Shown piece after piece: positions 1 through 64,000 of a DNA stretch of 64,000 bases; within the stretch, counting starts at the first letter, position 1; each line of letters opens with the position of its first letter. Position numbers and translations under genes: made by a program. This DNA comes from Verrucomicrobiota bacterium. Lineage in GTDB: Bacteria; Verrucomicrobiota; Verrucomicrobiia; Chthoniobacterales; SZAS-18. The stretch covers positions 1 to 64,000 of the forward strand of contig JAFAXH010000040.1 of the NCBI GenBank assembly GCA_019241085.1. Direction: 5' to 3'. The notes under the pieces were generated by a model. The model saw nothing but the letters and a program-made list of their open reading frames with translations. It searched no databases and was not told where the DNA came from.

Positions 1-194
1 AGCTCGCGGGTGACGCGGTTTTGGTTGATGTTCACGAACGGCAGCGCACCGCGCTCGCGGGCGGCGCGGATGAGCGCGACGGTCATCGACTCGGGAATGT
101 CGAAAACATCGAGCAAGACGCGCTCATCGGGCTGGAGCCGGGTAGAGAAACTGGTGAGCAAACGGGCAAGCTGGAAGTAACGCGGATCGTGCAT
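1..194 (-). CDS. Aminopeptidase, M29 family (N-terminal part, runs off the window)
   Basis: Only the first 64 codons are present; the gene continues beyond the left edge. It begins at an ATG at 194 and reads [13 protein letters not shown], then a stretch ending [15 protein letters not shown] and [15 protein letters not shown]. This matches the opening of M29 (AmpS/aminopeptidase T-like) metalloaminopeptidases, which start with a helix, a 'V..GD.VLI' strand and a 'R.A...GA.P.V' segment. The metal ligands lie in the missing part. The family releases N-terminal amino acids from peptides in the cytoplasm. The gene sits 105 bases downstream of the RDD gene on the same strand. Family assignment is by eye. 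Confidence 0.6.
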
Positions 195-299
195 GGGTCG
201 GCGTAGGGGAAAAGGGAAAATAACCAATCTGCCCGCGAAGGAAAGCGCGGGAGGACAGGCCGGGTCTTGCGCCTTGGAAAAGCGGACGGCGCAAACCGC

Positions 300-1094
300 T
301 CATCCGCCCGCTGCCGCGGCGCGGGCGCGGAAGAGCACATCGACGCAGTTGCGCACGAGCTGCTCGTCGGCTAGGGCGCCGTCGGCGAATTCCTCCGGCC
401 ACGGCGCCGCGGCGCTGCGGAAACGCGCCGCCAGCGTGGCAAAGAGATGCACTCGCGCTTGGGCGTCCAGCGTCTCGCGCCGCAAGAGCGCCTGGAGCGC
501 CAGACTGGCCTCGGTCGGCGGGATGCGGTTGCGCAGCCGCGCGGCCAGGGCGGGATGCGCGCGCAGCGAGTTGTATTTCCCAGCCATGAGTTGCGCGAGG
601 TCGGGCACGGCAGGTCGCGCGGTGCGCACGACGACGGTGTCGGCGGCAAGGTCGCCGAGGCGTTGCGCGCGGCGGTTGAGCGCGCAGCACGCGCCGCCGA
701 GCAGATAGAATCCGGGCAGCAAATCCACGGCGCGCAGGATATTCCGCAGGAAAACCTGGTGAAATCGCAAGCGCAGCCCGCCTGCATCCACGACCCGCAA
801 GCGCAACGCTCGCTTGCCAGGCGTCTGCCCGCGCCAAAGCCACTCGAAGGCGATCCCATACACGATTGGCACAGCGAAAAAGAGAAAGACGCGCACTGCC
901 GTCGCGAAATCTTCGCCCAGCACGAGCAAGGGCAACACGAAATAACCGATGAGTTGGAGCGCGACCATCGTCGCCAACAGGTCCACGACCCAAGCCAGAA
1001 ATCGCGTGACCGGCCCCGCCAGTTGCAGGGCGAAGGTGACGCCTTCCGGCAAACGGAAGAGCAGCGCGCGAGATTTTTCAGAGGGAACGGCCAC
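300..1094 (-). CDS. RDD-domain integral membrane protein
   Basis: 264 residues. After a short cytoplasmic N-terminus the protein has the RDD layout: a first membrane segment preceded by an Arg and an Asp (FLAWVVDLLATMV, about residues 33-45), a second around LVLGEDFATAVRVFLFFAVP, and a third near residues 120-135, with the family motif WRGQTPGKRALRLRVVD between them. The C-terminal 100 residues are soluble and helical with no motif I recognise. RDD proteins are poorly characterised membrane proteins; some act in ion transport. Here the gene follows the SpoIIM and DUF58 genes on the same strand, a neighbourhood repeatedly seen with MoxR-type ATPase clusters, although no moxR gene is in the window. 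Confidence 0.8.
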   Translation of the reverse strand: MAVPSEKSRALLFRLPEGVTFALQLAGPVTRFLAWVVDLLATMVALQLIGYFVLPLLVLGEDFATAVRVFLFFAVPIVYGIAFEWLWRGQTPGKRALRLRVVDAGGLRLRFHQVFLRNILRAVDLLPGFYLLGGACCALNRRAQRLGDLAADTVVVRTARPAVPDLAQLMAGKYNSLRAHPALAARLRNRIPPTEASLALQALLRRETLDAQARVHLFATLAARFRSAAAPWPEEFADGALADEQLVRNCVDVLFRARAAAAGG

Positions 1095-1184
1095 GGGATT
1101 TGGTATTTATTCACCGAAAAAATCAGGGCAAGCCCGGTGCCGCGCATCAGGGATTTCCCCGATGGGCGAGCGTCGAGACGGCTC

Positions 1185-2222
1185 TCAAGTCCGCGCCGGT
1201 CGCAGCGCGTCCGTGCGGCCAGAAAATCCGAGGAACGCCGCCAGGCCGGCGAGTTGCAGCACGCCAAAGGCGATCTTCAGCGAGTAAGGCAGCACCGGCT
1301 CGTGGTATTGCGAGAAAAACGCCTCGATTAAACCGGCCCAAACGAGGAGCAGCGCGACGCCGCCGAGGAGCGTGGTCAAATCGGGCGCCACGGCGCGGAA
1401 ACGCTCGCGCAACCGTTCCCGCCGGCCCCAGCCGATCAAGGCCGCGGCGAGGACAAAGCCGGCCTGACCCGCGAGGAGGATGCTCGGAATTTCCACTGAA
1501 CCGTGCGGCAGCAGCCAGCCGAGCAGAAAGATGCCCTGGCCGTCGCGGATGTAATCAGTGCCGACCGCGCCGAGGATGACGCCATTATAAAATAACTCGA
1601 CCACTGTGCCCACGCCCCAAGTCAGCCCGAGCGACATCGTGAGGATGGAGACGCGGATGTTGTTGGCCATGAGCGAGGAAGAAAAAGTCGCCTTGCCGTC
1701 GCGCATGTGCCCGCCGCGCTCGGCTTCCTCGCGCCGCACCCGGTCGCTCGGCCGGCCGCTGAGATGGCTGAATTGCGAGGGCAAAAAAACGTCCTTCGCC
1801 TCCTCGTCGATGAGCAAGCCGAGACTGCCAAAGCCGACGCCCGCGAGCGTGACGAGCACCGCCAGCAAAAACGCGCGTGCGTGCCGGCGGAAGGTTTGCG
1901 GAAACGTGTGCGTCAGCCAGCGCCACGGCCGCCGCCAGCCCGCGACTGAGTCATTCGTCGTCGGCTCGCGGCTGGGATCGTGCAATTCGCCGTAAGCCCG
2001 CGCGACGAGCGATTCCAAATGCCGGCGCAATTCCGGCTCCGCCGAAAACGTCGCCAGCCGCGAAAGGTCCGCGCAAGCGCGTTGATACAAATAATAAAAC
2101 CGCTCCGCCTGCGCGAGTTCGAGCCGCGCGCCGCCGTCGCGTTCCAAGCGGTCGAGCGTTTCCTCCAGCTCCGTCCAATAAACGCGCTCCGTGGCGGCAA
2201 AACGTTCGAGGTCGATGATCAT
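1185..2222 (-). CDS. SpoIIM (DUF95) family membrane protein
   Basis: 345 residues. The N-terminal 115 residues are a charged helical domain (starts MIIDLERFAATERVYW); a first membrane helix near residues 135-155 is followed by a long loop and then several hydrophobic helices. The segment FSSSLMANNIRVSILTMSLG followed by GVILGAVG and LLPHGSVEIPSILLAGQAG is the core of the stage II sporulation protein M family, with its conserved H-G-x-x-E-I-P. In non-sporulating bacteria these are membrane proteins of unknown role encoded with RDD and DUF58 genes, as here. The ATG overlaps the stop of the upstream DUF2283 gene by 4 bases, implying translational coupling. Confidence 0.85.
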   Translation of the reverse strand: MIIDLERFAATERVYWTELEETLDRLERDGGARLELAQAERFYYLYQRACADLSRLATFSAEPELRRHLESLVARAYGELHDPSREPTTNDSVAGWRRPWRWLTHTFPQTFRRHARAFLLAVLVTLAGVGFGSLGLLIDEEAKDVFLPSQFSHLSGRPSDRVRREEAERGGHMRDGKATFSSSLMANNIRVSILTMSLGLTWGVGTVVELFYNGVILGAVGTDYIRDGQGIFLLGWLLPHGSVEIPSILLAGQAGFVLAAALIGWGRRERLRERFRAVAPDLTTLLGGVALLLVWAGLIEAFFSQYHEPVLPYSLKIAFGVLQLAGLAAFLGFSGRTDALRPART

Positions 2223-2425
2223 GCGGCACGCAGCGGCAAACGCTCGGTGACCAACTCCCGCAGATCGAGCTTTTGACTGGCGTTGTCGATGTCGATGCCC
2301 ACGAGATTGCCGTCCGCATCGTAGTCGAGCACCACGCCATCAGAAACCTCGGTGCTCTCACAACTGCTCCGAGCGGAGAGGTCAATGTAAAGCGAATCCG
2401 TGTCGGGATGGTAGCTGAGTTTCAT
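2219..2425 (-). CDS. DUF2283 family small protein
   Basis: 68 residues. MKLSYHPDTDSLYIDLS, then VVLDYDADGNLVGIDI and a Leu-rich tail, is the DUF2283 pattern ('Y....D.lYi.l......s.e...gv.lD.d..G.lvGIEi..as'). The family is small and soluble; it is often paired with a second small gene and has been suggested to be part of toxin-antitoxin-like pairs, but no activity is established. It overlaps the neighbouring genes by 4 bases at both ends (ATGA junctions), so three genes are tightly coupled. The pair looks like an insertion into the DUF58-SpoIIM-RDD cluster. Confidence 0.75.
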   Translation of the reverse strand: MKLSYHPDTDSLYIDLSARSSCESTEVSDGVVLDYDADGNLVGIDIDNASQKLDLRELVTERLPLRAA

Positions 2426-2670
2426 GGATGGAAGCGACGGTCGGGAAAAGCGTTGTGAATGGTGAGTTTATCGGCCAACGTGATGACCCGCAAGAAGCGG
2501 CCGCCCAGCGCCGGCACGAACGCCCAGAAGCGAAAGCGGTTTCCCTCTTGGGATTCAACACGCACTGGCGCGGCCACGACAGCAACGCACATTGCCTTGG
2601 TCAGATAGGGCCGTTTTCGCAGCACTTCGTTCTCGAAGTAAGGCGTGAATTTGTAATCGGGAACTGGCAC
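2422..2670 (-). CDS. Small conserved protein paired with DUF2283 (possible toxin-like partner)
   Basis: 82 residues. The conserved-looking core is FENEVLRKRPYLTKAMCVA, a central P-V-R-V-E-x-Q, an aromatic strand and the ending LRVITLADKLTIHNAFPDRR. I recall this arrangement (helix, P-x-R-x-E-x-Q, R-x-R-x-W, L-R-V-x-T-L-x-D, H-N-A-F-P-D-R) in small proteins encoded directly before DUF2283 genes, some annotated DUF4258-like. Function is unknown. It starts 19 bases after the DUF58 stop and overlaps the DUF2283 start by 4 bases. The DUF4258 link is tentative. Confidence 0.6.
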   Translation of the reverse strand: MPVPDYKFTPYFENEVLRKRPYLTKAMCVAVVAAPVRVESQEGNRFRFWAFVPALGGRFLRVITLADKLTIHNAFPDRRFHP

Positions 2671-2689
2671 GCTGATAAGACTCGGAAGA

Positions 2690-4177
2690 TTACAAAATCT
2701 GCCGCTGCTTCACGTTCAGATATTGCGTGATGAGCTGTGCCGTCAGCGCTTCGCGGTCGAGCAGGGAAAAGCGCACGCCTTGCGCGCGCAGCGTCGTCTC
2801 GACCTCGCGCAATTTTTGCCATTCCAGATGACCGCCGAGCCGGCGATACACGTCGTCCGTCGTGTTCACCGCCGCCGTTTCGGGCAACGCGCCGAGATCA
2901 TCGAAGAGCGGACGCACGCCGGGCGGACGCAGCGTGTTCACCAGCACGAGATGCTGCCGCGAGAGCAGGCCGATGTGTTGGATGAAACTTTCCGCCAGCA
3001 GCGGATCATCAAGCGCCGTGAGAAAAACGAGCAACGCGCGCCGGCGCAACCGCACGCGCAGAAACGCGCAGGCTTCCTCGAAATCGGGCGACACCACCGT
3101 CGGCTGCAACGCGTAGAGCGCCTCGCGGCACGTATCAAAATGCCCCGCCCCACCCTTGGCCCGCACGAAGCCGCCAACGCGGTCGGCAAACGTCGCCAAG
3201 CCGAAATTATCCCCCTGCCTTTGCGCCGCCAGCGCGAGCAGGAGCGTGCTCGTCACGTAGCGTTCCAAAGCCGAAACCACCGCGCCGGGCGGATCGTGCG
3301 GACGCGGCGCGGGTCGGGCGCTCAGGCGCGAGGAGTCGATGACGACATACACCTCCTGCGTGCGCTCGACGCGATAGACTTTGCTCACCAACCGCTGCCG
3401 GCGCGCGGTCGCTTTCCAGCTCACATCTTCGAGCGCGTCGCCGACGATGTAGTCACGCAATTTTTCAAATTCCCGCCCGCGCCCGACCTGCCGCCGCGCG
3501 TGCGCGCCCACGCCCCAGCGGTGCAAAAAAACGGCCGCGGCTTGGCGGCGTTCGGACACGAGGTCCGGATAAACGCGCGTCTCGCAGCCGATGACCAGCG
3601 CGCGCCGCGCGTCCCAAAATCCGAGCGCCGACGGCTCTTCCAGATAAAGGCGGTCAAAGAAAAAACGTCCGCGCCGGCGCGGCGTGACCATCCACGCCAG
3701 GGCCACGCGCGGCACGCCGGCGGGCAACGCCACGCGCAGCTCGCCGCCCGCGTCGAGGCCGCGCGCCGCGTCGTCGTCCGTTTGCGGTTCCAAGTCCGAC
3801 GGCCACGCGAGCGCGAGCCGCAAGCGTCGGGCGGGCGCGCCGGCGCGGTCGTTGCGCAGAAAAAACGCGAGCGCGCCGGCCCGGTCTTTGCCCAGCCGGA
3901 CGACTTCGGGAAATTCCACGCGCAACTCCGGCGCGCGGTTGAGCGCGAGCACGGCGTCGAATAACGCCAGCGTGAAAAGCAGCGCGGCAAAACCGAACGC
4001 CGCGGTCTCCCAGCCGGGCGCCAACCCGCCGATGACCGCCAGCGGCACGAGCACGATGCCGACGAGCGCGGGCAGGCGGTTGCGCGGAGCGAGGGAAGTT
4101 TTCACCAGGAACAAAAAATCGTCGTCACGGCGACGCGGCCGCATCGCTCGCTGGGATTTCCGCCGGGGCAGGCGCAT
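2690..4177 (-). CDS. DUF58 domain protein (MoxR-associated, vWA-like)
   Basis: 495 residues; a shorter start at 4144 would leave only a 20-base overlap with the upstream gene. Two adjacent membrane helices near residues 38-80 are followed by a beta-rich region. The DUF58 signature then appears as GRGREFEKLRDYIVGDALED and VSWKATARRQRLVSKVY. The rest is a von Willebrand A-like fold with VYVVIDSSR where the metal-site D-x-S-x-S is usually found. DUF58 proteins are membrane-anchored partners of MoxR AAA ATPases in envelope-related chaperone-like systems. The SpoIIM and RDD genes downstream fit that context. Confidence 0.85.
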   Translation of the reverse strand: MRLPRRKSQRAMRPRRRDDDFLFLVKTSLAPRNRLPALVGIVLVPLAVIGGLAPGWETAAFGFAALLFTLALFDAVLALNRAPELRVEFPEVVRLGKDRAGALAFFLRNDRAGAPARRLRLALAWPSDLEPQTDDDAARGLDAGGELRVALPAGVPRVALAWMVTPRRRGRFFFDRLYLEEPSALGFWDARRALVIGCETRVYPDLVSERRQAAAVFLHRWGVGAHARRQVGRGREFEKLRDYIVGDALEDVSWKATARRQRLVSKVYRVERTQEVYVVIDSSRLSARPAPRPHDPPGAVVSALERYVTSTLLLALAAQRQGDNFGLATFADRVGGFVRAKGGAGHFDTCREALYALQPTVVSPDFEEACAFLRVRLRRRALLVFLTALDDPLLAESFIQHIGLLSRQHLVLVNTLRPPGVRPLFDDLGALPETAAVNTTDDVYRRLGGHLEWQKLREVETTLRAQGVRFSLLDREALTAQLITQYLNVKQRQIL

Positions 4178-5273
4178 CCGCGGGACGGCGCCAGAAATTT
4201 GCCACGAGCTTTTGCAAATGCGGCTGGCGCAGGTCGAAATCCTCGCCGCCGGGCGCTGCCATCGTTGCCGGCGGCGCGTTGGTCAGCGGCCATTGCCACC
4301 AAAACAATCCGGCGAGCCAGCCGCCGCGCGCCGCTTCGCGTTGCATCACGTGCAGCGCCGCGTCCACGCAGCGGCTCTGGATTTCCGCGGCGTGCGGACC
4401 GCCGCGGGGCGCGCTCCAGGGATCGCTCGCGGCGCGGGCACTTTCGTTGTAGCCGATCTGCACGAAGAGCACCGGCTTGTCGTGGAGCTTTTGCGATAGC
4501 GCGCGCAGGTTGCGCAGGTGTTTTTCCCAGCCTTGGGCGATCTGTTTCAAGCTCGGATCGGGCTTGCTCGTCAATGGGAAATAAGCGAGCACGCCGAGGT
4601 AATCGAGCGCGTCGTAAAAGCCGACCTGGCCGTAGGAATCCCAACTGCCGCCGTAGGTTAGCTTGCCGCCATAGACGGCGCGCACGGCGGTGATGATCTC
4701 GCGCCAGCGTTCCTCGATCACCTGGGCGTGCGTGTATTCCAACCCGATGCAGAGCAGGCCCGCGCCGTGCGCTTGGGCGAGACGCGCCGTCGCCACGATC
4801 CAGCGCAAATAGTCGGCGAAAAAGCGGTTCCATTCCTCGTTGGTGTTAAAGGAAATTTCGCCGCGCCAGGAGAAACGCGTGCCGCTGAAGCCCAGCCGCG
4901 CGATGAGCATGACGGCCAGGCCGCGTTCGCGCGCGCCGTCGAGCGGACGGCTGATGCGTTCCGGTTCGCGCGGATCGGAAAAGTCGATGTGACCATCCTC
5001 GCGCACCTGCGCAAACGTATCGAGCGCGACCGTGTTCACGCCGAGCACCTTCAATTCGTCGAACGTCTGCGCCAGCGCGGCGGACGTCCATTCCTGATCG
5101 CCGCCGGCTGGGTTGGAAATCGTCATGCCCCGGATCGGCATCGGCGGCTCGGGCAGTGGCGCGACGACTTGCTGCGCGCGGAGCGGCCACGCGAGCCACC
5201 ACGCAGCGGCCACGAGGAGAAAAAAACGCCGCGGAAAAAAGCGGCCGTTTTTTTGCGGAGGGAAAATCGGCAT
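4125..5273 (-). CDS. Secreted GH113-like glycosidase (TIM barrel)
   Basis: 382 residues from the ATG at 5273; a start at 5297 is also open. The N-terminus is Arg-rich then hydrophobic (FFLLVAAAWWLAWPLRAQ), a signal peptide with a likely cut after A-Q. The mature protein has the strands of a TIM barrel: RGMTISNPAG, LGVNTVALDTFAQV, LAVMLIARLGFS, LLCIGLEYTH, LDYLGVLAYFPL and PVLFVQIGYNESARAASDPW. The last resembles the GH113 strand that normally carries a Glu (E-I-G-Y), here Q-I-G-Y; the Glu in GLEYTH fits an acid/base position. It may be a beta-mannanase-like enzyme or a non-catalytic relative. It overlaps the DUF58 start by 53 bases. Confidence 0.65.
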   Translation of the reverse strand: MPIFPPQKNGRFFPRRFFLLVAAAWWLAWPLRAQQVVAPLPEPPMPIRGMTISNPAGGDQEWTSAALAQTFDELKVLGVNTVALDTFAQVREDGHIDFSDPREPERISRPLDGARERGLAVMLIARLGFSGTRFSWRGEISFNTNEEWNRFFADYLRWIVATARLAQAHGAGLLCIGLEYTHAQVIEERWREIITAVRAVYGGKLTYGGSWDSYGQVGFYDALDYLGVLAYFPLTSKPDPSLKQIAQGWEKHLRNLRALSQKLHDKPVLFVQIGYNESARAASDPWSAPRGGPHAAEIQSRCVDAALHVMQREAARGGWLAGLFWWQWPLTNAPPATMAAPGGEDFDLRQPHLQKLVANFWRRPADAPAPAEIPASDAAASP

Positions 5274-5354
5274 GGAACTGCGCGAGGATAAAGGCAAGCT
5301 GCCGCTGGCTCAATGCAGGCAGGGATGTTTCGCCAAAACGTCCCCGAATTAAAT

Positions 5355-5417
5355 CAGGGACGGCTCGGCGAGCCATCCCTACCGCATTTGGTAGAATGTT
5401 CGCCGAGCCGCCCCAAC
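5355..5417. repeat. GC-rich palindromic element G (upstream of the M48 gene)
   Basis: Two copies of a GGCTCGGCGA-type motif face each other. The left copy (5356-5373) reads GGGACGGCTCGGCGAGCC and is itself partly self-complementary; the right copy (about 5399-5414) is the reverse complement of GGGGCGGCTCGGCGAAC. A short AT-richer spacer separates them. It lies between the divergent GH113-like and M48 genes. Confidence 0.55.
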
Positions 5418-5489
5418 CAGCGCAAATCTAAACGCACGCGCGCCTTCGCTCACGATTTCACTGCGAGTTTTCCCATTTCCAAATTCACC

Positions 5490-6353
5490 ATGGAACAACG
5501 CTCCTACGTTCGCCTGCTGCCCATCGTCATCGCGCTCATCGCGGTGGCTTACAAATTTCTGAGCACGCCGAGTTTTGTGAACCCCGAGACCGGCCGCAAG
5601 GCGCGCGTCGGCCTCAATCCCCAGCAGGAACAGGCGCTCGGCTTGCAGAGCTACAACCAGGTGTTGCAGGAAGCCGGGTCGAACGTCGTGCGCAGCGGTC
5701 CGGTCGTGGACCAGGTCACGCGCGTCGCCCGGCGTCTCGCCGGTGCCGCGGCGGCACACGGGCAGCAGCAATACAACTGGCGGCTCAGCGTCGTGCGCTC
5801 CGATCAGGTCAACGCCTTTTGTCTGCCCGGCGGCGAGATCGTCGTCTATACCGCGATCCTGCCCGTGACGCAGCACAGCGCCGGGCTGGCCGTCGTCATG
5901 GGGCACGAAATGGCGCACGCCACCAGCCGCCACGGGGCGCAGCGGATGTTTCAACAATCCATCGCGCAAACGCTCATGACCGGCGCGCAATTTTCGCTCA
6001 CGAACCTGGATTGGAACCAGCAGCGCGCCGTCATGGGCGCGCTCGGCGCCGCCACGCAATACGGCGCGATTTTGCCCTTCAGCCGCGAGCACGAGAGCGA
6101 GGCCGATCACGTCGGCCTGCTTTACATGGCCCGCGCCGGGTATGATCCGCAGGAAGCGATCAAATTCTGGCAACGCATGGAAGCGCAGGCGGGCAGCGGC
6201 CGGCAGCCCGCGGAATTTGCCAGCGACCATCCGAGCCACGGCCATCGCATCGAACAATTGAAAGGCTGGATGCCGCAGGCGTTGCAGGAATACGAGAAGG
6301 CGCCGGAAAAAGTCCCCGCCAGCGAGGCGCTCGCACCGATCAGCGGGAATTAA
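5490..6353 (+). CDS. M48 family metalloprotease, membrane-anchored
   Basis: 287 residues from the ATG at 5490, chosen because the protein then opens with a typical signal anchor (YVRLLPIVIALIAVAYKFL); the upstream in-frame codons overlap repeat G. The zinc site is VVMGHEMAHATSRHG (HExxH), with the third ligand in SREHESEADHVGLLYM and the conserved AGYDPQEAI after it. The end has the family motif SDHPSHGHRIEQL. M48 proteins of this short type (YggG/LoiP/Oma1-like) are envelope proteases that degrade misfolded or stress-damaged proteins. It is monocistronic, with queA 44 bases downstream. Confidence 0.92.
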   Translation: MEQRSYVRLLPIVIALIAVAYKFLSTPSFVNPETGRKARVGLNPQQEQALGLQSYNQVLQEAGSNVVRSGPVVDQVTRVARRLAGAAAAHGQQQYNWRLSVVRSDQVNAFCLPGGEIVVYTAILPVTQHSAGLAVVMGHEMAHATSRHGAQRMFQQSIAQTLMTGAQFSLTNLDWNQQRAVMGALGAATQYGAILPFSREHESEADHVGLLYMARAGYDPQEAIKFWQRMEAQAGSGRQPAEFASDHPSHGHRIEQLKGWMPQALQEYEKAPEKVPASEALAPISGN

Positions 6354-6397
6354 AAAATTCCGCTCCCGCCTACGCCATTTGTCATTCGTCATTTTTT

Positions 6398-8040
<1,643 letters not shown>

Positions 8041-8045
8041 CTCCC

Positions 8046-8705
8046 GTGAACCACGAGCAAATCCTCATCGCTCCCTCCATCCTCGCCAGTGATTTCGCCG
8101 CGTTCGGCGCGGAGGCCCGCCGCGCGCAGGACGACGGCGCCGATTGGATCCATCTCGACGTGATGGACGGCCATTTCGTGGACAACATTTCCTTCGGCCC
8201 CGCCGCCGTCGCCGCCATCGCCAAACACACGACATTGCCGCTCGACGTGCATCTCATGATCCAGCGGCCGGACCATTTTCTGCCGCGCTTCCTCGCCGCC
8301 GGCGCGCGCCACGTCCTCGTCCACGTCGAGCCGGCCGCGCAACACGACGTGCGCCAGACGCTCGCCGCCATCCGCGCCGCTGGCTGCCTCGCCGGATTGG
8401 TCATCAACCCGCCGACGCCCTTCGCCGCGCTGGAGCCGTATTGGGGACAATTCGACACCCTGCTCGTCATGACCGTCAACCCTGGTTTTGGCGGCCAGGC
8501 GTTCCTGCCCGAGACGATGGAAAAGGTCGCCGCCGCGCGTGCGCAACGCACTGCGCGCGGGCTGCAATTTCACATCCAGGTCGATGGCGGCATCAATGCC
8601 GAAACCGCGCCGCTCGCGCGAGAGCATGGCGCCAATGTTTTCGTCGCCGGCACCAGCGTTTTCCACGCCCCTGACATGGCCGCAGCGATCCGCGCCTTGC
8701 GTTGA
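8046..8705 (+). CDS. rpe: Ribulose-phosphate 3-epimerase
   Basis: 219 residues, normal length. It interconverts ribulose 5-phosphate and xylulose 5-phosphate in the pentose phosphate pathway. The TIM-barrel motifs are all present: IAPSILASDF, IHLDVMDGHFV (metal His and catalytic Asp), LDVHLMI, VNPGFGGQ (phosphate-binding loop), QVDGGIN and VAGTSVF. The start is GTG at 8046, 6 bases after the right arm of element B1 and with no Shine-Dalgarno motif, so the upstream hairpin could influence initiation. A second copy of the same repeat family (B2) follows the stop codon. Confidence 0.97.
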   Translation: MNHEQILIAPSILASDFAAFGAEARRAQDDGADWIHLDVMDGHFVDNISFGPAAVAAIAKHTTLPLDVHLMIQRPDHFLPRFLAAGARHVLVHVEPAAQHDVRQTLAAIRAAGCLAGLVINPPTPFAALEPYWGQFDTLLVMTVNPGFGGQAFLPETMEKVAAARAQRTARGLQFHIQVDGGINAETAPLAREHGANVFVAGTSVFHAPDMAAAIRALR

Positions 8706-8713
8706 AGCCGAGG

Positions 8714-8830
8714 TTTTTTGGACAGGATTTACAGGATTAAACAGGATGGTCCGAAGAAGCACGCAAACATTGCGATGGGGATCGGCGTGGTTTTCTTAAT
8801 CCTGTAAAATCCTGTCAATCCTGTCTGAAA
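8714..8830. repeat. Inverted tandem-array element B2 (convergent gap after rpe)
   Basis: Left arm 8714-8747 is built from repeats of ACAGGATT (for example GACAGGATTTACAGGATTAA); right arm 8791-8830 is the reverse complement with small differences. The centre is unrelated to that of B1. It starts 8 bases after the rpe stop and ends on the base before the stop of the convergent gene at 8831, so it is placed like a bidirectional terminator, with a T6 run at its left outer edge (8714-8719). Confidence 0.85.
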
Positions 8831-9403
8831 CTAGCTCCCCTGCCCCTTGCGCTCGGCGGCTTGCGGGGCGTGGGAATTATTCACCACGTCGAGGATGCGT
8901 TGCGCTGGCTCGACGCGCTCGCTTTGTAAATCGACGTTGCCATCCGGGCCAATGACGATGCAGGCGAACTTGCCATTCGCCACGCCGAACGTCGCCGCCG
9001 CGCCCGCGCCGTCTGCGGCCAGCGCGAAGGGAATGCTCGACGCTGGTTGCGGATGCTCCGCCGTGCCGCTGAAGGCCGCGATAAACACGATCTTGCGCGC
9101 GGAAATGTCGAGGTAGCGTTTCTCAATCAGCCGCGCTTGTTTTTGAAATTCGCCGTTGTCCGGTCCCGGTGCGACGAGAACGACGACGGGCTGGCCGCGA
9201 AATTTCTTGATCGACTGCCGCGCGCCTCCCGCGCCGAGCCACGCGATGTCCGGCGCCGGCCGCACGACGGCATTTTGTTGCTGCTGCGGCGATTCGGTCT
9301 TTTTCGGTTTGGCCAAACCGGCTGGTGTCACGCCGAGCCAGCAGGCGGCGGCAATGGTCAGCACGCTGATCGAGGTAAGCACAACGGGCCGCGTCTTCTT
9401 CAT
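8831..9403 (-). CDS. Exported thioredoxin-fold-like protein of unknown function
   Basis: 190 residues from the ATG at 9403. It begins with Lys-Lys-Thr-Arg and a hydrophobic segment (LTSISVLTIAAACWLGV), a signal peptide or anchor. The mature part has a thioredoxin/peroxiredoxin-like strand order: SIKKFRGQPVVVLVAPGPDN, KIVFIAAFSG, FALAADGAGAAATFGV and FACIVIGPDGNVDL. There is no Cys pair at the redox position, so any enzymatic role is doubtful. It lies downstream of frr on the same strand but is separated by 42 bases. Confidence 0.6.
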   Translation of the reverse strand: MKKTRPVVLTSISVLTIAAACWLGVTPAGLAKPKKTESPQQQQNAVVRPAPDIAWLGAGGARQSIKKFRGQPVVVLVAPGPDNGEFQKQARLIEKRYLDISARKIVFIAAFSGTAEHPQPASSIPFALAADGAGAAATFGVANGKFACIVIGPDGNVDLQSERVEPAQRILDVVNNSHAPQAAERKGQGS

Positions 9404-9445
9404 GGTCACAATCACAAAAATTTTTCGCGCCTAGCCTGCGCTCGC

Positions 9446-10009
9446 TCACACGCGCATGATCTCGGCTTCTTTTGAAGAAACCTGGTCGTCGATTTTCTTG
9501 CCGTATTCGTCGGTCAATTTCTGCACCTGCTCCTCGAACGTCGAAAGCTGGTCTTCGGTCATCACGCCTTCTTTTTTTTCCTTCTTCGCCGCGTCGAGCG
9601 CGTCGCGTCGCGCGCTGCGCACGCGCACCCGCGCCTCTTCAGCCATCGCCTTGATCGTCTTCACCAAATCGCGCCGCCGCTCTTCCGCCAACTCGGGAAT
9701 GGGTAGCCGGATGATCTTGCCGTCCACCGCCGGATTGATGCCGAGCTTGCTCTCTTTCAAGCCGCGCTCGATGTCCTTCACCGTGCTCGCGTCGAAGGGC
9801 TGCACGACGAGCAGCCGCGGCTCGGGCGTGGTGATGAGCGCGAGCTGCTTGAGCTTCATGTGCGTGCCGCCGTAGGCTTCGATGTCGATGTTTTCGACCA
9901 ACGCCGGCGATGCCTTGCCGGTGCGCACGGCGCTGAATTCGTGCGTCATGTAATTGACGCTTTTATCCATGCCTTCCTCGGCTTCGAGCAGGAGATCGTC
10001 GGCGGCCAT
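9446..10009 (-). CDS. frr: Ribosome recycling factor
   Basis: 187 residues from the ATG at 10009, which gives the normal family length; upstream in-frame codons lie in element C. RRF splits post-termination ribosomes with EF-G. Family blocks are THEFSAVRTGKASPALV, AYGGTHMKLKQLALI, VVQPFDASTVKDIERGL, LGINPAVDGKIIRLPIPEL and EERRRDLVKTIKAMAEEARV. The usual partner pyrH is upstream, but element C separates the two. Confidence 0.97.
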   Translation of the reverse strand: MAADDLLLEAEEGMDKSVNYMTHEFSAVRTGKASPALVENIDIEAYGGTHMKLKQLALITTPEPRLLVVQPFDASTVKDIERGLKESKLGINPAVDGKIIRLPIPELAEERRRDLVKTIKAMAEEARVRVRSARRDALDAAKKEKKEGVMTEDQLSTFEEQVQKLTDEYGKKIDDQVSSKEAEIMRV

Positions 10010-10024
10010 TTGGGGGAGAAGAAA

Positions 10025-10128
10025 GTTGAGAGTTGTTAGTTGAGAGTTGAGAGCTTCGGAAGGAAAGAACGGAGGAGTCGTGAGTGTTTTTTGGAAGTTC
10101 TGGACTCTCAACTCTCAACTCTCCGAAA
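10025..10128. repeat. Inverted tandem-array element C (pyrH-frr junction)
   Basis: The left arm is a tandem array of the heptamer GTTGAGA (GTTGAGAGTTGTTAGTTGAG and onwards, 10025-10060, ending in CTTCGGA). The right arm (10103-10128) is the inverted array ACTCTCAACTCTCAACTCTC followed by CGAAA. The pyrH stop codon at 10115 and its last codons lie inside the right arm, so the element has defined the C-terminus of PyrH. It is the only DNA between pyrH and frr. Confidence 0.85.
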
Positions 10129-10927
10129 CCAAAGTGCCGACTTTCTCGCCGCGCACGGCGCGCAGGATGTTGCGCGGCTGGTTCATGTCGAGCACGATGA
10201 TCGGCACGCGGTTGTCCATGCACAGGCTGAACGCCGTCGAGTCCATCACCTGCAAGCGCCGGGTGAGCGCATCGACATACGTGATGTGCTCGAAGCGGGT
10301 CGCCGTCGGGTCTTTCTTCGGATCGGCGGTGTAGATGCCATCGACCTTGGTGGCTTTCAAAATGACGTTCGCGCCGATCTCGCTGGCGCGCAGCGCGGCC
10401 GTGGTGTCGGTGGAAAAAAACGGGTTGCCCGTGCCGGCGACGAAGATGACGACGCGGCCTTTTTCGAGGTGCCGCACGGCGCGGCGCACGATGTATGGCT
10501 CGGCGATGTTTTTGATTTCAATGGCCGTTTGCACCCGCACTTCCACGCCGATGTCTTCGAGGTGATCTTGCAGCGCGATGCCGTTCATCACCGTCGCCAG
10601 CATGCCCATGTAATCGGCCATCGTGCGATCCATCCCGCGCCGGCTCGCGCTGGCGCCGCGCCAGATCTTGCCGCCGCCGCCAACAACAGCGACCTGCACG
10701 CCGAGCGCGTGAATCTCGGCGATCTCGCGGGCGATGGCTGAGACGATCTCGGGCGAGATATTATCCTGGCTGTCGTGCGCCCGCAGCGCCTCGCCGCTGA
10801 GCTTCAAAATAATGCGCTGATACTGCGGCGCCGCCACGTCCGCGCCGTTGGTGAGCGGGTGATCCGCGGCAACGTTGGGCGCGGCTTCCACAGCGGTCGG
10901 CAACGGCGAAAAAGAGGCGGTCGGCAT
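10115..10927 (-). CDS. pyrH: Uridylate kinase
   Basis: 270 residues from the ATG at 10927 (an earlier ATG at 10990 is open). UMP kinase of the amino-acid-kinase fold phosphorylates UMP to UDP. Motifs are [67 protein letters not shown] and [14 protein letters not shown]. About 35 residues precede the usual family start and look disordered. The last residues (S-E-S) are encoded by repeat element C. rng lies 90 bases upstream on the same strand. Confidence 0.96.
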
Positions 10928-11017
10928 AGGCGAGAGCACTAAAGCTGGAAGGCGCGGGCTTGTCACGCGAAAGCTCGGTGCGCGTGACAAGCGTGCGGCC
11001 GGGTTGGTTGGAAAAAC

Positions 11018-12736
11018 CTACGCCTTCAGTTCGGCGCCAGTGTTGGCGTCGGTGATGATGAATTTTTCCTGGTGATACGTCGGGTCGGCGCGGAACGTCA
11101 GCCGGCCTTCGTATTTGCGTTCGAGGTCGATGAGCAATTCCTCGTCCTCGGTGCGCAGGCGGTTGAGCACCTCGGGATGCACGATGACGCGCATCTCGTG
11201 CACGCTGTCGCGATACCGGCGCATCGTCGCATTCAAGGCGCGCTGGAGCTCCACGCTCATGCTCATCGCGCTCTTCACGTGCCCGCGGCCGTGGCAATAC
11301 GGGCAAGGCGTGAAGACCGAGCTGCTCAAACTTTCCGCCGCGCGCTGGCGGGTCATTTCCATCAAGCCCAACTGTGAAATCGGCAGCACGTGCGTCTTCG
11401 ACTTGTCGCGCTTGAGGCGGTCCTTCATCCGCTCGAAGACCTGCGCGCGATCCTTGTGCGGCTTCATGTCGATGAAGTCGGCGATGATGAGGCCGCCGAT
11501 GTTGCGCAGGCGCAACTGGCGCGCGATCTCGTCGGCGGCTTCGAGGTTCGTTTGGAAAATGGTTTTATCCATGTCCTTCGAGCCTTTGTTGCGGCCGGTG
11601 TTCACGTCGATGGCGATGAGCGCCTCGGTCTCGTCGATGACGATGTAGCCGCCGCACCTCAGCCAGACCTGCCGGTGAAACGCATCGTCGATCTGACGCT
11701 GCACGCCGTGTTTTTCAAAAACATCGATCGGCTCGTTGTGAAACTCGATCCGGCTGCGCGAGCGGCTCGAAATCTGGCCGACGAGTTCCTTCATGTGCTC
11801 GACGGCATGGAGGTCGTCGCACACCACGCGGTCCACTTCGTCCGTGAGAAAATCGCGGACCGTGCGGTCGATCAAATCGGGTTCTTGGAACAACGCCGCC
11901 GGCGCCGGCTTCTCGCGCATCCCGGCTTCGATGGCGCGCCATTGCTCCAGCAACAAACTCAGGTCGCGGACGAAAAACCGCGCCCGCTGTTCCTCGCCCA
12001 CCGTGCGCATGATGACGCCCATGCCAGGCGGCACGTCGAGCTTGCGCAAAATCTTGCGCAGCCGGTCGCGCTCCTTCGGATCTTCGATCTTGCGCGAGAT
12101 GCCGCTCTGGTCGGAATACGGCATCAGCACGAGGTAACGGCCGGCGAGCGAGATGTTCGTCGTCACGCGCGGCCCTTTTGTGCCGATGGGGCCTTTGGTC
12201 ACTTGCACGAGCACCTCGCTGCCGACGGGATAAATGCTCGGGATGTCCTTGCTCGTGAGCTTCTTTTTCGGCGGGCCGGGCGGTGGCCGGCGGCGCTGTT
12301 GCTGTTGCTGCTCCGCGGGGCGCGGCTCGCCGCCTTCCTCGTCACCTTCGCCAAACTCGGCGTCGATGTCTTCGTCCGTGCGATCGGCGACGGGCGGCAA
12401 CTGCGGCGGCCTGTTACCGTTGCCGTTGCCGCGGTCAATCTGCTCGACGCCGCTGTCGAGCGCCGCCGGCAGCGCGTCCCAGAAATGGAGGAACGCGTTT
12501 TTCTCGTAGCCGATATCGACGAACATCGCCTTCAAACCCGGCTCGATGTTGCGCACCCGGCCCTTGAAGATGCCGCCGACGATGTTGCGGTCGCTCACGC
12601 GCTCGACGCTGTATTCTTCGAGCACGCCGTTTTCCAGCAGCGCCACGCGACGCTCCAGCTTTTCGACGTTGATGACCAGGAGGTTGGAGGGTTTCTTTCT
12701 GCCGATGCCTAAAATTCGTTTAACTTTCTCGATCAT
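11018..12736 (-). CDS. rng: Ribonuclease E/G
   Basis: 572 residues from the ATG at 12736 (12787 also open). The endonuclease processes rRNA and degrades mRNA. An N-terminal S1 RNA-binding domain (GGIFKGRVRNIEPGLKAMFV, YEKNAFLHFWD) is interrupted at about residues 115-165 by a low-complexity insert with Gln and Arg runs and PPPGPPKKK. The metal-binding Asps are in ALIAIDVNTGRN and GGLIIADFIDM, and the zinc-link motif is CPYCHGRGH. It ends soon after the catalytic core, so it is the G type without a long scaffold tail. mrdA is upstream, as in other bacteria where rng follows the mre genes. Confidence 0.94.
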   Translation of the reverse strand: MIEKVKRILGIGRKKPSNLLVINVEKLERRVALLENGVLEEYSVERVSDRNIVGGIFKGRVRNIEPGLKAMFVDIGYEKNAFLHFWDALPAALDSGVEQIDRGNGNGNRPPQLPPVADRTDEDIDAEFGEGDEEGGEPRPAEQQQQQRRRPPPGPPKKKLTSKDIPSIYPVGSEVLVQVTKGPIGTKGPRVTTNISLAGRYLVLMPYSDQSGISRKIEDPKERDRLRKILRKLDVPPGMGVIMRTVGEEQRARFFVRDLSLLLEQWRAIEAGMREKPAPAALFQEPDLIDRTVRDFLTDEVDRVVCDDLHAVEHMKELVGQISSRSRSRIEFHNEPIDVFEKHGVQRQIDDAFHRQVWLRCGGYIVIDETEALIAIDVNTGRNKGSKDMDKTIFQTNLEAADEIARQLRLRNIGGLIIADFIDMKPHKDRAQVFERMKDRLKRDKSKTHVLPISQLGLMEMTRQRAAESLSSSVFTPCPYCHGRGHVKSAMSMSVELQRALNATMRRYRDSVHEMRVIVHPEVLNRLRTEDEELLIDLERKYEGRLTFRADPTYHQEKFIITDANTGAELKA

Positions 12737-12920
12737 TTTCAAATGACTCCATGGTGGAGGTGAAAGGTTGGTCCCCATCAGCGCCAAGCCTTGGCGGGAT
12801 CACTCGTCGGCGAGCGGCCGACAAGAAGCAGCCCGGAAAAGGACGGTCGCCTAGCCATGAAACAGCCCGGCTGCCACAGCAGCGCACACGCGGCGGACTG
12901 ACGGAGCAGCCGACGCCGAC

Positions 12921-15434
12921 TTAGAAGATGCCGAAAAGCTTTCTCCTCTTCGGCGGCTGTTGTTGCTGTTGCTGCGGCGGCTGCTGTTGGCGGTTGCCTT
13001 GGGCGGAAGTGGGGGATTGTTGTTGACGTTGTTGATCTCTTTGTCTGCGCAAATTTTGTTGCTGTCTGCGGAGGTCGGGGTCGTCGGTGGATTGGCCACC
13101 GTTTTCCTCGGTCGTGTCGTTGCCACGACCGAAAAATCTGCGCAAGGAGCGCGTAAAACCGCTGCCGCCGGTGCTCGCCTGCGGCTGGTCGCCGCTGCCG
13201 GCGTTATTATTATTGTTGCTGTCCGCCGGTGGTGTCGCCGCTGCTGCGGCGGCGCGGTTGCGGCGCGCGGCGGCGCGGCCGGCGGCGTCGGGTTCGTCGC
13301 GCACCTTCGGCTTGGCGACTTCCTGCCGGTCGCGGTCGGTGTTCTTATTTTCCGCGGCGGCGCTGTCGTCGCTGTTGTTGTCGGTCTCGTCATCGCCGCT
13401 TGCGGCAGTCGGCGTCGGCGGCGGCGCCTGCCCGACGCGGCTGGTGAAATCGACGTTGGCGATGAAGTTGAAATTCCCCACCGCCGGCGGCAGCGGACGC
13501 ACGTCGGGTTTGAACGCGCCGCGCTCCATCGCGAGACTTTCGTCGAGGATGCGCGCCGCGATCGGCGCCGCGGTGATACCGCCGCCCTTGGCGCCTTGCA
13601 GGAAGACGCAGACGGCGTATTTCGGCTTGTCGTAGGGCGCGAAGCAAATGAACCACGTGTGGTTGTCCTTCTGCCCGTTGCGCCAGAACTGCGCGGTGCC
13701 CGTCTTGCCGGCGACTTCGATGTTTTTCAGCTTCGCCTTGCCTGCGGTGCCGCCGGGATCGTTGACGACTTTCCACATGCCTTTGCGCACTTTTTCGATG
13801 TCGTCGGGCTTCAACCCTTCGTCGAGCAGGTTCGTGCGCACCCGCGGGCCGCGCGCGACCGGCTTGCCCTCCTCGTCGAGCAGGTCCTTGCCGTCTTTAT
13901 CGAGCACTTTTTCAATTAAACGCGGATAGTAACAGACGCCGCCGTTCGCCAGCGTCGCGGCGACGAGCGACATTTGCAGCGGGCTGCATTGCACGTAGCC
14001 TTGGCCGATGGCGACGTTCGCGGTGTAGCCTTGGCTCCAACGATCTTTCGGGCTGTGTTGCGCCAGCCATTCCGGGCCGGGCAGGATGCCGTCGGCTTCG
14101 TTGGTTAATTCAATGCCGCTTTTCTCGCCGATGCCGAGCATGTGGCCGACGTTGTCGATCTGGTCAATCTTGGCGGCGTTGCCGTATTGGAAAAAGAAAG
14201 CGTTGCAGGAATACTTCAGCGCGTCGGTGAGTTCGAGCGTGCCGTGGCTGCCGCCTTTCTCGGCGATCCAGCACTTCATGTATTTGTTGCCGTAGGTGAC
14301 GCCGCCGGTGCAGGTGTAGCGGTTCTTGCCGATGCCGGCGCGCAGACCGGCGAGCGCGGTGATCGTCTTGAACGTCGAACCCGGCGCGTAGGAAAGAATG
14401 GCGCGGTTGGTCAGCGGATTCGTCTCGTCCTTGATGAGCTTCGACCAATCCTTGCCCGAGATGCTCGGGATGAACGAGTTCGGGTCAAACGACGGCACCG
14501 ACGCCATCGCCAGCACGTTGCCGTTGCTCGGATCGACGACGACCGCCGCGCCGCGGCCCGCCACGCGCAAGGCTTCCTCGGCGATGGTTTGAATGCGGGC
14601 GTCGATGGTCAGATAGACGTTCGCGCCCGGCGTCGGCGGAGTTACGCCGGTGTCGCCTTCGAGCACGCCTTTCGGATTGCGCTTGACGTAGCGCACGCCG
14701 GGCTGGCCGCGCAGCCATTTGTCCATGCTCGCCTCGACGTTGTTCTTCCCCTCCACGTCGGCTTGGTAAAACGTGTAATTTTTCGCGTCCTCTTTGATCT
14801 CCTTTTTGTCCGTGCTCACCGGCCCGACGTAGCCGAGCAGGTGCGCCGCGAGCGAGCCGAAGAGGTATTGCCGCACGGGCCGCACGGCGACCTCGACGCC
14901 CGGCAGCCCGAGGTCGCGCTCGCTCAGCTTCGCCATGTCCTCGAAGTCGAGGTCCTCCATGAAGGTGAAGGGCACCAGCGTGTCGTTGCGATAATGGAGC
15001 TGGAGCGACGCGGCGTTGTATTCCTCGTCAAAACCGAGTTCCTGCAAGCGCGGCATCACCGTGTCCTGCACGACCTTGTTGATGTCGGTCTCGCGCGTCT
15101 CCTTGGCGACGCCTTTGTAAGTGTAGCGATACGCGCGGGTCGGGAGCTGCTTGGCGCCAAAGGCTTGCTTGTAGCCGTTGACCATTTCCTGGAGATAGAA
15201 ATCGACCTCGTAGCTGGCGCGGTTCGTCACCAGCGGCACGCCGTCGCGGTCGCGAATCTCGCCACGCACACTCGGGATGCGCACGGTCACCTGGCTGTTG
15301 CCCTTGATCTTGTCCGCGTAAGCCTTGCCTTGGAGCACCTGCACGATCCAGAGCTTGCCGATCACGGCGCTCACCGCGATCAGGAAGATCAGCCCGATGA
15401 TTTGAATGCGAATCTCGGTGCGGAAAAATGCCAT
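12921..15434 (-). CDS. mrdA: Penicillin-binding protein 2 (elongasome transpeptidase) with long low-complexity tail
   Basis: 837 residues; the family is usually about 600-650. An N-terminal membrane helix (IQIIGLIFLIAVSAVIGKLW) precedes the PBP dimerisation domain and the transpeptidase domain with SYAPGSTFKTITAL (active-site Ser in S-T-F-K), YSCNAFFF (SxN) and VAGKTGTAQF (KTG). The last ~180 residues are rich in Asn, Gln, Pro, Ala and Arg and end in Gln runs and KRRKLFGIF; I know no domain there. PBP2 cross-links lateral-wall peptidoglycan during rod growth with MreBCD, encoded directly upstream. Confidence 0.95.
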   Translation of the reverse strand: MAFFRTEIRIQIIGLIFLIAVSAVIGKLWIVQVLQGKAYADKIKGNSQVTVRIPSVRGEIRDRDGVPLVTNRASYEVDFYLQEMVNGYKQAFGAKQLPTRAYRYTYKGVAKETRETDINKVVQDTVMPRLQELGFDEEYNAASLQLHYRNDTLVPFTFMEDLDFEDMAKLSERDLGLPGVEVAVRPVRQYLFGSLAAHLLGYVGPVSTDKKEIKEDAKNYTFYQADVEGKNNVEASMDKWLRGQPGVRYVKRNPKGVLEGDTGVTPPTPGANVYLTIDARIQTIAEEALRVAGRGAAVVVDPSNGNVLAMASVPSFDPNSFIPSISGKDWSKLIKDETNPLTNRAILSYAPGSTFKTITALAGLRAGIGKNRYTCTGGVTYGNKYMKCWIAEKGGSHGTLELTDALKYSCNAFFFQYGNAAKIDQIDNVGHMLGIGEKSGIELTNEADGILPGPEWLAQHSPKDRWSQGYTANVAIGQGYVQCSPLQMSLVAATLANGGVCYYPRLIEKVLDKDGKDLLDEEGKPVARGPRVRTNLLDEGLKPDDIEKVRKGMWKVVNDPGGTAGKAKLKNIEVAGKTGTAQFWRNGQKDNHTWFICFAPYDKPKYAVCVFLQGAKGGGITAAPIAARILDESLAMERGAFKPDVRPLPPAVGNFNFIANVDFTSRVGQAPPPTPTAASGDDETDNNSDDSAAAENKNTDRDRQEVAKPKVRDEPDAAGRAAARRNRAAAAAATPPADSNNNNNAGSGDQPQASTGGSGFTRSLRRFFGRGNDTTEENGGQSTDDPDLRRQQQNLRRQRDQQRQQQSPTSAQGNRQQQPPQQQQQQPPKRRKLFGIF

Positions 15435-15503
15435 CGCCGGAGAAAAGGAAAGGATCGAAAAATTTGCGAGCGCGCCGCGCAGCGGCCGGCCGCCTTGGCA
15501 GGG

Positions 15504-16079
15504 TCAGGACGGCGCTTCGTTGCGCACTCGGTAGTCGAGCAGATTTGCCAGATAATTAAATAGAAAATAGACCGGCGGCGCCGCCAGCATCGCAAAAAAC
15601 CCAGGTAGAAAAATCCGCGGCCAAAGCGTGCTGGGAAACACCAGTCCGCCGCGCCGAAACGTCATGAGCAGGTATTCCGTCAACAAGATGGCCACCGTGC
15701 AGAAGCCGCTGGCGAGGCAGTGGATGTCCCACCGTCCGCGCAGAAACAGCGGTCGCAACCCGTGAATCAGCGCGCCCAGCAAGGCGTAGAGGAGGATCGA
15801 CCATCCCAGCGAGTTTTCAACCACCAGTTGCGGTGGGCCGCCGCCCGCCGCGCGTTGCACGAGAAACTGCGCCGTCAGCGCGTCCCACAGCAGGCCGCTG
15901 CAAAACGCCAGCGCCAGCATGCCGCCGAATGGCAGCGCCAGCGCGCCGTAGGCCAGCAGCACCGGATAGAGCAGCGGGCGCGCGTCGAACAGCGGCCCGA
16001 TGGTCGGCACCAAATGCTGCGCCAAAATGGCCACGCACTGCGCCACCAGCACGATGCCGAAGAATGCCAGCGTGTTCAT
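15504..16079 (-). CDS. mreD: Rod shape-determining protein MreD-like
   Basis: 191 residues from the ATG at 16079; a GTGAGGA motif a few bases upstream is one of the few plausible ribosome-binding sites in the window. The protein is almost entirely hydrophobic, with five or six predicted helices (AFFGIVLVAQCVAILAQHL, LLYPVLLAYGALALPFGGML, WSILLYALLGALIHGLRPLF, a helix around VAILLTEYLL and a last one ending FFAMLAAPPVYFLFNYLANL). MreD sequences diverge fast, so the call rests on topology, length and position between mreC (10 bases away) and mrdA. Confidence 0.88.
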   Translation of the reverse strand: MNTLAFFGIVLVAQCVAILAQHLVPTIGPLFDARPLLYPVLLAYGALALPFGGMLALAFCSGLLWDALTAQFLVQRAAGGGPPQLVVENSLGWSILLYALLGALIHGLRPLFLRGRWDIHCLASGFCTVAILLTEYLLMTFRRGGLVFPSTLWPRIFLPGFFAMLAAPPVYFLFNYLANLLDYRVRNEAPS

Positions 16080-16089
16080 CGCAAAGTCC

Positions 16090-16944
16090 TCACCGGGTCC
16101 GCGGGGCCGGCGTGGGCGCGGGCGGAGTCTCGCGCTGGCCGACGACGACGAAGACATTTTCCAACCGCGCCAGGTTCACCGCCGGCGACACCCTGGCCCG
16201 CGCGTCGAGCGCGCGCATTTCCACGCTGCGGATCTCGCCGAGCACCAGCCCGCTGGGAAAGACGCCGCCCACGCCGGAGGAAAAAACCTTCAACCCCGGC
16301 TTGAGCTGAGGCACCGCCGTTTTGGCCAGGAAATTCAGCGAAAGCTCGGGCGCGTTGCCGCTGCTGGTGCGTTCACCGGAAAGGATGCCGTTCTCGCGCG
16401 TGCTCTCGACCGTCGCGGCGACTTTGCAGCCTTCGTCGGTGATGAGCAGCACGTAGGCCGTGTTTTCGGCCACCGTCGTGGTCTTGCCGACCAGCCCTTC
16501 GTCCACGACCACCGGCATGTCGCTGTCCAAGCCGTCGCGCTCGCCGCGGTCGATCTGCACACTCGTCCACCAAGTCGCCGAGGAGCGCGCGATGATGCGC
16601 GCCGGCACGAGCTTGAACTGCGAACGCTGCTTGAAGCCGAGCGCGTTGCGCAGACCGGTGTTCTCGCGCTCCATGTCGTTGAGCAACTGGTTGCGCAAGG
16701 TGAGCTGTTCGTTGGTGAGCTTGAGCTGGCGGTTCTCTTCTTCGAGCTGCGGCAGCGTCTTCATCCCCTTGGCCACGGCTTCGGCCTTGGCCGACAGGTT
16801 CGAGGTCAAGCCAAACAAGGGACGGACGAATGACAGCACGTTTTGCTGCACGCGCTGCTGCGTCTCGGTGTGACGGGTCAGGACGAAAAACGCGATCACC
16901 GCGACGAAAAACACGATCAGCGCAATGATGCTGTTGCGGCTCAT
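16090..16944 (-). CDS. mreC: Rod shape-determining protein MreC
   Basis: 284 residues. A single N-terminal membrane helix (SIIALIVFFVAVIAFFVL) is followed by a coiled coil (LPQLEEENRQLKLTNEQLTL) and the periplasmic beta-barrel domain with the family-typical ARIIARSSATWWTSVQIDRG, VDEGLVGKTTTVAENTAYVL, LLITDEGCKVAATVEST and VFSSGVGGVFPSGLVLGEI. MreC is the periplasmic scaffold linking MreB filaments to PBP2. It is separated from mreB by repeat element D and followed closely by mreD. Confidence 0.95.
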   Translation of the reverse strand: MSRNSIIALIVFFVAVIAFFVLTRHTETQQRVQQNVLSFVRPLFGLTSNLSAKAEAVAKGMKTLPQLEEENRQLKLTNEQLTLRNQLLNDMERENTGLRNALGFKQRSQFKLVPARIIARSSATWWTSVQIDRGERDGLDSDMPVVVDEGLVGKTTTVAENTAYVLLITDEGCKVAATVESTRENGILSGERTSSGNAPELSLNFLAKTAVPQLKPGLKVFSSGVGGVFPSGLVLGEIRSVEMRALDARARVSPAVNLARLENVFVVVGQRETPPAPTPAPRTR

Positions 16945-16953
16945 CGAGACGGA

Positions 16954-17077
16954 AAGTTCTAAGCTCTAAGTTCTAAGCTCGAAACAAGCTCAAAGTTTCA
17001 AGCTCGAAAAGGAGAGTCGCGCCACGGAGTTTTAGTTTCGCGCTTTGAGCTTGTTTCGAGCTTAGAACTTAGGATTT
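16954..17077. repeat. Inverted tandem-array element D (mreB-mreC gap)
   Basis: The outer left part is an array of heptamers alternating AGTTCTA and AGCTCTA/AGCTCGA. A 30-base segment at 16966-16995 recurs as an exact reverse complement at 17043-17072. The loop between contains further related half-units (CAAAGTTTCAAGCTCGAAA). It lies entirely between mreB and mreC, inside an otherwise continuous gene run. Confidence 0.9.
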
Positions 17078-17084
17078 CGGATTT

Positions 17085-17099
17085 CCCGGCTCCGCCGGG
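17085..17099 (-). other. GC hairpin immediately after mreB
   Basis: A perfect 6-bp stem (CCCGGC/GCCGGG, 3-base loop) begins 2 bases beyond the mreB stop codon. No T-run follows on the transcribed strand, so it is not a standard intrinsic terminator; it may stabilise the mreB mRNA 3' end together with element D. Confidence 0.4.
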
Positions 17100-17101
17100 C
17101 C

Positions 17102-18139
17102 TTATCTCCACGACCGCTCGGCGCTGGCCACTTGGCGCAGGAATTTGATCTCGCTGAGCACCTTGCCCGTCCCTTCGGCGACCGCGCTGAGCGGGTCTTC
17201 GGCCACGTGCACCGGCAGCTTCGTTTCCTCGCTGAGCAATTTATCCAATCCGCGCAGGAGCGCGCCGCCGCCGGCGAGCACGAGGCCCCGGTCCACGAGG
17301 TCCGCCGCCAGCTCGGGCGGGCAACGCTCCAGGGTCGTGCGCACGCTATCGACGATGGTGTTGATCGGCTCCGCCAACGCCTCGCGCACTTCCTGGCTGG
17401 TGATGGTCAGCGTCTTGGGCAAGCCGGCCACGAGGTCGCGGCCTTTGACTTCCATCGTCGATTCCTTGTCGGTCGGATAAGCCGAGCCGATCTTGATTTT
17501 GATCTCCTCCGCCGTGCGCTCGCCGATCATCAAGTTATAAGCGCGCTTGATGTAATTGACGATGGCCTCGTCCAACTCGTCGCCCGCCACGCGCACGGAA
17601 CGTGAGAAAACGATGCCGCTGAGCGAAATGAGCGCGACCTCCGTCGTGCCGCCGCCGATGTCGATGATCATGTTGCCCGCGGCATCCTGCACGGGCAAGC
17701 CGACGCCGATGGCCGCGGCCATTGGTTCCTCGATGAGATGGACCTCGCGCGCGCCGGCGTGGATGGCCGACTCTTTCACGGCGCGTTTCTCGACCTCGGT
17801 GATGCCGCTGGGCACGGCGACGACGACGCGCGGCTTGCCCCGATACCATTGCCGGCGGTTGCCGTGGACCTTGGAAATGAAGTAACGCAGCATCGCCTCG
17901 GTGATCTCGAAGTCGGCGATGACGCCGTCTTTCAAGGGCCGGACGGCGACGATGTTGGCCGGCGTGCGGCCGAGCATCCGCTTGGCTTCGTTGCCGACGG
18001 CCAGCACCATGTTCGTGCCGGCTTTGACGGCGACCACGCTCGGCTCGCGCAGCACGATGCCTTGGTCGCGCACATAAACCAGCGTGTTGGCCGTGCCGAG
18101 GTCGATGCCGATGTCGTTGGAGAAAAGACCGTTTAACAT
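17102..18139 (-). CDS. mreB: Rod shape-determining protein MreB (bacterial actin)
   Basis: 345 residues from the ATG at 18139, the normal MreB start ([20 protein letters not shown]); an upstream in-frame ATG at 18178 would add 13 atypical residues. The actin-fold motifs are [14 protein letters not shown] (phosphate 1), [20 protein letters not shown] (phosphate 2) and [16 protein letters not shown] (adenosine). MreB filaments position the elongation machinery. It is the first gene of the run down to frr. No ribosome-binding motif is seen; a T-rich stretch precedes the ATG. Confidence 0.98.
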
Positions 18140-18488
18140 TAAAAAAATCCGCGGAGATTGGGTAGAGTCAGCCGGCAAGTCGCGGTCGCACGAATGTCGT
18201 GCAGCGCCGCAGCCGGCCTTGGGAAAAATGGAACCGGCGCGAGCGAATCGCGGGCCTGCCTTATAAAATCAAGGGCGGGCTGGAGCCGGCTTATTTTTGT
18301 CCACCGACTAGACTAGAGCGCCCACGGCGCGTCAAGAGGAAGGATGCGGGCCGGCGACGCGTCGGGAAATCGCCGCGGCCAGCCCGCTTGCAAACACCAG
18401 AGGTCCAGCGGACTTTCCGCGCCCTCAGCGCCTCGCCTCGCCTTGTTCTGCACGCTTTGCCCGCGTTTTTCCTTTTTCGATTTCTGCC
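18140..18488. other. Divergent intergenic region upstream of mreB and the 18489 gene
   Basis: 349 bases with no supported gene. It should hold the promoters of mreB (minus) and of the GNAT-like gene (plus). On the minus strand a TATAAG lies within TTGATTTTATAAG near 18261-18273, a possible -10 for mreB, but no convincing -35 accompanies it. No repeat of the inverted-array type is present here, unlike most gaps of this size in the window. Confidence 0.35.
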
Positions 18489-19721
18489 ATGCCTGCCGCC
18501 GACGCCGCTGCTGAAGTCCATGCCCGCCGCTACGTCACGAGCCGCGGCTACGCCGGGCGCATCGTCGCCCGCGCGGCGGAACTCGACCCCGCCGCCTGGC
18601 ACGCGGCGCTGGCGGACGACGCAAAGGATTGGCGTTACCACGAAGTCTGCGAGGCGTCGTTGCAAAAAGGGTTCGACTACCGCTACCTCGTCATCGACGA
18701 CCCGGCCGGGAAGACGGTCGCGGTGCAACCGTTTTTTCTCAACGACCAGGACATTACCGAGGGTCTTGGCGCGAGCCTGCGCCGGCCGCTGGTCGCCTTG
18801 CGGCGCTGGTGGCCGCGCTGGTTGAAAACGCGGATGCTCATGGTCGGCTGCACCGGCGGCGAAGGCTCGCTCGGCTTGACGCTGCCAAAAACCGACCCGG
18901 CCGCGCGCGCGGCCATCGACGCCTTGCTCGAAGTGCTGCACCGCTACGCCCAAACGGTGGGCGTGGCGATCATCACGTTCAAGGATTTCAAAAATGAATG
19001 GCGCGCCACGCTCACCGCGCCCGCCGCCGCGCGCGGCTACGTGCGGATGCCGAGCTTTCCGGCGACGACCATCCCGCTGCGCGAATACAAATCGTTCGAC
19101 GACTATCTCGCCCGACGCTTGGGCAAGGCGATGCGCAAGAACCTGCGCCGCAAATTCCGCTCCGACGATTCCAACGCGGGCAAGGAGAAACGCCTCGTGC
19201 TCGAAGTCCGAAACGACGTGCGCGATTGCGTGGACGAGTTGCTCCCGCTTTACCAGCAGGTGCTCGCCCGCAGCAAATTCTGTTTCGAGGAATTGACGAA
19301 GGAATACTTCCTCGGCCTCGGCGAACGCCTGCCCGACCGGGCGAAATTTTTCATCTGGCGCCTCGCCGGCTCCGGCCAGGCCGTCGCCGTGTCGCTGTGC
19401 CTGGTCCACGGCGGCACGCTCTACGACAACTACCTCGGCCTCGACTACGCGCACGCGCTCGACCTGCATTTGTATTTTGTCACCATGCGCGACCTCATCA
19501 GTTGGGGCATCGAGCACGGGCTGCGCACGTATTATTCCACGCCGCTGAATTACGACGCCAAGCTGCACCTGCGCTTCGACCTCGCGCCGCTCGACCTCTA
19601 CGTGCGCCACGTCAACGGCTTCTTTAACCTCTTCTTCAAACGCATCGCTCCGCTGCTGGAACCGACGCGCTACGACAAATTGCTCCCGCGCTTCCCGAAT
19701 TTCGCCGACTTGAACGGCTGA
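18489..19721 (+). CDS. FemAB/GNAT-like acyltransferase, copy 1
   Basis: 410 residues, related over most of its length to the protein at 20886. Shared features are a MLMVGC..G segment, a basic block (RLGKAMRKNLRRKFRSDD), FFIWRLAGSG, a Y-D-N-Y-L-G-L-D-Y motif, LHLYFVTMRDLISWGIEHGL and a tail ending FPNFADLNG. This fits the large 'peptidogalycan biosynthesis/BioF2-like' acetyltransferase group with the doubled GNAT fold used by FemAB proteins. The substrate is unknown. It stands 104 bases before a fatty-acid desaturase, suggesting a role in making or modifying a lipid. Confidence 0.7.
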   Translation: MPAADAAAEVHARRYVTSRGYAGRIVARAAELDPAAWHAALADDAKDWRYHEVCEASLQKGFDYRYLVIDDPAGKTVAVQPFFLNDQDITEGLGASLRRPLVALRRWWPRWLKTRMLMVGCTGGEGSLGLTLPKTDPAARAAIDALLEVLHRYAQTVGVAIITFKDFKNEWRATLTAPAAARGYVRMPSFPATTIPLREYKSFDDYLARRLGKAMRKNLRRKFRSDDSNAGKEKRLVLEVRNDVRDCVDELLPLYQQVLARSKFCFEELTKEYFLGLGERLPDRAKFFIWRLAGSGQAVAVSLCLVHGGTLYDNYLGLDYAHALDLHLYFVTMRDLISWGIEHGLRTYYSTPLNYDAKLHLRFDLAPLDLYVRHVNGFFNLFFKRIAPLLEPTRYDKLLPRFPNFADLNG

Positions 19722-19733
19722 ACGAAATCAACG

Positions 19734-19796
19734 ACGGAATTAATAATTTTAATGCACGGCTCATTTCGAGCTTTGTAAATTCCGCGAATTCTGCCA
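19734..19796. repeat. Degenerate inverted repeat resembling element family B
   Basis: GACGGAATTAATAATTTTAA on the left and TTTGTAAATTCCGCGAATTC on the right form a loose inverted repeat of GGAATT units. The match is much poorer than in B1 and B2, so this may be a decayed copy or chance similarity. It lies between the first GNAT-like gene and the desaturase gene. Confidence 0.35.
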
Positions 19797-19825
19797 GAGT
19801 CCGGCTTATCTCACAGAGCCAGCCT

Positions 19826-20770
19826 ATGAAAGTTGACGCCCGCATCGAAAATCCGAAGACCAACTCGAAACTCTTCGCCTACACCCGTTGGGACGCCGTG
19901 CCGGTGCTCGCCGGCTTCGCGCACCTCGCGTTTTTCCTCTCGCTTTTCTTCCTGTTTCCGCACCTGCCGCTCTGGGCGATGCTCATCCTTGGCTTGATCT
20001 ACGCCGTCGCAATCAACGCCAACATCAACGGCATCTCGCACAATTTCATCCATTCGCCGTATTTCCGCGCGCCGCTGCTGAACCGTCTTTTCAGCGTGGT
20101 GGAAAGCCTCGCCTGCTGCTTTTCGCAGACCTATTACGACGTGGTTCACACCCAGCACCACAAAGGCAACAGCGATAAAAAAGACGCCGAGACCGGCGAC
20201 ACGGTGGACTGGATTTCCATCTACCGGCACGGCCACGACGACGAAGCGGAAAACGTCTGGAGCTACGTCTTCCTGAGCTTTTTCCGCGACAACCCGGTCG
20301 CCATCAAACGCGAGCTGGCCAAGCGCGGCGAGGCCGAGGTGCGCTGGGGCAATCTCGAGCTGGCCTGCTTCATCACCCTGCTCGCCACGCTGGCGTTTTT
20401 GAACTGGCGCTTCATCGTCTTTTTCCTGCCCTTCATGTATCTGGGCCACTGCTTCAGCTACCTCAACGGCTACTACCGCCACTTCGGTGGCAACCCCGAC
20501 GAGCCGATCGCCTGGGGCGTCTCGACCTACGGCAAGATTTACAACGCGCTCTTTTTCAACAACGGCTACCACGCCGAGCACCACTTCCGCCCGAGCGTGC
20601 ATTGGACGAAGATGAGCGCCCTCCAGGCCAAGATCGCCGACGCCCAGCGCGCCGCCGGCACCCGCGTCATCGCGCCGCCGCACATGTTCGGCTTCCTCGA
20701 TCCCAATTTGCCGGAAAAAAGCCGTCCCCTGCCCATGCAGGAAGAAGCCGCCACGGCGACGTCGTCTTAA
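19826..20770 (+). CDS. Fatty-acid desaturase, membrane-bound
   Basis: 314 residues. Membrane helices (about residues 25-65, and a pair near 178-215) flank the di-iron His clusters GISHNFIHSPYF, VVHTQHHKGNSD and NGYHAEHHFRPSVHW, the three-box pattern of membrane desaturases and related hydroxylases. These enzymes introduce double bonds into acyl chains of membrane lipids using O2. The gene sits between two paralogous acyltransferase-like genes on the same strand, so its substrate may be the acyl group of a special lipid rather than bulk phospholipid. Confidence 0.9.
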   Translation: MKVDARIENPKTNSKLFAYTRWDAVPVLAGFAHLAFFLSLFFLFPHLPLWAMLILGLIYAVAINANINGISHNFIHSPYFRAPLLNRLFSVVESLACCFSQTYYDVVHTQHHKGNSDKKDAETGDTVDWISIYRHGHDDEAENVWSYVFLSFFRDNPVAIKRELAKRGEAEVRWGNLELACFITLLATLAFLNWRFIVFFLPFMYLGHCFSYLNGYYRHFGGNPDEPIAWGVSTYGKIYNALFFNNGYHAEHHFRPSVHWTKMSALQAKIADAQRAAGTRVIAPPHMFGFLDPNLPEKSRPLPMQEEAATATSS

Positions 20771-20885
20771 ATATAACAAGTTCAATCGCGCGAGCACCCA
20801 AGCGCCCGCGCTTTCCGCCGGTTCGCGCAAAAGCTGGCGCAGCCGGGATGCGCCTTGGTAAAACTTAAACGGTTCCACCGCCACG

Positions 20886-22181
20886 ATGTCCTCCACCGCG
20901 ACCGCCACGCCGCCCGCCGCCGACTTCCTCCTTGATGAAGTTTTGGAAGCCGGCGACCTCTTGGCGCCAGCGCCGCCAGATTTCTCGTGCCCGACGGCAG
21001 ATGGCTGCACGGCGGAAATTTTCGACCGCCTCGACGCCATTGATCCCGATGTGTGGCAGGCGCTCTTCCCGCCGCACTGGAAGGATCGCCGCTACTACGC
21101 CACGCTTGCCGAGACGCTCGCCGACGATTTTCCGCCACGTTATCTGGTGCTGAAAGACCGCGCCGGCGAGATTCGCGCGCTCCAGCCGCTGTTCTTTGTC
21201 ACCCAAGACCTCACCGTCAGCCTGCCGCCCGCGTTGCGTCGGCCGCTGCTTGCCATGCGCCGGCTGTTTCCTCGTTTTCTCAAGCTCCGGCTCTTGATGG
21301 TCGGCTGCGTCGTCGGCGACGGCCAGACCGGCCTCGCGCCGGACCTCGACGCGGCGGAACGGGTGGAAATTTTCACCGAAATCGACGCCGCCCTCGCCCG
21401 CTACGCCCGGCGCGAACGCATCGGCATCCGCCTGTGGAAAGATTTCCCCGCCGCGGCCCGCCGCGACCTGCTCCCGGCGCTCTGCGCCCGCCGTGGCCAC
21501 GCGCGCCTGCCGAGCCTGCCCGCGGTGCGCCTGCCGCTGGATTTTTCCAGCTTCGACGCCTTTTTGGAAAACAAACTCGGCAAGTCAACCCGCAAGAGTC
21601 TGCGCCGCAAATTCCGCGAAGTCGATGCCGCCGATGCGCCGGTGACCTGCGAGGTGAAAAACCGCGTCACCGCCGCCGAAGCCACCGAGCTGCACGCGCT
21701 CTACGAACGCGTCGCCCGGCGCGGCGACATCCATTTTGAAATTTTCCCGCGCGATTACTTCCTGCTGCTCGGCCAGCGCATGACCGAGCAGACGCGCTTT
21801 TTCATCTGGCGGCAGCGCGGCCGGATCGTCGCCTTCGCCTTTTGCACCGTCCACGGCGACACGCTGCATGACAACGACATCGGCCTCGACTACGCCGTCG
21901 CGCACGAGCTGCACCTGTATCACGTCACCTTCCGCGACCTCGTCAATTGGGCGCTCGCCAACGATCTGCGCTGGTATCAATCGTCGCCGTTCAATTACGA
22001 ACCCAAGCTGCGTCTGCGCATGGACCTCGTCCCGCTCGACCTCTACGCCTGCCATCGCTCCCGCCTCGTCCAAAGCGCCATCCGCCGCTTCGCGCCGCTG
22101 CTCGCCCCCACCCGCCAGGAGCCGCTCCTGCGCCAGTTCCCCAATTTCGACCAACTCCACGCCGCCCCGCCGGGACGATGA
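20886..22181 (+). CDS. FemAB/GNAT-like acyltransferase, copy 2
   Basis: 431 residues, a paralogue of the product at 18489: RLLMVGCVVGDG, the basic block KSTRKSLRRKFREVD, FFIWRQRGRIVAFAF, LHDNDIGLDYAVAHELHLYH, VTFRDLVNWALANDLRWYQS, LVPLDLYACH and a final FPNFDQLHAAP are shared in order. The N-terminal ~30 residues are unrelated to copy 1. The same doubled GNAT fold is inferred. The stop codon overlaps the next ATG (ATGA at 22178-22181), coupling it to a small multidrug-resistance-like membrane protein. Confidence 0.7.
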   Translation: MSSTATATPPAADFLLDEVLEAGDLLAPAPPDFSCPTADGCTAEIFDRLDAIDPDVWQALFPPHWKDRRYYATLAETLADDFPPRYLVLKDRAGEIRALQPLFFVTQDLTVSLPPALRRPLLAMRRLFPRFLKLRLLMVGCVVGDGQTGLAPDLDAAERVEIFTEIDAALARYARRERIGIRLWKDFPAAARRDLLPALCARRGHARLPSLPAVRLPLDFSSFDAFLENKLGKSTRKSLRRKFREVDAADAPVTCEVKNRVTAAEATELHALYERVARRGDIHFEIFPRDYFLLLGQRMTEQTRFFIWRQRGRIVAFAFCTVHGDTLHDNDIGLDYAVAHELHLYHVTFRDLVNWALANDLRWYQSSPFNYEPKLRLRMDLVPLDLYACHRSRLVQSAIRRFAPLLAPTRQEPLLRQFPNFDQLHAAPPGR

Positions 22182-22636
22182 CGACCACCGCCGCGCCGCC
22201 GCCGCCAGCGTTGCCCCAAGCCCCCGCCCCGCCGCGGCGACCGTCCGCGCTCGGCGCGCTGCTGCTCATCGGGCTGACCGCCCTCTTCGGCGCCGGCTCG
22301 GAGCTTTGCCTCAAAGTCGGCGCCGTGCGCGCCACCGGCGCCGGCCCGGACTGGCTGCCCGCGTGGCTCGGCCTCGGTGGGCTGGCCTCCGGCTGGGTCT
22401 GGGGCGGCATCGTCTTCACCCTGCTCGCGTTTTTGACCTACCTGCGCGCCGTCCGCTTCGTGCCGCTCGGCGTCGTCTTCGCCTTGTCAAATTTTGTCCA
22501 CGTCCTCATCCCGCTCGGCGCGTGGGGATTTTTGGGCGAAAGCATCAGCGGGCGGCGCTGGCTGGGCATCGCGCTCGTGCTCGCCGGCCTGTTCGTCATC
22601 GCCCGGCCGTATGCCCGCGTGGAAGGCCGGCTCTGA
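22178..22636 (+). CDS. Small EamA/EmrE-like membrane protein, first of a pair
   Basis: 152 residues. After a Pro-rich N-terminus there are four hydrophobic segments (LGALLLIGLTALFGAGSELC, SGWVWGGIVFTLLAFLTYLR, FVPLGVVFALSNFVHVLIPL and RRWLGIALVLAGLFVIARPY), the architecture of one small DMT-superfamily subunit. Proteins this size work as dimers; ArnE/ArnF-type pairs flip undecaprenyl-linked sugars. The ATG overlaps the stop of the acyltransferase gene. A second similar gene follows 8 bases later, so a heterodimer is likely. Confidence 0.75.
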   Translation: MTTTAAPPPPALPQAPAPPRRPSALGALLLIGLTALFGAGSELCLKVGAVRATGAGPDWLPAWLGLGGLASGWVWGGIVFTLLAFLTYLRAVRFVPLGVVFALSNFVHVLIPLGAWGFLGESISGRRWLGIALVLAGLFVIARPYARVEGRL

Positions 22637-22644
22637 GGATTTGC

Positions 22645-22977
22645 ATGCTGACCAACGTCCTCATCGCCGTCTGGCTGCTCACGTTTGTCCTGGGCCAGCT
22701 CCTGCTCAAGCCGGCGCTGGACGCCGAGCGCACCGCAGCCCGCAGCCACCGCGGGCTGCTCTTCGCCCTGGCCATCGCGAGCATGACCATCTCGTTTTTC
22801 CTCGGCGTCGGTCTTCTGCAAAAACTGGAGCTTTCCTACCTGTTTCCCTTTCAAGGCTTGAGCGTGCTGCTCATCACGGCCTTTGCCACGATGGTATTAA
22901 AAGAAAAACTCACCCTGCCGCTGGCGCTCGGCGCGCTACTCATCGCCGCCGGCGTCATGCTCGTCTCCGCCAGTTAG
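22645..22977 (+). CDS. Small EamA/EmrE-like membrane protein, second of a pair
   Basis: 110 residues with four membrane segments: VLIAVWLLTFVLGQLLLKPA, LLFALAIASMTISFFLGVGL, LSYLFPFQGLSVLLITAFAT and LTLPLALGALLIAAGVMLVS, with LKEKLTL before the last as in EamA proteins. It lies 8 bases after the other small transporter gene and is probably its partner. The 3' end overlaps the convergent ureohydrolase-like gene by 42 bases. Transport or flipping of a lipid product of the upstream enzymes is an inference from gene order. Confidence 0.75.
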   Translation: MLTNVLIAVWLLTFVLGQLLLKPALDAERTAARSHRGLLFALAIASMTISFFLGVGLLQKLELSYLFPFQGLSVLLITAFATMVLKEKLTLPLALGALLIAAGVMLVSAS

Positions 22978-23868
22978 CGCCGGCCAGAGCGCGCGCAAGG
23001 TGGCGAAGTTGATGGCGCGCGCTTGCGCCGGGTCCGGCTCGGGCAGGCGCGGATGATCCATGTTGGCGGCGAAGCACTGTTTCCACCGCGCGTAGCCCTG
23101 CGGCGACCACGCGCCGCACAGGTCGCCCGCCGCGATCTCCGCGCCGGCCGCGCGCAACTCGTCCAAGGCCCAGCGCACGTCGGCGCGGGTGAACTTTCCG
23201 TTCTCCCAATTCGTCACCGCCTCCGCCGCGCACAGGCCGTCGATGTCGATGGTCACATAGACCCGCCTGCCGGCCAGCGTCGCCGCGAAACGGGTGAATT
23301 TTTCCCGCCAATTTTCTCTTAAAATCGAACCAACCCGCGCTTGATCCGCCGCGCTTCTTCCGTCCGCCCACGGCTGCACGGCGAGCCGGCCGCGGCGCAC
23401 GTCGTGCCGGTTGCCCGTGAGCCGATGCCAGCCCCAGCACTCGAAATTGCCCATGCCCCAGAGGCTCGCGCGCACGAGCGCCGGCAGGTCGAGCGCGCGA
23501 TTGATCCAGCTCCCGCAGCACCACGCCGGCGGCCGGATGTCCCAGTCGGGATGATTGTCGAACGCCACGAGCGTCCAGCCCCCCGCCCCGCCGCCGATGT
23601 TGCGCGCGATGGCCCGCCGCAGCCAAAGCGCGGAAAGATGGTGAAAATCGCCCGACCCATAGACGATGAACCGCGCGTCGCCCAGGCGCGGATCGATGAA
23701 GGAAAAAAACTCCTCGACCTCGCCGCGCAACGCCGCGAACCGCAGCCGTGCCGCCCAGCCGCGCGCATCGAGCGTCGGCAGATTTTTCCACCAACTCTCC
23801 GTCGCCGCCTGCCCCGGCTCCGTCCAGGCGCCGTCCAAATCCACGTGCGCCGCCGTTGCTGCCGTCAT
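22936..23868 (-). CDS. Arginase/ureohydrolase-fold protein
   Basis: 310 residues from the ATG at 23868; an ATG at 23937 would overlap the upstream gene by 23 bases. Metal-site motifs of the arginase superfamily are visible: VAFDNHPDWD (D-x-H-x-D) and VYVTIDIDGL (D-x-D). The typical G-G-D-H block before them is replaced by YGSGDFHHLSALWLRR. Enzymes of this fold hydrolyse guanidino or amidino groups with two manganese ions, but this sequence is a distant relative and the substrate cannot be inferred. It follows an ARPP-1-like gene and a divergent WYL regulator. Confidence 0.6.
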   Translation of the reverse strand: MTAATAAHVDLDGAWTEPGQAATESWWKNLPTLDARGWAARLRFAALRGEVEEFFSFIDPRLGDARFIVYGSGDFHHLSALWLRRAIARNIGGGAGGWTLVAFDNHPDWDIRPPAWCCGSWINRALDLPALVRASLWGMGNFECWGWHRLTGNRHDVRRGRLAVQPWADGRSAADQARVGSILRENWREKFTRFAATLAGRRVYVTIDIDGLCAAEAVTNWENGKFTRADVRWALDELRAAGAEIAAGDLCGAWSPQGYARWKQCFAANMDHPRLPEPDPAQARAINFATLRALWPALTGGDEHDAGGDE

Positions 23869-23914
23869 CGTTGCCACGGCGGCGACTTTGGGGCCGGCGA
23901 TGGTGTCTTGCAAA

Positions 23915-24901
23915 TCAACGCCGCTCGCCGCCCGCAACGACCCAGCGGTGGATGCACATATTGCCCTGCGCCGTATCGAGCGTTTCCAACGACACCGTGC
24001 CGTCGTTCCCCTCGCAAGCCGTGAGCGTCACCCGCGCCGTCAGCGCTTGCGCGACGTGCCGACCGCGCCGCGTTTTCTCCAGCCACGCGGCCACGGCCTC
24101 CGGCGCGGGCGGCAACGCCGTGCCGATGTCGCCGCCGCGCACCGCCGCGCATTCTTCCAGCAATGCCGCGAGGTGTTCATTCAACAATTGCGGCCAGAGC
24201 TGGCGAAACATCGTCGGCGTCGCATAAACGTGCGCTTCGCGTAACACGCCGTCGATGGCGCACGCCACGCCGAGCGCTTGGGCGTCACGCTCGATCAAAT
24301 CCGCAAACCGCCGCGCCATTGCCTGCGCCGGCCACTGGGCCGTTGCTGCCGCAGTCTCCTGCCCTGCTTGATCCGCCATCGCCAGCACACCGAACGCGCG
24401 CGACACCTCGCGCTCGTCGCGCATCAACCGCCAGCCGCCGCCCGGCTCCAGGCAAAACGCCCGCAGCCCCAGCCGGCGTGGACGCGCGCGCCGGCTCGGC
24501 GGCACCACGACATCGACCGCCAATGTGCGATCCATCCAGCCGCCGCGAATCGTGTCGCCGGCTTGGGCAAACAGATCGGTGTCGGTCAAATTTTCCACCT
24601 CGGTCTCGTGCAGGCCCGCCATCTCGTGCAGGCGCGCGCGCCCGTCGCGTAACGCCTCGACCAGCGACGCCATCGGACGCGCGCACGTTTCCGCGATCAG
24701 CGCGTCGGTCGCCGACGCCGGGCGCAACAGGTAAAACGCCAGCCGGCCGCGCGCCGCCGGCGTTGCCGCCGTGAGCGGCACATACGGGGCGAAGGCGGCC
24801 GTCAATGGCGTCGCCCTCACCGAGCGCGGCGGCTCGGCGCGGCGCAACGGCTCGGAGGCGGTGGAAGAAGCGGACCGGCGGGAAAAAAAGGCGATTTTCA
24901 T
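23915..24901 (-). CDS. ARPP-1 / DUF6569-like protein
   Basis: 328 residues from the ATG at 24901. The central segment EVENLTDTDLFAQAGDTIRG, followed by GWMDRTLAVDVVVPP and an FCLEPGGGWR motif, matches the ARPP-1 family ('...L..G..l.GG.QNR.l...vlVP......v...CvE.GRW'). Function of the family is unknown. The C-terminal half contains a predicted helical region and the end EGNDGTVSLETLDTAQGNMC. It is transcribed away from a WYL regulator across a 109-base gap with a palindrome, suggesting control by that regulator. Confidence 0.55.
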   Translation of the reverse strand: MKIAFFSRRSASSTASEPLRRAEPPRSVRATPLTAAFAPYVPLTAATPAARGRLAFYLLRPASATDALIAETCARPMASLVEALRDGRARLHEMAGLHETEVENLTDTDLFAQAGDTIRGGWMDRTLAVDVVVPPSRRARPRRLGLRAFCLEPGGGWRLMRDEREVSRAFGVLAMADQAGQETAAATAQWPAQAMARRFADLIERDAQALGVACAIDGVLREAHVYATPTMFRQLWPQLLNEHLAALLEECAAVRGGDIGTALPPAPEAVAAWLEKTRRGRHVAQALTARVTLTACEGNDGTVSLETLDTAQGNMCIHRWVVAGGERR

Positions 24902-24965
24902 GGAATGGAATGGACTGTGTTGGCTTGTGTGAACTGGGTTTGCCTGACACTCTGCCGCGGAGAGT

Positions 24966-24982
24966 GGGACATCCGCTGTCCC
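24966..24982. promoter_or_regulatory. Palindrome in the divergent ARPP-1/WYL promoter region
   Basis: GGGACATCCGCTGTCCC is an inverted repeat with perfect 6-bp arms and a 5-base centre, followed by an AT-rich stretch (TTAAAAAATAAT) just before the WYL start. Its position suits an operator read by the WYL regulator; this is inference, since no second copy confirms it. Confidence 0.4.
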
Positions 24983-25010
24983 GGTTAAAAAATAATCGCA
25001 AAAATTGTTC

Positions 25011-26084
25011 ATGCGAACACTATCTGTGCGCGATCTCGCCACGCGTCCTCCGCTGGCCCGGATGTTGCGCATCCACGAACGCCTGCAAGTCGCGGGAACC
25101 GGCTCCGCCGCTGGCAGCAAGGCGGTCAATTGCACCGTGTTGGCGGAGGAGCTGGAGGTTTCTTACAAAACGGTGCGGCGCGATCTCGAATTCATGCGCG
25201 ACCAGCTCAGCCTGCCGATCGGTTACGACTTTGCCCGGCGCGCCTTTCATTACACCGAGCGCGTCGTGCAATTTCCCACGTTGCGCATTTCCGAGGGCGA
25301 ACTGGTCGCGCTGGCGGTGGCGCGGCAGGCGTTGACGCAATACCGCGGCACGCCGTTCGAGGCACCGCTGGCGGCGGCGTTCGGGAAACTGACGGCAGGC
25401 TTGCGCGACGAAATCCACTTTGCCTGGCGCGGCGAACTCGACGACGCGATTTCCTTCCGCGCGTCGGCGGGCAGGGGAGTCATCGGGGATTTGGAGGCAT
25501 TTGAAACCGCCAGCCAGGCGGTGCTCGACGCGGTGGAACTGGAGTTTTCCTATCAAAAACTCGGCGCAGCCGAAGCCGCGCGCCGCCGCGTGCGCCCGCT
25601 GCACCTCGCATGTGTGGACAACGGCTGGTATCTCTTTGCGCAAGACCTCTCGCGCGCCGGCCTGCCGGTGCGCACCTTCGCGCTGACGCGCATGACGCAG
25701 CTCCGCGCCACAGACGTTCGCTTCGAGCGGCCGGCAGATGGTTTTTCGCTCGACCGGCATCTGGCGCATTCCTTCGGCGTCTTTGCGCCGAGCGGACCGC
25801 CGGCGCGCGTGCGGCTGCGGTTCGACGCGTTTGCCGGCCGGCTCATCCGCGAGCGCGCCTGGCACGCCAGCCAGCGGATCACGCCGCGCGACGGCGATGG
25901 CGGCGTGGACTTGCGCCTGCAAGTCGCGCTCTCGCCGGAGGTGGAAAGCTGGGTGCTCGGCTGGGGCGAACACGTCGAAGTCCTCGCGCCCGTGGCCTTG
26001 CGGCGGCGCATCGCGAGCGTCGCCGCGCAGATGGCGCGCACGCACGCGGCAGCCGGCGCGGGCGCGAATTCGCAGGTGACATGA
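25011..26084 (+). CDS. WYL-domain transcriptional regulator
   Basis: 357 residues from the ATG at 25011. A winged-helix HTH occupies about residues 18-75 (VLAEELEVSYKTVRRDLEFM). The WYL domain follows, with the name-giving motif in CVDNGWYLFAQD and the companion segment TFALTRMTQLRATD, and a WCX-like C-terminal domain ends near HVEVLAPVALRRRI. WYL proteins bind nucleic-acid or nucleotide ligands and often control stress or defence genes. It is divergent from the ARPP-1-like gene and overlaps the DUF4112 gene by 4 bases. Confidence 0.9.
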   Translation: MRTLSVRDLATRPPLARMLRIHERLQVAGTGSAAGSKAVNCTVLAEELEVSYKTVRRDLEFMRDQLSLPIGYDFARRAFHYTERVVQFPTLRISEGELVALAVARQALTQYRGTPFEAPLAAAFGKLTAGLRDEIHFAWRGELDDAISFRASAGRGVIGDLEAFETASQAVLDAVELEFSYQKLGAAEAARRRVRPLHLACVDNGWYLFAQDLSRAGLPVRTFALTRMTQLRATDVRFERPADGFSLDRHLAHSFGVFAPSGPPARVRLRFDAFAGRLIRERAWHASQRITPRDGDGGVDLRLQVALSPEVESWVLGWGEHVEVLAPVALRRRIASVAAQMARTHAAAGAGANSQVT

Positions 26085-26737
26085 GTGCAACTTCGAGAGG
26101 CGCGGTGGAAGCCGACGTGGAAGTTTTGCCGCCGGAACGCGGACGCTGGGGGAAAGCTGCGCGGGGCGAACGTTCGTCATCGTCGGAAGTCCCGCCCGCG
26201 GGCGGTGGCGGCACTTCCTCGCCACTGCCGCCAAACACGCCGCCCGGCTTGGAGGCCGTCGTGCGCATCCTGGCGTTTCTGCTCGACGATCTCATCAAGG
26301 TGCCCGGCACGAAATTCCGCTTCGGGCTGGACCCGCTCATCGGCTTGATCCCCGGCATCGGTGGCGGCGCGTCGGGCTTTCTCTCGTGCCTGACTTTGCT
26401 CGAAGCCGCCCGTCGCGGCTTGCCCAAGATCGTCATCGCGCGCATGGCAGCCAACATCCTCGTCAACACCGTGGCCGACTCGGTGCCGGTGGCCGGCGAC
26501 ATTTTTTCCGCCTTCTTCAAATCGAACCGGATCAACTACGATCTGCTAAAAAAACACAGCGCCGCGCAGCAGGAAAAAGTCGTCGATCCGGACACGGGCG
26601 TCGCGCGCCGCAAAAAAGGCACAACGAGCGACTGGCTGTTCGTGCTCGCGCTGATCGTCGGGCTGCTGGTCGTCGTCGGCTTGTTTGTCGGCACCGGCAT
26701 CTGGCTGGCCGGGCGGCTGTGGAACGCGCTCTTTTGA
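26081..26737 (+). CDS. DUF4112 membrane protein
   Basis: 218 residues. A disordered N-terminal ~55 residues precede the DUF4112 core: KFRFGLDPLIGLIPGIGGGA, EAARRGLPKIVIARMAANIL, VADSVPVAGDIFSAFFKSN and INYDLLKKH. A C-terminal membrane helix (LFVLALIVGLLVVVGLFVGT) ends the protein. Function is unknown. The start overlaps the WYL stop codon (ATGA), so the two are translated together. Confidence 0.88.
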   Translation: MSATSRGAVEADVEVLPPERGRWGKAARGERSSSSEVPPAGGGGTSSPLPPNTPPGLEAVVRILAFLLDDLIKVPGTKFRFGLDPLIGLIPGIGGGASGFLSCLTLLEAARRGLPKIVIARMAANILVNTVADSVPVAGDIFSAFFKSNRINYDLLKKHSAAQQEKVVDPDTGVARRKKGTTSDWLFVLALIVGLLVVVGLFVGTGIWLAGRLWNALF

Positions 26738-26760
26738 GCGAGCGCCGCGATCCACTTAAC

Positions 26761-27636
26761 TTAGAGCGCCAGCGGCAACTGCGCCGTGCAGCGCTGACGC
26801 TGGCGACGCCGGCGCCGGCGTTGTTGCTGCCATCTCCCGGCCGTGGCGAACGCCGCCAGGAAGAGTCCCACCGGCAACAGCGTGGCTGCTTCGGGAACGA
26901 CGGTCGGCACGGGATTGGACGAGAACGTGCCGGAAGCCGCCGCGGTGAAGTCGGTGAAAAAATTGCCCGGTCCGAGCGCCAGGCCAGCCGCCGGATTGGC
27001 GACTTGGTTCAACGAGGAAAAGCTCAGCGCGAGCGCGCGCTGGGTCGTGACGTCGAACGCCAGAAAGTCCGAGGAGAATTTCACGTTCGTAACGCCCGTG
27101 TTCGAGCCGGAGCCGGAGCCGCTGAGCGTGGCGCTGTTGCCGCCATCGGTGCCGGAGAAACTCGAGATCGTGAAGGTGACTTGCAAGAGCATGGTGCGCG
27201 AGCCGTTGCCTTCGGCGGCCGCGGTGTCGCGCGTGATCGTCAGCGTGCAGGTTTGATTAAAATTTTGTGTATCCGTGCTGCCGCTCTGCGTGGCCGCAGC
27301 CGTGGTGGAAGCCGAGAGCACGAGGTGCGCGCTCTGGAAACCGGAGAGGTCGGCGGGCAGGCCGGCGATGTTTTGAAATTTGAAATCGACCGCGCTGCCG
27401 GCGGGCGGCGTGGTGTTGGAAGTGTTGAAACTCGCGCTGGTGCCGCCGTTGTTCGTGTATTGAAAATCGTTCGTGCCGTTGCTCTCAAGGAACTGCGCAA
27501 AGGTCGTCGTCTGCGCCGGCGCGCGGCCGGCCAGCCCGCCGACGGCGAGCAGCAGCCAGGCGCACCAAAACGCGCCAACGCGCCAGGACAGCAGCGCAGG
27601 GCGGTTGGAAAGTCGATTCAGAAGACGAGCGAACAT
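26761..27636 (-). CDS. PEP-CTERM sorted exported protein
   Basis: 291 residues. A signal peptide (WRVGAFWCAWLLLAVGG, cut after APAQ) leads a Ser/Thr/Gly/Asn-rich beta domain with no Cys after the signal. The C-terminus has the exosortase sorting pattern: VPEAATLLPVG, a hydrophobic helix (LFLAAFATAGRW) and an Arg-rich tail that is longer than usual (R runs then CTAQLPLAL). Such proteins are cut and anchored by an exosortase, which is not in this window. The adhesive or matrix role common to the family is not shown here. Confidence 0.8.
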   Translation of the reverse strand: MFARLLNRLSNRPALLSWRVGAFWCAWLLLAVGGLAGRAPAQTTTFAQFLESNGTNDFQYTNNGGTSASFNTSNTTPPAGSAVDFKFQNIAGLPADLSGFQSAHLVLSASTTAAATQSGSTDTQNFNQTCTLTITRDTAAAEGNGSRTMLLQVTFTISSFSGTDGGNSATLSGSGSGSNTGVTNVKFSSDFLAFDVTTQRALALSFSSLNQVANPAAGLALGPGNFFTDFTAAASGTFSSNPVPTVVPEAATLLPVGLFLAAFATAGRWQQQRRRRRRQRQRCTAQLPLAL

Positions 27637-27745
27637 TGGATGAAAAATAATTGGAAAATTTTACTCTCAGTCGAGACGAACTGGCAGAGAACTTAGCAAC
27701 TCACATGCCTCGATCTATTTCCGTCGCGAAAGCTCAGGCAGAGAA

Positions 27746-29548
27746 TTAGCGCAAACGGGCGCGCCCTTCTGAGATCAGGGCTTTTTCCTCGGGCAACAAC
27801 GGCGCGGCAGCCGCGAGGTCGAGAAACTCTGCGGCGCGCGTTTTCTCAGCGTTGACCGCCAGCAGCAGCCCGAAATACGCGGCGCGGCCCGGCTCGCGCA
27901 ACGTCGCGGGCGCCAGGTCGGTCAGCGTGCGCAAAGCGTCGGCCGGCCGGCTGGTGAGGTAGAGCGCGAGGGCGGCGGTCGTCGCCCAATCGGCGCGCGC
28001 GGGGTCTTGCGCGTGCAATGCGGCGGCAGCGGCGGCAGCGCGCGGGAGGTCTTCATTCAACAACAACGCGAGCAAGGTGTGGATGTTGCGCACCGCCGGG
28101 TCGGCCGGGTGCAGCGCCAGCAAGCGACCGGCGGCGCGATATGCCGCGCGCGTGTCGCCCGCCGCGGTGGCATCGGCGTAAAGCTGGCCCAGCGCCCAAT
28201 CGGCATCGTTGCCGCCGGCGCCGGTCGGATTGAAGGCCGCGGCGTCCGACGCTTTGCCATGTTCCGCGGCAACCCAGAGCAGAGCCGAACGTTTTTCAGG
28301 CCAACCCCAGTCGGCTGCCAGCGCAGCCAATTCCCGCGCGCTGCCGGCAGCCACCGCCTGATCCGCGGCCAGGGTCCATTCGGCGCGCGCACTGTCGTCC
28401 AGGTGCTTCTCGACGCAGGCGCGGGCGAGCAGGGCGTGGCGCAAAAACTCGCGCGGCCCCCACTGGGCGGCGGCGCGCAAAAGCGTTTGCAGCCCGGTCC
28501 AGTCGCGCGTGGCGACGTGGCAAGTCGCCAGACTTTGGCTTACGCCGGGATCGGCGAGGATTTCCCTGTTGAGCGCGCTTGCCCAGGCAGCGCCACGCTC
28601 GGGCAAATCGTGTCCGGCAAACCAGGCAATCAATGCGGCAACCTGCGCGGGATGATCGTGTTCCGCCTGCGCTTGCAACCGGCCGAGCAGGATGGGGAAG
28701 GCGCCGGGATCGGCGTGCCGGAGCACATCGAGATAAGCGAGGCGGTCGGAGAAAGGCCCATCTTCGGTCAAACCGCGTCCATCGGCGAGCGCCGCCGGCC
28801 AGTCCTGGCGCGAAACGCTGTCGAGCAGGAGCGCGCGGCGCGCGGCGGGCTGCCAGGCGGGATGCGCGGCGGCGAATTTTTGCAAAGCGTCGCGCGCCGC
28901 CGTGCGCGTCGCCGGATCGGTCGAGAGCAAGCGAATGCTGGTGTCGTCGAACGCGTAGGCGAGGTTGCCCGGCGCTAGCTCGCGGGCGGTGGCGAAGTGC
29001 GCCGCGGCGTCGGCGAGCTGCCAGCGGGCGGCGAGCCATTTGCCGTAGGCGGAATGCCAGGCCGCGGTGGTTTTGGCGCCGGCGTCCATGCCGTCGAGCG
29101 TCTCCTGGGCGAGAGCGAGGTTGCCAAAGCGCAACGCCGCGCCCGCGAGCGCGAACCGATCGGCGACCGCAGCGCCGGGCGCCGGCTGCAACTGCACGAC
29201 CTGCCGCCACCAAGTGACCGCGGCCGGCGCGCCGGCATCAGCAGTTTGCTCGGCGATGATGCGGTAGGCATCGACGGCGGCGTGGTCGAGCGCCAGCGCG
29301 CGCCGCACCGCGAGCGCCGCCGTGCGGCTGTCCCCGGCGGCAAAGAGCGCGCGCGCCTGCCGGCAGAGGCGTTGCGCCTGCCAGCGGCGATACGTTTTCC
29401 ATCCGCCCAACGGCAGCCAGAGGCCGGCTCCGAGCAGCGCGAGCAGCACCAAGCTCCAGAAAATCCGCCGTCCGCGCGACCAGCGCGGTTTTTCGAGCAC
29501 ATCGGCGACGGAGCGGGCGAGGGGACGGGCGGTGGGGAGGGCGGGCAT
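27746..29548 (-). CDS. Membrane-anchored TPR protein
   Basis: 600 residues from the ATG at 29548. A single membrane helix (IFWSLVLLALLGAGLWLPLG, about residues 29-48) is followed by Ala-rich helical hairpins typical of tetratricopeptide repeats; examples are CRQARALFAAGDSRTAALAV and RRALALDHAAVDAYRIIAEQ near residues 57-98, and further repeats up to AGRAAYFGLLLAVNAEKTRA. No catalytic domain is seen. TPR arrays mediate protein contacts; the partner is unknown. It ends 109 bases before the PEP-CTERM start and follows the CHASE3 kinase gene by 72 bases. Confidence 0.75.
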   Translation of the reverse strand: MPALPTARPLARSVADVLEKPRWSRGRRIFWSLVLLALLGAGLWLPLGGWKTYRRWQAQRLCRQARALFAAGDSRTAALAVRRALALDHAAVDAYRIIAEQTADAGAPAAVTWWRQVVQLQPAPGAAVADRFALAGAALRFGNLALAQETLDGMDAGAKTTAAWHSAYGKWLAARWQLADAAAHFATARELAPGNLAYAFDDTSIRLLSTDPATRTAARDALQKFAAAHPAWQPAARRALLLDSVSRQDWPAALADGRGLTEDGPFSDRLAYLDVLRHADPGAFPILLGRLQAQAEHDHPAQVAALIAWFAGHDLPERGAAWASALNREILADPGVSQSLATCHVATRDWTGLQTLLRAAAQWGPREFLRHALLARACVEKHLDDSARAEWTLAADQAVAAGSARELAALAADWGWPEKRSALLWVAAEHGKASDAAAFNPTGAGGNDADWALGQLYADATAAGDTRAAYRAAGRLLALHPADPAVRNIHTLLALLLNEDLPRAAAAAAALHAQDPARADWATTAALALYLTSRPADALRTLTDLAPATLREPGRAAYFGLLLAVNAEKTRAAEFLDLAAAAPLLPEEKALISEGRARLR

Positions 29549-29620
29549 GGCGCACCGCCTTTCAAAGCAGAGCGCGTGCCTTGTCTTTGATTGGGTAATC
29601 CAAAGTCGGCCGCGCGGCAC

Positions 29621-31030
29621 TCACCCGCCGACCCACTCCGGCAGCGTGAACGCAAACTGCGCGCCGCCGCCTTCGGTCGCCTCGCCCCAGACCGCGCCGC
29701 CGTGCCGCTGGACGATGCGGGAGACCAGCGCGAGGCCGATGCCGTTGCCCTCGAACTCGTCCGCCGGGTGCAGCCGCTGGAACGCGCCGAAGAGCTTGCC
29801 CGCGCCGGTCATGTTGAAGCCGGCGCCGTTGTCGCGGACGAAATACGTCGCGAAATCGCCGCCCGCCACCGTGCCGCCGATCTCGATGTGCGCGGGCGTC
29901 CGGCCACGGGTGAACTTCAGCGCGTTGTCCACCAGGTTCACCCAAATTTGCCGGACCAAGGAAGGATCGCCCGCGGCGGGCGGCAGCGACTTATCGACGT
30001 GCAGTTCGATCCGCCGGCCGGCGTTTTGCGCGGCGGGCAGCAGGTCGTTGCAAACGTCTTGCACCAGCGCGGCCATGTCGATGCGGCGCGGCTCGACCGG
30101 GGCGAAGCTGACTTTGGAAAGCGCCAGCAAATCTTCGATGAGGTGTGCCATGCGCGTGCCGTTTTGCGCGACGTGCTCGAGTGTGGCGCGCATGTCCGCG
30201 TCGGGCGCAGCGGCAGGTTTTTCGCGGAGCGCGGCGACGCGTTCGTTGATGACGCGCAGCGGCCGGCGCAGATCGTGCGCGACGGAGTAGGCAAAGGCTT
30301 GCAACTCGGCGTTGGCGATCTCGAGCTTGGCGCTCATGGCGCGCGCGGTGGACTCGGCGCGCTGGGTGCGGGCGATCTGGCGCAGGAGGCCGATGAACGC
30401 CAGCAAGAGCAGCAGCGGCGTCAGGATGGAGAGAATGTTTTCCAGCAACGCGCCGACGACCCGCCTGCGTTCGAGCACCAGGCGGCGCCGGGTGGCCTGC
30501 CGCTCCTCGTCGGCAACGGTGGCAGCGATGGTCTGGCGGATCACGTCGGTCGTGCGCTGGGCGCGGTCGTCCTTCGCGCGTTGCAGGGCGGCGTCGGTCT
30601 GGCCGGCGTCGGCGAGGTCGATGATGGCTTGCAACTCGGCGAGCTTGTCGTGCGCGAGTTTTTGCAAAGCGTCGAGATGCTGCCTTTGCGCGGGGTCGTC
30701 GCTGATGATGAGCGAACGCAACTTCGCGAGGGCGCGCGGCACGCGCGGCAACGCGGTGCCGTAAGCGGCGCGGTAGTCCGGATTTTGCGTCAGCAAAAAG
30801 CCGCGCGCGGCGTTTTCGGCATCCGTCAGCGCGCTGGAAAGTTCGGTGAACGCATCGCCGAGATCGTAGTGCGCGAAGGCCGCGTTCAACGACGCCGCGC
30901 GGCTGGCGACGTTGCGCGAGTGCAGGGCGCCGAGCGCTCCCAGCAGCGCCAGCGCGAGGACAAAGCAAATCGTCACCCGGATCGACAACCTGGGCAGCGA
31001 CCGTGCAAGCGCCCGGAAGCGAAGTTTCAT
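29621..31030 (-). CDS. CHASE3 sensor histidine kinase
   Basis: 469 residues. Two membrane helices (VTICFVLALALLGALGAL, residues 19-36, and a second at ILSILTPLLLLLAFIGLLRQ) enclose a helical CHASE3-type sensor with ALTDAENAARGFLLTQNPDY. A short linker leads to the dimerisation domain with the phospho-acceptor His in AYSVAHDLRRPLRVI, and to the ATPase domain with IWVNLVDNALKFT (N box), RDNGAGFNMTGAGKLFGAFQ (G1/F) and GNGIGLALV (G2). This phytochrome-kinase-like type autophosphorylates in response to an unknown envelope signal. No response regulator is adjacent. Confidence 0.92.
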   Translation of the reverse strand: MKLRFRALARSLPRLSIRVTICFVLALALLGALGALHSRNVASRAASLNAAFAHYDLGDAFTELSSALTDAENAARGFLLTQNPDYRAAYGTALPRVPRALAKLRSLIISDDPAQRQHLDALQKLAHDKLAELQAIIDLADAGQTDAALQRAKDDRAQRTTDVIRQTIAATVADEERQATRRRLVLERRRVVGALLENILSILTPLLLLLAFIGLLRQIARTQRAESTARAMSAKLEIANAELQAFAYSVAHDLRRPLRVINERVAALREKPAAAPDADMRATLEHVAQNGTRMAHLIEDLLALSKVSFAPVEPRRIDMAALVQDVCNDLLPAAQNAGRRIELHVDKSLPPAAGDPSLVRQIWVNLVDNALKFTRGRTPAHIEIGGTVAGGDFATYFVRDNGAGFNMTGAGKLFGAFQRLHPADEFEGNGIGLALVSRIVQRHGGAVWGEATEGGGAQFAFTLPEWVGG

Positions 31031-31122
31031 GCGGGAGAGAGAACGGAAAAGCTAACCTTGAGTCCGCGCACGGCAAAGCGCCAGATGCCGCCCACCTCGA
31101 CCACCCGTGGCTGGCCGCTCGT

Positions 31123-33099
31123 TCAGCGCTCCAGCCGCAGGACGTGCGCCGGCCGCGCGTGCGGATCAAGTGAGACGTAGTTGCGCCGGCCCTGCCAGCG
31201 GTAGCGCTCACCGGTGAGCAAATCTTCGACAAAATAGCCGCTGTCCGCCACGCCGGGCGGCAGGGCAAACTCGTCCACCGGCGCCTCGACAAAACCGCTC
31301 TGCACGTTGTGCGGATCGAGGTTGACGACGACGAGGATCACGCTGTCGCGGGCCGGCGTCATTTTGGAATAAAAAATGATCGCCTCGTTCGTCGTCGGGT
31401 GAAAGCGCAGGTTGTCGTAGAGTTGCAACGCGCGGTTTTCCTGGCGGGCGCGGTTCAGCTTGGTGAGCAGTTCTTTGATGTTGCCCGGCGCGTTCCAATC
31501 GCGCGATTTGAATTGATATTTCTCGCTGTCGAAATACTCCTCGCGACCAGGCAGCGCGGCGTTTTCACACAACTCGAATCCCGCATAAATGCCATAGACC
31601 GACGAGAGCGTCGTCGCCAGCACGGCGCGGATCATGAACATCGGCCGGCCGCCCGTTTGCAGGTGAAAGGGCAGGATGTCGGGCGTGTTTGGAAACAGGT
31701 TCGCCCGCATGTAGTCGGCCACCTCGGTCTGCGTCAGCTCGGTGAAGTATTCCTCGATTTCCCACTTCGCCGTGCGCCAGGTGAAATACGAGTAGCTCTG
31801 CGTGAAGCCGGCCTTCGCCAGCGCCTTCATCATCTTCGGCTTCGTGAAGGCTTCGCTCAGGAAGATCGCGTCGGGAAACTTTGCCTGCACGCCGGAGATG
31901 AGCCATTCCCAGAACGACACCGGCTTCGTGTGCGGATTGTCCACCCGGAAAATGCGCACGCCGTGCTCGCACCAGAAGAGGATGATCGACTTCATCTCCT
32001 CCCACAGCGCCTTCCAGTTCTCGTTGTGGAAATTCAGCGGATAAATGTCTTCGTAGCGTTTCGGCGGATTTTCCGCGAACTTGATCGTCCCGTCCGGCCG
32101 GTGGAAAAACCACTCGGGATGCTCTTTCACATACGGATGGTCGGGCGAGCAGTTGATGGCGAAATCCAGCGCGACCTCCATGCCGCGCTCGCGGATTTGC
32201 TTCACCAGCCAGTCGAAATCCTTCAACGTGCCCAGGCTCGGCTCGACCGCCTTGTGCCCGCCCGCGGCTGAGCCGATGGCATAGGGCGAACCCGGCTCGC
32301 CCGGCTGGCTGGTCACGCTGTTGTTTTTGCCTTTGCGCTTCGTCGCGCCGATGGGATGGATCGGCGGGAAATAAATCACGTCAAAGCCCATCGCCTTCGC
32401 GTCGTCCACGCGCCCGAGGCAGGTGCGAAACGTCGAGGTGCCCTCGTGCTCCGGCTTGCCCTCGGCCGAGCGGGGGAAAAATTCATACCACGCCGCAAAC
32501 CGCGCCGCCGGCCGGTCCACCCACACTGGGACCGCCGGCTCCAGCTGCGTCGCCGCGCCGCGGTCGGCATAGACTTCCATCCACACGCGCACCTCCGGGT
32601 CGTCGGCGAGCGCGTTGACCGCGTCCGCGTCGCCCGCGCGGAACTTCGCCGCCAGCTCGAGCAGCCGCCCGCTGTCAGCCGTGTCGGCTTTGTTTTTCTT
32701 CGCGCGAGCCGCCGCGCCTTCGAGCAGGAGCGCGCCTTCGATGATCTCGGTCCCGAGGTCGCGCTGGCCGGCCTCAAACTTCTTGTGCCACTCGTGCCGC
32801 CAGCTCTCCCAAGTCTCCTGCCATGCTTCGATCGTAAATTCGTGCGGACCATTTTCCAACAGCCGGCACGAGCCGCGCCAACGGTCGTTGATTAACAACT
32901 CCATCGGCGCCTCGCGCCACGTCTTATCGCTGACCTGACGCCACTTCAGCACGGCCGCCATCACGTCGTGGCCGTCCTTGAAAATATCCGCTTCCACGAG
33001 CAGCTCGTCGCCGACGACGCGCTTGAGCGCCTGCCGGCCGCCGTTGACGGTCGGCACGACGTTTTCGATGACCACGGTGGGCAGGCGCTGGGTGTTCAT
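31123..33099 (-). CDS. glgE: Alpha-1,4-glucan:maltose-1-phosphate maltosyltransferase
   Basis: 658 residues, normal for GlgE (GH13 subfamily 3). It extends alpha-1,4-glucan from maltose 1-phosphate. The opening VVIENVVPTVNGGRQALKRV is diagnostic. The nucleophile is Asp387 in IFRVDNPHTKPVSFWEWL and the acid/base is Glu416 in AIFLSEAFTKPKMMK, spaced 29 residues as in characterised GlgE enzymes. QSYSYFTWRTAKWE and the C-terminal domain follow. Maltokinase, trehalose synthase and branching enzyme genes are not adjacent, so its maltose-1-phosphate supply is encoded elsewhere. It is divergent from the Uma2 gene. Confidence 0.96.
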   Translation of the reverse strand: MNTQRLPTVVIENVVPTVNGGRQALKRVVGDELLVEADIFKDGHDVMAAVLKWRQVSDKTWREAPMELLINDRWRGSCRLLENGPHEFTIEAWQETWESWRHEWHKKFEAGQRDLGTEIIEGALLLEGAAARAKKNKADTADSGRLLELAAKFRAGDADAVNALADDPEVRVWMEVYADRGAATQLEPAVPVWVDRPAARFAAWYEFFPRSAEGKPEHEGTSTFRTCLGRVDDAKAMGFDVIYFPPIHPIGATKRKGKNNSVTSQPGEPGSPYAIGSAAGGHKAVEPSLGTLKDFDWLVKQIRERGMEVALDFAINCSPDHPYVKEHPEWFFHRPDGTIKFAENPPKRYEDIYPLNFHNENWKALWEEMKSIILFWCEHGVRIFRVDNPHTKPVSFWEWLISGVQAKFPDAIFLSEAFTKPKMMKALAKAGFTQSYSYFTWRTAKWEIEEYFTELTQTEVADYMRANLFPNTPDILPFHLQTGGRPMFMIRAVLATTLSSVYGIYAGFELCENAALPGREEYFDSEKYQFKSRDWNAPGNIKELLTKLNRARQENRALQLYDNLRFHPTTNEAIIFYSKMTPARDSVILVVVNLDPHNVQSGFVEAPVDEFALPPGVADSGYFVEDLLTGERYRWQGRRNYVSLDPHARPAHVLRLER

Positions 33100-33166
33100 G
33101 GTGAGAGCAGGGACAAATGTTTTGGTGAAAAAGAAACGGCTGGTGCGGGTCGCCCGGGCGTGCGGC

Positions 33167-33195
33167 TTGCCCGCAGAAAATCCGGAGGCTACAAT
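33167..33195 (+). promoter_or_regulatory. Sigma70-type promoter of the Uma2 gene, apparently leaderless
   Basis: TTGCCC (33167-33172), a 17-base spacer and TACAAT (33190-33195). The ATG at 33204 begins 9 bases after the last -10 base, where transcription would be expected to start, so the mRNA is probably leaderless. Confidence 0.6.
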
Positions 33196-33203
33196 CTCGC
33201 ACG

Positions 33204-33674
33204 ATGACCTGGCAAGAAGTGATCGAACATCCGAGCCTGCGCGATTTGCCGTTCAAGATCGAGTTGAACGCGCGCGGCCAAATTCTGATGAGTACCGCGC
33301 GCATTTCCCACGGCGAACACCAAGCCACCATTGCCCGCTTGCTGCACGAAGAATTGCCTCACGGCAAAGTGGTGACCGAAGGCGGCGTGCGGACGCGGGA
33401 AAACGTCAAGGTTCCCGATGTCGCCTGGCTGACGCCGGAACATTGGGAAATCGCCCGGCACGAACTGGCTTGCTCGACGGCTCCGGCGATTTGCGTCGAG
33501 GTCGTCTCGGACAGCAACACGGCGGAGGAATTGGAAGAAAAAGCCGCGCTCTACTTCGCCGCCGGCGCGCAGGAAGTCTGGATTTGCGACGCTTTCGGCA
33601 ACATGACCTTTCACGCGCCCGCCGGCCAGCTCGCGGCGTCGGCGCTCTGCCCTGATTTCCCAGCGACGGTTTGA
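33204..33674 (+). CDS. Uma2 family (DUF820) putative endonuclease
   Basis: 156 residues. MTWQEVIEHPSLRDLPFKIE, a central VTEGGVRTRENVKVPDVAWL and the catalytic-core strands AICVEVVSDSNTAEELEEKA and KAALYFAAGAQEVWICDAFG follow the Uma2 restriction-endonuclease-like fold, with P-D in VPDVAW, E in CVEVVS and K in EEKAALY as the D...E..K ligands. Uma2 genes are highly multiplied in cyanobacteria and some Verrucomicrobia; their role is unknown. The gene lies alone between divergent glgE and a convergent kinase. Confidence 0.85.
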   Translation: MTWQEVIEHPSLRDLPFKIELNARGQILMSTARISHGEHQATIARLLHEELPHGKVVTEGGVRTRENVKVPDVAWLTPEHWEIARHELACSTAPAICVEVVSDSNTAEELEEKAALYFAAGAQEVWICDAFGNMTFHAPAGQLAASALCPDFPATV

Positions 33675-33692
33675 TGATTGGAGCATCATCGC

Positions 33693-34736
33693 TCACGCCG
33701 TCGGCAGCGCGGCGAGCAATTCGCTGAACGCTTCCAAGCCCGGCACCGTCGCGGCCACCTCGCGCAAGCTGCCGAGCGCCACGGGGACGTGCGGCAAAAA
33801 CTCCGGCTTTTCCTTCACCAGCCCGAGAAAACCATACGCGCCGAGCGCTTGCATGAGCCGTTGCACGGCGCAGAGCGCGTAGATTTCGTCGAACCGCGCG
33901 CGGTTCGGCCCGAGGTCCTTGCGCACGCCGAGCGCGAGATAATAATCGAGCAGCGCGCCGCGCTCCTCGGCCGGCAGCCGCGCGTAGGGATCGTGGAGCA
34001 AACTGGCGAGGTCATAATGCGCCAGCCCGGGGCGCATTCCCTGGAAGTCGATGAGGTGCGCGTGCTCGCCGTGCAGGATCACGTTTTGACTCTGGAAATC
34101 GCGGTGCACCAGCACGCGTGGCCAGGCGGCGAGCCGCTCAGCGATGCGCCCCCAGACCGGCTCGGCTGCCACGCGCGCCACCGCCGCGGGATCGACCCGT
34201 CCGGCAAAAACGCGGCCGAGGCAATGGTCAAAAAAATAACCCTGCTCCCAGCGATACAGCGCCGCGTTGAACTCGATCTGCAACGTGAACTTGAACCGCG
34301 CCAATCCCTCCCAGCCGCGCGTGTGCAGCCGCCAGATTTCCTCCAGCGCGGATTGATAATAAGCCCGGCGCGCCGGCCACGCCGCATGGCCGCCCGCCGC
34401 GGGCGGACGGAACGTCCAGAGATCGCGGGCGCCGAGGTCTTCGACCCAGATCAAGCCGGCGGCTTCGTCGTGGAAAAAAATCTTCGGCGCGCGCACGCCG
34501 ATGGTTTCCAGAAATTGCGCGATGCGCACGTAGTGCCGGTTTTCCTCCTTCTGCGCCGTGTAGGCGACGAGGATGAGCGACATCGCGCCGCCGCCGCTGG
34601 CCCGGCGCCGCGTCAGGCCGACGCGGTAAAACTTCCGGTCGCTGCCGCCTTTGGCAATCGGCTCGATGCGCACGTCTTCCACGGCGTCGAAGTGCGACCG
34701 CGTGGCTTGGAGCAAAGAGTCCTCGGCGGGCGGCAT
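33693..34736 (-). CDS. Phosphotransferase, APH fold (AmgK-like sugar kinase)
   Basis: 347 residues from the ATG at 34736. The kinase motifs are IAKGGSDRKFYRV (nucleotide loop), LVHRDFQSQNVIL (catalytic H-R-D) and HLIDFQGMRPGLAHYDLASL (metal-binding D-F-Q). This combination is typical of AmgK-type kinases that phosphorylate N-acetylmuramate or other amino sugars at C1 in cell-wall recycling, where MurU is the partner; no murU gene is adjacent. A different sugar substrate is possible. The gene converges on Uma2, 18 bases apart. Confidence 0.78.
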   Translation of the reverse strand: MPPAEDSLLQATRSHFDAVEDVRIEPIAKGGSDRKFYRVGLTRRRASGGGAMSLILVAYTAQKEENRHYVRIAQFLETIGVRAPKIFFHDEAAGLIWVEDLGARDLWTFRPPAAGGHAAWPARRAYYQSALEEIWRLHTRGWEGLARFKFTLQIEFNAALYRWEQGYFFDHCLGRVFAGRVDPAAVARVAAEPVWGRIAERLAAWPRVLVHRDFQSQNVILHGEHAHLIDFQGMRPGLAHYDLASLLHDPYARLPAEERGALLDYYLALGVRKDLGPNRARFDEIYALCAVQRLMQALGAYGFLGLVKEKPEFLPHVPVALGSLREVAATVPGLEAFSELLAALPTA

Positions 34737-34934
34737 GATGGCGGCGGGTGGCAACGGCGGCGGCGGTGAAAGCGTCGGCACGGCACGGCACGAAACACAC
34801 GAACGGCGGCGAGGGGAAGGGGAAGTTTCGCTTTTTTTCCAGCCCGGAAAATCTGCTCGCCAAGGGCCGGCTTCGCGTTGAAAAAAGAAGGACACGCTTT
34901 TCCCTCCCCACGTTTGCCGCCAATCTCCCACCGC

Positions 34935-35594
34935 ATGCCTTGTCGCCACTCTCTCCTGCGCTGTGTGCCGCTGCTCGCGGGCATTCTCCTCCTCCTCGCC
35001 ACCGCGGCGACCCGGGCGCAGGAGCCGGTGCCGCCACCGCCTCCGCCTCCTCCTCCGGCCGAGACGCCCGCGGCAGGACGCCAGGAACCGGTGCCGCCGC
35101 CCGATATCGGGCCGAGCGAATTGTTTCCCAGCGGCGGCCCGAGCCGGCGACAGCAGACCGGAACGTCTTCCTCCACGGCCAATGCCGCCTCCCGCGGCAA
35201 TCGCAGCGGCGGCACCAGCCGAGCAGCCCGGCGCGACCGCTTCAACGAGCCGACCTTGAACGAAGCGGCCCAAGACCCGCTCGAATTGCGCCTCGCCTAC
35301 CGCCGCGCACGCACCGCGGCCTTGCGCGACCCGCGCTTTGCCGACCTCCAGCAGCAAGCCAATGCCGCTCGTTCGGACGAGGAGAAACGCGCCATCCTGC
35401 GGGTTTATTACGAGGAACTCTTCGCCCGCATCCGCCGGCTCGACCACGGCACGCCGGGCATGAACGCCCACGTCGAGCTCCTCGCCCGCGCCGCCCAGCA
35501 GCGCTACGCCCCGCAACGCAAGCTTGGCACGGAGTCTCAATTGGCCAACACCCAGACCACCAGCACCGCCACCAGCCGCCGCAGCCAGCGCTGA
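34935..35594 (+). CDS. Exported Pro/Arg-rich small protein of unknown function
   Basis: 219 residues from the ATG at 34935, chosen because a clean signal peptide follows (LLRCVPLLAGILLLLATAAT, cut near TRAQ); an ATG at 34878 would place 19 residues before it. A run of Pro (EPVPPPPPPPPPAE) and a repeated EPVPPP motif lead into a disordered Ser/Arg region, and a helical C-terminal domain (EAAQDPLELRLAYRRARTAA, RSDEEKRAILRVYYEELFAR, and RRLDHGTPGMNAHVELLARA) follows. I recognise no family. The divergent AmgK-like gene starts 198 bases upstream. Confidence 0.65.
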   Translation: MPCRHSLLRCVPLLAGILLLLATAATRAQEPVPPPPPPPPPAETPAAGRQEPVPPPDIGPSELFPSGGPSRRQQTGTSSSTANAASRGNRSGGTSRAARRDRFNEPTLNEAAQDPLELRLAYRRARTAALRDPRFADLQQQANAARSDEEKRAILRVYYEELFARIRRLDHGTPGMNAHVELLARAAQQRYAPQRKLGTESQLANTQTTSTATSRRSQR

Positions 35595-35635
35595 GCCTCC
35601 ACCCGCCGCGCGCCGCCCCGGCCGCAGAAACCGGC

Positions 35636-35664
35636 TTGTGCGCCGCCCGTTCCCTGGCTATAAT
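35636..35664 (+). promoter_or_regulatory. Promoter of the tRNA-Glu gene
   Basis: TTGTGC (35636-35641), exactly 17 bases of spacer, then a consensus TATAAT (35659-35664). Initiation would fall near 35671-35673, about 35 bases before the tRNA. Confidence 0.75.
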
Positions 35665-35671
35665 CCCGGCT

Positions 35672-35698
35672 CCCCGCAGGGGTCGGTTTTTTCCCCTG
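35672..35698 (+). promoter_or_regulatory. Leader with two mutually exclusive hairpins before tRNA-Glu
   Basis: CCCC (35672-35675) can pair with GGGG (35679-35682), with TCGG then T6 (35687-35692) after it, like a weak intrinsic terminator. Alternatively CAGGGG (35677-35682) can pair with CCCCTG (35693-35698), which would break the first stem. The tight first loop (3 bases) and short stems make either structure uncertain. Confidence 0.4.
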
Positions 35699-35706
35699 GG
35701 TCACAC

Positions 35707-35781
35707 GGCGCCTTCGTCTAGTGGTTAGGACACAGCCCTCTCAAGGCTGGTGCACGGGTTCGACTCCCGTAGGCGCTGCCA
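35707..35781 (+). tRNA. tRNA-Glu (anticodon CTC)
   Basis: 75 bases with an encoded CCA. The acceptor stem pairs GGCGCCT with AGGCGCT (including one G-U), the anticodon arm is CAGCC/GGCTG around a 7-base loop CTCTCAA giving anticodon CTC, and the T arm contains GGTTCGACTCC. The D arm has TAGTGGTTAGGA typical of tRNA-Glu. It has its own promoter and is the only RNA gene found in the window. Confidence 0.97.
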
Positions 35782-35986
35782 CGCGCCGCCCGCGTGGGTA
35801 TCGCACCTCGCCGGCGCGGAGCCGTTCGCTTGACGCGCAACGCTCGCCGGTCGGCCGGCTCAAGCGCCAGGCAGGCGCTCTGGAAAAGCGCGAAGTTTTG
35901 CCCGACTCCCCGGCGCGGCGCATCTGCCCGCAAAGAGGTGGGAAAAAACGATTCGTCCCCGTCTTGCAACATTGCCCGCCCATCCG

Positions 35987-37636
35987 ATGAACCATCTCTA
36001 CTACGGCGACAACCTCCACGTCCTGCGCGAGCACCTCGCCACGGAATCCGTGGACCTCATCTACCTCGACCCGCCCTTCAACTCGAAGCGCGACTACAAC
36101 CTCCTCTTCAAAGCCCCCAGCGGCCAGCAGAGCGAGGCGCAGATCACCGCCTTCGAGGACTCCTGGCATTGGGGCGAGCAGGCCGAGCGCGAGTTCGACG
36201 AGATCATCAAGGGGCACAACACCGACCTTGCGCAGTTGATGCACGCGTTGCGCTCGTTCCTCGGGCAGAACGACATGATGGCCTACCTGACCATGATGGC
36301 CAACCGCCTCGTCGAGCTGCACCGCGTGCTCAAACCCACCGGGTCGCTCTATCTGCACTGCGATCCCACCGCCTCGCATTATCTCAAGATCGTCCTCGAC
36401 GGAGTCTTCGGGAAAGAAAACTTCCGCAATGAGATTACGTGGAAAAGGCGGGTCGGAATGAGCAGCGCCGTTCACGAATCAAACCGCTTTGGAATCATCA
36501 CGGACACAATTTTATTCTACGCAAAGTCAGACGAAGCGCTTTTTCATCCGCAATACAACAGAGATTCGTCGGACTATCAGGAATATATCCGTGAACGATT
36601 CACGATGGTTGATAAAGACGGGCGACGCTATCAAGCAACAAGCCTCGTTAATCCAGCTTACCGTCCAAACCTCATTTACGAATACAAAGGTTACAAGCCG
36701 CCGAAGAACGGTTGGATGATCACAAAGGAAAAGATGGAACAATGGGACAAAGAAAATCGACTTTACTTTCCTGAAAACAAAGAGGGGCGTATTCGCCGTA
36801 AAAGCTACGCGGACGAATTGCGAGGTAGGCCGGTGCAAAATCTATGGGCGGATATTCCAGAGATTAACTCGCAGGCGGAGGAGCGTCTTGGATACCCCAC
36901 CCAAAAACCTCTAGCACTCCTTGAGCGTATTATTGAAGCCAGTAGCGACGAAGGCGACTTAGTCCTCGATCCTTTTTGTGGCTGCGGCACCGCTGTCCAC
37001 GCTGCGGAGAATCTGAACAGGCAATGGATTGGCATCGACGTTACTCACCTTGCAATCTCGCTCATTGAGAAGCGCCTAAAAGACGCCTTTAAGCATCGGC
37101 AGGAACAAAAACTCCAATTCCACATCCACGGCACGCCGCAGGACATCGCCGGCGCGCGGCACCTCGCCACCCTCAGCGAACACGACGGGCGGTATCAGTT
37201 CCAGTATTGGGCCGTCTCGCTCGTCGAAGCCCAACCGGCGCAGGGCGGCAAGAAAGGCGCGGACAAAGGGATCGACGGCCTCAAGTTTTTCTACGACGTG
37301 GACGGCAAGGGAGCGCACAAAGCGGTCGTCAGCGTCAAGAGCGGCAAGCTCAAGGCCGACGATGTGCGCGCGCTCAACCACGTCCGCGAGCGTGAGGGGG
37401 CGGACTTCGGCTTTCTGCTCACGCTGGAGCCGCCCACCAAGCCGATGCAGGCCGACGCGGCCACGGCCGGGCTTTACGAAAGCCCGACAGGGAAGAAATA
37501 TCCGCGCGTCCAGTTGCTCACTATCGAGAATTTGCTGGCCGGCAGCGAGCGCGCGGAACATCCCGACGCCATGCCGAACACCAATTTCAAGAAGGCGAAG
37601 GTCGAGAGCAGCGGCAAGCAGGGGCAGTTGTTGTGA
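35987..37636 (+). CDS. DNA methyltransferase fused to an Mrr-like restriction nuclease domain
   Basis: 549 residues from the ATG at 35987. Residues about 20-145 hold the catalytic block with VDLIYLDPPFNS (motif IV, D-P-P-F). A central target-recognition region follows, and the SAM-binding motif I comes late (VLDPFCGCGTAVHAA, near residue 325), the order of beta-class N6-adenine/N4-cytosine enzymes. The C-terminal ~130 residues have GADKGIDGLKFFYD and KAVVSVKSGK, spaced like the D...(E/Q)xK site of Mrr-type nucleases. The segment 36430-37090 is AT-richer (79 of 180 bases G+C at 36481-36660) than both ends, suggesting exchange of the recognition domain. No separate restriction gene is near. Confidence 0.85.
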   Translation: MNHLYYGDNLHVLREHLATESVDLIYLDPPFNSKRDYNLLFKAPSGQQSEAQITAFEDSWHWGEQAEREFDEIIKGHNTDLAQLMHALRSFLGQNDMMAYLTMMANRLVELHRVLKPTGSLYLHCDPTASHYLKIVLDGVFGKENFRNEITWKRRVGMSSAVHESNRFGIITDTILFYAKSDEALFHPQYNRDSSDYQEYIRERFTMVDKDGRRYQATSLVNPAYRPNLIYEYKGYKPPKNGWMITKEKMEQWDKENRLYFPENKEGRIRRKSYADELRGRPVQNLWADIPEINSQAEERLGYPTQKPLALLERIIEASSDEGDLVLDPFCGCGTAVHAAENLNRQWIGIDVTHLAISLIEKRLKDAFKHRQEQKLQFHIHGTPQDIAGARHLATLSEHDGRYQFQYWAVSLVEAQPAQGGKKGADKGIDGLKFFYDVDGKGAHKAVVSVKSGKLKADDVRALNHVREREGADFGFLLTLEPPTKPMQADAATAGLYESPTGKKYPRVQLLTIENLLAGSERAEHPDAMPNTNFKKAKVESSGKQGQLL

Positions 37637-37748
37637 AAGCGAGCTTGGCGCGGCGTTTCCACGCGCGAGGCGTCGTTTGGTTGACAATAGCCCAGCGCTC
37701 GCGGCCCGGAGTCCTCGCTTCCGGCTCGAATGCTTCGTTTCTGCTGAA

Positions 37749-37892
37749 AATAGCCCAGCGCTTCAGCGCTGGGGAAACGGGTGCGGCATGAGGAATAGTC
37801 CCGGCCGGGACGGCAGAACGGTTCTTTCGTCCCTGACGGGACTTTGCGCCTGACCGACAACGCCTTTCCCAGCGCTGAAGCGCTGGGCTATT
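37749..37892. repeat. Nested palindromic element F
   Basis: A 25-base sequence at 37749-37773 (containing CCCAGCGCTTCAGCGCTGGG, itself a near-perfect palindrome) recurs as an exact reverse complement at 37868-37892. Inside lies a second inverted pair, AGTCCCGGCCGGGAC and GTCCCTGACGGGACT. The first 14 bases of the outer arm (AATAGCCCAGCGCT) occur once more in direct orientation at 37686-37699. No gene is supported between 37637 and about 38140. Confidence 0.85.
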
Positions 37893-38032
37893 GTCGCCAG
37901 ACACCCTTTCTAAGCACCGGAGCACTGAGCCATGGTCAAAAGATATGCAATTTCAACGGTTTTACATCTAATCTCCGTGTGCAACTTAGAAATGTGTGAA
38001 ACGAATGAGAAAATCGGCCGGTGGGCGAGGGG

Positions 38033-38144
38033 TTGGAGGCGATGTTTGAGAGATTGGAGACAAAGTTCAGAGCATTGGAGTGGATGAACGAGGGATTGGA
38101 GATAAAAGGTGAGGCTTTGGAGCCAAAAATGTTTATCATTGGAG
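38033..38144. repeat. 21-bp-period TTGGAG tandem array
   Basis: TTGGAG occurs at 38033, 38054, 38075, 38096 and 38117, exactly 21 bases apart, and again at 38139 (22 bases). The bases between are degenerate but G/A-rich, with a TGAG-like half-way motif in several units. Read as protein the array would give a heptad L-E pattern, yet the frame is not part of a credible gene. It abuts the GH127 remnant. Confidence 0.85.
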
Positions 38145-38406
38145 CCAACTACTTGCTCTCGCTGGAGGTTGACCGCTTTTTGCACAATACCCACCTCTCC
38201 TGCGGCCTGGAACCCAAGGGCGCGCTCTACGGCGGTTGGAGGCGCGGGGCATCGCCGGGCATTCGCTGGGGCATTATTTGACGGCGCTGTCGCAGCAATT
38301 TGCCGCGTCGGGCGACGCGCGTTTCCGCCAGCGCATCGACTATCTCGTCAATGAAATGGCCGAGTGCCAGCAACGTTACGGCGACGGCTACATTGGCGCG
38401 TTGCAG
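38145..38406 (+). pseudogene. Remnant of a GH127 (DUF1680) beta-L-arabinofuranosidase-like gene
   Basis: One frame reads NYLLSLEVDRFLHN and GLEPKGALYGGW; another continues EARGIAGHSLGHYLTALSQQ and IDYLVNEMAECQQRYGDGYI. Together these are the conserved opening of GH127 enzymes. The switch near 38239 corresponds to loss of a single G in the GGW-E junction. Both ends of the gene are missing: the array of TTGGAG units replaces the N-terminus, and homology stops after YIGAL. It is a decayed fragment. Confidence 0.8.
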
Positions 38407-38480
38407 CCGCTCGAACTGACGACGTTGCGCGACTCCCAAGGATGGACGCTGGCGATGATCCTGACATAGTGCCGGGGAAC

Positions 38481-39464
38481 ATGAGGAAGCGACCCTTCGG
38501 CACCACCCGGTTCATGGCTGCGGAAATCGGCTTGGGCTGCTGGCAGCTCGGCGGCAACGATTGGGGCAGCCTCGACGAGAAATCGGCTTTTGAAATTCTC
38601 GCCGCGGCGCTCGCTGCCGGCGTCAATTTTCTGGATACAGCCGATGTGTATGGCGACGGCCGCAGTGAGACGCTGATCGGCCGTTTCTTGAAAAGCCGTG
38701 CCGAGGAAGTCTTCGTCGCCACCAAACTCGGCCGCACCGCCGAGCTGTATCCGGATTATTATACTGAAGAGGCGATCCGCGCCGCGACCGAGGCATCGCT
38801 CGCGCGGCTGGGAGTGGAGGCGCTCGACCTGACGCAACTGCACTGCGTGCCCACGGAAGTGCTGCGGCGCGGCGAGGTGTTCGGCTGGCTGCGGAAGCTG
38901 CGGGACGAGGGCAAGATCAAGCACTTCGGCGCGAGCGTGGAGTCGATGGAGGAAGCCTTGCTCTGTCTCGAACAGGACGGCCTGACCTCGCTGCAAATCA
39001 TCTGCAACATCTTCCGGCAAAAGCCGGTCTCGACCTTGTTTGCGCAGGCGCGGGAGCGTGGCGTCGCCCTCATCGTGCGCCTGCCGTTGGCGAGTGGTTT
39101 GTTGACGGGGAAGTGGACGACGCAGAGTGAGTTTGCCGAGAGCGATCACCGGCATTTCAATCGCGACGGGCAATTTTTCAACGTGGGAGAAACCTTCGCC
39201 GGCCTGCCGTTCGAGCAGGGAGTCGCCTTGGCGGACGCCCTCAAGCCGTCGGTGCCGGCCGGCTGGACCATGAGCCAAATGGCCCAGCGCTGGATTCTCG
39301 ATCACGACGCGGTTTCGGTGGTGATTCCCGGTGCTTCGCGTCCGGAGCAGGCCAGGGCGAACGCCGCCGTTTCCGATTTGCCGCCGTTGCCGGGTGAACT
39401 GCACACGCGGCTCCGCGAGTTTTATCTGGCGGAGGTCGCCCCGCACATTCGCGGCCCGTATTGA
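38481..39464 (+). CDS. Aldo/keto reductase
   Basis: 327 residues from the ATG at 38481 (RKRPFGTTRFMAAEIGLGCW), the usual start. The AKR tetrad is visible: Asp and Tyr in VNFLDTADVYGDGRSE, Lys in EVFVATKLGRT and His in LTQLHCVPTEVL. The cofactor end is VVIPGASRPEQARAN. These TIM-barrel enzymes reduce sugars, aldehydes or ketones with NADPH; the substrate is unknown. It starts 74 bases after the GH127 remnant, which may point to a lost sugar-use locus, and converges on a solute-binding protein gene. Confidence 0.92.
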   Translation: MRKRPFGTTRFMAAEIGLGCWQLGGNDWGSLDEKSAFEILAAALAAGVNFLDTADVYGDGRSETLIGRFLKSRAEEVFVATKLGRTAELYPDYYTEEAIRAATEASLARLGVEALDLTQLHCVPTEVLRRGEVFGWLRKLRDEGKIKHFGASVESMEEALLCLEQDGLTSLQIICNIFRQKPVSTLFAQARERGVALIVRLPLASGLLTGKWTTQSEFAESDHRHFNRDGQFFNVGETFAGLPFEQGVALADALKPSVPAGWTMSQMAQRWILDHDAVSVVIPGASRPEQARANAAVSDLPPLPGELHTRLREFYLAEVAPHIRGPY

Positions 39465-39474
39465 GCGAGGAGAG

Positions 39475-40488
39475 TCAGCTGCCGGGCAAGGCGTGCAGCT
39501 CTGGGAAAAAGAGGTCTTTCCACGAGGCGGGCGCCTCCGGGATGCGGCCTACTTTTTGCATGAAGGTCGCCGTCTTCATGGTTTGCAGCGGAGTCAGGGT
39601 GAATTCCGTCCGCGGGTCCGAAATGATCTGGATGATCTCGTCCAGGGATTCTTTGGAATTCGACATTTTGAGGTAAAGCTCTGCCGCGGCGCGCTTGTCC
39701 TTGTTGATGCGCTCGGTCGCTTCCTTGTAGGCGGCGAGAAACGCGGCGTAGGTCTTCGGATTTTCATCGCGGAACTTGCTGGTGCACCAGACCACGTTGA
39801 ACGTCGCCGGTCCGCCGAGGATGTCGTAGGAGTCGATGACGGCATGGATGCCCGGCGTGGCCAGCTCGCGGCTTTGATACGGCGGCGAGGCAAAGTGCGC
39901 GGTGATCTCGGATTTCCCGCCGAGCAAGGCCGCCATCGAGTCCGGGTGCGACATCGAGACGGTGAAGCTGTCGAGCTGCTGATATTTATCCTGTCCGAAG
40001 GCTTGCGCCGCCGCCATCTGCAGCAGCAGAGCTTGCGTGGAAACTTTCACTGTGGTGACCGCGATCTTGTCCTTGTCGGTGAAGTCCTGCACCGTTTTCA
40101 CGGCAGCGTTGTTCGTGCAAAGAATGTTCGGCATGGAGTTGAGCGCGCCGATGCTCTTCACGTTCAGCGGCGTCTTGTGCGTCTTGGACCAGAGCGTGAT
40201 GAGCGAAGGCACGCCACCGGTGCCGAAGTCCAGGCCGCCGGAGAGCAGGGCATCGTTCATGGCGCCCGGACCACCGAGTTTTGCCCAGGTGCATTTGATG
40301 TCGCCCAAACCCATCTCCTTGGCTTTCGCTTCGACGAGGTGATCGTTTTCCATGAGCATGAGCGCGAGGTAGCTCAGGCCATATTGCTGCGCGGCGCGCA
40401 CCTCTTTGGTTTCGGCCTGCAAACGCGCTGGCAGCAGTGCGAGCACAACCGACGCGGCCGGCAGCAGGAGGAGGGGGAGTTTTTTCAT
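39475..40488 (-). CDS. ABC transporter solute-binding protein, NMT1/taurine-nitrate type (orphan)
   Basis: 337 residues from the ATG at 40488. A signal peptide (KKLPLLLLPAASVVLALLPA, cut near RLQA) leads a periplasmic-binding fold: RAAQQYGLSYLALMLMENDH, GGLDFGTGGVPSLITLWSKT, IGALNSMPNILCTNN and a C-terminal AAELYLKMSNSKESLDEI. This is the group for sulfonates, nitrate or thiamine precursors. No ATP-binding or permease gene is near, so it may serve a transporter encoded elsewhere. An unusually polar G-G-x-L-D-F-G-T-G-G keeps the family's phosphate- or sulfonate-like binding loop. Confidence 0.88.
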   Translation of the reverse strand: MKKLPLLLLPAASVVLALLPARLQAETKEVRAAQQYGLSYLALMLMENDHLVEAKAKEMGLGDIKCTWAKLGGPGAMNDALLSGGLDFGTGGVPSLITLWSKTHKTPLNVKSIGALNSMPNILCTNNAAVKTVQDFTDKDKIAVTTVKVSTQALLLQMAAAQAFGQDKYQQLDSFTVSMSHPDSMAALLGGKSEITAHFASPPYQSRELATPGIHAVIDSYDILGGPATFNVVWCTSKFRDENPKTYAAFLAAYKEATERINKDKRAAAELYLKMSNSKESLDEIIQIISDPRTEFTLTPLQTMKTATFMQKVGRIPEAPASWKDLFFPELHALPGS

Positions 40489-40628
40489 AAGTTCAAAAAC
40501 AGAATCGGCGGTCGCCGGACATTTGACGGCTTGTGCGGGGACACGGCACGAGCCGCGCCGGGAAGAAGCGCGTGGCTTTCCCTGGAAAAGTCGGTGACAG
40601 CAAATGGGAATGCCGCGCCTGGCTGGGT

Positions 40629-43076
40629 TCACGACGTGACGAGCAGGAGCGCGCAGGGGATTTGCTCGATCAATGCCGTGGCGGCATGACCGAAAAAAAG
40701 GCGTTCGCCGCTCGGTCGGGCTTTGACGCCCAGGACGACGAGGTTGTGCCGGCCGCGTGCCACCTGATCCATGATGGCGTCGTCCTGCCCGCGCCGGATG
40801 ATGACGCGCGCGGTGACGGGCACACCCTCGCGCTGGCCGAGCGCCTCCACCTCGCCGACGAGCGCCACGAGGGCGCGCCCGGTGCGCAGCCGGCGCTCCG
40901 GCGAGTGGCGCAACAGGTCGTTCTCATCGGGCGGGCGGGCGACGTGCAGCGCAGTGACCTGGCCGCCGGCGGCTTTGGCGATGGCGACGGCCACCTCGGC
41001 GGCGCGGCGGGAATAATCGGTGCCCGTCGTCGGCACCAGGATGTTGAGCGCGCCGGCAGCCAGCGGGTCGGGCGGCAACAGTTGTTCGCCGCGGGCAACG
41101 GCGACGGCCGTGGAGCCTGCAAAACCCCGGATCACTTTCTCCAACGCCCGGCGCAAGGTGCCGTGATAAACCTCGTCTTCCTCGTCCGCGTCCACCGGCG
41201 TTTCCGAGGTTTCCACCGGCCAGGCAAGGCCGAGGAAGATCATGTCATAACCCTTTCCCGCCTCGGCCAGCACGGTGACGGCATGGTCAGGCTTTTTGGA
41301 ACTATCGCCGCCCGCCGTGGCAGCCGTCTCCGAGAGGCTGGGGTTGCTGACTTTCAAGAGCAACTCAGCCGCTGGCGCCGGCTCGGCAACGGCGGCCGGC
41401 GTGGACAGCGCGGAGGTTGCGGCGGCAGTGGTGGCAGCAGCCGCCGCGATGGCCGCCGCGGTGTCAGCGCGCGTGGCATCCGTCTGCTGAGCCTGTTGCC
41501 CGCCGCGGTCGGCGGCGCTTTGGACGAGGGCGGCTGGGCCTTCCGCGCTGCTGGCGCTGCGCGCCGCGCGACGGGGCTGGCCCAGTTCGAGCACGGTGGC
41601 CGTGATTTGCCGCGCGCCGACAAAGTAGCCCGCGAGCCGCGCCGCGAGCCGGCCGTCGGGAGAGGCGTCCACGCCGATGAGCAGCCGCTCCACGCCCGGC
41701 ACGAATTCATCCTCCTCCTTCGCCTCGCGTTCCAATCGCTCCTTCTCCTCGCCCGTCGGCGGGATGCGGGCCAGCGCCCAGCGCAGCAGTGGCGGCGTGA
41801 ACAGCGTCGTCAAAATCGCCATGAGCACAATGAGCGTGAAAAGGTCGCGCGTGAGCACGCCCATGCCCAAACCGATGGAGGCCACGATGATCTCCGTGGA
41901 GCCGCGCGCATTCATCGCGATGGCCAGCGCCAGCGCCTCCCGGTGCGCGATGCGCCCGAGCCGCCCGCCGACGTAGCAGCCGGCCAATTTGCCAAAGGAA
42001 GCGATCGCCACCAGCCCGGCCGCCAGCCCCAGCGTGCGTGGGTTGCCGAGGATGGTCAGGTTAATGGACAACCCGGCGACGCCGAAGAAGACAGGCATGA
42101 AAAGGGCGACGATCAAGCCCCGGAGCTGTTGCTCGATGTGCTTCGTCAGGATGGGCGATTGCCCGACGAGAATGCCGGCGACAAACGCGCCCAGCACCGT
42201 GTGCACGCCGATGAGGTCCGTCGCCAGCGCCATCAATCCCATGAACACCAGGATGAGCGTGATGACCGGCACCTCGACGGTGATGTGGTCATTGGTCCAG
42301 CGAATCAATCGCGGCACCACGCGCCGGCCCAGCGTGAAGGAAAGCGCCAGAAAAAGCGCCGTGCCCGCGACGCTCGCGCCCAGGCCGGCAATGTCCACCC
42401 GCCCGTTGGCCGCCACGCCGCCGACCAGCGCGATGATGATCCACGCCGCCGTGTCGTCCAGGATCGCCGCCGCGAGGATGACCTGGCCGATGTTGCGCCG
42501 CATGAAGTCCACCTCGCGGATGATCGCGGCCACGATCTTGACCGAGGAAATCGACAGCGCCGTCGCCAGAAACAGCGCCGTCAGCAGCCGGCGGTTCGGG
42601 TCCGGCAGCATCGCGTCGGGCAGGAATTCTCCCAACGCGAAACCGCAGATGAAAGGCAGAACGATGCCTGCGAGCGACGCCGTGACCGCCGTGCTGCGGA
42701 CGCGCTTGACCAGCTTCAAGTCCGTCTCCATGCCCGTGAGCAGCAGCAGCAACAGCACGCCCAACTGCGAGATGGCGTCGAGCATCTTCTTCTGCGCCGC
42801 CACGTCGGGGAAAAGCGCGTGCTGCCCCGCCGGCCACAACGTCCCCAGCACCGTCGGCCCCAGCAGGATGCCCGCGATGAGCTGCCCCATCACCGCCGGC
42901 TGCCGCAACCGCTGCATCACTTCCCCCGCCAATCTCCCGACCAGCAGCAAGGCGACGAGTTGCAGCAGGAAAACGCGCACCGTGTGGTCAGTGGCCAGCG
43001 CGCCCGCGGCACTGCCGCCACCCGCCGGCGCAGCAGACGCCAGAAACCAAAGCGCAAGCGGCGGGACAAAGTGCAT
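40629..43076 (-). CDS. CPA2-type cation/proton antiporter with C-terminal USP-like domains
   Basis: 815 residues. The first ~410 form about 12 membrane helices of the Kef/NapA-type antiporter fold (LLVGRLAGEVMQRLRQPAVM, GQLIAGILLGPTVLGTLWPA, VILAAAILDDTAAWIIIALV with the conserved Asp pair, GAFVAGILVGQ, and IAMNARGSTEIIVASIGLGM). An Ala-rich linker at about 500-560 separates two universal-stress-like domains (RLLIGVDASPDGRLAARLAG and, at the end, LNILVPTTGTDYSRRAAEVA with HNLVVLGVKARPSGERLFFG). Such proteins move Na+ or K+ against H+, with the soluble domains probably sensing nucleotides. It is a single gene. Confidence 0.92.
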   Translation of the reverse strand: MHFVPPLALWFLASAAPAGGGSAAGALATDHTVRVFLLQLVALLLVGRLAGEVMQRLRQPAVMGQLIAGILLGPTVLGTLWPAGQHALFPDVAAQKKMLDAISQLGVLLLLLLTGMETDLKLVKRVRSTAVTASLAGIVLPFICGFALGEFLPDAMLPDPNRRLLTALFLATALSISSVKIVAAIIREVDFMRRNIGQVILAAAILDDTAAWIIIALVGGVAANGRVDIAGLGASVAGTALFLALSFTLGRRVVPRLIRWTNDHITVEVPVITLILVFMGLMALATDLIGVHTVLGAFVAGILVGQSPILTKHIEQQLRGLIVALFMPVFFGVAGLSINLTILGNPRTLGLAAGLVAIASFGKLAGCYVGGRLGRIAHREALALAIAMNARGSTEIIVASIGLGMGVLTRDLFTLIVLMAILTTLFTPPLLRWALARIPPTGEEKERLEREAKEEDEFVPGVERLLIGVDASPDGRLAARLAGYFVGARQITATVLELGQPRRAARSASSAEGPAALVQSAADRGGQQAQQTDATRADTAAAIAAAAATTAAATSALSTPAAVAEPAPAAELLLKVSNPSLSETAATAGGDSSKKPDHAVTVLAEAGKGYDMIFLGLAWPVETSETPVDADEEDEVYHGTLRRALEKVIRGFAGSTAVAVARGEQLLPPDPLAAGALNILVPTTGTDYSRRAAEVAVAIAKAAGGQVTALHVARPPDENDLLRHSPERRLRTGRALVALVGEVEALGQREGVPVTARVIIRRGQDDAIMDQVARGRHNLVVLGVKARPSGERLFFGHAATALIEQIPCALLLVTS

Positions 43077-43261
43077 AAAAAATCAGTGGAAGATACGGCG
43101 CAGAAACAAGGACTCCTTCCTCCAATCGGCGCACGCAGTTTGGGCTGCCGCCACGCTCAACCATTTTCTCCAGCCGTCGAGCAGACCGCGTGAATGCCCG
43201 CCGCATCATCACGCATAACGTCCGCCATCTCAGGCTAGCCCGCGCACTCCGCATCGAAGTC

Positions 43262-43290
43262 TTGCTGCCCCGCTAGTTCGCGCTCATAAT
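43262..43290 (+). promoter_or_regulatory. Sigma70-type promoter before the antitoxin-like remnant
   Basis: TTGCTG (43262-43267), 17-base spacer, CATAAT (43285-43290). The remnant's ATG at 43300 is 10 bases downstream, again a leaderless arrangement like that at 33167. Confidence 0.5.
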
Positions 43291-43299
43291 TCCAATGCC

Positions 43300-43524
43300 A
43301 TGACGATCCAAGTCATGCTTCCCGGCAGCCTCGCCGCGCAAGCGCGCGAACTCGCCACCCGCAAGCACATCTCCGTGGACGCCCTCATCGCGCAACTCGA
43401 TCGCGCTCCTTAACACCCCACCATCGCCGAGCGTGCCGCGCGTGTGAACTAGGAGAAAGTGGACGAAATTCTTGCCCGCGGCTCTGAACACGCCGCCTGT
43501 GCCGGGGGACGAGCGGTAAGACAC
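43300..43524 (+). pseudogene. Decayed small antitoxin-like gene
   Basis: In one frame from the ATG at 43300 the sequence reads TIQVMLPGSLAAQARELATR and KHISVDALIAQL, then a TAA at 43411, then HPTIAERAARVN, a TAG at 43450 where a Trp codon is expected, and EKVDEILARGSEHAA. I know intact small verrucomicrobial proteins of this form ('...ERAARVNWEKVDEILARG'), possibly antitoxins. Two in-frame stops mean it is no longer a normal gene. It still carries a good promoter. Confidence 0.65.
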
Positions 43525-43583
43525 CCTGAGCGCGAGAAAGTCTCGTTGAGTTTTGGCTCTCGTGCGACGAAGTGTGGCGGCCT

Positions 43584-44495
43584 ATGGCGAAAGTGATCTC
43601 CTTCATCAACTACAAGGGCGGTGTCGGGAAAACGACCACCACCTATCACATCGGATGCGCTCTTGCGATGTTCGCTCCTCGAAAGCGCGTTCTGCTCATT
43701 GATGCCGACCCTCAGACCAACTTGACATTCCTATGCAGCGATTTTGTCGCTTGGGAAAGCCGATTGAAGACGCACGGTTCGCTAGAAACGCTTTATGCGG
43801 CGTATATCGAAAATCGGAAAATCTCGATTCGTGACATCATCTGGCAAAAACCGATGAACCGACCAGAGCTCAGCGGCGTGGACTTAGTGCCTTCGGACAT
43901 CGAACTGCTCGACATTGATCTTCGCCTCCAATCCAAGACTAGAGCCGCAACGACTATTCAGGAAATTGCGGAGACACATCTTGAGCAGCGTTCAATCCTC
44001 CAGAAAGCAATCGCGGAAGTCGCGAACGACTACGAATACATCCTGATTGATTGCCCGCCGAATCTCTACTTGGCGACTCAGAACGCTCTCTACGCTAGCG
44101 ACGGCTTTCTTGTGACCTTGATGCCAGACCATTTCTCAACAGTTGGCGTGAATTTTCTGGATCGAAAAATTCAGCAGCTTCTTCGTGAGAGAAGTCTTGC
44201 GGAACAAATAGTGAACCCCACGGCAGGCGACACGAAGACTTTGCCGTTTCATCTTTGCTTTGTGAAAGTGAACGTCACGGCGGGACGAACCCAACTCGTA
44301 GCCCAAGAACAAATGGCACTAGTGCGAAGAATGCCACGCTTCGCCGATAAGTGTTTCAAGGCCATTACCGAGGATTTTAAGGACATCAGGGAGGCGACGA
44401 CGGAGCAATGCCCCGTTTTCCTCAATGATCCCGGCTCACAGAACGACAACAATTATCGCAGGATGGCCGAAGAGTTCGGGACAAAATTCGCATGA
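43584..44495 (+). CDS. ParA-family ATPase (orphan)
   Basis: 303 residues from the ATG at 43584 (MAKVISFINYKGGVGKTTTT), with the deviant Walker A lysine pair K-G-G-V-G-K-T-T; Walker B-like elements are RVLLIDADPQTNLTFLC and YEYILIDCPPNLYLATQNAL. The C-terminal part (residues ~150-303) is longer than in minimal MinD/ParA. ParA ATPases form dimers on DNA and position cargo. No ParB gene or parS-like array is near. G+C is lower than in the flanks (28 of 60 bases at 44161-44220). It is coupled by ATGA to the next gene. Confidence 0.88.
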   Translation: MAKVISFINYKGGVGKTTTTYHIGCALAMFAPRKRVLLIDADPQTNLTFLCSDFVAWESRLKTHGSLETLYAAYIENRKISIRDIIWQKPMNRPELSGVDLVPSDIELLDIDLRLQSKTRAATTIQEIAETHLEQRSILQKAIAEVANDYEYILIDCPPNLYLATQNALYASDGFLVTLMPDHFSTVGVNFLDRKIQQLLRERSLAEQIVNPTAGDTKTLPFHLCFVKVNVTAGRTQLVAQEQMALVRRMPRFADKCFKAITEDFKDIREATTEQCPVFLNDPGSQNDNNYRRMAEEFGTKFA

Positions 44496-44995
44496 AGAAA
44501 AAGAACGACTCAAAAAACGATCTTGTCGCGAAGCTGGAACGCTTTGCGGACAGCTTGGGCTTGACTGCTGACGAGGCATCTCGTGCCGATGCGGTGAGGA
44601 AGGTTGATGCTGTCATCGAAGGTTTGAGCAAACTTCGCCAAGCGTTGATTGCCGAAGACCTCATCAACAAAGCCGCGGCTGTCAGGCCGGCGATTGCCCA
44701 AGTGGTTGAATTCCTCGAATCGGCCAAACACGACGAACGATTGACTGCCTTGCTCGTGAGTATCAAAAGCGGTGAGAAACCGCCGAAGCGGAAACCAATT
44801 GAAATACCAGCCGAACTCTCGAACGAGCAGATTCGTGAACTGCTGCAACAAGAATTATCCTCGAGGGAACTTCAGGCCATCGCGGCGCAACGCGCCATTT
44901 CAGTTCACGCAGCGAATCGGAACGAGATCAAGCAAGCTATCCTCGGCAATTTGAATCGCGAGGAGGGCTATCAGCGATTGGCCTCATCAACGTAA
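44492..44995 (+). CDS. Small helical partner protein of the ParA-like ATPase, unknown
   Basis: 167 residues, mostly charged helix. The N-terminus is Lys/Asn-rich (KKKNDSKNDLVAKLERFADS), followed by VRKVDAVIEGLSKLRQALIA and, after a KPPKRKP linker, a C-terminal domain ELSNEQIRELLQQELSSREL, then QAIAAQRAISVHAANRNEIK. The tail resembles a small SAP/HeH-like DNA-binding helix pair, but this is speculative. Overlap with the ParA stop (ATGA) and shared low G+C indicate a two-gene module acquired together. Confidence 0.65.
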   Translation: MKKKNDSKNDLVAKLERFADSLGLTADEASRADAVRKVDAVIEGLSKLRQALIAEDLINKAAAVRPAIAQVVEFLESAKHDERLTALLVSIKSGEKPPKRKPIEIPAELSNEQIRELLQQELSSRELQAIAAQRAISVHAANRNEIKQAILGNLNREEGYQRLASST

Positions 44996-45091
44996 TTCGG
45001 CCGGTTGTTTATCTCGCTGTGATGGCGCTGATTCGCGCTTGTCCCGCCGGTGCCGCCGGATTGCAGACACCGGCAGGGCTGTTCCCCTCGC

Positions 45092-45340
45092 TCAAGCCGC
45101 GAGCGCATAGCGGCGGAAGAAGCCGTTCAGCTCCTCCACTTCGTCAGCGGCGTCGTCCGGCTCGTTGAGCGATTCGAGTCCTGGCAGTTCGGCCTTGATG
45201 AAGCGCGAGAGCACTTTGACCGGCGGCGCGGCGGCCAGCTCGTCGCCGACTTGCTTGCGCGCGACGTGTTTGACGAGCGCGAGGCGCACGTCGGCTTGTT
45301 GAGCACGCCATCTATGAATTGTGCGAAGAGCGTCGGCACC
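45092..45340 (-). pseudogene. Frameshifted C-terminal remnant of an unknown protein
   Basis: Reading leftwards, one frame gives VPTLFAQFIDGVLNK; after a single-base shift near 45296 the other frame continues ADVRLALVKHVARKQVGDEL, AAAPPVKVLSRFIKAELPGL and ends EELNGFFRRYALAA at a stop codon. The two parts join into one plausible helical C-terminus, but no start or upstream domain remains. I do not recognise the family. Confidence 0.5.
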
Positions 45341-45503
45341 TAGCCGAATGACACGCGGCGCTGAATCTCTGCGGCACGGGCGTTGCTCGGCCAAGAAGGT
45401 GCGTGGCTGCCGCTGGCAGTGTGCTCGGTGGAAACATTCCGCCTGGCTGCGCCGCGACCGTCAAAAAATTTAGCAGCCTGCTCAAAAACCGACAATCTCT
45501 CTC

Positions 45504-45671
45504 ATGGCGATTCCCGTGCCGCTCGTGCATTGCGAACATTGTGAACGACGGTTCGTTCTCCAACCGGAATCCGTGGTGGAGGACGAGGTGCTCGATGCCA
45601 TTTGGTTGCTCTGTCGCGCCTGCCGCGGCGACGGTAGCGGCGGCGGTGAAAAATTTACCGGCGACTATTGA
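45504..45671 (+). CDS. Very small zinc-ribbon-like protein
   Basis: 55 residues: MAIPVPLVHCEHCERRFVLQ, then an acidic stretch and WLLCRACRGDGSGGG. Two C-x-x-C pairs (Cys10/13 and Cys37/40) are spaced like a zinc ribbon. It ends at 45671, one base before the stop of the convergent kynB-like gene. There is no upstream partner on the strand. A real small gene is likely but unproven, since the preceding 500 bases are decayed. Confidence 0.5.
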   Translation: MAIPVPLVHCEHCERRFVLQPESVVEDEVLDAIWLLCRACRGDGSGGGEKFTGDY

Positions 45672-45672
45672 T

Positions 45673-46320
45673 TTATCCTATCTCGCGCAGCACGGCGCGC
45701 ACGGGCGCGGCGTCGCCGCCGACGATCTTCAGCGGCAGCGCGAGGAGTTCGTAAACGCCCGCCGGCACGGCGCGCAAGTCGAGCGATTCCAGGATCGCGA
45801 TGCCAGCGGCGGCGAGAGCGTGATGGTTCGGCAAAGTCTGGCTGTCGATGGCATCGACGCTGGGGACATCGACGCCGAGCAAGAGCACGCCTTGCGCGCC
45901 GAGCCACGCGATGGCTGCGGGCGTGAGCACGGGGATGCGCGCGGGAAAATGCGCGTCATCGAGCCAGGCGTTCGTTTTCAAAAGCAAACGCGGCGCGCGC
46001 GCCAAATCGGCAGCCGCCGGCGCGAGGTCGGACACGTCGAGCGGCGCAGCGGGATTGGCAGACCAGCGTTGGGTTAAATCCATCACCACGGCTGGTCCGA
46101 CGAAGGGCGCGAGCGCGAGCGTGTCGATCGTCGCGCCGGCGGGCTGGAAGTGGAAAGGCGCGTCGGCGTGCGTGCCGTTGTGAACGCCCATCGTCACCGC
46201 GCCGACGTTGACCGTCGCACCCGCGGCCTTCTGCCAGTTCAGCCGAAAGGCGAATGCCGTGTCGCCCGGCCACGGCGCGAGGTCATTGCGCAATGGGCGC
46301 GTGATGTCGTGCATTTGCAT
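45673..46320 (-). CDS. kynB: Kynurenine formamidase-like cyclase
   Basis: 215 residues from the ATG at 46320. The cyclase-family metal motif is MGVHNGTHADAPFHF (H-x-G-T-H-x-D-x-P-x-H), with MHDITRPLRNDLAPWPGDTA at the start and VDAIDSQTLPNHHALAAAGI later. KynB hydrolyses N-formylkynurenine to kynurenine in tryptophan breakdown. The gene just upstream encodes kynureninase, which supports this role over other cyclase-family functions. Tryptophan 2,3-dioxygenase is not in the window. Confidence 0.9.
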   Translation of the reverse strand: MQMHDITRPLRNDLAPWPGDTAFAFRLNWQKAAGATVNVGAVTMGVHNGTHADAPFHFQPAGATIDTLALAPFVGPAVVMDLTQRWSANPAAPLDVSDLAPAAADLARAPRLLLKTNAWLDDAHFPARIPVLTPAAIAWLGAQGVLLLGVDVPSVDAIDSQTLPNHHALAAAGIAILESLDLRAVPAGVYELLALPLKIVGGDAAPVRAVLREIG

Positions 46321-46418
46321 CGCGGTCTTTGGTTTCGTCCCGCAATGGCTGACGCGCAACAAGGAGCAGGCTCTTCGCTCGCGGTCGCGTGACATGCCGT
46401 GCGCTGGTGAGAAAAAAT

Positions 46419-47714
46419 TCACGGCACCAATTCGCGCTCCGCCGCCAACCGCAGGTGCGCGCTGTGCTCCCAAATCTCTCGCAGCCGCGCCACGGCCGCG
46501 TGGCATTCGGAAAAGGTGTTGTAAAGCGGCACCGGCGCGAGGCGCAGAATGTCGGGTGGACGAAAGTCGGTGATGACGTCCGCCGCGCGCAAGGCTCGGC
46601 AGAACTGGCCCGCCGCCGGATGCCGCAGCGCGACGTGGCCGCCGCGGCGCCGTGCCTCGCGCGGATTGGCAAAACGAAAACCGGCATCGTCTGGCAGCAA
46701 CGTTTCGACGCACTCCATCAAATAGCTCGTTAACGCGAGCGACTTTTCCCGGATCGCTGCGATGCCGGCCTCAGCGATGATCGCCAGCGCGCCTTCCAGC
46801 GCCGCCATGCCGAGCACCGGCGGCGTGCCGATTTGCAACGCGCCCGCGCCCCGCGCCGGCGTCTGCTCGCGCACCATGTCGAACTGCCGTTCCTTGTGCG
46901 AACCCCACCAGCCGGCGAGGCCGGGCGCGCGGTCGAAGTGTCGCCGGTGCAGGAACAATCCGCCGACCGCGCCGGGGCCGGCGTTGAGATATTTGTAGTG
47001 ACACCAAAAGGCGAAATCGACGCCGTCCGCCGTCAGCGAATGCGGCACGATGCCGATGGAATGCGACAGGTCGAAGCCGAGGATCACGCCCGCCCGTTGC
47101 GCCGCGGTGGCGAGCCGGCGCGCGTCGAGCAACTGGCCAGTCGTATAAACGACCGCGGGCAGCACGGCGAGTTGCAAGCGCGGATCGTCGAAGGCGCGCT
47201 CGACGGCGGCTTCGTCGATCCAGTCATTTGCATCCCCGGCGGGCAGCAGCGTGAGCAGTTCATCCACCGAGCGCGCGTCGTGGTGCCGCAGCGCGAGGTG
47301 GCTGCGGATGGCGTAGAGGTCGCTGGGAAATTCGCCGGCGAAGGCGAGGATTTTATTTTGTAAACCGTCTGGACGGTAAAGCGTGGCGAGCAGTTGGTGC
47401 AGATTGACCGTCGTGGAATTCGCCACGGCGACCTCGTCCGCTTCCGCGCCGACCAGCGGGGCAAGCCGGCCGGCGAGGCGCTCGGCGAGATCGAACCAGC
47501 CGGCGCCGAGCCAGCCGCCGATGGCGCGCGTTTTCCAATCCTCCAGCGCGCGTATCACCGCCGCCTCGGCTGGCCGCGAGAGCAGCCCGAGCGAGTTGCC
47601 GTCGAGATAGATCGCGCCGTTGGCCGGTTGAAAAAACTGCGCGCGAAAAGCGGCCAGCGGATCGCTCGTGTCGAGCGCGTGCGCGTGCGCGGAGGAGGGA
47701 TCAAAGGCAGCCAT
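46419..47714 (-). CDS. kynU: Kynureninase
   Basis: 431 residues from the ATG at 47714; 47738 is also possible. It cleaves kynurenine to anthranilate and alanine using PLP. Family blocks are AIYLDGNSLGLLSRPAEAAV, VAVANSTTVNLHQLLATLYR, AGVILGFDLSHSIGIVPHSL, FWCHYKYLNAGPGAVGGLFL with the PLP lysine (Y-K-Y), and GWWGSHKERQFDM. The substrate-loop region near the C-terminus (SECHAAVARLREIWEH) is intact. It precedes kynB by 98 bases on the same strand, giving two consecutive steps of tryptophan catabolism. Confidence 0.95.
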   Translation of the reverse strand: MAAFDPSSAHAHALDTSDPLAAFRAQFFQPANGAIYLDGNSLGLLSRPAEAAVIRALEDWKTRAIGGWLGAGWFDLAERLAGRLAPLVGAEADEVAVANSTTVNLHQLLATLYRPDGLQNKILAFAGEFPSDLYAIRSHLALRHHDARSVDELLTLLPAGDANDWIDEAAVERAFDDPRLQLAVLPAVVYTTGQLLDARRLATAAQRAGVILGFDLSHSIGIVPHSLTADGVDFAFWCHYKYLNAGPGAVGGLFLHRRHFDRAPGLAGWWGSHKERQFDMVREQTPARGAGALQIGTPPVLGMAALEGALAIIAEAGIAAIREKSLALTSYLMECVETLLPDDAGFRFANPREARRRGGHVALRHPAAGQFCRALRAADVITDFRPPDILRLAPVPLYNTFSECHAAVARLREIWEHSAHLRLAAERELVP

Positions 47715-47753
47715 GCGTGTTGACGATGGCGCCGCCACGCGGTCTCGCGCAAC

Positions 47754-48665
47754 TCACGATTCCGCGATGTCGGCGGCGATGACCGCGGGCACGCGCGAGG
47801 TGGCGTTGGCGGGCGATCCTGCCGCGGTCGCGGCGCTGGCCGGCAAATGATGATCCAGCCGCGTGAGCACGTCCGCCGTGAGGCGGTCGATCTTTTCGTG
47901 CAAGTGCGCGACTTCCAATTCGGCGCGCAGATTCACCTCGTATTCGATGTCTGCCCGCACGCGGTCCTTGGCGGCCTGGCGGTTCTGGCTGAGCAGCACG
48001 AAGACGCTCAGGAAGATGGCTTCGAGCGAGACGCACATGGTCAGAAAATTGAACGGATACGGATCGAAGCGCAGGTTTTCGGGCGCTTTGACGTTAATCA
48101 AAATCCAGGCGGCGAAGAGCACGATGTGAATGACGAGAAACGAGATCGAGCCGCTGAACTCCGCGATCCAGTCGGCGGTTTTTTGCACGATGGTGCGCTT
48201 GTCCACGGTCTCTTCGTTGACGTTGCGCGTGGCGGTGTGACGCAGCAGCTCGCTGGTCTTGCGCAGGCGTTTGCCGAGCGCGGTGAGCAGGTCGATGGCG
48301 GCGGCCGGGTGCTTGCGCAAAAAGAGATCGAGATCGCTGCGATCCATCAGCAGCGCCTCCATGTCTTCGGTGACGAGCACCGTGGCCGAGCGGCTGCCGC
48401 TGTCGAGGAAGGACAACTCACCGAAGAAATCGCCCACCGTCGCGGTCTCCAGCACGATCTTCTCGCCGGTGTCGTTTTTGAACGACAACTCCGCCGCGCC
48501 CGAGCGCACGACGTAGATCGCGTCGCCCGGCTCGCCGTAGTTGAAAACGACGTGGCCGGCGGGGAATTTCACCACGTCGAGGTGCGCGGCGAGGGCGATG
48601 CGTTCCTCGTCGTCGAGCAGGTGAAAGAGCGGGACTTCAGCGAGCAGGCTGGCTTCGGCGGACAT
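47754..48665 (-). CDS. Cyclic-nucleotide-binding and DUF1003 membrane protein
   Basis: 303 residues. The N-terminal ~130 form a cAMP-binding (CRP-like) domain: FPAGHVVFNYGEPGDAIYVV and GDFFGELSFLDSGSRSATVL (F-G-E-L-S and R-S-A-T), an intact phosphate-binding cassette. A linker leads to DUF1003 with two membrane helices (SISFLVIHIVLFAAWILINV and LTMCVSLEAIFLSVFVLLSQ), followed by a helical tail. The combination suggests a membrane protein regulated by a cyclic nucleotide, in an unknown process. It lies downstream of the DUF4350 gene with repeat A1 between. Confidence 0.85.
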   Translation of the reverse strand: MSAEASLLAEVPLFHLLDDEERIALAAHLDVVKFPAGHVVFNYGEPGDAIYVVRSGAAELSFKNDTGEKIVLETATVGDFFGELSFLDSGSRSATVLVTEDMEALLMDRSDLDLFLRKHPAAAIDLLTALGKRLRKTSELLRHTATRNVNEETVDKRTIVQKTADWIAEFSGSISFLVIHIVLFAAWILINVKAPENLRFDPYPFNFLTMCVSLEAIFLSVFVLLSQNRQAAKDRVRADIEYEVNLRAELEVAHLHEKIDRLTADVLTRLDHHLPASAATAAGSPANATSRVPAVIAADIAES

Positions 48666-48726
48666 AGTGGTTTTGTGCGGTGGTTGAATGAACGAATCGG
48701 AACGCGCGGGTTCTTCTCTCTCCGAC

Positions 48727-48830
48727 GGCTTAATCCTAATCTTAATCTTAGTCCTCTGCGCTCGTGGCGCGTCGCTCCAGATGCCTCCGGCGGCAGAGAC
48801 TAGGATTAAGATTACGATTAGGATTAAGCC
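48727..48830. repeat. Inverted hexamer-array element A1
   Basis: 104 bp. It opens GGCTTAATCC and closes GGATTAAGCC. Arms are tandem hexamers of NGATTA type (left CTTAATCCTAATCTTAATC; right GGATTAAGATTACGATTAGG). The GC-rich core reads TCTGCGCTCGTGGCGC and then GCCTCCGGCGGCAGA. It has the same core orientation as A3. Confidence 0.9.
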
Positions 48831-48898
48831 TAAGTGCTTACCTTGGTATCAATAACCGACCGCGAGTGCGAGCGGATTATTCTTTCACGCGCACTCCT

Positions 48899-50356
48899 TC
48901 AAGAACCGCGTTCCGTTTGGCGCAGCGCCGTTTGCAACGCGCGGTAGCCGGCGGCGGGCGCGTGGCGTGCGCGGGGTGGCTGGGCGCGTTCGGCGTCGAG
49001 CACGGCGCGCAGGCGCGCGAGTTTTTCCGGACTGACCATTGGGCGGCGCTGGCCGGATGTTGTCCCCGGGCGCGCGGCGACGCTGGTTTCCCAGCGTGCG
49101 ACGCAGACTTCGAGCAACGCGCCCGGCGGCACGCTGCGCCGCAGCAGGCTCGAAAATCCGGCCGCCGCGCCTCGCCCCGCGACGCCCGCGGCCGAGGCTT
49201 CATCCGCGGAGTCCGCCAGCTCGTCACGTCGCGGCGTCAGCGTGGTGACATTCCGCCAGAAAAAGAGCGCCGCCAGCAGTGCCAGCGCCGCCAGCGCGCC
49301 GCCGAGGCGATAACGGCGGGCGAGCGTCATGAGGCCCGGATTTTCGTGCAAGCCGAGGTGCGATTCGTCAAAGATCAAGCGGTCCGTGCCGGCGCCCGCC
49401 AGCCAGGCGAGCAGCGCCGGATGCCGCTCGTCGCGCAAGGCTTCGTTGCTGACGAAATACGAGTCGCTGACGAGCACGATGGAGCCACCGTTCTCCGGGT
49501 AAGTTCGCACGACAGCGACGGGTCGATCATCGCGGACGAGGACGGCGCGCCACGCATTTTTTTCCCGCGCATCGGACAACGAAAAATCCGCCGCCGAATG
49601 CCACGAGATCGCCGGCCCGCGGTTCGCCGACGGCGACAGCAAGCTGGCCGGCGCATCCTGAGCTGGCACGGCGGGAAAGGCGCGCTGACGCTGGCGCGCG
49701 GCATCCGAGCTGGCTTCGGCGCGGGTGCGAACGCGGCGGAAATCGAGCGCCCATTGTTTGCTGGCGTCCACGGCGTCGGCATCCTCGTCGGCGGCTGCGG
49801 CGGGCGAGGGAGAGCCGTCTTTTTTCGGCGACGGCGAAGGCGAGGGAGAGGGGGATTTTCCGAAAGAAAAACCTCGCAGCTCCGTGGTCGGCGTGCGGTC
49901 GCTGGGTTGGAAAGTGAGCACGATGCGCGCGCCGCGTTTGGCGGCGGCTTCAAGCTCGGCGGATTCCGTTTTGTTAAAGCTGCCAGGCCAGGCGGCCGGG
50001 TCGAGGCCGAGCAGGAAAAGCGTGTCGCCGGCGCCGATGGCTTTTTGGGTTGATCCACCGCCGCCGCCGAGCGCCAGCGCGGGCGGAAGGAGCAGGCGGC
50101 TGAGCGCGCGGAAGCTGCGCGTGACTTTGCGCGGATGGTCGGCGGAGGGCAGCGAGTCGAGCGCGGCAAAAAACGCCTTGGCGCCGAGCGCGTCACTGCG
50201 CAGCGTGGAGTAGGGCGGATACACGTCGCCGGCTTCAAAACGCAACGCGAACAACCGCAGCAGCCCGAGCAGGAAAAGCGTCACGAGCACGCCGAGCGCG
50301 AGCCGGCCCGGCCAGCGGCGGCGTGGGGAAATTTGGGCAAGGTCTGCGCTGCTCAT
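48899..50356 (-). CDS. DUF4350 domain membrane protein
   Basis: 485 residues. An N-terminal helix (RLALGVLVTLFLLGLLRLFA) precedes YPPYSTLRSDALGAKAFFAA, the DUF4350 opening, then a gene-regulatory-like Rossmann fold with GDTLFLLGLDPAAWPG, ARIVLTFQPSD and GSIVLVSDSYFVSNEALRDE, and LAGAGTDRLIFDESHLGLHE. A second helix (GGALAALALLAALFFWRN) and an Ala-rich cytoplasmic tail follow. A P-S repeat (SPSPSPSPSPKKDGSPSP) lies in the middle. DUF4350 proteins are found with DUF4129, MoxR and DUF58 genes. The start overlaps the DUF4129 stop by 4 bases. Confidence 0.85.
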   Translation of the reverse strand: MSSADLAQISPRRRWPGRLALGVLVTLFLLGLLRLFALRFEAGDVYPPYSTLRSDALGAKAFFAALDSLPSADHPRKVTRSFRALSRLLLPPALALGGGGGSTQKAIGAGDTLFLLGLDPAAWPGSFNKTESAELEAAAKRGARIVLTFQPSDRTPTTELRGFSFGKSPSPSPSPSPKKDGSPSPAAAADEDADAVDASKQWALDFRRVRTRAEASSDAARQRQRAFPAVPAQDAPASLLSPSANRGPAISWHSAADFSLSDAREKNAWRAVLVRDDRPVAVVRTYPENGGSIVLVSDSYFVSNEALRDERHPALLAWLAGAGTDRLIFDESHLGLHENPGLMTLARRYRLGGALAALALLAALFFWRNVTTLTPRRDELADSADEASAAGVAGRGAAAGFSSLLRRSVPPGALLEVCVARWETSVAARPGTTSGQRRPMVSPEKLARLRAVLDAERAQPPRARHAPAAGYRALQTALRQTERGS

Positions 50357-52233
50357 GCGGGAGGGAGACCTGCCGCCGCGCTCGCCAGCGTCGCCGGTGG
50401 CGGCGGAGCGGTGTCGGCGATGGTCTGGCGGTCAGCGAGCAGGGCGGCGACGGCTGCTTCATCGGCGGGATGCCGGCCATACCACGCGCGCTCGAAGCCA
50501 CGCACGGCGCGCGCAAATGCCGTGGGCAACGCGGGGTCGCGGTCGCGCGCGCGGCGACGCACTTCGTGGAGATAATCGCCGTTGCTCTTGAGCCGGGAAA
50601 TGCCGACGAGTCCGCGGCCGGCGAGCAGCGCAAGCGTGGAAAGGTAGAACGCGCGCAACGCCAGCCGCGCCTCGCCTTTGGCCAGAAGTTCGCGCGCCAG
50701 GCGCAGCCAGTCATCCTCGGGCAAGCTGCTGGCGAGCAGACCTTCATCGGCGAGCAAGGTCTCGATGGCCGGCGTGCCGGATGCCGCGCCGTCCGTGCCG
50801 TCTTGGGCCGCACGCCCGGCGCGGGCGCGTTGACGGGCGAGCAGCGTTTTTGCGATTAAAAAAAGAGTTAGCAGGAGCAGGAGACCGCCGGCGAGCAAGG
50901 CGAGCGGCTTCAAGGCGAGCAGGGAAAAGCCGATGGACGGCGGGTCGGAATCGGAGTTCTCGCTTCTTGCAAATAGCTTGCGTAACCAGCGGGCGAGGCG
51001 GCCGAGGGAATCGTTGAGCCAGCGCAGGAAGCGGCGCAGGTAGGACGTTTCCGACGCGGCGTTGTCGGGCTGGGAGACGCGTTCGCGCGGGAGTTTCCAG
51101 GCAAATTCGCGGCGGTTGAGCACGTCTTCGATGGAACGATCCAAATCAGCGGGCGGCACGCCGGGGCTGGCTGTGGCGCGCGTCGGCGATGGCGAAGCGG
51201 AGGACGCTGCGAAGACGCCTGGTGGATGGGTTAACAAAAACAGCCCGCTGCAAAACAAGATGACGCCCGCCGCCAGAGTTGTCGTCGCTGCCGGAGTGGC
51301 GGAGGGAAGGCGCGCCTTATCTGCCGCCGTGGTCGCGCCGCCGACGGGCACGACGGGCAGCGCTTCGAGCGCGGCTTGCAAATCCTCGCCGGTGCGGCGC
51401 GCGTCGGCGTGGAAGCAGCGCAGGACGCAGAACGTTTTCCACAACGGATCGACGAGCAGATAGACGAGCGCGAACGTGACGGCGAAGAAGGTGGAATTTA
51501 ACAGACTAAAGCCGGCGCGGGTGAAGACATTGTCGGCGCCGGAGAACATTTTCAACAGTTGCGGCAGGAGCAGGCAGGCGATGAAAACGTTGAGCCAGAC
51601 GAAGAGGGTGAGAAACATGAGCACGCCGAGCGCGGCGTGATTTTGCGCCGGCCAGAGCAGCGCGCCGCGCGTGGCGCGTTCGGCGGCGCGGCCGGGCGAG
51701 CCGTGGGCGGCATCGGCGAGGGCGTTGACGTGGCCGTAGAAGGCCAGCGCCCAGCCGAGCGGCGCGCCGAAGAGCACGAGGGAAAACGGGATCACGAAGA
51801 GCTTGCTCGGCTGCCAGACGGCTTGCACGAGCGCGAGCCGGGCGACGCGACGCGGCGTCCAGGGCGCGGGCCGGACGCTTTGCGGTCCGAGTTGCGCGCG
51901 CAAGCGGGCGGCGAAAATGCCCTGGCCGGTCAGCATGCAAAGGAAGAGCGCGGACAACCACGCCGCGGCGAGTCCGGGCGCTTCCGCCGCAGCCGGATCG
52001 CGGCTGAGATCAGCGCAGACGAACAGGAGTCCGAGCACGAACGGCAGACTGCCGAGGTAATAACACGCGAGCGTGGCGGCCGGCGCGCGGCGCAAGAGGT
52101 GGACGGCGTCTTCCAGCAAATCAAGCGGTCCCGGCGCGAGACTGGCCGTGGCGGCAGCGGAAGGGCGGCGCGGCTTTTTCACGACGCCGGCGGTGACGGT
52201 GTCGTCATTAGGAGGAACGGGGACGGCAAGCAC
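50353..52233 (-). CDS. DUF4129 domain multi-pass membrane protein
   Basis: 626 residues. The N-terminal half has several membrane helices (AWLSALFLCMLTGQGIFAAR, FVIPFSLVLFGAPLGWALAF, ALGVLMFLTLFVWLNVFIAC), a TM near residue 320, and another (LLALKPLALLAGGLLLLLTL) before the DUF4129 domain. That domain reads RLALRAFYLSTLALLAGRGL, then GISRLKSNGDYLHEVRRRAR and FERAWYGRHPADEAAVAAL, the family's usual end. DUF4129 is typically the C-terminal partner domain in transglutaminase/MoxR-type clusters. It is coupled to the DUF4350 gene. Confidence 0.85.
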   Translation of the reverse strand: MLAVPVPPNDDTVTAGVVKKPRRPSAAATASLAPGPLDLLEDAVHLLRRAPAATLACYYLGSLPFVLGLLFVCADLSRDPAAAEAPGLAAAWLSALFLCMLTGQGIFAARLRAQLGPQSVRPAPWTPRRVARLALVQAVWQPSKLFVIPFSLVLFGAPLGWALAFYGHVNALADAAHGSPGRAAERATRGALLWPAQNHAALGVLMFLTLFVWLNVFIACLLLPQLLKMFSGADNVFTRAGFSLLNSTFFAVTFALVYLLVDPLWKTFCVLRCFHADARRTGEDLQAALEALPVVPVGGATTAADKARLPSATPAATTTLAAGVILFCSGLFLLTHPPGVFAASSASPSPTRATASPGVPPADLDRSIEDVLNRREFAWKLPRERVSQPDNAASETSYLRRFLRWLNDSLGRLARWLRKLFARSENSDSDPPSIGFSLLALKPLALLAGGLLLLLTLFLIAKTLLARQRARAGRAAQDGTDGAASGTPAIETLLADEGLLASSLPEDDWLRLARELLAKGEARLALRAFYLSTLALLAGRGLVGISRLKSNGDYLHEVRRRARDRDPALPTAFARAVRGFERAWYGRHPADEAAVAALLADRQTIADTAPPPPATLASAAAGLPPA

Positions 52234-52258
52234 GGGAAAAATTTTTTTCCTTCCTCAA

Positions 52259-52627
52259 TCAACGCGTCCAAAGCGTGCCTTCGTGAAAGCTCGCGGGCAG
52301 GCTGGCGAGCGCGCGGGCGAAGAGGAGAAATGCCCACCAGAGCCACGCCACGCTGATGGCCAGCGCGAGTGCGCGTCGGCCAGCAACGAGCAGTCGCGCG
52401 CGCCATTTTGCGGCGACTGATGCCAACGCCGAATCGGCCGCGTGCGCGGTGGCCATCATCAGCGCGCGCAAGCAGCCGGCGCAGAGAAAGCGGCCTTCGT
52501 GCTCGGTCACGCATTCGCGGCAGAAAAACCGGCTGCACGCCGGACAGCGCGCGACGGCTTCGCGCACGGGGTGAAACGCGCAACGCTGGCGGGAGAGTGT
52601 GGCATCGGCAGCAGCAGCGGCGGACAT
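52259..52627 (-). CDS. Small B-box-type zinc-binding membrane protein
   Basis: 122 residues. The N-terminus is a zinc-binding B-box-like module: CAFHPVREAVARCPACSRFF followed by CRECVTEHEGRFLCAGCL, with Cys/His pairs spaced for two metals. One membrane helix (LALAISVAWLWWAFLLFARA) follows. The same module occurs in the product at 53365. These proteins probably bind partners in the membrane cluster. It starts 47 bases after repeat A2 and ends 25 bases before the DUF4129 start. Confidence 0.7.
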   Translation of the reverse strand: MSAAAAADATLSRQRCAFHPVREAVARCPACSRFFCRECVTEHEGRFLCAGCLRALMMATAHAADSALASVAAKWRARLLVAGRRALALAISVAWLWWAFLLFARALASLPASFHEGTLWTR

Positions 52628-52673
52628 GGAGTTTGGCTGAGTGTGTTTTTTTCTCCCTAAACTAAACCTTGGT

Positions 52674-52776
52674 CTTAATCCTAATCCTAATCTTGGTCTC
52701 TGCCGCCGGAGGCAATGCTTGGGCCATGCGCCGCGAGCGCAGAGGGATTAGGATTAAGATTACGATTAGGATTAAG
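52674..52776. repeat. Inverted hexamer-array element A2
   Basis: 103 bp. Left arm CTTAATCCTAATCCTAATCT, right arm GGATTAGGATTAAGATTACG and onwards to 52776. The core is TCTGCCGCCGGAGGCA, a 13-base variable part and GCGCCGCGAGCGCAGA: the reverse-complement orientation of A1 and A3, the same as A4. Confidence 0.9.
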
Positions 52777-52806
52777 CTGAGGAAGAAAAGAGCCGCCGGT
52801 TTGCAG

Positions 52807-53352
52807 TCAGGTGGAGCGCTGGTTCATCTGCGCGAGATGGAGGTTCAGGCGTTGCGCGACACTCTCGGGCGCGGGGAGCGCGCCTTGCGCGGCGGCGATG
52901 CGTTCGCGGATGCGGGCGAAGGCGCGGCGCGCGGCGCGAGCGCGGCTGAGCGAGACGAGCGCAACGCGGCCCGCGGCGGTCTGCACCTGGCAACGGCAGG
53001 TCGGCCCGCGCAGCAGATTGATCGTTAACAAAATCGCGCTGACGACGGCCGCTCCCAGCCAGAAGACGTGCGCGCCGCGGCTGTTGACGGCGGAAAAAAT
53101 CAGCAGGCAAAACACGATCCCGAGCAGCGCGAGAATATTGTAAACCAAGCCGCGGCTGGTGCGGCGGAGTTGGAGCGCCTGGATGTCGGCGTAATAGAAA
53201 CGGCGGTAGCTGTCGCGCAGAAGCTGGGAGTCGGCCAGGAGCAGGCAGGCGTCGTCGAGCCACAGACTGGCGTTGAGGCCGACGAGTTGCAGGAACATCG
53301 GCGCACGGCCGGGCAGGCGCTGGAGATTTTGCCAGAGCGGCGGACTGGGCAT
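52807..53352 (-). CDS. Two-helix membrane protein of unknown function
   Basis: 181 residues. A soluble N-terminal region (QLVGLNASLWLDDACLLLAD, then FYYADIQALQLRRT) precedes two closely spaced membrane helices (YNILALLGIVFCLLIFSAVN and AHVFWLGAAVVSAILLTINL) and a basic helical tail. The N-terminal strand pattern is reminiscent of a bacterial PH-like domain, but I cannot assign it. It is 12 bases downstream of the zinc-binding gene at 53365 and is probably part of the same transcription unit. Confidence 0.65.
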   Translation of the reverse strand: MPSPPLWQNLQRLPGRAPMFLQLVGLNASLWLDDACLLLADSQLLRDSYRRFYYADIQALQLRRTSRGLVYNILALLGIVFCLLIFSAVNSRGAHVFWLGAAVVSAILLTINLLRGPTCRCQVQTAAGRVALVSLSRARAARRAFARIRERIAAAQGALPAPESVAQRLNLHLAQMNQRST

Positions 53353-53364
53353 ATTGAAAAAAAA

Positions 53365-54060
53365 TCAGAACGACCGGCGGCGCGATTGCGCTTCGCCCGC
53401 GTGGAGGATGATCGGCCAGAGCGTGCTGGCGAAATAATACCAAAACGCCACCCAGCCGGCGAGGCACAACGCGGCGAGCACGATGGCCCAGAGCAGCCAG
53501 GCGCGGCTGCGTGGCACGAGGCTGCGGGCGGGTTGACGCCAGGCCGCCGCGGCGAGCACGAGCGCGGCGGGCGCGGTGAACATCGTCAGCCCGGCCAGCG
53601 GAAAAATCGCCAGCGGCGCGGCGACGAGGAAAAACGAAAGTTTATCGAAAAAAACGCGCTCGGTTTCCAGCTCGCGCCGCAACGGATTGCCGTGGTCGCC
53701 CGTGGTAGTCGGAGCGAGAGTCTTGTCCACACAATCCGGGCAAAGGTGCCGGCCGGGCGCGAGTTCCAAATCGCAGGTGGCGCACAGAAAGCGGCCGCAA
53801 TGTCCGCACGGCACGGCGGCTTTCTTCGCGGGATGAAAGAAGCAGCCGGCGTCCTCCGCCGTGAGCAGCGGCGCGGCGACGGGCGCGGCAGGCGCGGCAG
53901 GTCGGAAAAAGGCGGGGAAGACTTCGACTTGCAGCGACGTGCCGCAACTCGGACAAGCCACGGGCGCGGGCGTGTTGACGACTTCGCCGCCGAGCACGGT
54001 TTGGCACGCGTCGCACTGGAGCAAGCTGGGCGCGGGAGACATGGTGGCAGCAGCGGTCAC
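53365..54060 (-). CDS. Zinc-ribbon/B-box membrane protein
   Basis: 231 residues from a GTG at 54060 (GTGA overlap with the RDD gene); an ATG at 54042 is an alternative. A first zinc ribbon (CDACQTVLGGEVVN and CPSCGTSLQV) is followed by a B-box-like module (CFFHPAKKAAVPCGHCGRFL, then CATCDLELAPGRHLCPDC) and three hydrophobic helices (FFLVAAPLAIFPLAGLTMFT, APAALVLAAAAWR, WAIVLAALCLAGWVAFWYYF). The function is unknown; the repeated zinc modules in this cluster suggest a protein-binding role. Confidence 0.7.
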   Translation of the reverse strand: MTAAATMSPAPSLLQCDACQTVLGGEVVNTPAPVACPSCGTSLQVEVFPAFFRPAAPAAPVAAPLLTAEDAGCFFHPAKKAAVPCGHCGRFLCATCDLELAPGRHLCPDCVDKTLAPTTTGDHGNPLRRELETERVFFDKLSFFLVAAPLAIFPLAGLTMFTAPAALVLAAAAWRQPARSLVPRSRAWLLWAIVLAALCLAGWVAFWYYFASTLWPIILHAGEAQSRRRSF

Positions 54061-54929
54061 TTATAAATCACCCGCGTGTCGCACAAAAAATCGTGCAGCC
54101 CGCGCCGCTCGGGATCGACGGCGACGATGAGATAGCTCAGGCCGAGCGTGAAAGAGTTGAGCAGCTTGGCCACGGCGCGCAACGCCGCGCGGCGATAGGT
54201 GAGCTTCGCGCCGTCGGAGCGGATGACGCGCAGTCCGCAGATGAGCTTGCCCGGCGTGCCGCCGAATTTGCCGGTGAAAAACGTCGCGTAACCCAGCTCG
54301 AAGCCGAACGAAAAAAGCTGCAAGCCGACGTTCAGAAGCAGTTGCGCGCGAGTGTAGTCGGGCGACCCGAGGTTCACGCCGCCGCGCATCATCAAAACCG
54401 GCAGGAGCACGCCGGCGATGAGGCCGACGACGAATTGCACGGGCAGCTTGATGAAGTAATCGAGCGTCGCCGCCCCGACGCGAATCCAGAATCCGGCGTA
54501 ACGAAACGCCGTGAGCTGGCGCAGCAAGCCTTCGCGCAGGCGCTGGAGCGTGAAAGGCTTGCAGCTCGGGCACACGCGGCGTCCCCAGATGGGAGCCAGC
54601 TCCTCGGGCGCGGCGCTGCGACCGCATTCGGAGCAATAAGCGAGGTGCGCGAGCACGTCGGCCGCGGTGAGCGCGACCACGGGCGTCGTTGTCGTTGTTG
54701 CCGCAGCCGACGCGTCACCACCGCCGAGCTGCCAGGCTTCCGCGCTGCGGGCGCTCTCGGCGGCGGCGCTCACCGCCCAGATTTCCTGATACGGCTGCCA
54801 CGCGGCCATGCCCGAACGCCACACGGGCGTGACGCCTGCGACCGTGCCGCTGCGCACCAAACCGGCAAACGCAGCGTCATCAACCGGTCCAATCTGCTGG
54901 CTGCGGATGTCGCGGTAATACCAACTCAT
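54057..54929 (-). CDS. RDD membrane protein with N-terminal GYF-like domain
   Basis: 290 residues from the ATG at 54929. The N-terminal ~45 residues (WYYRDIRSQQIGPVDDAAFA, then TPVWRSGMAAWQPYQEI) match the GYF_2 domain, which binds Pro-rich or other peptide ligands. A C-x-x-C pair (YCSECGRS and RRVCPSCKPF) forms a zinc ribbon. The RDD domain follows, with FRYAGFWIRVGAATLDYFIK, GKFGGTPGKLICGLRVI and FTLGLSYLIVAVDPERRGLH. This is the second RDD protein in the window. It overlaps the next gene by 4 bases. Confidence 0.88.
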   Translation of the reverse strand: MSWYYRDIRSQQIGPVDDAAFAGLVRSGTVAGVTPVWRSGMAAWQPYQEIWAVSAAAESARSAEAWQLGGGDASAAATTTTTPVVALTAADVLAHLAYCSECGRSAAPEELAPIWGRRVCPSCKPFTLQRLREGLLRQLTAFRYAGFWIRVGAATLDYFIKLPVQFVVGLIAGVLLPVLMMRGGVNLGSPDYTRAQLLLNVGLQLFSFGFELGYATFFTGKFGGTPGKLICGLRVIRSDGAKLTYRRAALRAVAKLLNSFTLGLSYLIVAVDPERRGLHDFLCDTRVIYK

Positions 54930-55109
54930 TTCCTTGAAATAACCGCGGATGAACGCGGATGAAACGCGGAGGATTTTTAGCCGGAATCGGCGGAATTCCA
55001 ACAGAATTACCGGGGAAAAGGAAACAAGGCCGGGCCGCACAAAGCACCGGCATTTCCTTTGCCACCCCGCCGCGTTTTCCCAGGCGCGTCCGCAGCTTTT
55101 GCTGGGCGC

Positions 55110-56210
55110 TCAACACTGGCTGGCGACGATCTTGTCGCGGCAGATTTCCAGCACGCGACGTTCATCCGAAGTCAGGCTGCGCATGCCTTCGCGCGAGATT
55201 TTTTCCAGGATCGGATCGACGGCTTCGCGGATGTATTGGCGCGTGCTCATGCGGCGTTCGCGCTCGGTGGTGCCGAGCAAAGGCGCGGCGACGATGGTGT
55301 GGAGCGAGGAGGCGGCTGGCGAGGCGAGTTGACTGCTGCCGCTGCTGGCCGTGCGCGCCACGCTGCTGCTACTGCTGGCCACCGTTTGTCCCGGCCGGGC
55401 GACCGGCGGCCAGTCGTCCGAGGCGCGCGTCCAATGATTTTCCGCGCCTCGCGACAAGCGTCGGCCGCGCAACGCCGGTTCGCCCTCGTCCGCCGGCCAG
55501 CGTTGGCCAAAGCCAAGCCGCCGCACGTATAGCCAGCCGCCGAGCGCGCCGCCGACCGCGCCGAGGCAGCCCAGCCGCGCCTGGCCGAGCGCGTCTGCGA
55601 AGGTCGGGCTGCAATAGAGCAGGAAGAGCAACGCCGGGATCAGCAGCGTGAAGACGGCGACGAAACGCACCTTCAAACGCACGCTGGGCGCGGGCAGGAA
55701 AATGAGCGCGCCGATCTCCATTTCCGGCATGATCGTGGCGAAGGCGAGGAGCACCGCGAGCGTGGCGCCGAGGTCGCCGACGATGGGCAGCGCGGCGCTG
55801 TCCGGACCGAGTCCGGGCAACAACGTGCCGAGCGCGCGCAACCCGCCGGTCAACGCGCCGGTGAGCAGGTAGAGGCAAAGGAAGTGTCGGCGGCCGATGA
55901 CGGCTTCCAAGTTGCGCCCGGCAAAAAAGAGCAGGCCCGTGCTGGTCAGCAACGCCCAGACGTTTTCGTGCAGGAAAAGGTGCGTCCCGATCCGCCAGAC
56001 CTGGCCGGCGCGCAGGCTCTCGCCACTGAGGGCGAGCCAGTTTTCCAGCCAATCCGCGCTGCCCGGCGACCCAATCGGCGAAGGCGTGTGCGCCAGAAAA
56101 AAGCAGGTGGCGAAGACGCCGACGTGCAGCCCGATGAGAGCGTAGGCGACTGGTGGCACATGACACCAGCGGCGAAGGGCGGATCGTAGCGAGCGCCGGG
56201 GGGAACGCAT
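55110..56210 (-). CDS. Rhomboid-family membrane protein, probably inactive, with C-terminal DUF6576-like tail
   Basis: 366 residues. Six hydrophobic segments and the motif WRIGTHLFLHENVWALLTST, then LFFAGRNLEAVIGRRHFLCL, are clearly rhomboid. The catalytic Ser motif (G-x-S-G) is instead V-G-D-L-G-A with Leu147 in the Ser position, and the region of the catalytic His in the last helix reads GCLGAVGGALGGWLY with no His. Both catalytic residues are therefore missing. A linker leads to a conserved helical tail (VDPILEKISREGMRSLTSDE), common in verrucomicrobial rhomboids. It heads the minus-strand cluster. Confidence 0.85.
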   Translation of the reverse strand: MRSPRRSLRSALRRWCHVPPVAYALIGLHVGVFATCFFLAHTPSPIGSPGSADWLENWLALSGESLRAGQVWRIGTHLFLHENVWALLTSTGLLFFAGRNLEAVIGRRHFLCLYLLTGALTGGLRALGTLLPGLGPDSAALPIVGDLGATLAVLLAFATIMPEMEIGALIFLPAPSVRLKVRFVAVFTLLIPALLFLLYCSPTFADALGQARLGCLGAVGGALGGWLYVRRLGFGQRWPADEGEPALRGRRLSRGAENHWTRASDDWPPVARPGQTVASSSSSVARTASSGSSQLASPAASSLHTIVAAPLLGTTERERRMSTRQYIREAVDPILEKISREGMRSLTSDERRVLEICRDKIVASQC

Positions 56211-56286
56211 ACTGGGAGGATACGTGGGAAGGTTAACGGATGGACGGGGGAATGTCGAGCCGCGCCAACGGGTATTTTTCTTTCCT

Positions 56287-56406
56287 CACTCGGGCTTAAT
56301 CGTAATCGTAATCCTAATCTTAGTCCTCTGCGTTCGCGGCGTGTCGCCCTTGCCTCCGGCGGCAGCAGACTAAGATTAAGATTACGATTAGGATTAAGCC
56401 TGAGTG
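56287..56406. repeat. Inverted hexamer-array element A3
   Basis: 120 bp including outer CACTC/GAGTG extensions of the inverted repeat. The left arm is CTTAATCGTAATCGTAATCC and onwards, the right arm AAGATTAAGATTACGATTAG. The core has TCTGCGTTCGCGGCG and TGCCTCCGGCGGCAG, in the A1 orientation. It fills the gap between the divergent rhomboid and DNA polymerase genes, and the right end contains a GTG in frame with the polymerase. Confidence 0.9.
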
Positions 56407-56466
56407 GGAGACGCGGTGCTGACAGATGACAGGCAGCGGATTCCGGGCCAGAATGGCCGCACCAAA

Positions 56467-58734
56467 ATGCAATTTGCGGAAAATCGCGTCCTGTTCGGCC
56501 ACGACGAGACGCCGCGGCTGGTTTCCGTCGAGTTGGCGGGGGAAAAGGAAGTGCTCGTTTTCCGCCGTGAAGGCGCCGGGGTGGACGCTCGGACGGTGAC
56601 GGAGCGCGCGCCGTTTCAGCCGTTTCTGTGGCTGGCGGCGGACGCTAGTTTGACGCTGCCGGGCGATCAGACGCTGAGCGGCGGGCTGCACTTTTCGCGG
56701 CTCGCGCGCTGCGGGAGCTGGAGCGATTTTCAACGGCTGCGCGGCGAGTTGCGCGACGCCAACGTGTCGCACTTCGCGTTGAGCGACCCGGTGCAGCAAT
56801 ACCTCACGGCGACCGGGCGGACGTTGTTCAAAGGCATGGATTTCGCCGAGCTGCGGCGGATGCAGATCGACATCGAAACGTTTTGTGCGCGGGGCTTCGA
56901 GTTTTCCAACGCCGAGCGCGCGAGCGATCATCTCATGGCCATCGCGGTGAGCGATCAATCGGGCTGGGAAGAGTTGATTTTGGTCGAGCACAAAAACTTC
57001 GAGCAAAGCGAGCGGCTCGCGCTCGAACAGCTCAACGCGCTCATCGCCGAGCGCGATCCCGACGTGCTGGAAGGACACAATTTTTTCAAGTTCGACCTGC
57101 CGTATCTCGCGGCGCGCGCGCGACGGCACCGCGTGCGGCTCGCGTGGGGACGCGACGGCAGCGTGCTGAGTTCGCGCGCGTCGCGGGTGCAGATCGCGGA
57201 GCGGACGATCAATTATCCCAAGGCCGAAGCGCGCGGACGGCACATCGTCGATACGTTTTTGCTCGTGCAGCTTTACGACATCGGCACGCGCGAGCTGGAA
57301 TCGTTTGGGTTAAAAGATGTCGCGCGCCACTTCGGCATCACGGCGGGCGGCGGCGATGAGGCGCACGAACGCACGTATCTCAGCGGGCTGGAAATTCAGG
57401 AGGCATATCTGCACGCGCCGCAGAAGTTCGCCGCGTATGCGCTCGACGACGTGCGCGAGACGCGGGCGTTGAGCGGGCTGCTCAGCGGCAGCTATTTCAT
57501 CCAGGCGCAGATTTTTCCTTATAACTATCAAGAGGTCATCGTGCGCGGCAACGCGACGCGGGTGAACTCGCTCTTCCTGCGCGAATACTATCAGCGCGGA
57601 CACTCGATCCCGGATTTGCCGACCGCACGAGCTTACGAAGGCGGCTACACGGATGTCTTCGTCACCGGCGTGAAACACAACGTCTGGCACTGCGACGTGG
57701 CCTCGCTGTATCCGAGCGTGATGCTGCGTTACGACGTGTTTCCGGCGGCAGACAAGCTCGGCATTTTCCGCGGACTATTGACCGACCTGCGCGCATTCCG
57801 TTTGCAAGCAAAAGCCGACATGCGCAAGGCCGCGACGGACCCGGCGCGACGCCGCGAATACAACACGCTCAACGCGCTGCAAAATGTGTTCAAAGTCCTC
57901 ATCAATTCGTTCTACGGCTACCTCGGTTTTGCGCAGGGACACTTCGCCGATTACGACGCCGCGTCGCGCGTGACCGAGATCGGGCGCGACTTGTTAAAAC
58001 AGATGGTCGCGCGCTTGCAGACAGCCGGCGCGGAAGTCATCGAGATAGATACGGATGGCATCTACTTCGTGCCGCCAACTGGCGCGACGACGGAGACGCT
58101 CGGCAGGCAGCTTGCCGACGTGTTGCCGCAAGGCATCGAGATCGAGTTCGACGCGAAGTTTCAAGCGATGTTTTCTTATAAGGCGAAGAACTACGCGCTG
58201 CTCGCCGAGGATGGCTCGCTGGTCCTCAAAGGCGGCGCCTTGAAGTCGCGCGGGCTGGAGAAATTTCAGCGCACGTTTTTGGAAAAAATGATCTGCCACT
58301 TGCTCGCCGGCGAGCCGGAGAAAATCGCGGCGTTGCGCGAGGAGTATGAACGCAACATCCGCGAGCGGCTTTGGGAAATTGACTGGCTGGCGAAGACCGA
58401 CACGCTGCAAGATTCGCTCGGGCAATATCAGAAAAAAATCGGCGCCAGCGCGCGCAACCGCTCCGCCGCGTATGAACTCGCGCTGAAGAGCGGCCGCGAC
58501 TACCAGCCCGGCGATCAGGTGAAGTTTTATATCACCGGAGAAAAGAAAAAGGTGAGCGCGTATGACAACGCCAAGCTCGCCAGCGAATGGCGCCGCGATG
58601 CACGCGACGAGAACGTCGAATACTACCTCGACAAGCTCAACGAGCTAGTCGCGAAGTATGCCAAGTTTTTGCCGGCGGAAGCCACCGCGAAACGCGGCAA
58701 AGCCGATCCGCACCAAGGCGATTTGTTTGGGTGA
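56467..58734 (+). CDS. Family-B DNA polymerase with 3'-5' exonuclease
   Basis: 755 residues from the ATG at 56467, chosen because it lies beyond repeat A3; a GTG at 56404 would add 21 residues encoded by the repeat. Exonuclease motifs are MQIDIETFC (Exo I), LEGHNFFKFDLPYL (Exo II) and FAAYALDDVRETRAL (Exo III). Polymerase motifs are WHCDVASLYPSVML (A), VFKVLINSFYGYLGF (B) and EVIEIDTDGIYF (C). All catalytic Asps are present. Family-B enzymes of this bacterial type act in repair or damage tolerance. It is followed by hicBA. Confidence 0.95.
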   Translation: MQFAENRVLFGHDETPRLVSVELAGEKEVLVFRREGAGVDARTVTERAPFQPFLWLAADASLTLPGDQTLSGGLHFSRLARCGSWSDFQRLRGELRDANVSHFALSDPVQQYLTATGRTLFKGMDFAELRRMQIDIETFCARGFEFSNAERASDHLMAIAVSDQSGWEELILVEHKNFEQSERLALEQLNALIAERDPDVLEGHNFFKFDLPYLAARARRHRVRLAWGRDGSVLSSRASRVQIAERTINYPKAEARGRHIVDTFLLVQLYDIGTRELESFGLKDVARHFGITAGGGDEAHERTYLSGLEIQEAYLHAPQKFAAYALDDVRETRALSGLLSGSYFIQAQIFPYNYQEVIVRGNATRVNSLFLREYYQRGHSIPDLPTARAYEGGYTDVFVTGVKHNVWHCDVASLYPSVMLRYDVFPAADKLGIFRGLLTDLRAFRLQAKADMRKAATDPARRREYNTLNALQNVFKVLINSFYGYLGFAQGHFADYDAASRVTEIGRDLLKQMVARLQTAGAEVIEIDTDGIYFVPPTGATTETLGRQLADVLPQGIEIEFDAKFQAMFSYKAKNYALLAEDGSLVLKGGALKSRGLEKFQRTFLEKMICHLLAGEPEKIAALREEYERNIRERLWEIDWLAKTDTLQDSLGQYQKKIGASARNRSAAYELALKSGRDYQPGDQVKFYITGEKKKVSAYDNAKLASEWRRDARDENVEYYLDKLNELVAKYAKFLPAEATAKRGKADPHQGDLFG

Positions 58735-58755
58735 AGATTCGTTGTAACTTTGCCC

Positions 58756-58953
58756 ATGCGATACCCAGTAGTGCTGCGCGAAACAGACGAGGGTTACAGC
58801 GTGCAATGCCCGGCCTTGTCCGGCTGTTGGTCGCAGGGAAAAACCGAGGCCGAGGCGCTCGCGAACATTGCGGATGCCATTCAGGATTACCTCGCTGCGC
58901 TGCACGATTCGCTGGCTGGCGCGGACGTGCGGGAAGTGGAAATTTCCGCGTAA
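58756..58953 (+). CDS. hicB: HicB-family antitoxin
   Basis: 65 residues from the ATG at 58756. RYPVVLRETDEGYSVQCPAL, GCWSQGKTEAEALANIADAI and QDYLAALHDSL are the conserved HicB N-terminal degraded-RNaseH-like fold. There is no C-terminal DNA-binding domain, so it is the short form. HicB neutralises HicA by covering its RNA-binding surface. The order antitoxin then toxin, 4 bases apart, is typical. Confidence 0.92.
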   Translation: MRYPVVLRETDEGYSVQCPALSGCWSQGKTEAEALANIADAIQDYLAALHDSLAGADVREVEISA

Positions 58954-58957
58954 TTCC

Positions 58958-59170
58958 ATGCCGCGGATACCGGGCGTCAATCACCTGCGCGCGGTCGCGG
59001 CGCTGGAGAAAGCCGGCTTCCGCATCGTGCGCCAAGGCAAGCACATCGTGATGTCGGACGGCGCGCGGTTCTTGACCATTCCGCGAAACAATCCGGTGAA
59101 TGCTTTCACGATGGGCGGCATCGCCAAAGACGCTGGCCTCGGCGTTGATGAATTCCGCAAGCTGCTTTGA
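58958..59170 (+). CDS. hicA: HicA-family toxin (mRNA interferase)
   Basis: 70 residues: IPGVNHLRAVAALEKAGFRI, then VRQGKHIVMSDGARFLTIPR and NPVNAFTMGGIAKDAGL. This is the HicA dsRBD-like fold with the catalytic His in G-K-H. HicA cleaves mRNA, arresting growth until HicB binds it. It is 4 bases downstream of hicB and 3 bases before a histidine kinase gene, so read-through into the kinase is possible. Confidence 0.93.
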   Translation: MPRIPGVNHLRAVAALEKAGFRIVRQGKHIVMSDGARFLTIPRNNPVNAFTMGGIAKDAGLGVDEFRKLL

Positions 59171-59173
59171 AAA

Positions 59174-60418
59174 ATGAAACGCGGCTTTGTCGATAAGCTC
59201 ATCGCGCGCCTGGGCCGGCTGCGGCCGGAGGAGGCGCAGGCGCATGTGTTGCGCATCGTGCGCGAAAAGGGGTTTCTCGAAACGATCTTCAACGCCATCC
59301 AGGAAGGCATCATCGTCACCGATCCGAATGGCCGCATCGCGTATCTCAACACGGCGGCGGCGCAGCTTTTCGGATTGAATCACGATACCGCGCTCGGTCA
59401 GCCGCTCGACTCCGCGGTGCGCGGCCTGGACTGGGCGTCGCTGGCGAACGCGGATGGCGGGCGCGACAAGTTCGTCAGCCGCGACATGGAGGTTTTTTAT
59501 CCGGCCAATCGCTTCCTGAATTTCTACGTCGTGCCGTTGTTGCTCGAAGAAACTCCGCGCGCCGCGCGCCGCCGTGGTGGGCGGCCGGATGAAGCCGCGC
59601 GCGTCGAGCGGGCGGGTCACGCGATGATCGTGCGCGATCTCACCGAGAGCCGCCGCAACGCGCAGGAGACGCTCGAAACCGAGCGGCTCAACGCGCTCAC
59701 GCTCCTCGCCGCGGGCGTGGCGCACGAGATCGGCAATCCGTTGAATTCTTTGAACATCCACCTTCAGCTCATGGAGCGGAAACTGCGCAAGCTGCCGCTC
59801 GGCGACCGCGCGGAACTCGAAGACTCCGTGCGCATCGCCAAGGACGAAATCCGGCGGCTCGATTTCATCGTGAGCCAGTTTTTGCGCGCCATTCGCCCGG
59901 CGAGTTTGCAGACGCAAATCGAAGACGTAAACGCCGTCGTGCGCGAGTCGGTCGCGTTTCTCCAAGCCGAAATCGAAGACCGCGACATCCTCGTGGAAAC
60001 CGAGCTGGCGGAAAATCTGCCGCCGCTGGAAATCGACCGCGACCAGCTCAAGCAGGCGTTTTACAATGTGATCAAAAACGCCGTGCAAGCGATGCAGAGC
60101 GGCGGCATCCTGCGCATCACGAGCGGGGCGGAGCCGGAGTATGTCTGCGTGGCATTCACCGACACGGGCGGCGGCATTTCGCAGGAGCATCTCAACAAGG
60201 TTTTCGAGCCGTATTTCACGACGAAAGCGAGCGGCAGCGGGCTGGGTTTGCTCATCGTGCGGCGCATCGTGCGCGCGCACGGCGGCGAGATCGAATTGCG
60301 CAGCGACGAAGGCCGCGGGCTGACAATCACCATCCGGCTGCCGCGCCGCGACAGGCAGGTGCGGATGCTGGCGTTGCGCGAGGGGGATAACGAGGCGTCG
60401 GGCGAGGACGAAGGGTAA
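59174..60418 (+). CDS. PAS-domain sensor histidine kinase
   Basis: 414 residues, soluble. Residues about 25-135 form a PAS domain (LETIFNAIQEGIIVTDPNGR, IAYLNTAAAQLFGLNHDTAL), the dimerisation domain has the phospho-His in LLAAGVAHEIGNPLNSLNI, and the ATPase domain shows QAFYNVIKNAVQAM (N), AFTDTGGGISQEHLNKVFEP (G1/F) and GSGLGLLIVRRIV (G2). This is NtrB/AtoS-like in form. No response regulator is adjacent. The gene follows hicA by 3 bases and is followed by repeat E. Confidence 0.93.
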   Translation: MKRGFVDKLIARLGRLRPEEAQAHVLRIVREKGFLETIFNAIQEGIIVTDPNGRIAYLNTAAAQLFGLNHDTALGQPLDSAVRGLDWASLANADGGRDKFVSRDMEVFYPANRFLNFYVVPLLLEETPRAARRRGGRPDEAARVERAGHAMIVRDLTESRRNAQETLETERLNALTLLAAGVAHEIGNPLNSLNIHLQLMERKLRKLPLGDRAELEDSVRIAKDEIRRLDFIVSQFLRAIRPASLQTQIEDVNAVVRESVAFLQAEIEDRDILVETELAENLPPLEIDRDQLKQAFYNVIKNAVQAMQSGGILRITSGAEPEYVCVAFTDTGGGISQEHLNKVFEPYFTTKASGSGLGLLIVRRIVRAHGGEIELRSDEGRGLTITIRLPRRDRQVRMLALREGDNEASGEDEG

Positions 60419-60422
60419 GTTT

Positions 60423-60593
60423 TAACACACAGGCACAAAGGCATCGAGGAACACATAGGATGGAGTTTTTTTACCTTCCAACCTTTACGCTTCTATCTTC
60501 TACTACTCACCATTCGCTATCTACTACCTATCTTCTACCTTGCTTCACTCTTCTACCTCCGTGTTCCTCGGTGTCTTTGCGCCTGTGTGTTAA
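60423..60593. repeat. Inverted tandem-array element E
   Basis: Left arm 60423-60455 starts TTAACACACAGGCACAAAGG and continues with a CGAGGAACAC end. The right arm 60561-60593 is the reverse complement with four mismatches in 33. Units are CACAGG-, CACAAAGG- and CGAGG-like. The ~105-base centre is pyrimidine-rich (TCTATCTTCTACTACTCACC, CTATCTACTACCTATCTTCT). The right arm contains the GTG start and first codon of the lipoprotein gene. Confidence 0.88.
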
Positions 60594-61066
60594 GATATAG
60601 CTGCTTCCTCGCGTTCAGTCTTCTCTTCGCCACCGGCTGCGCGCGCGGACCGCGCAACGCCACCGAGGCCAAGGCCAAAATGCCGCGCGTTTTCGCGGGC
60701 AGCGTGACGTTCGACGGCGAGCGCGCCGGCCGGCGGGTGCGCGTGCTGACCGATTCGTTGCGGGTGCGCGACGAACACACACTGGAATTCGAGCGCGTGC
60801 ATTTCTACGTGCTTGCGCCGCTGAGCGACGACACGCTCTTTGACGAAATCGTCGAGACGCACGGCACCATCGACGTGCCCGGCCTGGACATTCACGTTAA
60901 CGAGCACGACCTCGGCCGCGCGGGCGGCGAACCGCTCACGGTGCGTGCCGGTTCCTTCCACGGCCAGCTCAGCGCCGACCTGCGCACGGTCCACGCCGAA
61001 TGGTTCATGCCGGACCCGAACACCGGCGCGGAACGCAAAGCTGAGTTGAAGCTTCGCGCGCCGTAA
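60587..61066 (+). CDS. Small lipoprotein of unknown function
   Basis: 159 residues from a GTG at 60587. The signal is short (MLRYSCFLAFSLLFATGC) with a lipobox ending A-T-G-C, so the protein is probably anchored in a membrane via Cys18. The remainder is a beta-rich domain (MPRVFAGSVTFDGERAGRRV, RVHFYVLAPLSDDTLFDEIV, ERKAELKLRAP) without recognised motif. The start codon lies in the right arm of repeat E. It ends 15 bases before the stop of the convergent TIR protein. Confidence 0.6.
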   Translation: MLRYSCFLAFSLLFATGCARGPRNATEAKAKMPRVFAGSVTFDGERAGRRVRVLTDSLRVRDEHTLEFERVHFYVLAPLSDDTLFDEIVETHGTIDVPGLDIHVNEHDLGRAGGEPLTVRAGSFHGQLSADLRTVHAEWFMPDPNTGAERKAELKLRAP

Positions 61067-61081
61067 ATCAATTTCGGGATT

Positions 61082-63730
61082 TTAAGGCGCCGCCTGCTGG
61101 CTTTTTTCGCCGCTTTCCTGCGACGGCGTCGCGGTCGCCGCGGGGGCGGCAGCGGCTTTCGCCAGCACCAATCCACGTTTGGCTTCGGCCGATTCCGGTT
61201 CCAGCTTGAGCGCCTGCGCATAATCTTCCGCCGCAGCGTCCCAGCGGCCGAGCGCCAGCCGCAGATTGGCGCGTTGCACGAGCAAGCTCGCGCTCGGCTG
61301 GTGCGCGGGGCCGTTGAATTTGGCGTCAAAACGCGACAGCTCCTTCTGCAATTGTTGGGGGTCGGCGTAAGCCTTGCCGGCGGGCGTGTGCTCGCGCGCG
61401 AACGCCTCGCCCGCGGCCGCACACGCGGCGGCGTAGTCTTCGATGGCCTCCGCGCGGTTCTTTTCCGCTTCGGCGCGGTCGGCGGCTGCGAGGAATGCCA
61501 GTGCCGCGCGTTGCTGCGGGTCGTCCGACGCCGACGGCTGCGGCGTTGGCACGACGTTGGGCGTCATCGTGGGAGGATGAGACGGCGTCGCGTAGGCCAG
61601 GGTTCCCGGTTCGCTGGCGGATCGTTGTTGCCGCAGGAAAAGCCCCGCGCCGGCGACTGCGAGCAACACGACGGTCAACGCACCCGCCAGCGCGCCGATG
61701 GGCAGGCGTCGCCGCGCCGGACCTTCCACTGGCGATAATGATGCTGCTGCTGGCGCCAGCATGGGCACCGGCGCGGCGGCAGGCGACGACGCCACGGCCT
61801 GCGGCGTTATGGGCATAGCCGACGACTGCGCCGGCGCCGGCGTTGTTGCACCCGTGGCGCCGGCCGCTGCGCCGAGCCGGTGAAAGTGGAGCTGCCGCAA
61901 CGGCTCCGGCGGCGGCGGCATCGGGTCCTGCCAATACGTCGGCCGCACAAACGTGTCGCGGCGCAGGCTCAGCGCGTGCTGCCATTCGCGCTCGACGAAC
62001 TCCGAGCGCGCCGCGTTCTGCGACCAGAAGAGTTGAAAAATATCGGCCTCCTCGATGATCTTCCGCAGCCGCGCGTCCCATTTCTCGCCGCTGCGCAGGT
62101 GCAGCCAGTCGCGCAGATATTCGTCGCCGAGCGTGCGCGCATGGCGCTCGACGCTTTCGACAATTTCCACGTCCCGGTGCGAGTAAGAGGCAAAGATTTT
62201 GCGAAACGGCCGCGCGCTGCTCCGCTCGCGTCCGGCGACCTCTGCTTCCTTCGCCGCAAGATTGCCGAGCTGACTATCGACGCGGATCGCGAGGCTGATT
62301 TCGGCCAGCACCAATGGCCCGAGAAAAACCGTGAGCCGGCCGCGCGCCGTTTTCCCATCCAACGCCGCGCCCGCCCGCAGGTCGAACGTTTCGCCGTGAA
62401 CGCTCACGCCGTCTTTCCAAAAAAACGTCCGGTGCGGCGGATTAAATTCCACGCCGGCCAGCTCGGGCACAAACGTGATCTCGCCTTCGCGCGGCACGGC
62501 CAGCCGGCTGTCATCGGTCGTCTGCTTGTAATCCTCCGCGTGCTGCGGGCCGAGGATCGCGGCGGCTTGCGCGGCCATTTCCTCCAACGGCGCGCGTTCG
62601 TCGGCGTCCATCCAGGCGGGGCGTTCCTCGAGGTGCGCGAAGACGAGCAGCTTGGCCCATTTGTTGGGCTGAACAACTTTGGGTCGATACGCGGTGAACT
62701 GGACGTTTTCGTCGAGCGCCGGCGACGGCGTCGCGGGCGTGGTTGCCGGCGCTGGGGCGAGCGGCCGCGGCAAGCTGTCGAGCGGAATGCACGTCGTGTC
62801 GCCGGTCGAAGTCTCATCCTCAACCGACGCGCTCGTAGCAGCGGCGGGTGGCGGCATCGCGCGGCCCGCCTGGCAGGCTTCGATGTCTTGCAATAATTCC
62901 TCCGCCGACTGTGGTCGCTCGCCGGGCGCGCGCGCGAGCAGCCGCGCGAGCAACGCACGCACCGGCTCGGGCGCGCTGGCCGGCAGGCGGTCGAGAAAAG
63001 TTTGCGGCAGGTCGTTGTTGCCGACGCTGGACAACAGCGGGAGCGGCGACTCGCCGACGAGCAAAAACCAGAGCACCAAGCCGAGCTTGTAATAATCCGT
63101 GCGCCGGTCCGACACGCGGTGCTCTTTTTCCTCCGGGCTGAGCCAGCGCGGCCCGCCGCTGCCTTCGCCGCCCCAGCGCCCGGGCGAGGGCGGGAGCAGC
63201 GCGGCGGCTTCGTAGCTGACGATTTTGACCACGTTGTCCTTCGACCCCGCGCCGCCCTGCGTGGCGGCGGTGAACCGCAAAACGTCCGGCCCCAGATGCG
63301 GATGAACCAAGCCCAGCGCGCCGGCCGCTTGCAGCCCGAGCGCGACCTGCCGCGCCAGCTCCAGCGCCTCGGCTGCCGGCAACGGCCCGCGTTGTTTTAC
63401 CAGGTCGGCCAGCGACTCGCCCGCGGCCCGTTCCATCACCAGCACGCACCGCCCGTCCGTCGCGTGATCCGTGGCAAGCAAGGCGGCGACGTGCGGATGG
63501 TGCAGCGTCGCCAAAAGGTGCGCGATCTTTTCGTTGGTTTGCCACGCGCTGACGCGCAACACGACCTCTGGCGCATCGGCTGCGTCGGCGTCGGCGGTGC
63601 GCCGCGCCTTGTAAACCATGCCTTCCACGCCCCAGCCCAGCCACCACATGCTCCCCTCCTCGGGCCGCCGCAGGACGCGGTATTGCCCCAGGAGCGCGAG
63701 GTCGTCGTGGTCTTCGTCGTTGCCGGCCAT
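61082..63730 (-). CDS. Pseudokinase-TIR-membrane-TPR fusion protein
   Basis: 882 residues. Residues ~15-295 match a Ser/Thr kinase fold (YRVLRRPEEGSMWWLGWGVE, VERAAGESLADLVKQRG region) but lack the key residues: the H-R-D loop is HPHLGPDVL, no D-F-G follows, and the usual Lys strand reads VVLRVSA. A beta-rich domain (~345-500) precedes a TIR_2 domain (~507-620) with KIFASYSHRDVEIVESVERH and ADIFQLFWSQNAARSEFVER. A membrane helix (GALAGALTVVLLAVAGAGLF, ~677-697) and a C-terminal TPR region (NLRLALGRWDAAAEDYAQAL) follow. It appears to be a membrane-anchored signalling scaffold. Confidence 0.82.
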   Translation of the reverse strand: MAGNDEDHDDLALLGQYRVLRRPEEGSMWWLGWGVEGMVYKARRTADADAADAPEVVLRVSAWQTNEKIAHLLATLHHPHVAALLATDHATDGRCVLVMERAAGESLADLVKQRGPLPAAEALELARQVALGLQAAGALGLVHPHLGPDVLRFTAATQGGAGSKDNVVKIVSYEAAALLPPSPGRWGGEGSGGPRWLSPEEKEHRVSDRRTDYYKLGLVLWFLLVGESPLPLLSSVGNNDLPQTFLDRLPASAPEPVRALLARLLARAPGERPQSAEELLQDIEACQAGRAMPPPAAATSASVEDETSTGDTTCIPLDSLPRPLAPAPATTPATPSPALDENVQFTAYRPKVVQPNKWAKLLVFAHLEERPAWMDADERAPLEEMAAQAAAILGPQHAEDYKQTTDDSRLAVPREGEITFVPELAGVEFNPPHRTFFWKDGVSVHGETFDLRAGAALDGKTARGRLTVFLGPLVLAEISLAIRVDSQLGNLAAKEAEVAGRERSSARPFRKIFASYSHRDVEIVESVERHARTLGDEYLRDWLHLRSGEKWDARLRKIIEEADIFQLFWSQNAARSEFVEREWQHALSLRRDTFVRPTYWQDPMPPPPEPLRQLHFHRLGAAAGATGATTPAPAQSSAMPITPQAVASSPAAAPVPMLAPAAASLSPVEGPARRRLPIGALAGALTVVLLAVAGAGLFLRQQRSASEPGTLAYATPSHPPTMTPNVVPTPQPSASDDPQQRAALAFLAAADRAEAEKNRAEAIEDYAAACAAAGEAFAREHTPAGKAYADPQQLQKELSRFDAKFNGPAHQPSASLLVQRANLRLALGRWDAAAEDYAQALKLEPESAEAKRGLVLAKAAAAPAATATPSQESGEKSQQAAP

Positions 63731-63888
63731 AGCGGAGTCTGGCTACTTTTTTTGCTGCAAGGGGAAAGCTGGCTCGTCCGCTCCAAGGGACTATCCATTG
63801 GCGGGGAGAAAGGCAATCCTTCTTGTCAACGGTGCGGAAGCGGGTTCCTGTTTGGTCCGAGTCTGACTCTTTGTTCGCTCTCAACCAG

Positions 63889-63996
63889 CTTAATCCTAAT
63901 CTTAATCTTAGTCCTGGTCCTGCCGCCGGAGGCAGCGCTTGAGCCATGCGCCGCGAGCGCAGAAGGACTAAGATTAAGATTAGGATTACGATTAAG
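63889..63996. repeat. Inverted hexamer-array element A4
   Basis: 108 bp at the right edge, upstream of the pseudokinase-TIR gene. Left arm CTTAATCCTAATCTTAATCT; the right arm shares 20 perfectly inverted bases (CTAATCTTAATCTTAGTCCT on the left). The core is CTGCCGCCGGAGGCAG, a variable part and GCGCCGCGAGCGCAGA, as in A2. Confidence 0.9.
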
Positions 63997-64000
63997 TGGG

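Follow-up and report, generated by a model that had tools for sequence, protein, structure and literature searches.

The short tandem arrays that face each other between genes in the window, the 64-kb stretch of DNA analyzed here, appear to form the termini of small mobile cassettes, a reading to which we assign a probability of roughly two in three. A cassette consists of an array, one small gene, and then the same array facing back. The cargo gene encodes either a GxxExxY protein (a PD-(D/E)XK nuclease, TIGR04256) or a four-helix-bundle protein (4HB; S23/23S-IVP, TIGR02436, PF05635-type). Gene-less arrays between genes look like leftovers of this widespread small mobile cassette. Among the sampled loci, the architecture occurs in several phyla, the array period is linked to the cargo, a unit core recurs around GxxExxY genes, and the cargo is placed in the same direction as its neighbors. 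At one locus a cassette is inserted inside a gene, and at another a single gap has undergone turnover. Against this reading stand the lack of a transposase in the full elements, with Y1_Tnp being the one transposase family searched for genome-wide, and the lack of observed movement.

Facing arrays in the window

Reading of the sequence together with a de novo scan identified nine facing-array elements (four of family A, two of B, and one each of C, D, and E; Table 1). The layout proposed by the sequence-only reading, wherein two arrays of short units face each other, is borne out for all nine. Folding agrees for the eight elements of families A to D, whose RNA-fold z scores range from -4.8 to -9.3 and which are equaled by none of 200 shuffles. 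Features G and F had been offered as GC-rich relatives in layout; G is indeed a strong hairpin but is devoid of arrays, and F is weak. The proposal of at least five unrelated families holds for sequence but less so for kind: families B and E are similar to GxxExxY cassettes and families C and D to 4HB cassettes, and no cargo was found for family A. The elements sit between protein genes and not inside a 23S rRNA helix, and an Rfam search of the window at the gathering score returned only a single tRNA, with no rRNA and no match to the array elements.

Table 1. Facing arrays and hairpins in the window.
Feature	Positions	Strand	Description
Family B facing array	7918..8041	.	ACAGAATT units, period 9, IR 54, fold z -8.2; gene-less; likeness to GxxExxY cassette L033
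Family B facing array	8721..8825	.	ACAGGATT units, period 9, fold z -7.4; gene-less
Family C facing array	10022..10125	.	GTTGAGA, period 7, fold z -7.5; gene-less; 4HB type on period alone
Family D facing array	16954..17085	.	AGTTCTA/AGCTCGA, fold z -7.3; 15-mer AAGCTCGAAACAAGC common to 4HB cassette L032 of the same genome
Family A facing hexamer array	48727..48830	.	TAATCN, fold z -9.3; gene-less
Family A facing hexamer array	52673..52776	.	Fold z -4.8; gene-less
Family A facing hexamer array	56294..56400	.	Fold z -8.5; gene-less
Family E element	60402..60612	.	CACAAAG/CACCGAG arms 60402-60454 and 60561-60612, GxxExxY type, IR 54; loop nests a one-sided heptamer array (4HB type)
Family A facing hexamer array	63889..63997	.	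Fold z -8.0; gene-less
G	about 5340-5412		GC-rich strong hairpin, fold z -8.1, without arrays
F	18170-18300		Weak: fold z -2.65, 3/200 shuffles fold equally well; the single split tried gave a 7-bp match

Cargo genes lie between facing arrays

All four GxxExxY genes of the genome that contains the window (L033 to L036) lie between facing arrays, as does the 4HB gene L032. The second 4HB gene, L031, is located at a contig end, adjoining a family A element. Pfam-family matches occur in 104 (GxxExxY) and 140 (4HB) of 194 genomes of the phylum.

The inverted arms were compared with 100 dinucleotide shuffles for top-scoring loci from the same phylum and from other phyla. They beat every shuffle at 29 of 33 GxxExxY loci (Fisher p = 4e-11), 25 of 31 4HB loci from the phylum (3e-9), and 56 of 77 4HB loci from named genomes (5e-10), versus 1 of 25 ParE controls. 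Arms and array together were significant at 19, 24, 52, and 0 of these loci, respectively. Five loci that were too short (L034, L031, L165, L179, and L207) and five ParE loci truncated at a contig end were left out, and one locus is present in both 4HB sets (L153, the contig of L082). Inverted arms with an array that is not significant were seen at 10 of the 33 GxxExxY loci, two of which (L057 and L063) are plain palindromes, and neither signal was present at 1 of 33 GxxExxY loci or at 1 of 31 and 8 of 77 4HB loci. Three of eight plasmid GxxExxY records likewise fail to beat all shuffles.

Ten other genomes were sampled at 80 kb each. The five that bear cargo genes contain 12 facing arrays in 400 kb, compared with none in 400 kb from the five cargo-free genomes and an average of 0 in shuffles; one cargo-bearing genome (G081) has no facing array in the 80 kb sampled. 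One orthologous cassette lies between atpA and atpG (genes named by eye from their translations) at both L078 and L082, with a dN of 0.008 and a dS of 0.072 that rest on 7 differences. GxxExxY gave no match in phages, and an IMG/VR search with one protein gave none confirmed. The central claim of the sequence-only reading, that one architecture is shared by many unrelated sequences, is right, and the architecture is seen over many phyla.

Array period and unit core differ by cargo family

At array-significant loci, the unit period is 8 to 10 for all 22 GxxExxY genes and 7 for none of them, versus a period of 7 at 74 of 94 4HB loci (26 of 29 from the phylum and 48 of 65 from named genomes). The core CRCNRAR, a motif picked after looking at the data, is present at least twice in both arms of 24 of 34 GxxExxY loci, 1 of 93 4HB loci (of 111), and 0 of 24 ParE loci (of 30); it was also found on 4 of the 8 plasmid GxxExxY records. 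The D, E-x-K, and Q columns are invariant in 21 GxxExxY proteins, and we take them to be the catalytic residues.

Direction was counted where two callable neighbors agree (15 of 34 GxxExxY loci, 21 of 31 and 49 of 80 4HB loci, 8 of 10 plasmid loci, and 11 of 30 ParE loci). The cargo points the same way as its neighbors at 81 of 85 loci (81:4), versus a ratio of 4:7 for ParE.

Gene-less copies are abundant and mostly intergenic

A sample of 414,292 bases of the same genome, 70,786 of them intergenic according to a home-made gene caller, contains 44 facing arrays between genes and 8 inside them (IR ≥34, array ≥12), with at least 4 of the 44 joining arms of neighboring elements (loops of 676, 1016, 1204, and 1365). 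The statement that the elements occur only between genes is therefore nearly right, genic copies being rare. At the strict setting, 52 facing arrays were found versus 1, 3, and 0 in three shuffles; at loose thresholds, direct (102) and inverted (110) repeats are equally common. Further copies, as had been anticipated, are plentiful: the family A pattern has 147 matches versus 0 for a reversed-pattern control, and the family D signature, with at most one mismatch allowed, has 49 versus 0. When matches no more than 150 bp apart are joined, the D signature is present in the 4HB cassette L032 and in 37 other places.

Gene-less copies greatly outnumber full cassettes in this genome. Only 2 of 36 lie in convergent gaps, and 26 of 36 lie in co-directional gaps, which is no clear excess given that these gaps make up 40,184 of 67,308 nt. 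An hmmsearch for cargo remnants in gene-less loops, run on six frames of the 414-kb sample, recovered the GxxExxY genes already identified; 4HB gave no significant match.

No cargo gene for the hexamers of family A was found in the 42 loci read in this genome, where two lone arms (C22 and C68) have no partner nearby, nor in the loci read in G227 and G239, where facing hexamer hairpins are gene-less as well. In family A, the one family on which arm covariation was tested, the spacer base in one arm shows no correlation with that in the other (0.407 within a copy and 0.425 between copies, permutation p = 0.64, 28 copies), which counts against hairpin selection alone. Close relatives had been put forward as a check on the elements. 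None of the six genomes searched from the same family contains family A, a pattern expected of lineage-specific amplification.

Insertion and turnover

In G193, a 4HB cassette interrupts a DNA-methylase gene (N6_N4_Mtase) that is a single frame of 617 to 658 amino acids in seven relatives (G113, G297, G269, G265, G277, G281, and G266). Local flank identity is 75 to 80%, there is no clear target-site duplication, and about 30 nt of the target looks replaced or diverged. Among relatives of G026, different array remains occupy one and the same gap, which indicates turnover. Searches for empty sites matched 21 of 76 genomes in the genus of G193 and 13 of 17 in that of G026, the query genomes included; the seven and two relatives examined, respectively, held no clean empty site with a target duplication.

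A mobile-cassette model and its alternatives

We propose that the cargo protein would recognize the units of its own array, with multiple consecutive sites at either end, and would then join both ends and promote copying into new sites via host replication or repair enzymes. Gene-less hairpins, like MITEs, would be non-autonomous derivatives that rely on copying in trans. In the transcript, the facing arrays may form a long stem that can be cleaved by RNase III, owing to which insertions in operons would be tolerated and the cargo expressed by read-through. The 4HB protein has, to our knowledge, no known catalytic activity and can hardly move DNA alone.

The element might instead act mainly as RNA, in the manner of an intervening sequence (IVS). 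RNase III cleavage of the stem formed by the facing arrays would free a cargo RNA, and a trans-acting reverse transcriptase would copy it, as kinship between S23 and Avd would suggest. This route is unlikely, yet it accounts for several observations. The 4HB family is kin to Avd, the accessory protein of diversity-generating retroelements (DGR), according to one report (PMC10053308), and our matches fall below the cut-offs (NCBIfam 4.8e-12; bAvd 39.8 bits versus a cut-off of 40). In Coxiella, RNase III cleavage of the IVS occurs where the heptamers start, and the authors of that work weigh RNA above protein (PMC4990558). The strong same-direction bias also fits, but selection for cargo expression alone could explain it. 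Furthermore, no reverse transcriptase, which was not a search target, was noticed beside the cassettes, GxxExxY is placed by Pfam in a nuclease superfamily, and the family A arms lack covariation. Within the mobile-cassette reading, the arrays may nonetheless have a role at the RNA level, given the direction of the cargo and the RNase III cut described for a relative (PMC4990558).

We give little credence to RNA hairpins useful to the host (in termination, processing, or the stability of mRNA) that evolved repeatedly, with their stem under selection. Such hairpins would be mostly intergenic and very stable and could share one layout across unrelated sequences, as observed, but the arrays also surround cargo genes and sit in an interrupted gene, and family A shows no covariation between its arms and is absent from the same-family genomes searched. 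Gene-less copies are scarce between convergent genes, and in family B a T-run precedes the stem and an A-run follows it, which is the wrong order for an intrinsic terminator. The sequence-only reading had left open selection for a long hairpin or a copying mechanism. The latter fits better and the former less well, because arrays bound full, gene-bearing cassettes, one cassette interrupts a gene, and the family A arms are uncorrelated.

REPIN/RAYT systems consist of dispersed hairpins with few full-length partners, a likeness that extends to the intergenic location and high copy number seen here. Movement by a RAYT (Y1) transposase is nevertheless highly improbable and is disfavored by the search with PF01797, which gave two weak matches only (28.3 and 26.8 bits), both inside frames of more than 1200 amino acids; no clear RAYT was found, and the genes between matching arrays encode GxxExxY and 4HB. 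An origin by chance or by slippage in AT-rich gaps, which could yield short arrays and the parity of direct and inverted repeats at loose thresholds, is refuted for the whole set by the shuffles at the strict setting and of the ten other genomes, the cargo-arm test, and the empty signature controls.

Relation to known elements

MITEs are non-autonomous inverted-repeat elements. Mobile cassettes resemble them in having terminal inverted repeats and gene-less copies that outnumber related full elements, with ends common to a full element for family D (L032 and the 37 places) and B-type arrays (L033) but not for A. They differ in that the ends are tandem arrays, the full element carries TIGR04256 or TIGR02436 cargo and no recognized transposase, and no clear target duplication was seen at the one insertion inside a gene.

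Heptamer arrays are also a feature of the heptanucleotide STRRs of heterocystous cyanobacteria, which have been described as direct arrays; we know of no description that connects them with facing partners or with a protein-coding gene. The fetched Nostoc, Trichormus, and Anabaena plasmid 4HB genes lie between heptamer arrays. The TAACTGA repeats of Beggiatoaceae are likewise intergenic heptamer arrays; they are described as direct and mostly upstream of start codons, with one inverted case in 170 sets, and a word search of the text finds no S23, four helix, or PDDEXK (PMC4679880).

The Coxiella 23S rRNA IVS is probably a known member of the cassette class. Tandem heptamers lie just before its S23 ORF, with the RNase III cut at their start, and the IVS is termed a selfish element (PMC4990558). 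Its S23p (PF05635-type) gene in the loop corresponds to 4HB cassettes, not to GxxExxY cassettes or gene-less copies, and heptamers beside the ORF match the prevailing 4HB period. Unlike the IVS, which is situated in 23S rRNA helices and of which only the upstream array was compared, the cassettes lie between protein genes, often in operons, and include the alternative cargo GxxExxY and many gene-less copies. According to the same source, in vivo synthesis of the S23 protein is improbable, the ORF is undergoing decay, and the RNA is the more important component (PMC4990558), which speaks against cargo-driven upkeep there.

A broader reading, to which we give slightly less than even odds, is that there is one pan-prokaryotic class of transposase-less cassettes in which the cargo protein reads a short site that is repeated in the arrays at both ends, with period 7 for 4HB, 8 to 10 for GxxExxY, and perhaps 6 for a third cargo. 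Members or remains of this class would then include the 23S rRNA IVS, the heptamer repeats of cyanobacteria, and a large part of the intergenic hairpins that still lack an explanation. Several unexplained bacterial repeats would thereby belong to one selfish-element class, and the S23 gene inside 23S rRNA, an old puzzle, would be connected to a general element. The cassettes would supply an origin for dispersed intergenic hairpins and offer a testable role for TIGR04256 and TIGR02436, families whose names refer to nothing more than a motif or a shape. The difference in period by cargo makes a recognition code between protein and array directly testable. If these genes and arrays are parts of mobile elements, their annotation as host genes or host regulatory repeats would have to change.

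Facing arrays in the window and in the genome

Facing arrays, in which two tandem arrays of short units (the arms) lie inverted relative to each other around a central segment, are well supported as the termini and leftovers of mobile cassettes. The five families (A to E) that the sequence-only reading had described are present at or near the places it gave, both by reading and in a de novo scan that sought arms built as arrays and inverted to each other. Eight elements of families A to D have RNA-fold z scores of -4.8 to -9.3, far beyond shuffles. Two further candidates, proposed as GC-rich kin in layout, fared less well: G is indeed a GC-rich hairpin but is without arrays, and F is weak, with 3 of 200 shuffles folding equally well. 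GC-rich inverted repeats of the GGGACGGCTCGGCGAG and CCAGCGCTTCAGCGCTGG types form strong hairpins without clear short-unit arrays, and the former type also occurs inside the centre of a family A element on contig C98.

The proposal that such elements occur only between genes holds as a strong tendency. The genome comprises 3,423,288 bases in 170 contigs and is 86.94% complete; in a sample of 414,292 bases (the window and seven contigs), of which a simple home-made gene caller assigned 70,786 to intergenic sequence, the strict scan found 44 intergenic and 8 genic facing arrays, versus 1, 3, and 0 cases in three dinucleotide shuffles. The intergenic cases are assigned to A (12), B (6), C (2), D (8), units of the GxxExxY type described below (11), a GC-rich GCGCGCTCCGTCGCGC family (3), and others (2, one being the GxxExxY cassette L035), and in no fewer than four of the 44 the paired arms belong to neighbouring elements. 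The claim is placed on the stricter intergenic set, since the excess is weaker at a looser setting, where 110 inverted cases compare with 102 direct ones and 21 in shuffled sequence. A further dispersed inverted family, TGTCATCC[CT]GAG..., has seven intergenic copies in this sample, none of which reaches the array threshold.

Further copies are numerous. The family A unit pattern has 147 matches genome-wide, versus 0 for its reversed control. A 15-base family D signature (at most one mismatch) occurs 49 times, versus 0 for the control, and these matches form 38 places when those at most 150 bp apart are joined. One place is the family D cassette with both its arms; the part of the other 37 that was read, on the sampled contigs, is gene-less.

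Selection for a hairpin, which had been offered as one cause of the shared design, is not borne out for family A, the one family compared. Of 42 family A loci read, drawn from the matches listed first, both arms are recognisable as arrays in 28; the other 14 have one clear arm, with a degenerate partner in view for most. Across the 28 copies (108 positions), the spacer bases of matching units agree between arms at 0.407 within a copy and 0.425 between copies (permutation p 0.64). Thus, conservation falls on the pentamer TAATC and not on the pairing of spacer bases. At L296 and L293, family A arms adjoin a different centre, which gives the impression of modules that can be swapped.

Coordinates of individual features
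Feature	Sequence	Position	Source
tRNA gene	window	35707-35778	Rfam
GC-rich inverted repeat, GGGACGGCTCGGCGAG type	window	5340-5412	
GC-rich inverted repeat, CCAGCGCTTCAGCGCTGG type	window	37737-37904	
TGTCATCC[CT]GAG... copy	L281	13354-13511	
TGTCATCC[CT]GAG... copy	L278	10015-10121	
Family A arms with CGGGACTATGCAC... centre (L296)	C100	11262	
Family A arms with CGGGACTATGCAC... centre (L293)	C68	7541	
GxxExxY gene	L398, Gemmatirosa plasmid	1501-1847	

Arrays flank two gene families across phyla

Two protein families serve as cargo: GxxExxY (PF13366; TIGR04256 in NCBIfam) and a four-helix-bundle protein (4HB; PF05635; TIGR02436). Profile searches found four genes of the former and two of the latter in the genome. 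One 4HB gene lies between family D arrays whose arms are identical at 61 of 62 bases; the other sits at the end of a contig, with a gene-less family A element upstream rather than around it. One GxxExxY gene lies between family B arrays, and the remaining three between GCAAAG, CACGAGG, and CGCCAAG arrays.

Matches to PF13366 and PF05635 occur in 104 and 140, respectively, of 194 genomes of the phylum. The loci tested were those of the 30 best-scoring genomes for each cargo kind (spanning, by hand count, 28 families besides that of the present genome), the cargo genes of this genome, and, of 588 4HB relatives that a scan of named genomes gave, 80; the 400 bp on either side of each gene were compared, with 100 dinucleotide shuffles per locus. 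Inverted arms exceeded all shuffles at 29/33 GxxExxY, 25/31 phylum 4HB, and 56/77 named 4HB loci, versus 1/25 for a ParE toxin control, although these fractions come from best-scoring loci and may not hold for all family members. Arms together with a significant array were found at 19/33, 24/31, 52/77, and 0/25 loci, and neither signal at 1/33, 1/31, 8/77, and 23/25. By record title, the named 4HB loci include Bacteroidota, Chloroflexi, Planctomycetota, Acidobacteria, Nitrospirae, candidate-phyla bacteria, Clostridia, Proteobacteria, and Methanophagales archaea, where many records are metagenome-assembled and individual names may reflect contaminants. One of the two archaeal loci passed a separate set of tests; the other was not long enough for the shuffle comparison. 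Five genomes lacking both cargo families yielded no facing arrays in 400 kb; five cargo-bearing genomes yielded 12 in 400 kb, unevenly distributed (3, 0, 1, 3, and 5), a few of which may be coding noise.

Insertion and placement

A 4HB cassette in genome G193 interrupts a gene related to N6_N4_Mtase DNA methylases. Compared with the 632-aa protein of G113, matches to the two gene parts break off and resume near residue 500 in different frames, and the right arm of the G193 copy holds a run of N, which limits the reading of frame and exact length. The gene is one uninterrupted open frame of 617 to 658 aa in G113, G297, G269, G265, G277, G281, and G266. At a single gap in genus g46, G026 carries a 4HB cassette, and other array remains are present in G304 and G017.

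When the two flanking genes, called from the longest open frame, point the same way, the cargo gene is co-directional with them by 14:1 (GxxExxY), 20:1 (phylum 4HB), 47:2 (named 4HB), and 7:1 (plasmids), versus 4:7 for ParE. Annotated plasmids show the gene orders fabD-GxxExxY-fabG (Sphingomonas) and cas6-4HB-cas4 (Anabaena and Pseudanabaena). L151 and L152, from two cyanobacterial genera, carry 4HB cassettes with differing heptamers at the same site between cas6 and cas4 of type I-D CRISPR operons.

Unit period and core motif follow the cargo

Among loci with a significant array, period 7 was found at 0/22 GxxExxY loci versus 26/29 phylum and 48/65 named 4HB loci. The core CRCNRAR, a motif picked after the data had been seen, occurs at least twice in both arms at 24/34 GxxExxY loci, versus 1/93 for 4HB (of 111 loci) and 0/24 for ParE (of 30); its reverse complement occurs in 0/34 GxxExxY loci.

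Of eight plasmid GxxExxY records, four carry this core in both arms (Bacteroides, Gemmatirosa, Bernardetia, and Sphingomonas) and four do not (Treponema, Fusobacteria, Prevotella, and Persicobacter); with arms widened by 15 bases, five exceed all shuffles. All six plasmid 4HB records examined, of 23 with a match, carry facing arrays whose period is 7 or 8. On the Gemmatirosa plasmid, a complete gene-less hairpin lies on each side of the GxxExxY gene (400 bp flanks), which resembles a composite transposon; L063 is similar, but with palindromes.

Facing hexamer arrays (CTCGTG/TAATCG) at L328 to L357, from G227 and G239 of a genus of the same order, are gene-less where read and could possibly be a third period class without known cargo. 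Pattern counts (33 versus 20 reversed in G227, 18 versus 22 in G239) are no evidence in themselves, because the reversed control matches too.

Relation to known proteins and elements

The 4HB protein matches the DGR protein Avd below the NCBIfam cut-off, and solved structures exist for two relatives (2gsc and 2rld), with five chains in each. The GxxExxY profile matched none of the solved structures searched; it gives weak matches to Cas4, in line with a predicted PD-(D/E)XK fold. Published work places GxxExxY beside a CRISPR-like reverse transcriptase gene.

No published link of either protein to facing arrays was found among the matches listed, in a search with most subscription papers and all bioRxiv preprints outside it. 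The closest of these matches is the Coxiella 23S rRNA intervening sequence, in which tandem heptamers immediately precede an S23 ORF and RNase III cuts at the first heptamer; its authors judge that the protein is probably not made and that the ORF is decaying (PMC4990558). RNA processing of the arrays may matter. Direct heptamer repeats have been described elsewhere, with a mobile binding protein raised as one possibility (PMC4679880). The CRISPR association figure of a CRISPR-discovery survey includes 23S rRNA IVP among its domains (PMC10910872); our guess is that facing arrays may have been mistaken for CRISPR arrays there. For the mobile cassettes themselves, it is a strong inference that array units are recognised by the cargo protein.

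Follow-up and report, generated by a model that had tools for sequence, protein, structure and literature searches.

Both pseudokinases and TIR domains hold central places in eukaryotic immunity. In the literature and collections that we searched, no bacterial protein is described in which a fully dead kinase is joined to a TIR domain with an intact catalytic glutamate. A gene at positions 61082–63730 on the minus strand of the window, the 64,000-nucleotide stretch of verrucomicrobial DNA analyzed here, raises the question whether its product is such a protein and what the dead kinase would do in it. Were the kinase fold to act as a gate on the TIR domain, this protein would offer a simple one-chain system for the control of an NADase by a dead kinase.

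Domain architecture of the gene

The open reading frame starts with ATG and encodes 882 amino acids without internal stops, and re-reading it returned exactly the coordinates and strand given in an earlier sequence-only reading of this DNA. The intact frame, together with a GC3 of 0.81 similar to that of the neighboring genes, indicates no obvious pseudogene. The encoded chain consists of a pseudokinase, a middle domain, a TIR domain, a membrane helix and a weak TPR, of which Pfam identified the kinase fold, the TIR domain and the TPR; all features of the protein given below are encoded on the minus strand. The TIR domain comprises residues 511–620 (61871–62200), based on a whole-genome family search and on a Pfam TIR_2 match (residues 512–618, E 6.7e-12) that exceeds the curated cut-off; the fusion of TIR_2 to the kinase-like part is contained in one continuous frame, as had been noted before.

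Hydropathy analysis predicted a single strong hydrophobic helix for the entire protein, at about residues 677–701 (61628–61702), whose strongest segment (residues 681–699) reached a mean Kyte–Doolittle value of 2.38, in agreement with the previously suggested membrane anchor. The TPR-like repeat at residues 815–846 (61193–61288), predicted to be periplasmic, is plausible yet weak, as its Pfam TPR_2 match (E 1.5e-4) lies under the cut-off. The sequence-only reading had placed the TIR and TPR domains across the membrane helix from the kinase. The order kinase, middle domain, TIR, helix and TPR supports this for the TPR tail only, whereas the kinase and the TIR domain share one side of the membrane.

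The kinase-fold domain lacks the residues of phosphotransfer

The kinase-fold domain extends over residues ~14–285 (62876–63691), as delineated by Pfam Pkinase (residues 31–281, E 7.7e-14), by profiles and by an alignment with 41 homologous kinases from the same genome and its relatives. The ATP-binding lysine, the helix-C glutamate, the HRD aspartate, the catalytic asparagine and the DFG aspartate are present in all 41 aligned kinases, whereas the window protein carries R59, I69, H145, V150 and S172 at these five positions. The substitution of the lysine by Arg59 (codon 63554–63556) lies within EVVLRV, that of the catalytic HRD aspartate by His145 (63296–63298) within HPHLGPDV, the catalytic-loop stretch HPHLGPDVL corresponding to residues 143–151, and that of the DFG aspartate by Ser172 (63215–63217) within KIVSYE, where SYE takes the place of DFG. 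The losses of catalytic aspartate loop, DFG motif and ATP lysine reported from the sequence alone were therefore borne out, and the alignment placed none of the catalytic residues at shifted positions at the sequence level, a displacement that had been considered as a case against the earlier interpretation.

In agreement with the fold segments previously said to be kept, the Gly-rich loop GWGVEGMVYKA, an APE-like SPE, the helix-F aspartate (D212) and the helix-I arginine are retained. With all five catalytic residues replaced, the protein falls outside the active Hanks-type Ser/Thr kinases, whereas it belongs to the Hanks-type kinase fold by its Pkinase match and by a score of 164.5 bits with a profile of active kinases. 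Judged by these residues, the domain is a real pseudokinase that has lost all residues of phosphotransfer.

A degenerate kinase-like domain following an active kinase is frequent in this order, where it was found in 28 of the 48 kinase frames examined (L010–L038, L088–L098 and others); its consensus keeps a VAvK-like lysine and lacks HRD and DFG. Descent of the window domain from this tandem pseudokinase was considered and rejected, since it scored only 49.8 bits with the tandem-pseudokinase profile and was separated from that group in the tree, though on a long branch. Our quick tree placed it instead among the active kinases, at the end of a branch of 1.95 changes per column, so that the catalytic loss looks independent, with the uncertainty that long branches bring to such a placement.

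The lost positions include the ATP lysine, the helix-C glutamate and both magnesium-binding positions, which weakens the nucleotide-sensor role that had been put forward for the dead kinase; with all five residues gone, binding of nucleotide and metal looks unlikely. The losses disfavor ATP sensing and favor control by protein–protein contacts, and a protein-binding or conformational switch would fit such a pseudokinase better.

The TIR domain retains the catalytic glutamate position

In alignments with the Allocoleopsis TIR protein described below and with TIR chains from the PDB, Glu582 (codon 61985–61987) occupies the position of the catalytic glutamate of TIR NADases. This site is a glutamate in 33 of 34 aligned TIR domains, and by profile it coincides with the glutamate of RUN1 and other PDB TIR chains, the match list including SARM1 and TIR-APAZ. 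The check for the NADase glutamate that the sequence-only reading had called for thus found the residue in place, and its absence, which would have spoken against the proposal, was not observed. Profile-defined fold and catalytic glutamate in the helix-C region together match the features of a TIR NADase; they suggest NADase activity, of which the glutamate alone is no proof.

A conserved middle domain links the protein to a cyanobacterial plasmid

Between the kinase and the TIR domain we identified a conserved domain at residues ~340–485 (62276–62713) that the sequence-only reading had overlooked and for which Pfam and NCBIfam gave no match. A tblastn search of plasmids returned the TIR protein WP_015211574.1 of Allocoleopsis franciscana PCC 7113 (E 6e-13), in which the homologous region precedes a C-terminal TIR domain. 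The two proteins share the middle domain followed by a TIR of the same class, with 31% identity over 209 residues, whereas the Allocoleopsis protein is devoid of a kinase, has a second TIR-like domain as its amino-terminal half, and is encoded on a cyanobacterial plasmid with a caspase-family gene nearby. The middle domain marks a TIR-linked module that is missed by Pfam and NCBIfam and that the window protein has in common with the protein of the cyanobacterial plasmid.

When 388 genomes from the phylum were searched with profiles, no true further member emerged. Weak matches were rejected on reading, as they fell in a PKD-repeat protein, a transposase and a histidine kinase (L101–L103), and a further one (L052) lay antisense to an RNase D-like gene. 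Neither viral contigs nor phages contained a match to the middle domain plus TIR. For the middle domain, single-sequence AlphaFold modeling reached a pLDDT of 38, too low for use.

Genomic context and distribution

The gene is surrounded by genes for a rhomboid protease, a family-B polymerase, a HicA-like frame, a histidine kinase, a lipoprotein-like frame, an NtrC-type regulator, an amidase and LipA, the identities of the last three being assigned from sequence. One flank is formed by the PAS histidine kinase (59174–60418, plus strand), matched at E ≤ 1e-60 in 37 of 38 genomes including its own, and by the lipoprotein-like frame (60587–61066, plus strand), which converges with the TIR gene across a gap of 15 bp; the other flank is the NtrC-type regulator, starting at contig position 64031. 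In five relatives (G002, G008, G009, G018, G025) histidine kinase and regulator are directly adjacent, and the dead-kinase TIR gene occupies the gap between them on the opposite strand, giving the locus the look of a single-gene insertion. G001 and G005, two genomes from the same family, carry the lipoprotein-like frame after the histidine kinase, and the regulator was not found in the stretch examined, indicating that the site varies.

No partner gene was seen to accompany the insertion at the locus, and no ortholog was detected in 57 relatives or in searches that covered 289–388 genomes from across the phylum. A pattern-based scan of 84,980 species, which detects close relatives only, likewise gave no ortholog; in genome contigs the whole protein matched nothing but a TPR in a Flavobacteriales MAG. 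These data fit a single inserted accessory gene, whose patchy distribution would, by analogy, resemble that of conflict genes.

Two further elements were observed in this part of the window. The HicA-like frame (58868–59170, 100 residues) follows the family-B DNA polymerase (56404–58734) and immediately precedes the histidine kinase. Intergenic hairpin repeats, with arms of ~25–30 nt built from GATTA-n hexamers and a GC-rich loop of ~48 nt, occur at 48729–48828, 52674–52776, 56295–56398 and 63889–63994, one of them located between the dead-kinase TIR gene and the NtrC regulator; the arm yielded 135 matches genome-wide versus 1 for a reversed control.

Proposed mechanism and alternative readings

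As a tentative explanation, to which we assign slightly less than even confidence, the gene may encode a membrane-anchored receptor and effector in one chain, in which a TIR NADase is restrained by a non-catalytic kinase scaffold. Pseudokinase, middle domain and TIR would reside in the cytosol, with one helix crossing the inner membrane and a short TPR-like tail in the periplasm. A signal peptide is lacking and the TIR would require NAD+ from the cytosol, which suggests this topology; the helix itself is predicted from hydropathy, and positive charge is similar on both its sides. The pseudokinase, unable to transfer phosphate, would most likely act as a protein-binding or conformational scaffold holding the TIR monomeric or occluded. 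Binding of a partner by the pseudokinase, or a change of the envelope sensed via the tail, might then permit TIR assembly and NAD+ cleavage, leading to growth stop or cell death. The domain architecture, the loss of five kinase positions, the retained TIR glutamate, the intact frame and the patchy distribution favor this model, whereas the absence of defense neighbors and of orthologs, as well as the limited weight of a glutamate as evidence for catalysis, weaken it. Overall, the gene looks like a candidate one-gene alarm for stress or phage.

Rather unlikely, in our estimation, is a role as a signaling adaptor that does not kill, with pseudokinase and TIR serving as assembly modules in a Ser/Thr kinase or two-component network of the host; any NAD+ cleavage by the TIR would then be too slow to do harm. 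The order is rich in Ser/Thr kinases, many with the tandem pseudokinase domain described above, the class has many TIR-TM-TPR proteins, and the gene is flanked by a histidine kinase on one side and the likely partner regulator of that kinase on the other. However, the adjacent kinase–regulator pair is present in relatives devoid of the gene, and the TIR glutamate has been kept.

Doubtful as well is an antiphage abortive-infection gene whose pseudokinase or middle domain would sense a phage protein and activate the TIR NADase. As this is a special case of the receptor–effector model, the confidences in the two overlap. TIR NADases function in many defense systems, and the sporadic distribution and the position at a conserved locus are in line with such a role. 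A direct phage-protein trigger is known for Swarozyc, a single-gene TIR-like NADase activated by a phage portal (PMC13174449). On the other hand, the neighbors form no defense island, no known system matched, and the PADLOC matches cover generic kinase and TIR regions only, leaving the antiphage role raised by the sequence-only reading devoid of direct support.

We consider it very improbable that the pseudokinase performs a non-canonical catalysis, comparable to AMPylation by SelO or glutamylation by SidJ with their unorthodox kinase folds: the Gly-rich loop is retained and precedents are cited (PMC13174449, PMC12599244), but every one of the five catalytic residues is lost. Least probable of all is a decaying gene, a once-active kinase fused to a TIR and now losing its function, as the long kinase branch and the missing orthologs might indicate, given that the 2.65 kb frame is intact with coding-like GC3 and that fold residues and TIR glutamate persist.

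Comparison with known systems

The locus was also compared with characterized systems. In Thoeris a TIR protein, ThsB, is encoded beside the effector gene thsA; here the neighbors are housekeeping and two-component genes, and no ThsB model was among the best 25 of 30 PADLOC matches. The kinase region matched PD-T4-6, a defense system consisting of a single Ser/Thr kinase, with a PADLOC E-value of 1.9e-28, a generic kinase match. PD-T4-6 defense requires an active kinase, whereas the window kinase is dead and fused to a TIR.

TIR-TM-TPR proteins of the class (L041, L045, L048, L050, L053) share with the window protein a TIR domain, a hydrophobic helix, TPR-type repeats as read from their sequences, not by Pfam, and a glutamate in an FRxEW-type motif; in contrast, their TIR is amino-terminal, and pseudokinase and middle domain are lacking. 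Likewise, several of the seven reviewed bacterial pseudokinase families (ActPs1–3, GLW, CP1, DYD, DLHK) lack all three catalytic motifs, and some carry a membrane helix C-terminal to the pseudokinase (PMC12599244). The text of the review mentions neither TIR domains nor Verrucomicrobia, and the motifs of the window protein are R59, HPH and SYE.

Comparable as well are seven proteins of the order that combine a TIR, an active kinase and a second kinase-like domain without HRD and DFG in one chain (L148–L151, L155, L157 and, in contig C115 of the same genome, L082 at 4669–8268). They resemble the window protein in uniting a TIR with a dead kinase-like domain, and differ in their amino-terminal TIR, the presence of an active kinase and a dead domain of another branch; the own-genome fusion ends in an FHA domain and carries a glutamine where other TIR domains have the glutamate. 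On a plasmid of Candidatus Chlorohelix (L079, 3203–6657), TIR and kinase are partners in separate chains: downstream of a Swt1-type HEPN gene, an FHA-GAF-TIR gene overlaps a gene for an active Ser/Thr kinase with TPR. The recurrence of the fusions in the order and of tandem kinase–pseudokinase proteins suggests that this lineage habitually couples dead kinases to signaling and TIR modules. That pseudokinases, either by themselves as here or together with an active kinase in the fusions, would gate TIR NADases as an order-wide strategy, a bacterial parallel to JAK- and RIPK-type signaling, is a wider proposition that we regard as distinctly unlikely.

Finally, among the immediate neighbors read on either side, no MoxR ATPase or vWA gene of the ternary vWA-MoxR systems was present. 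In these conflict systems the kinase domains are mostly catalytically disrupted and TIR domains act as effectors (PMC7159879), which provides a precedent for the gated TIR effector proposed here.
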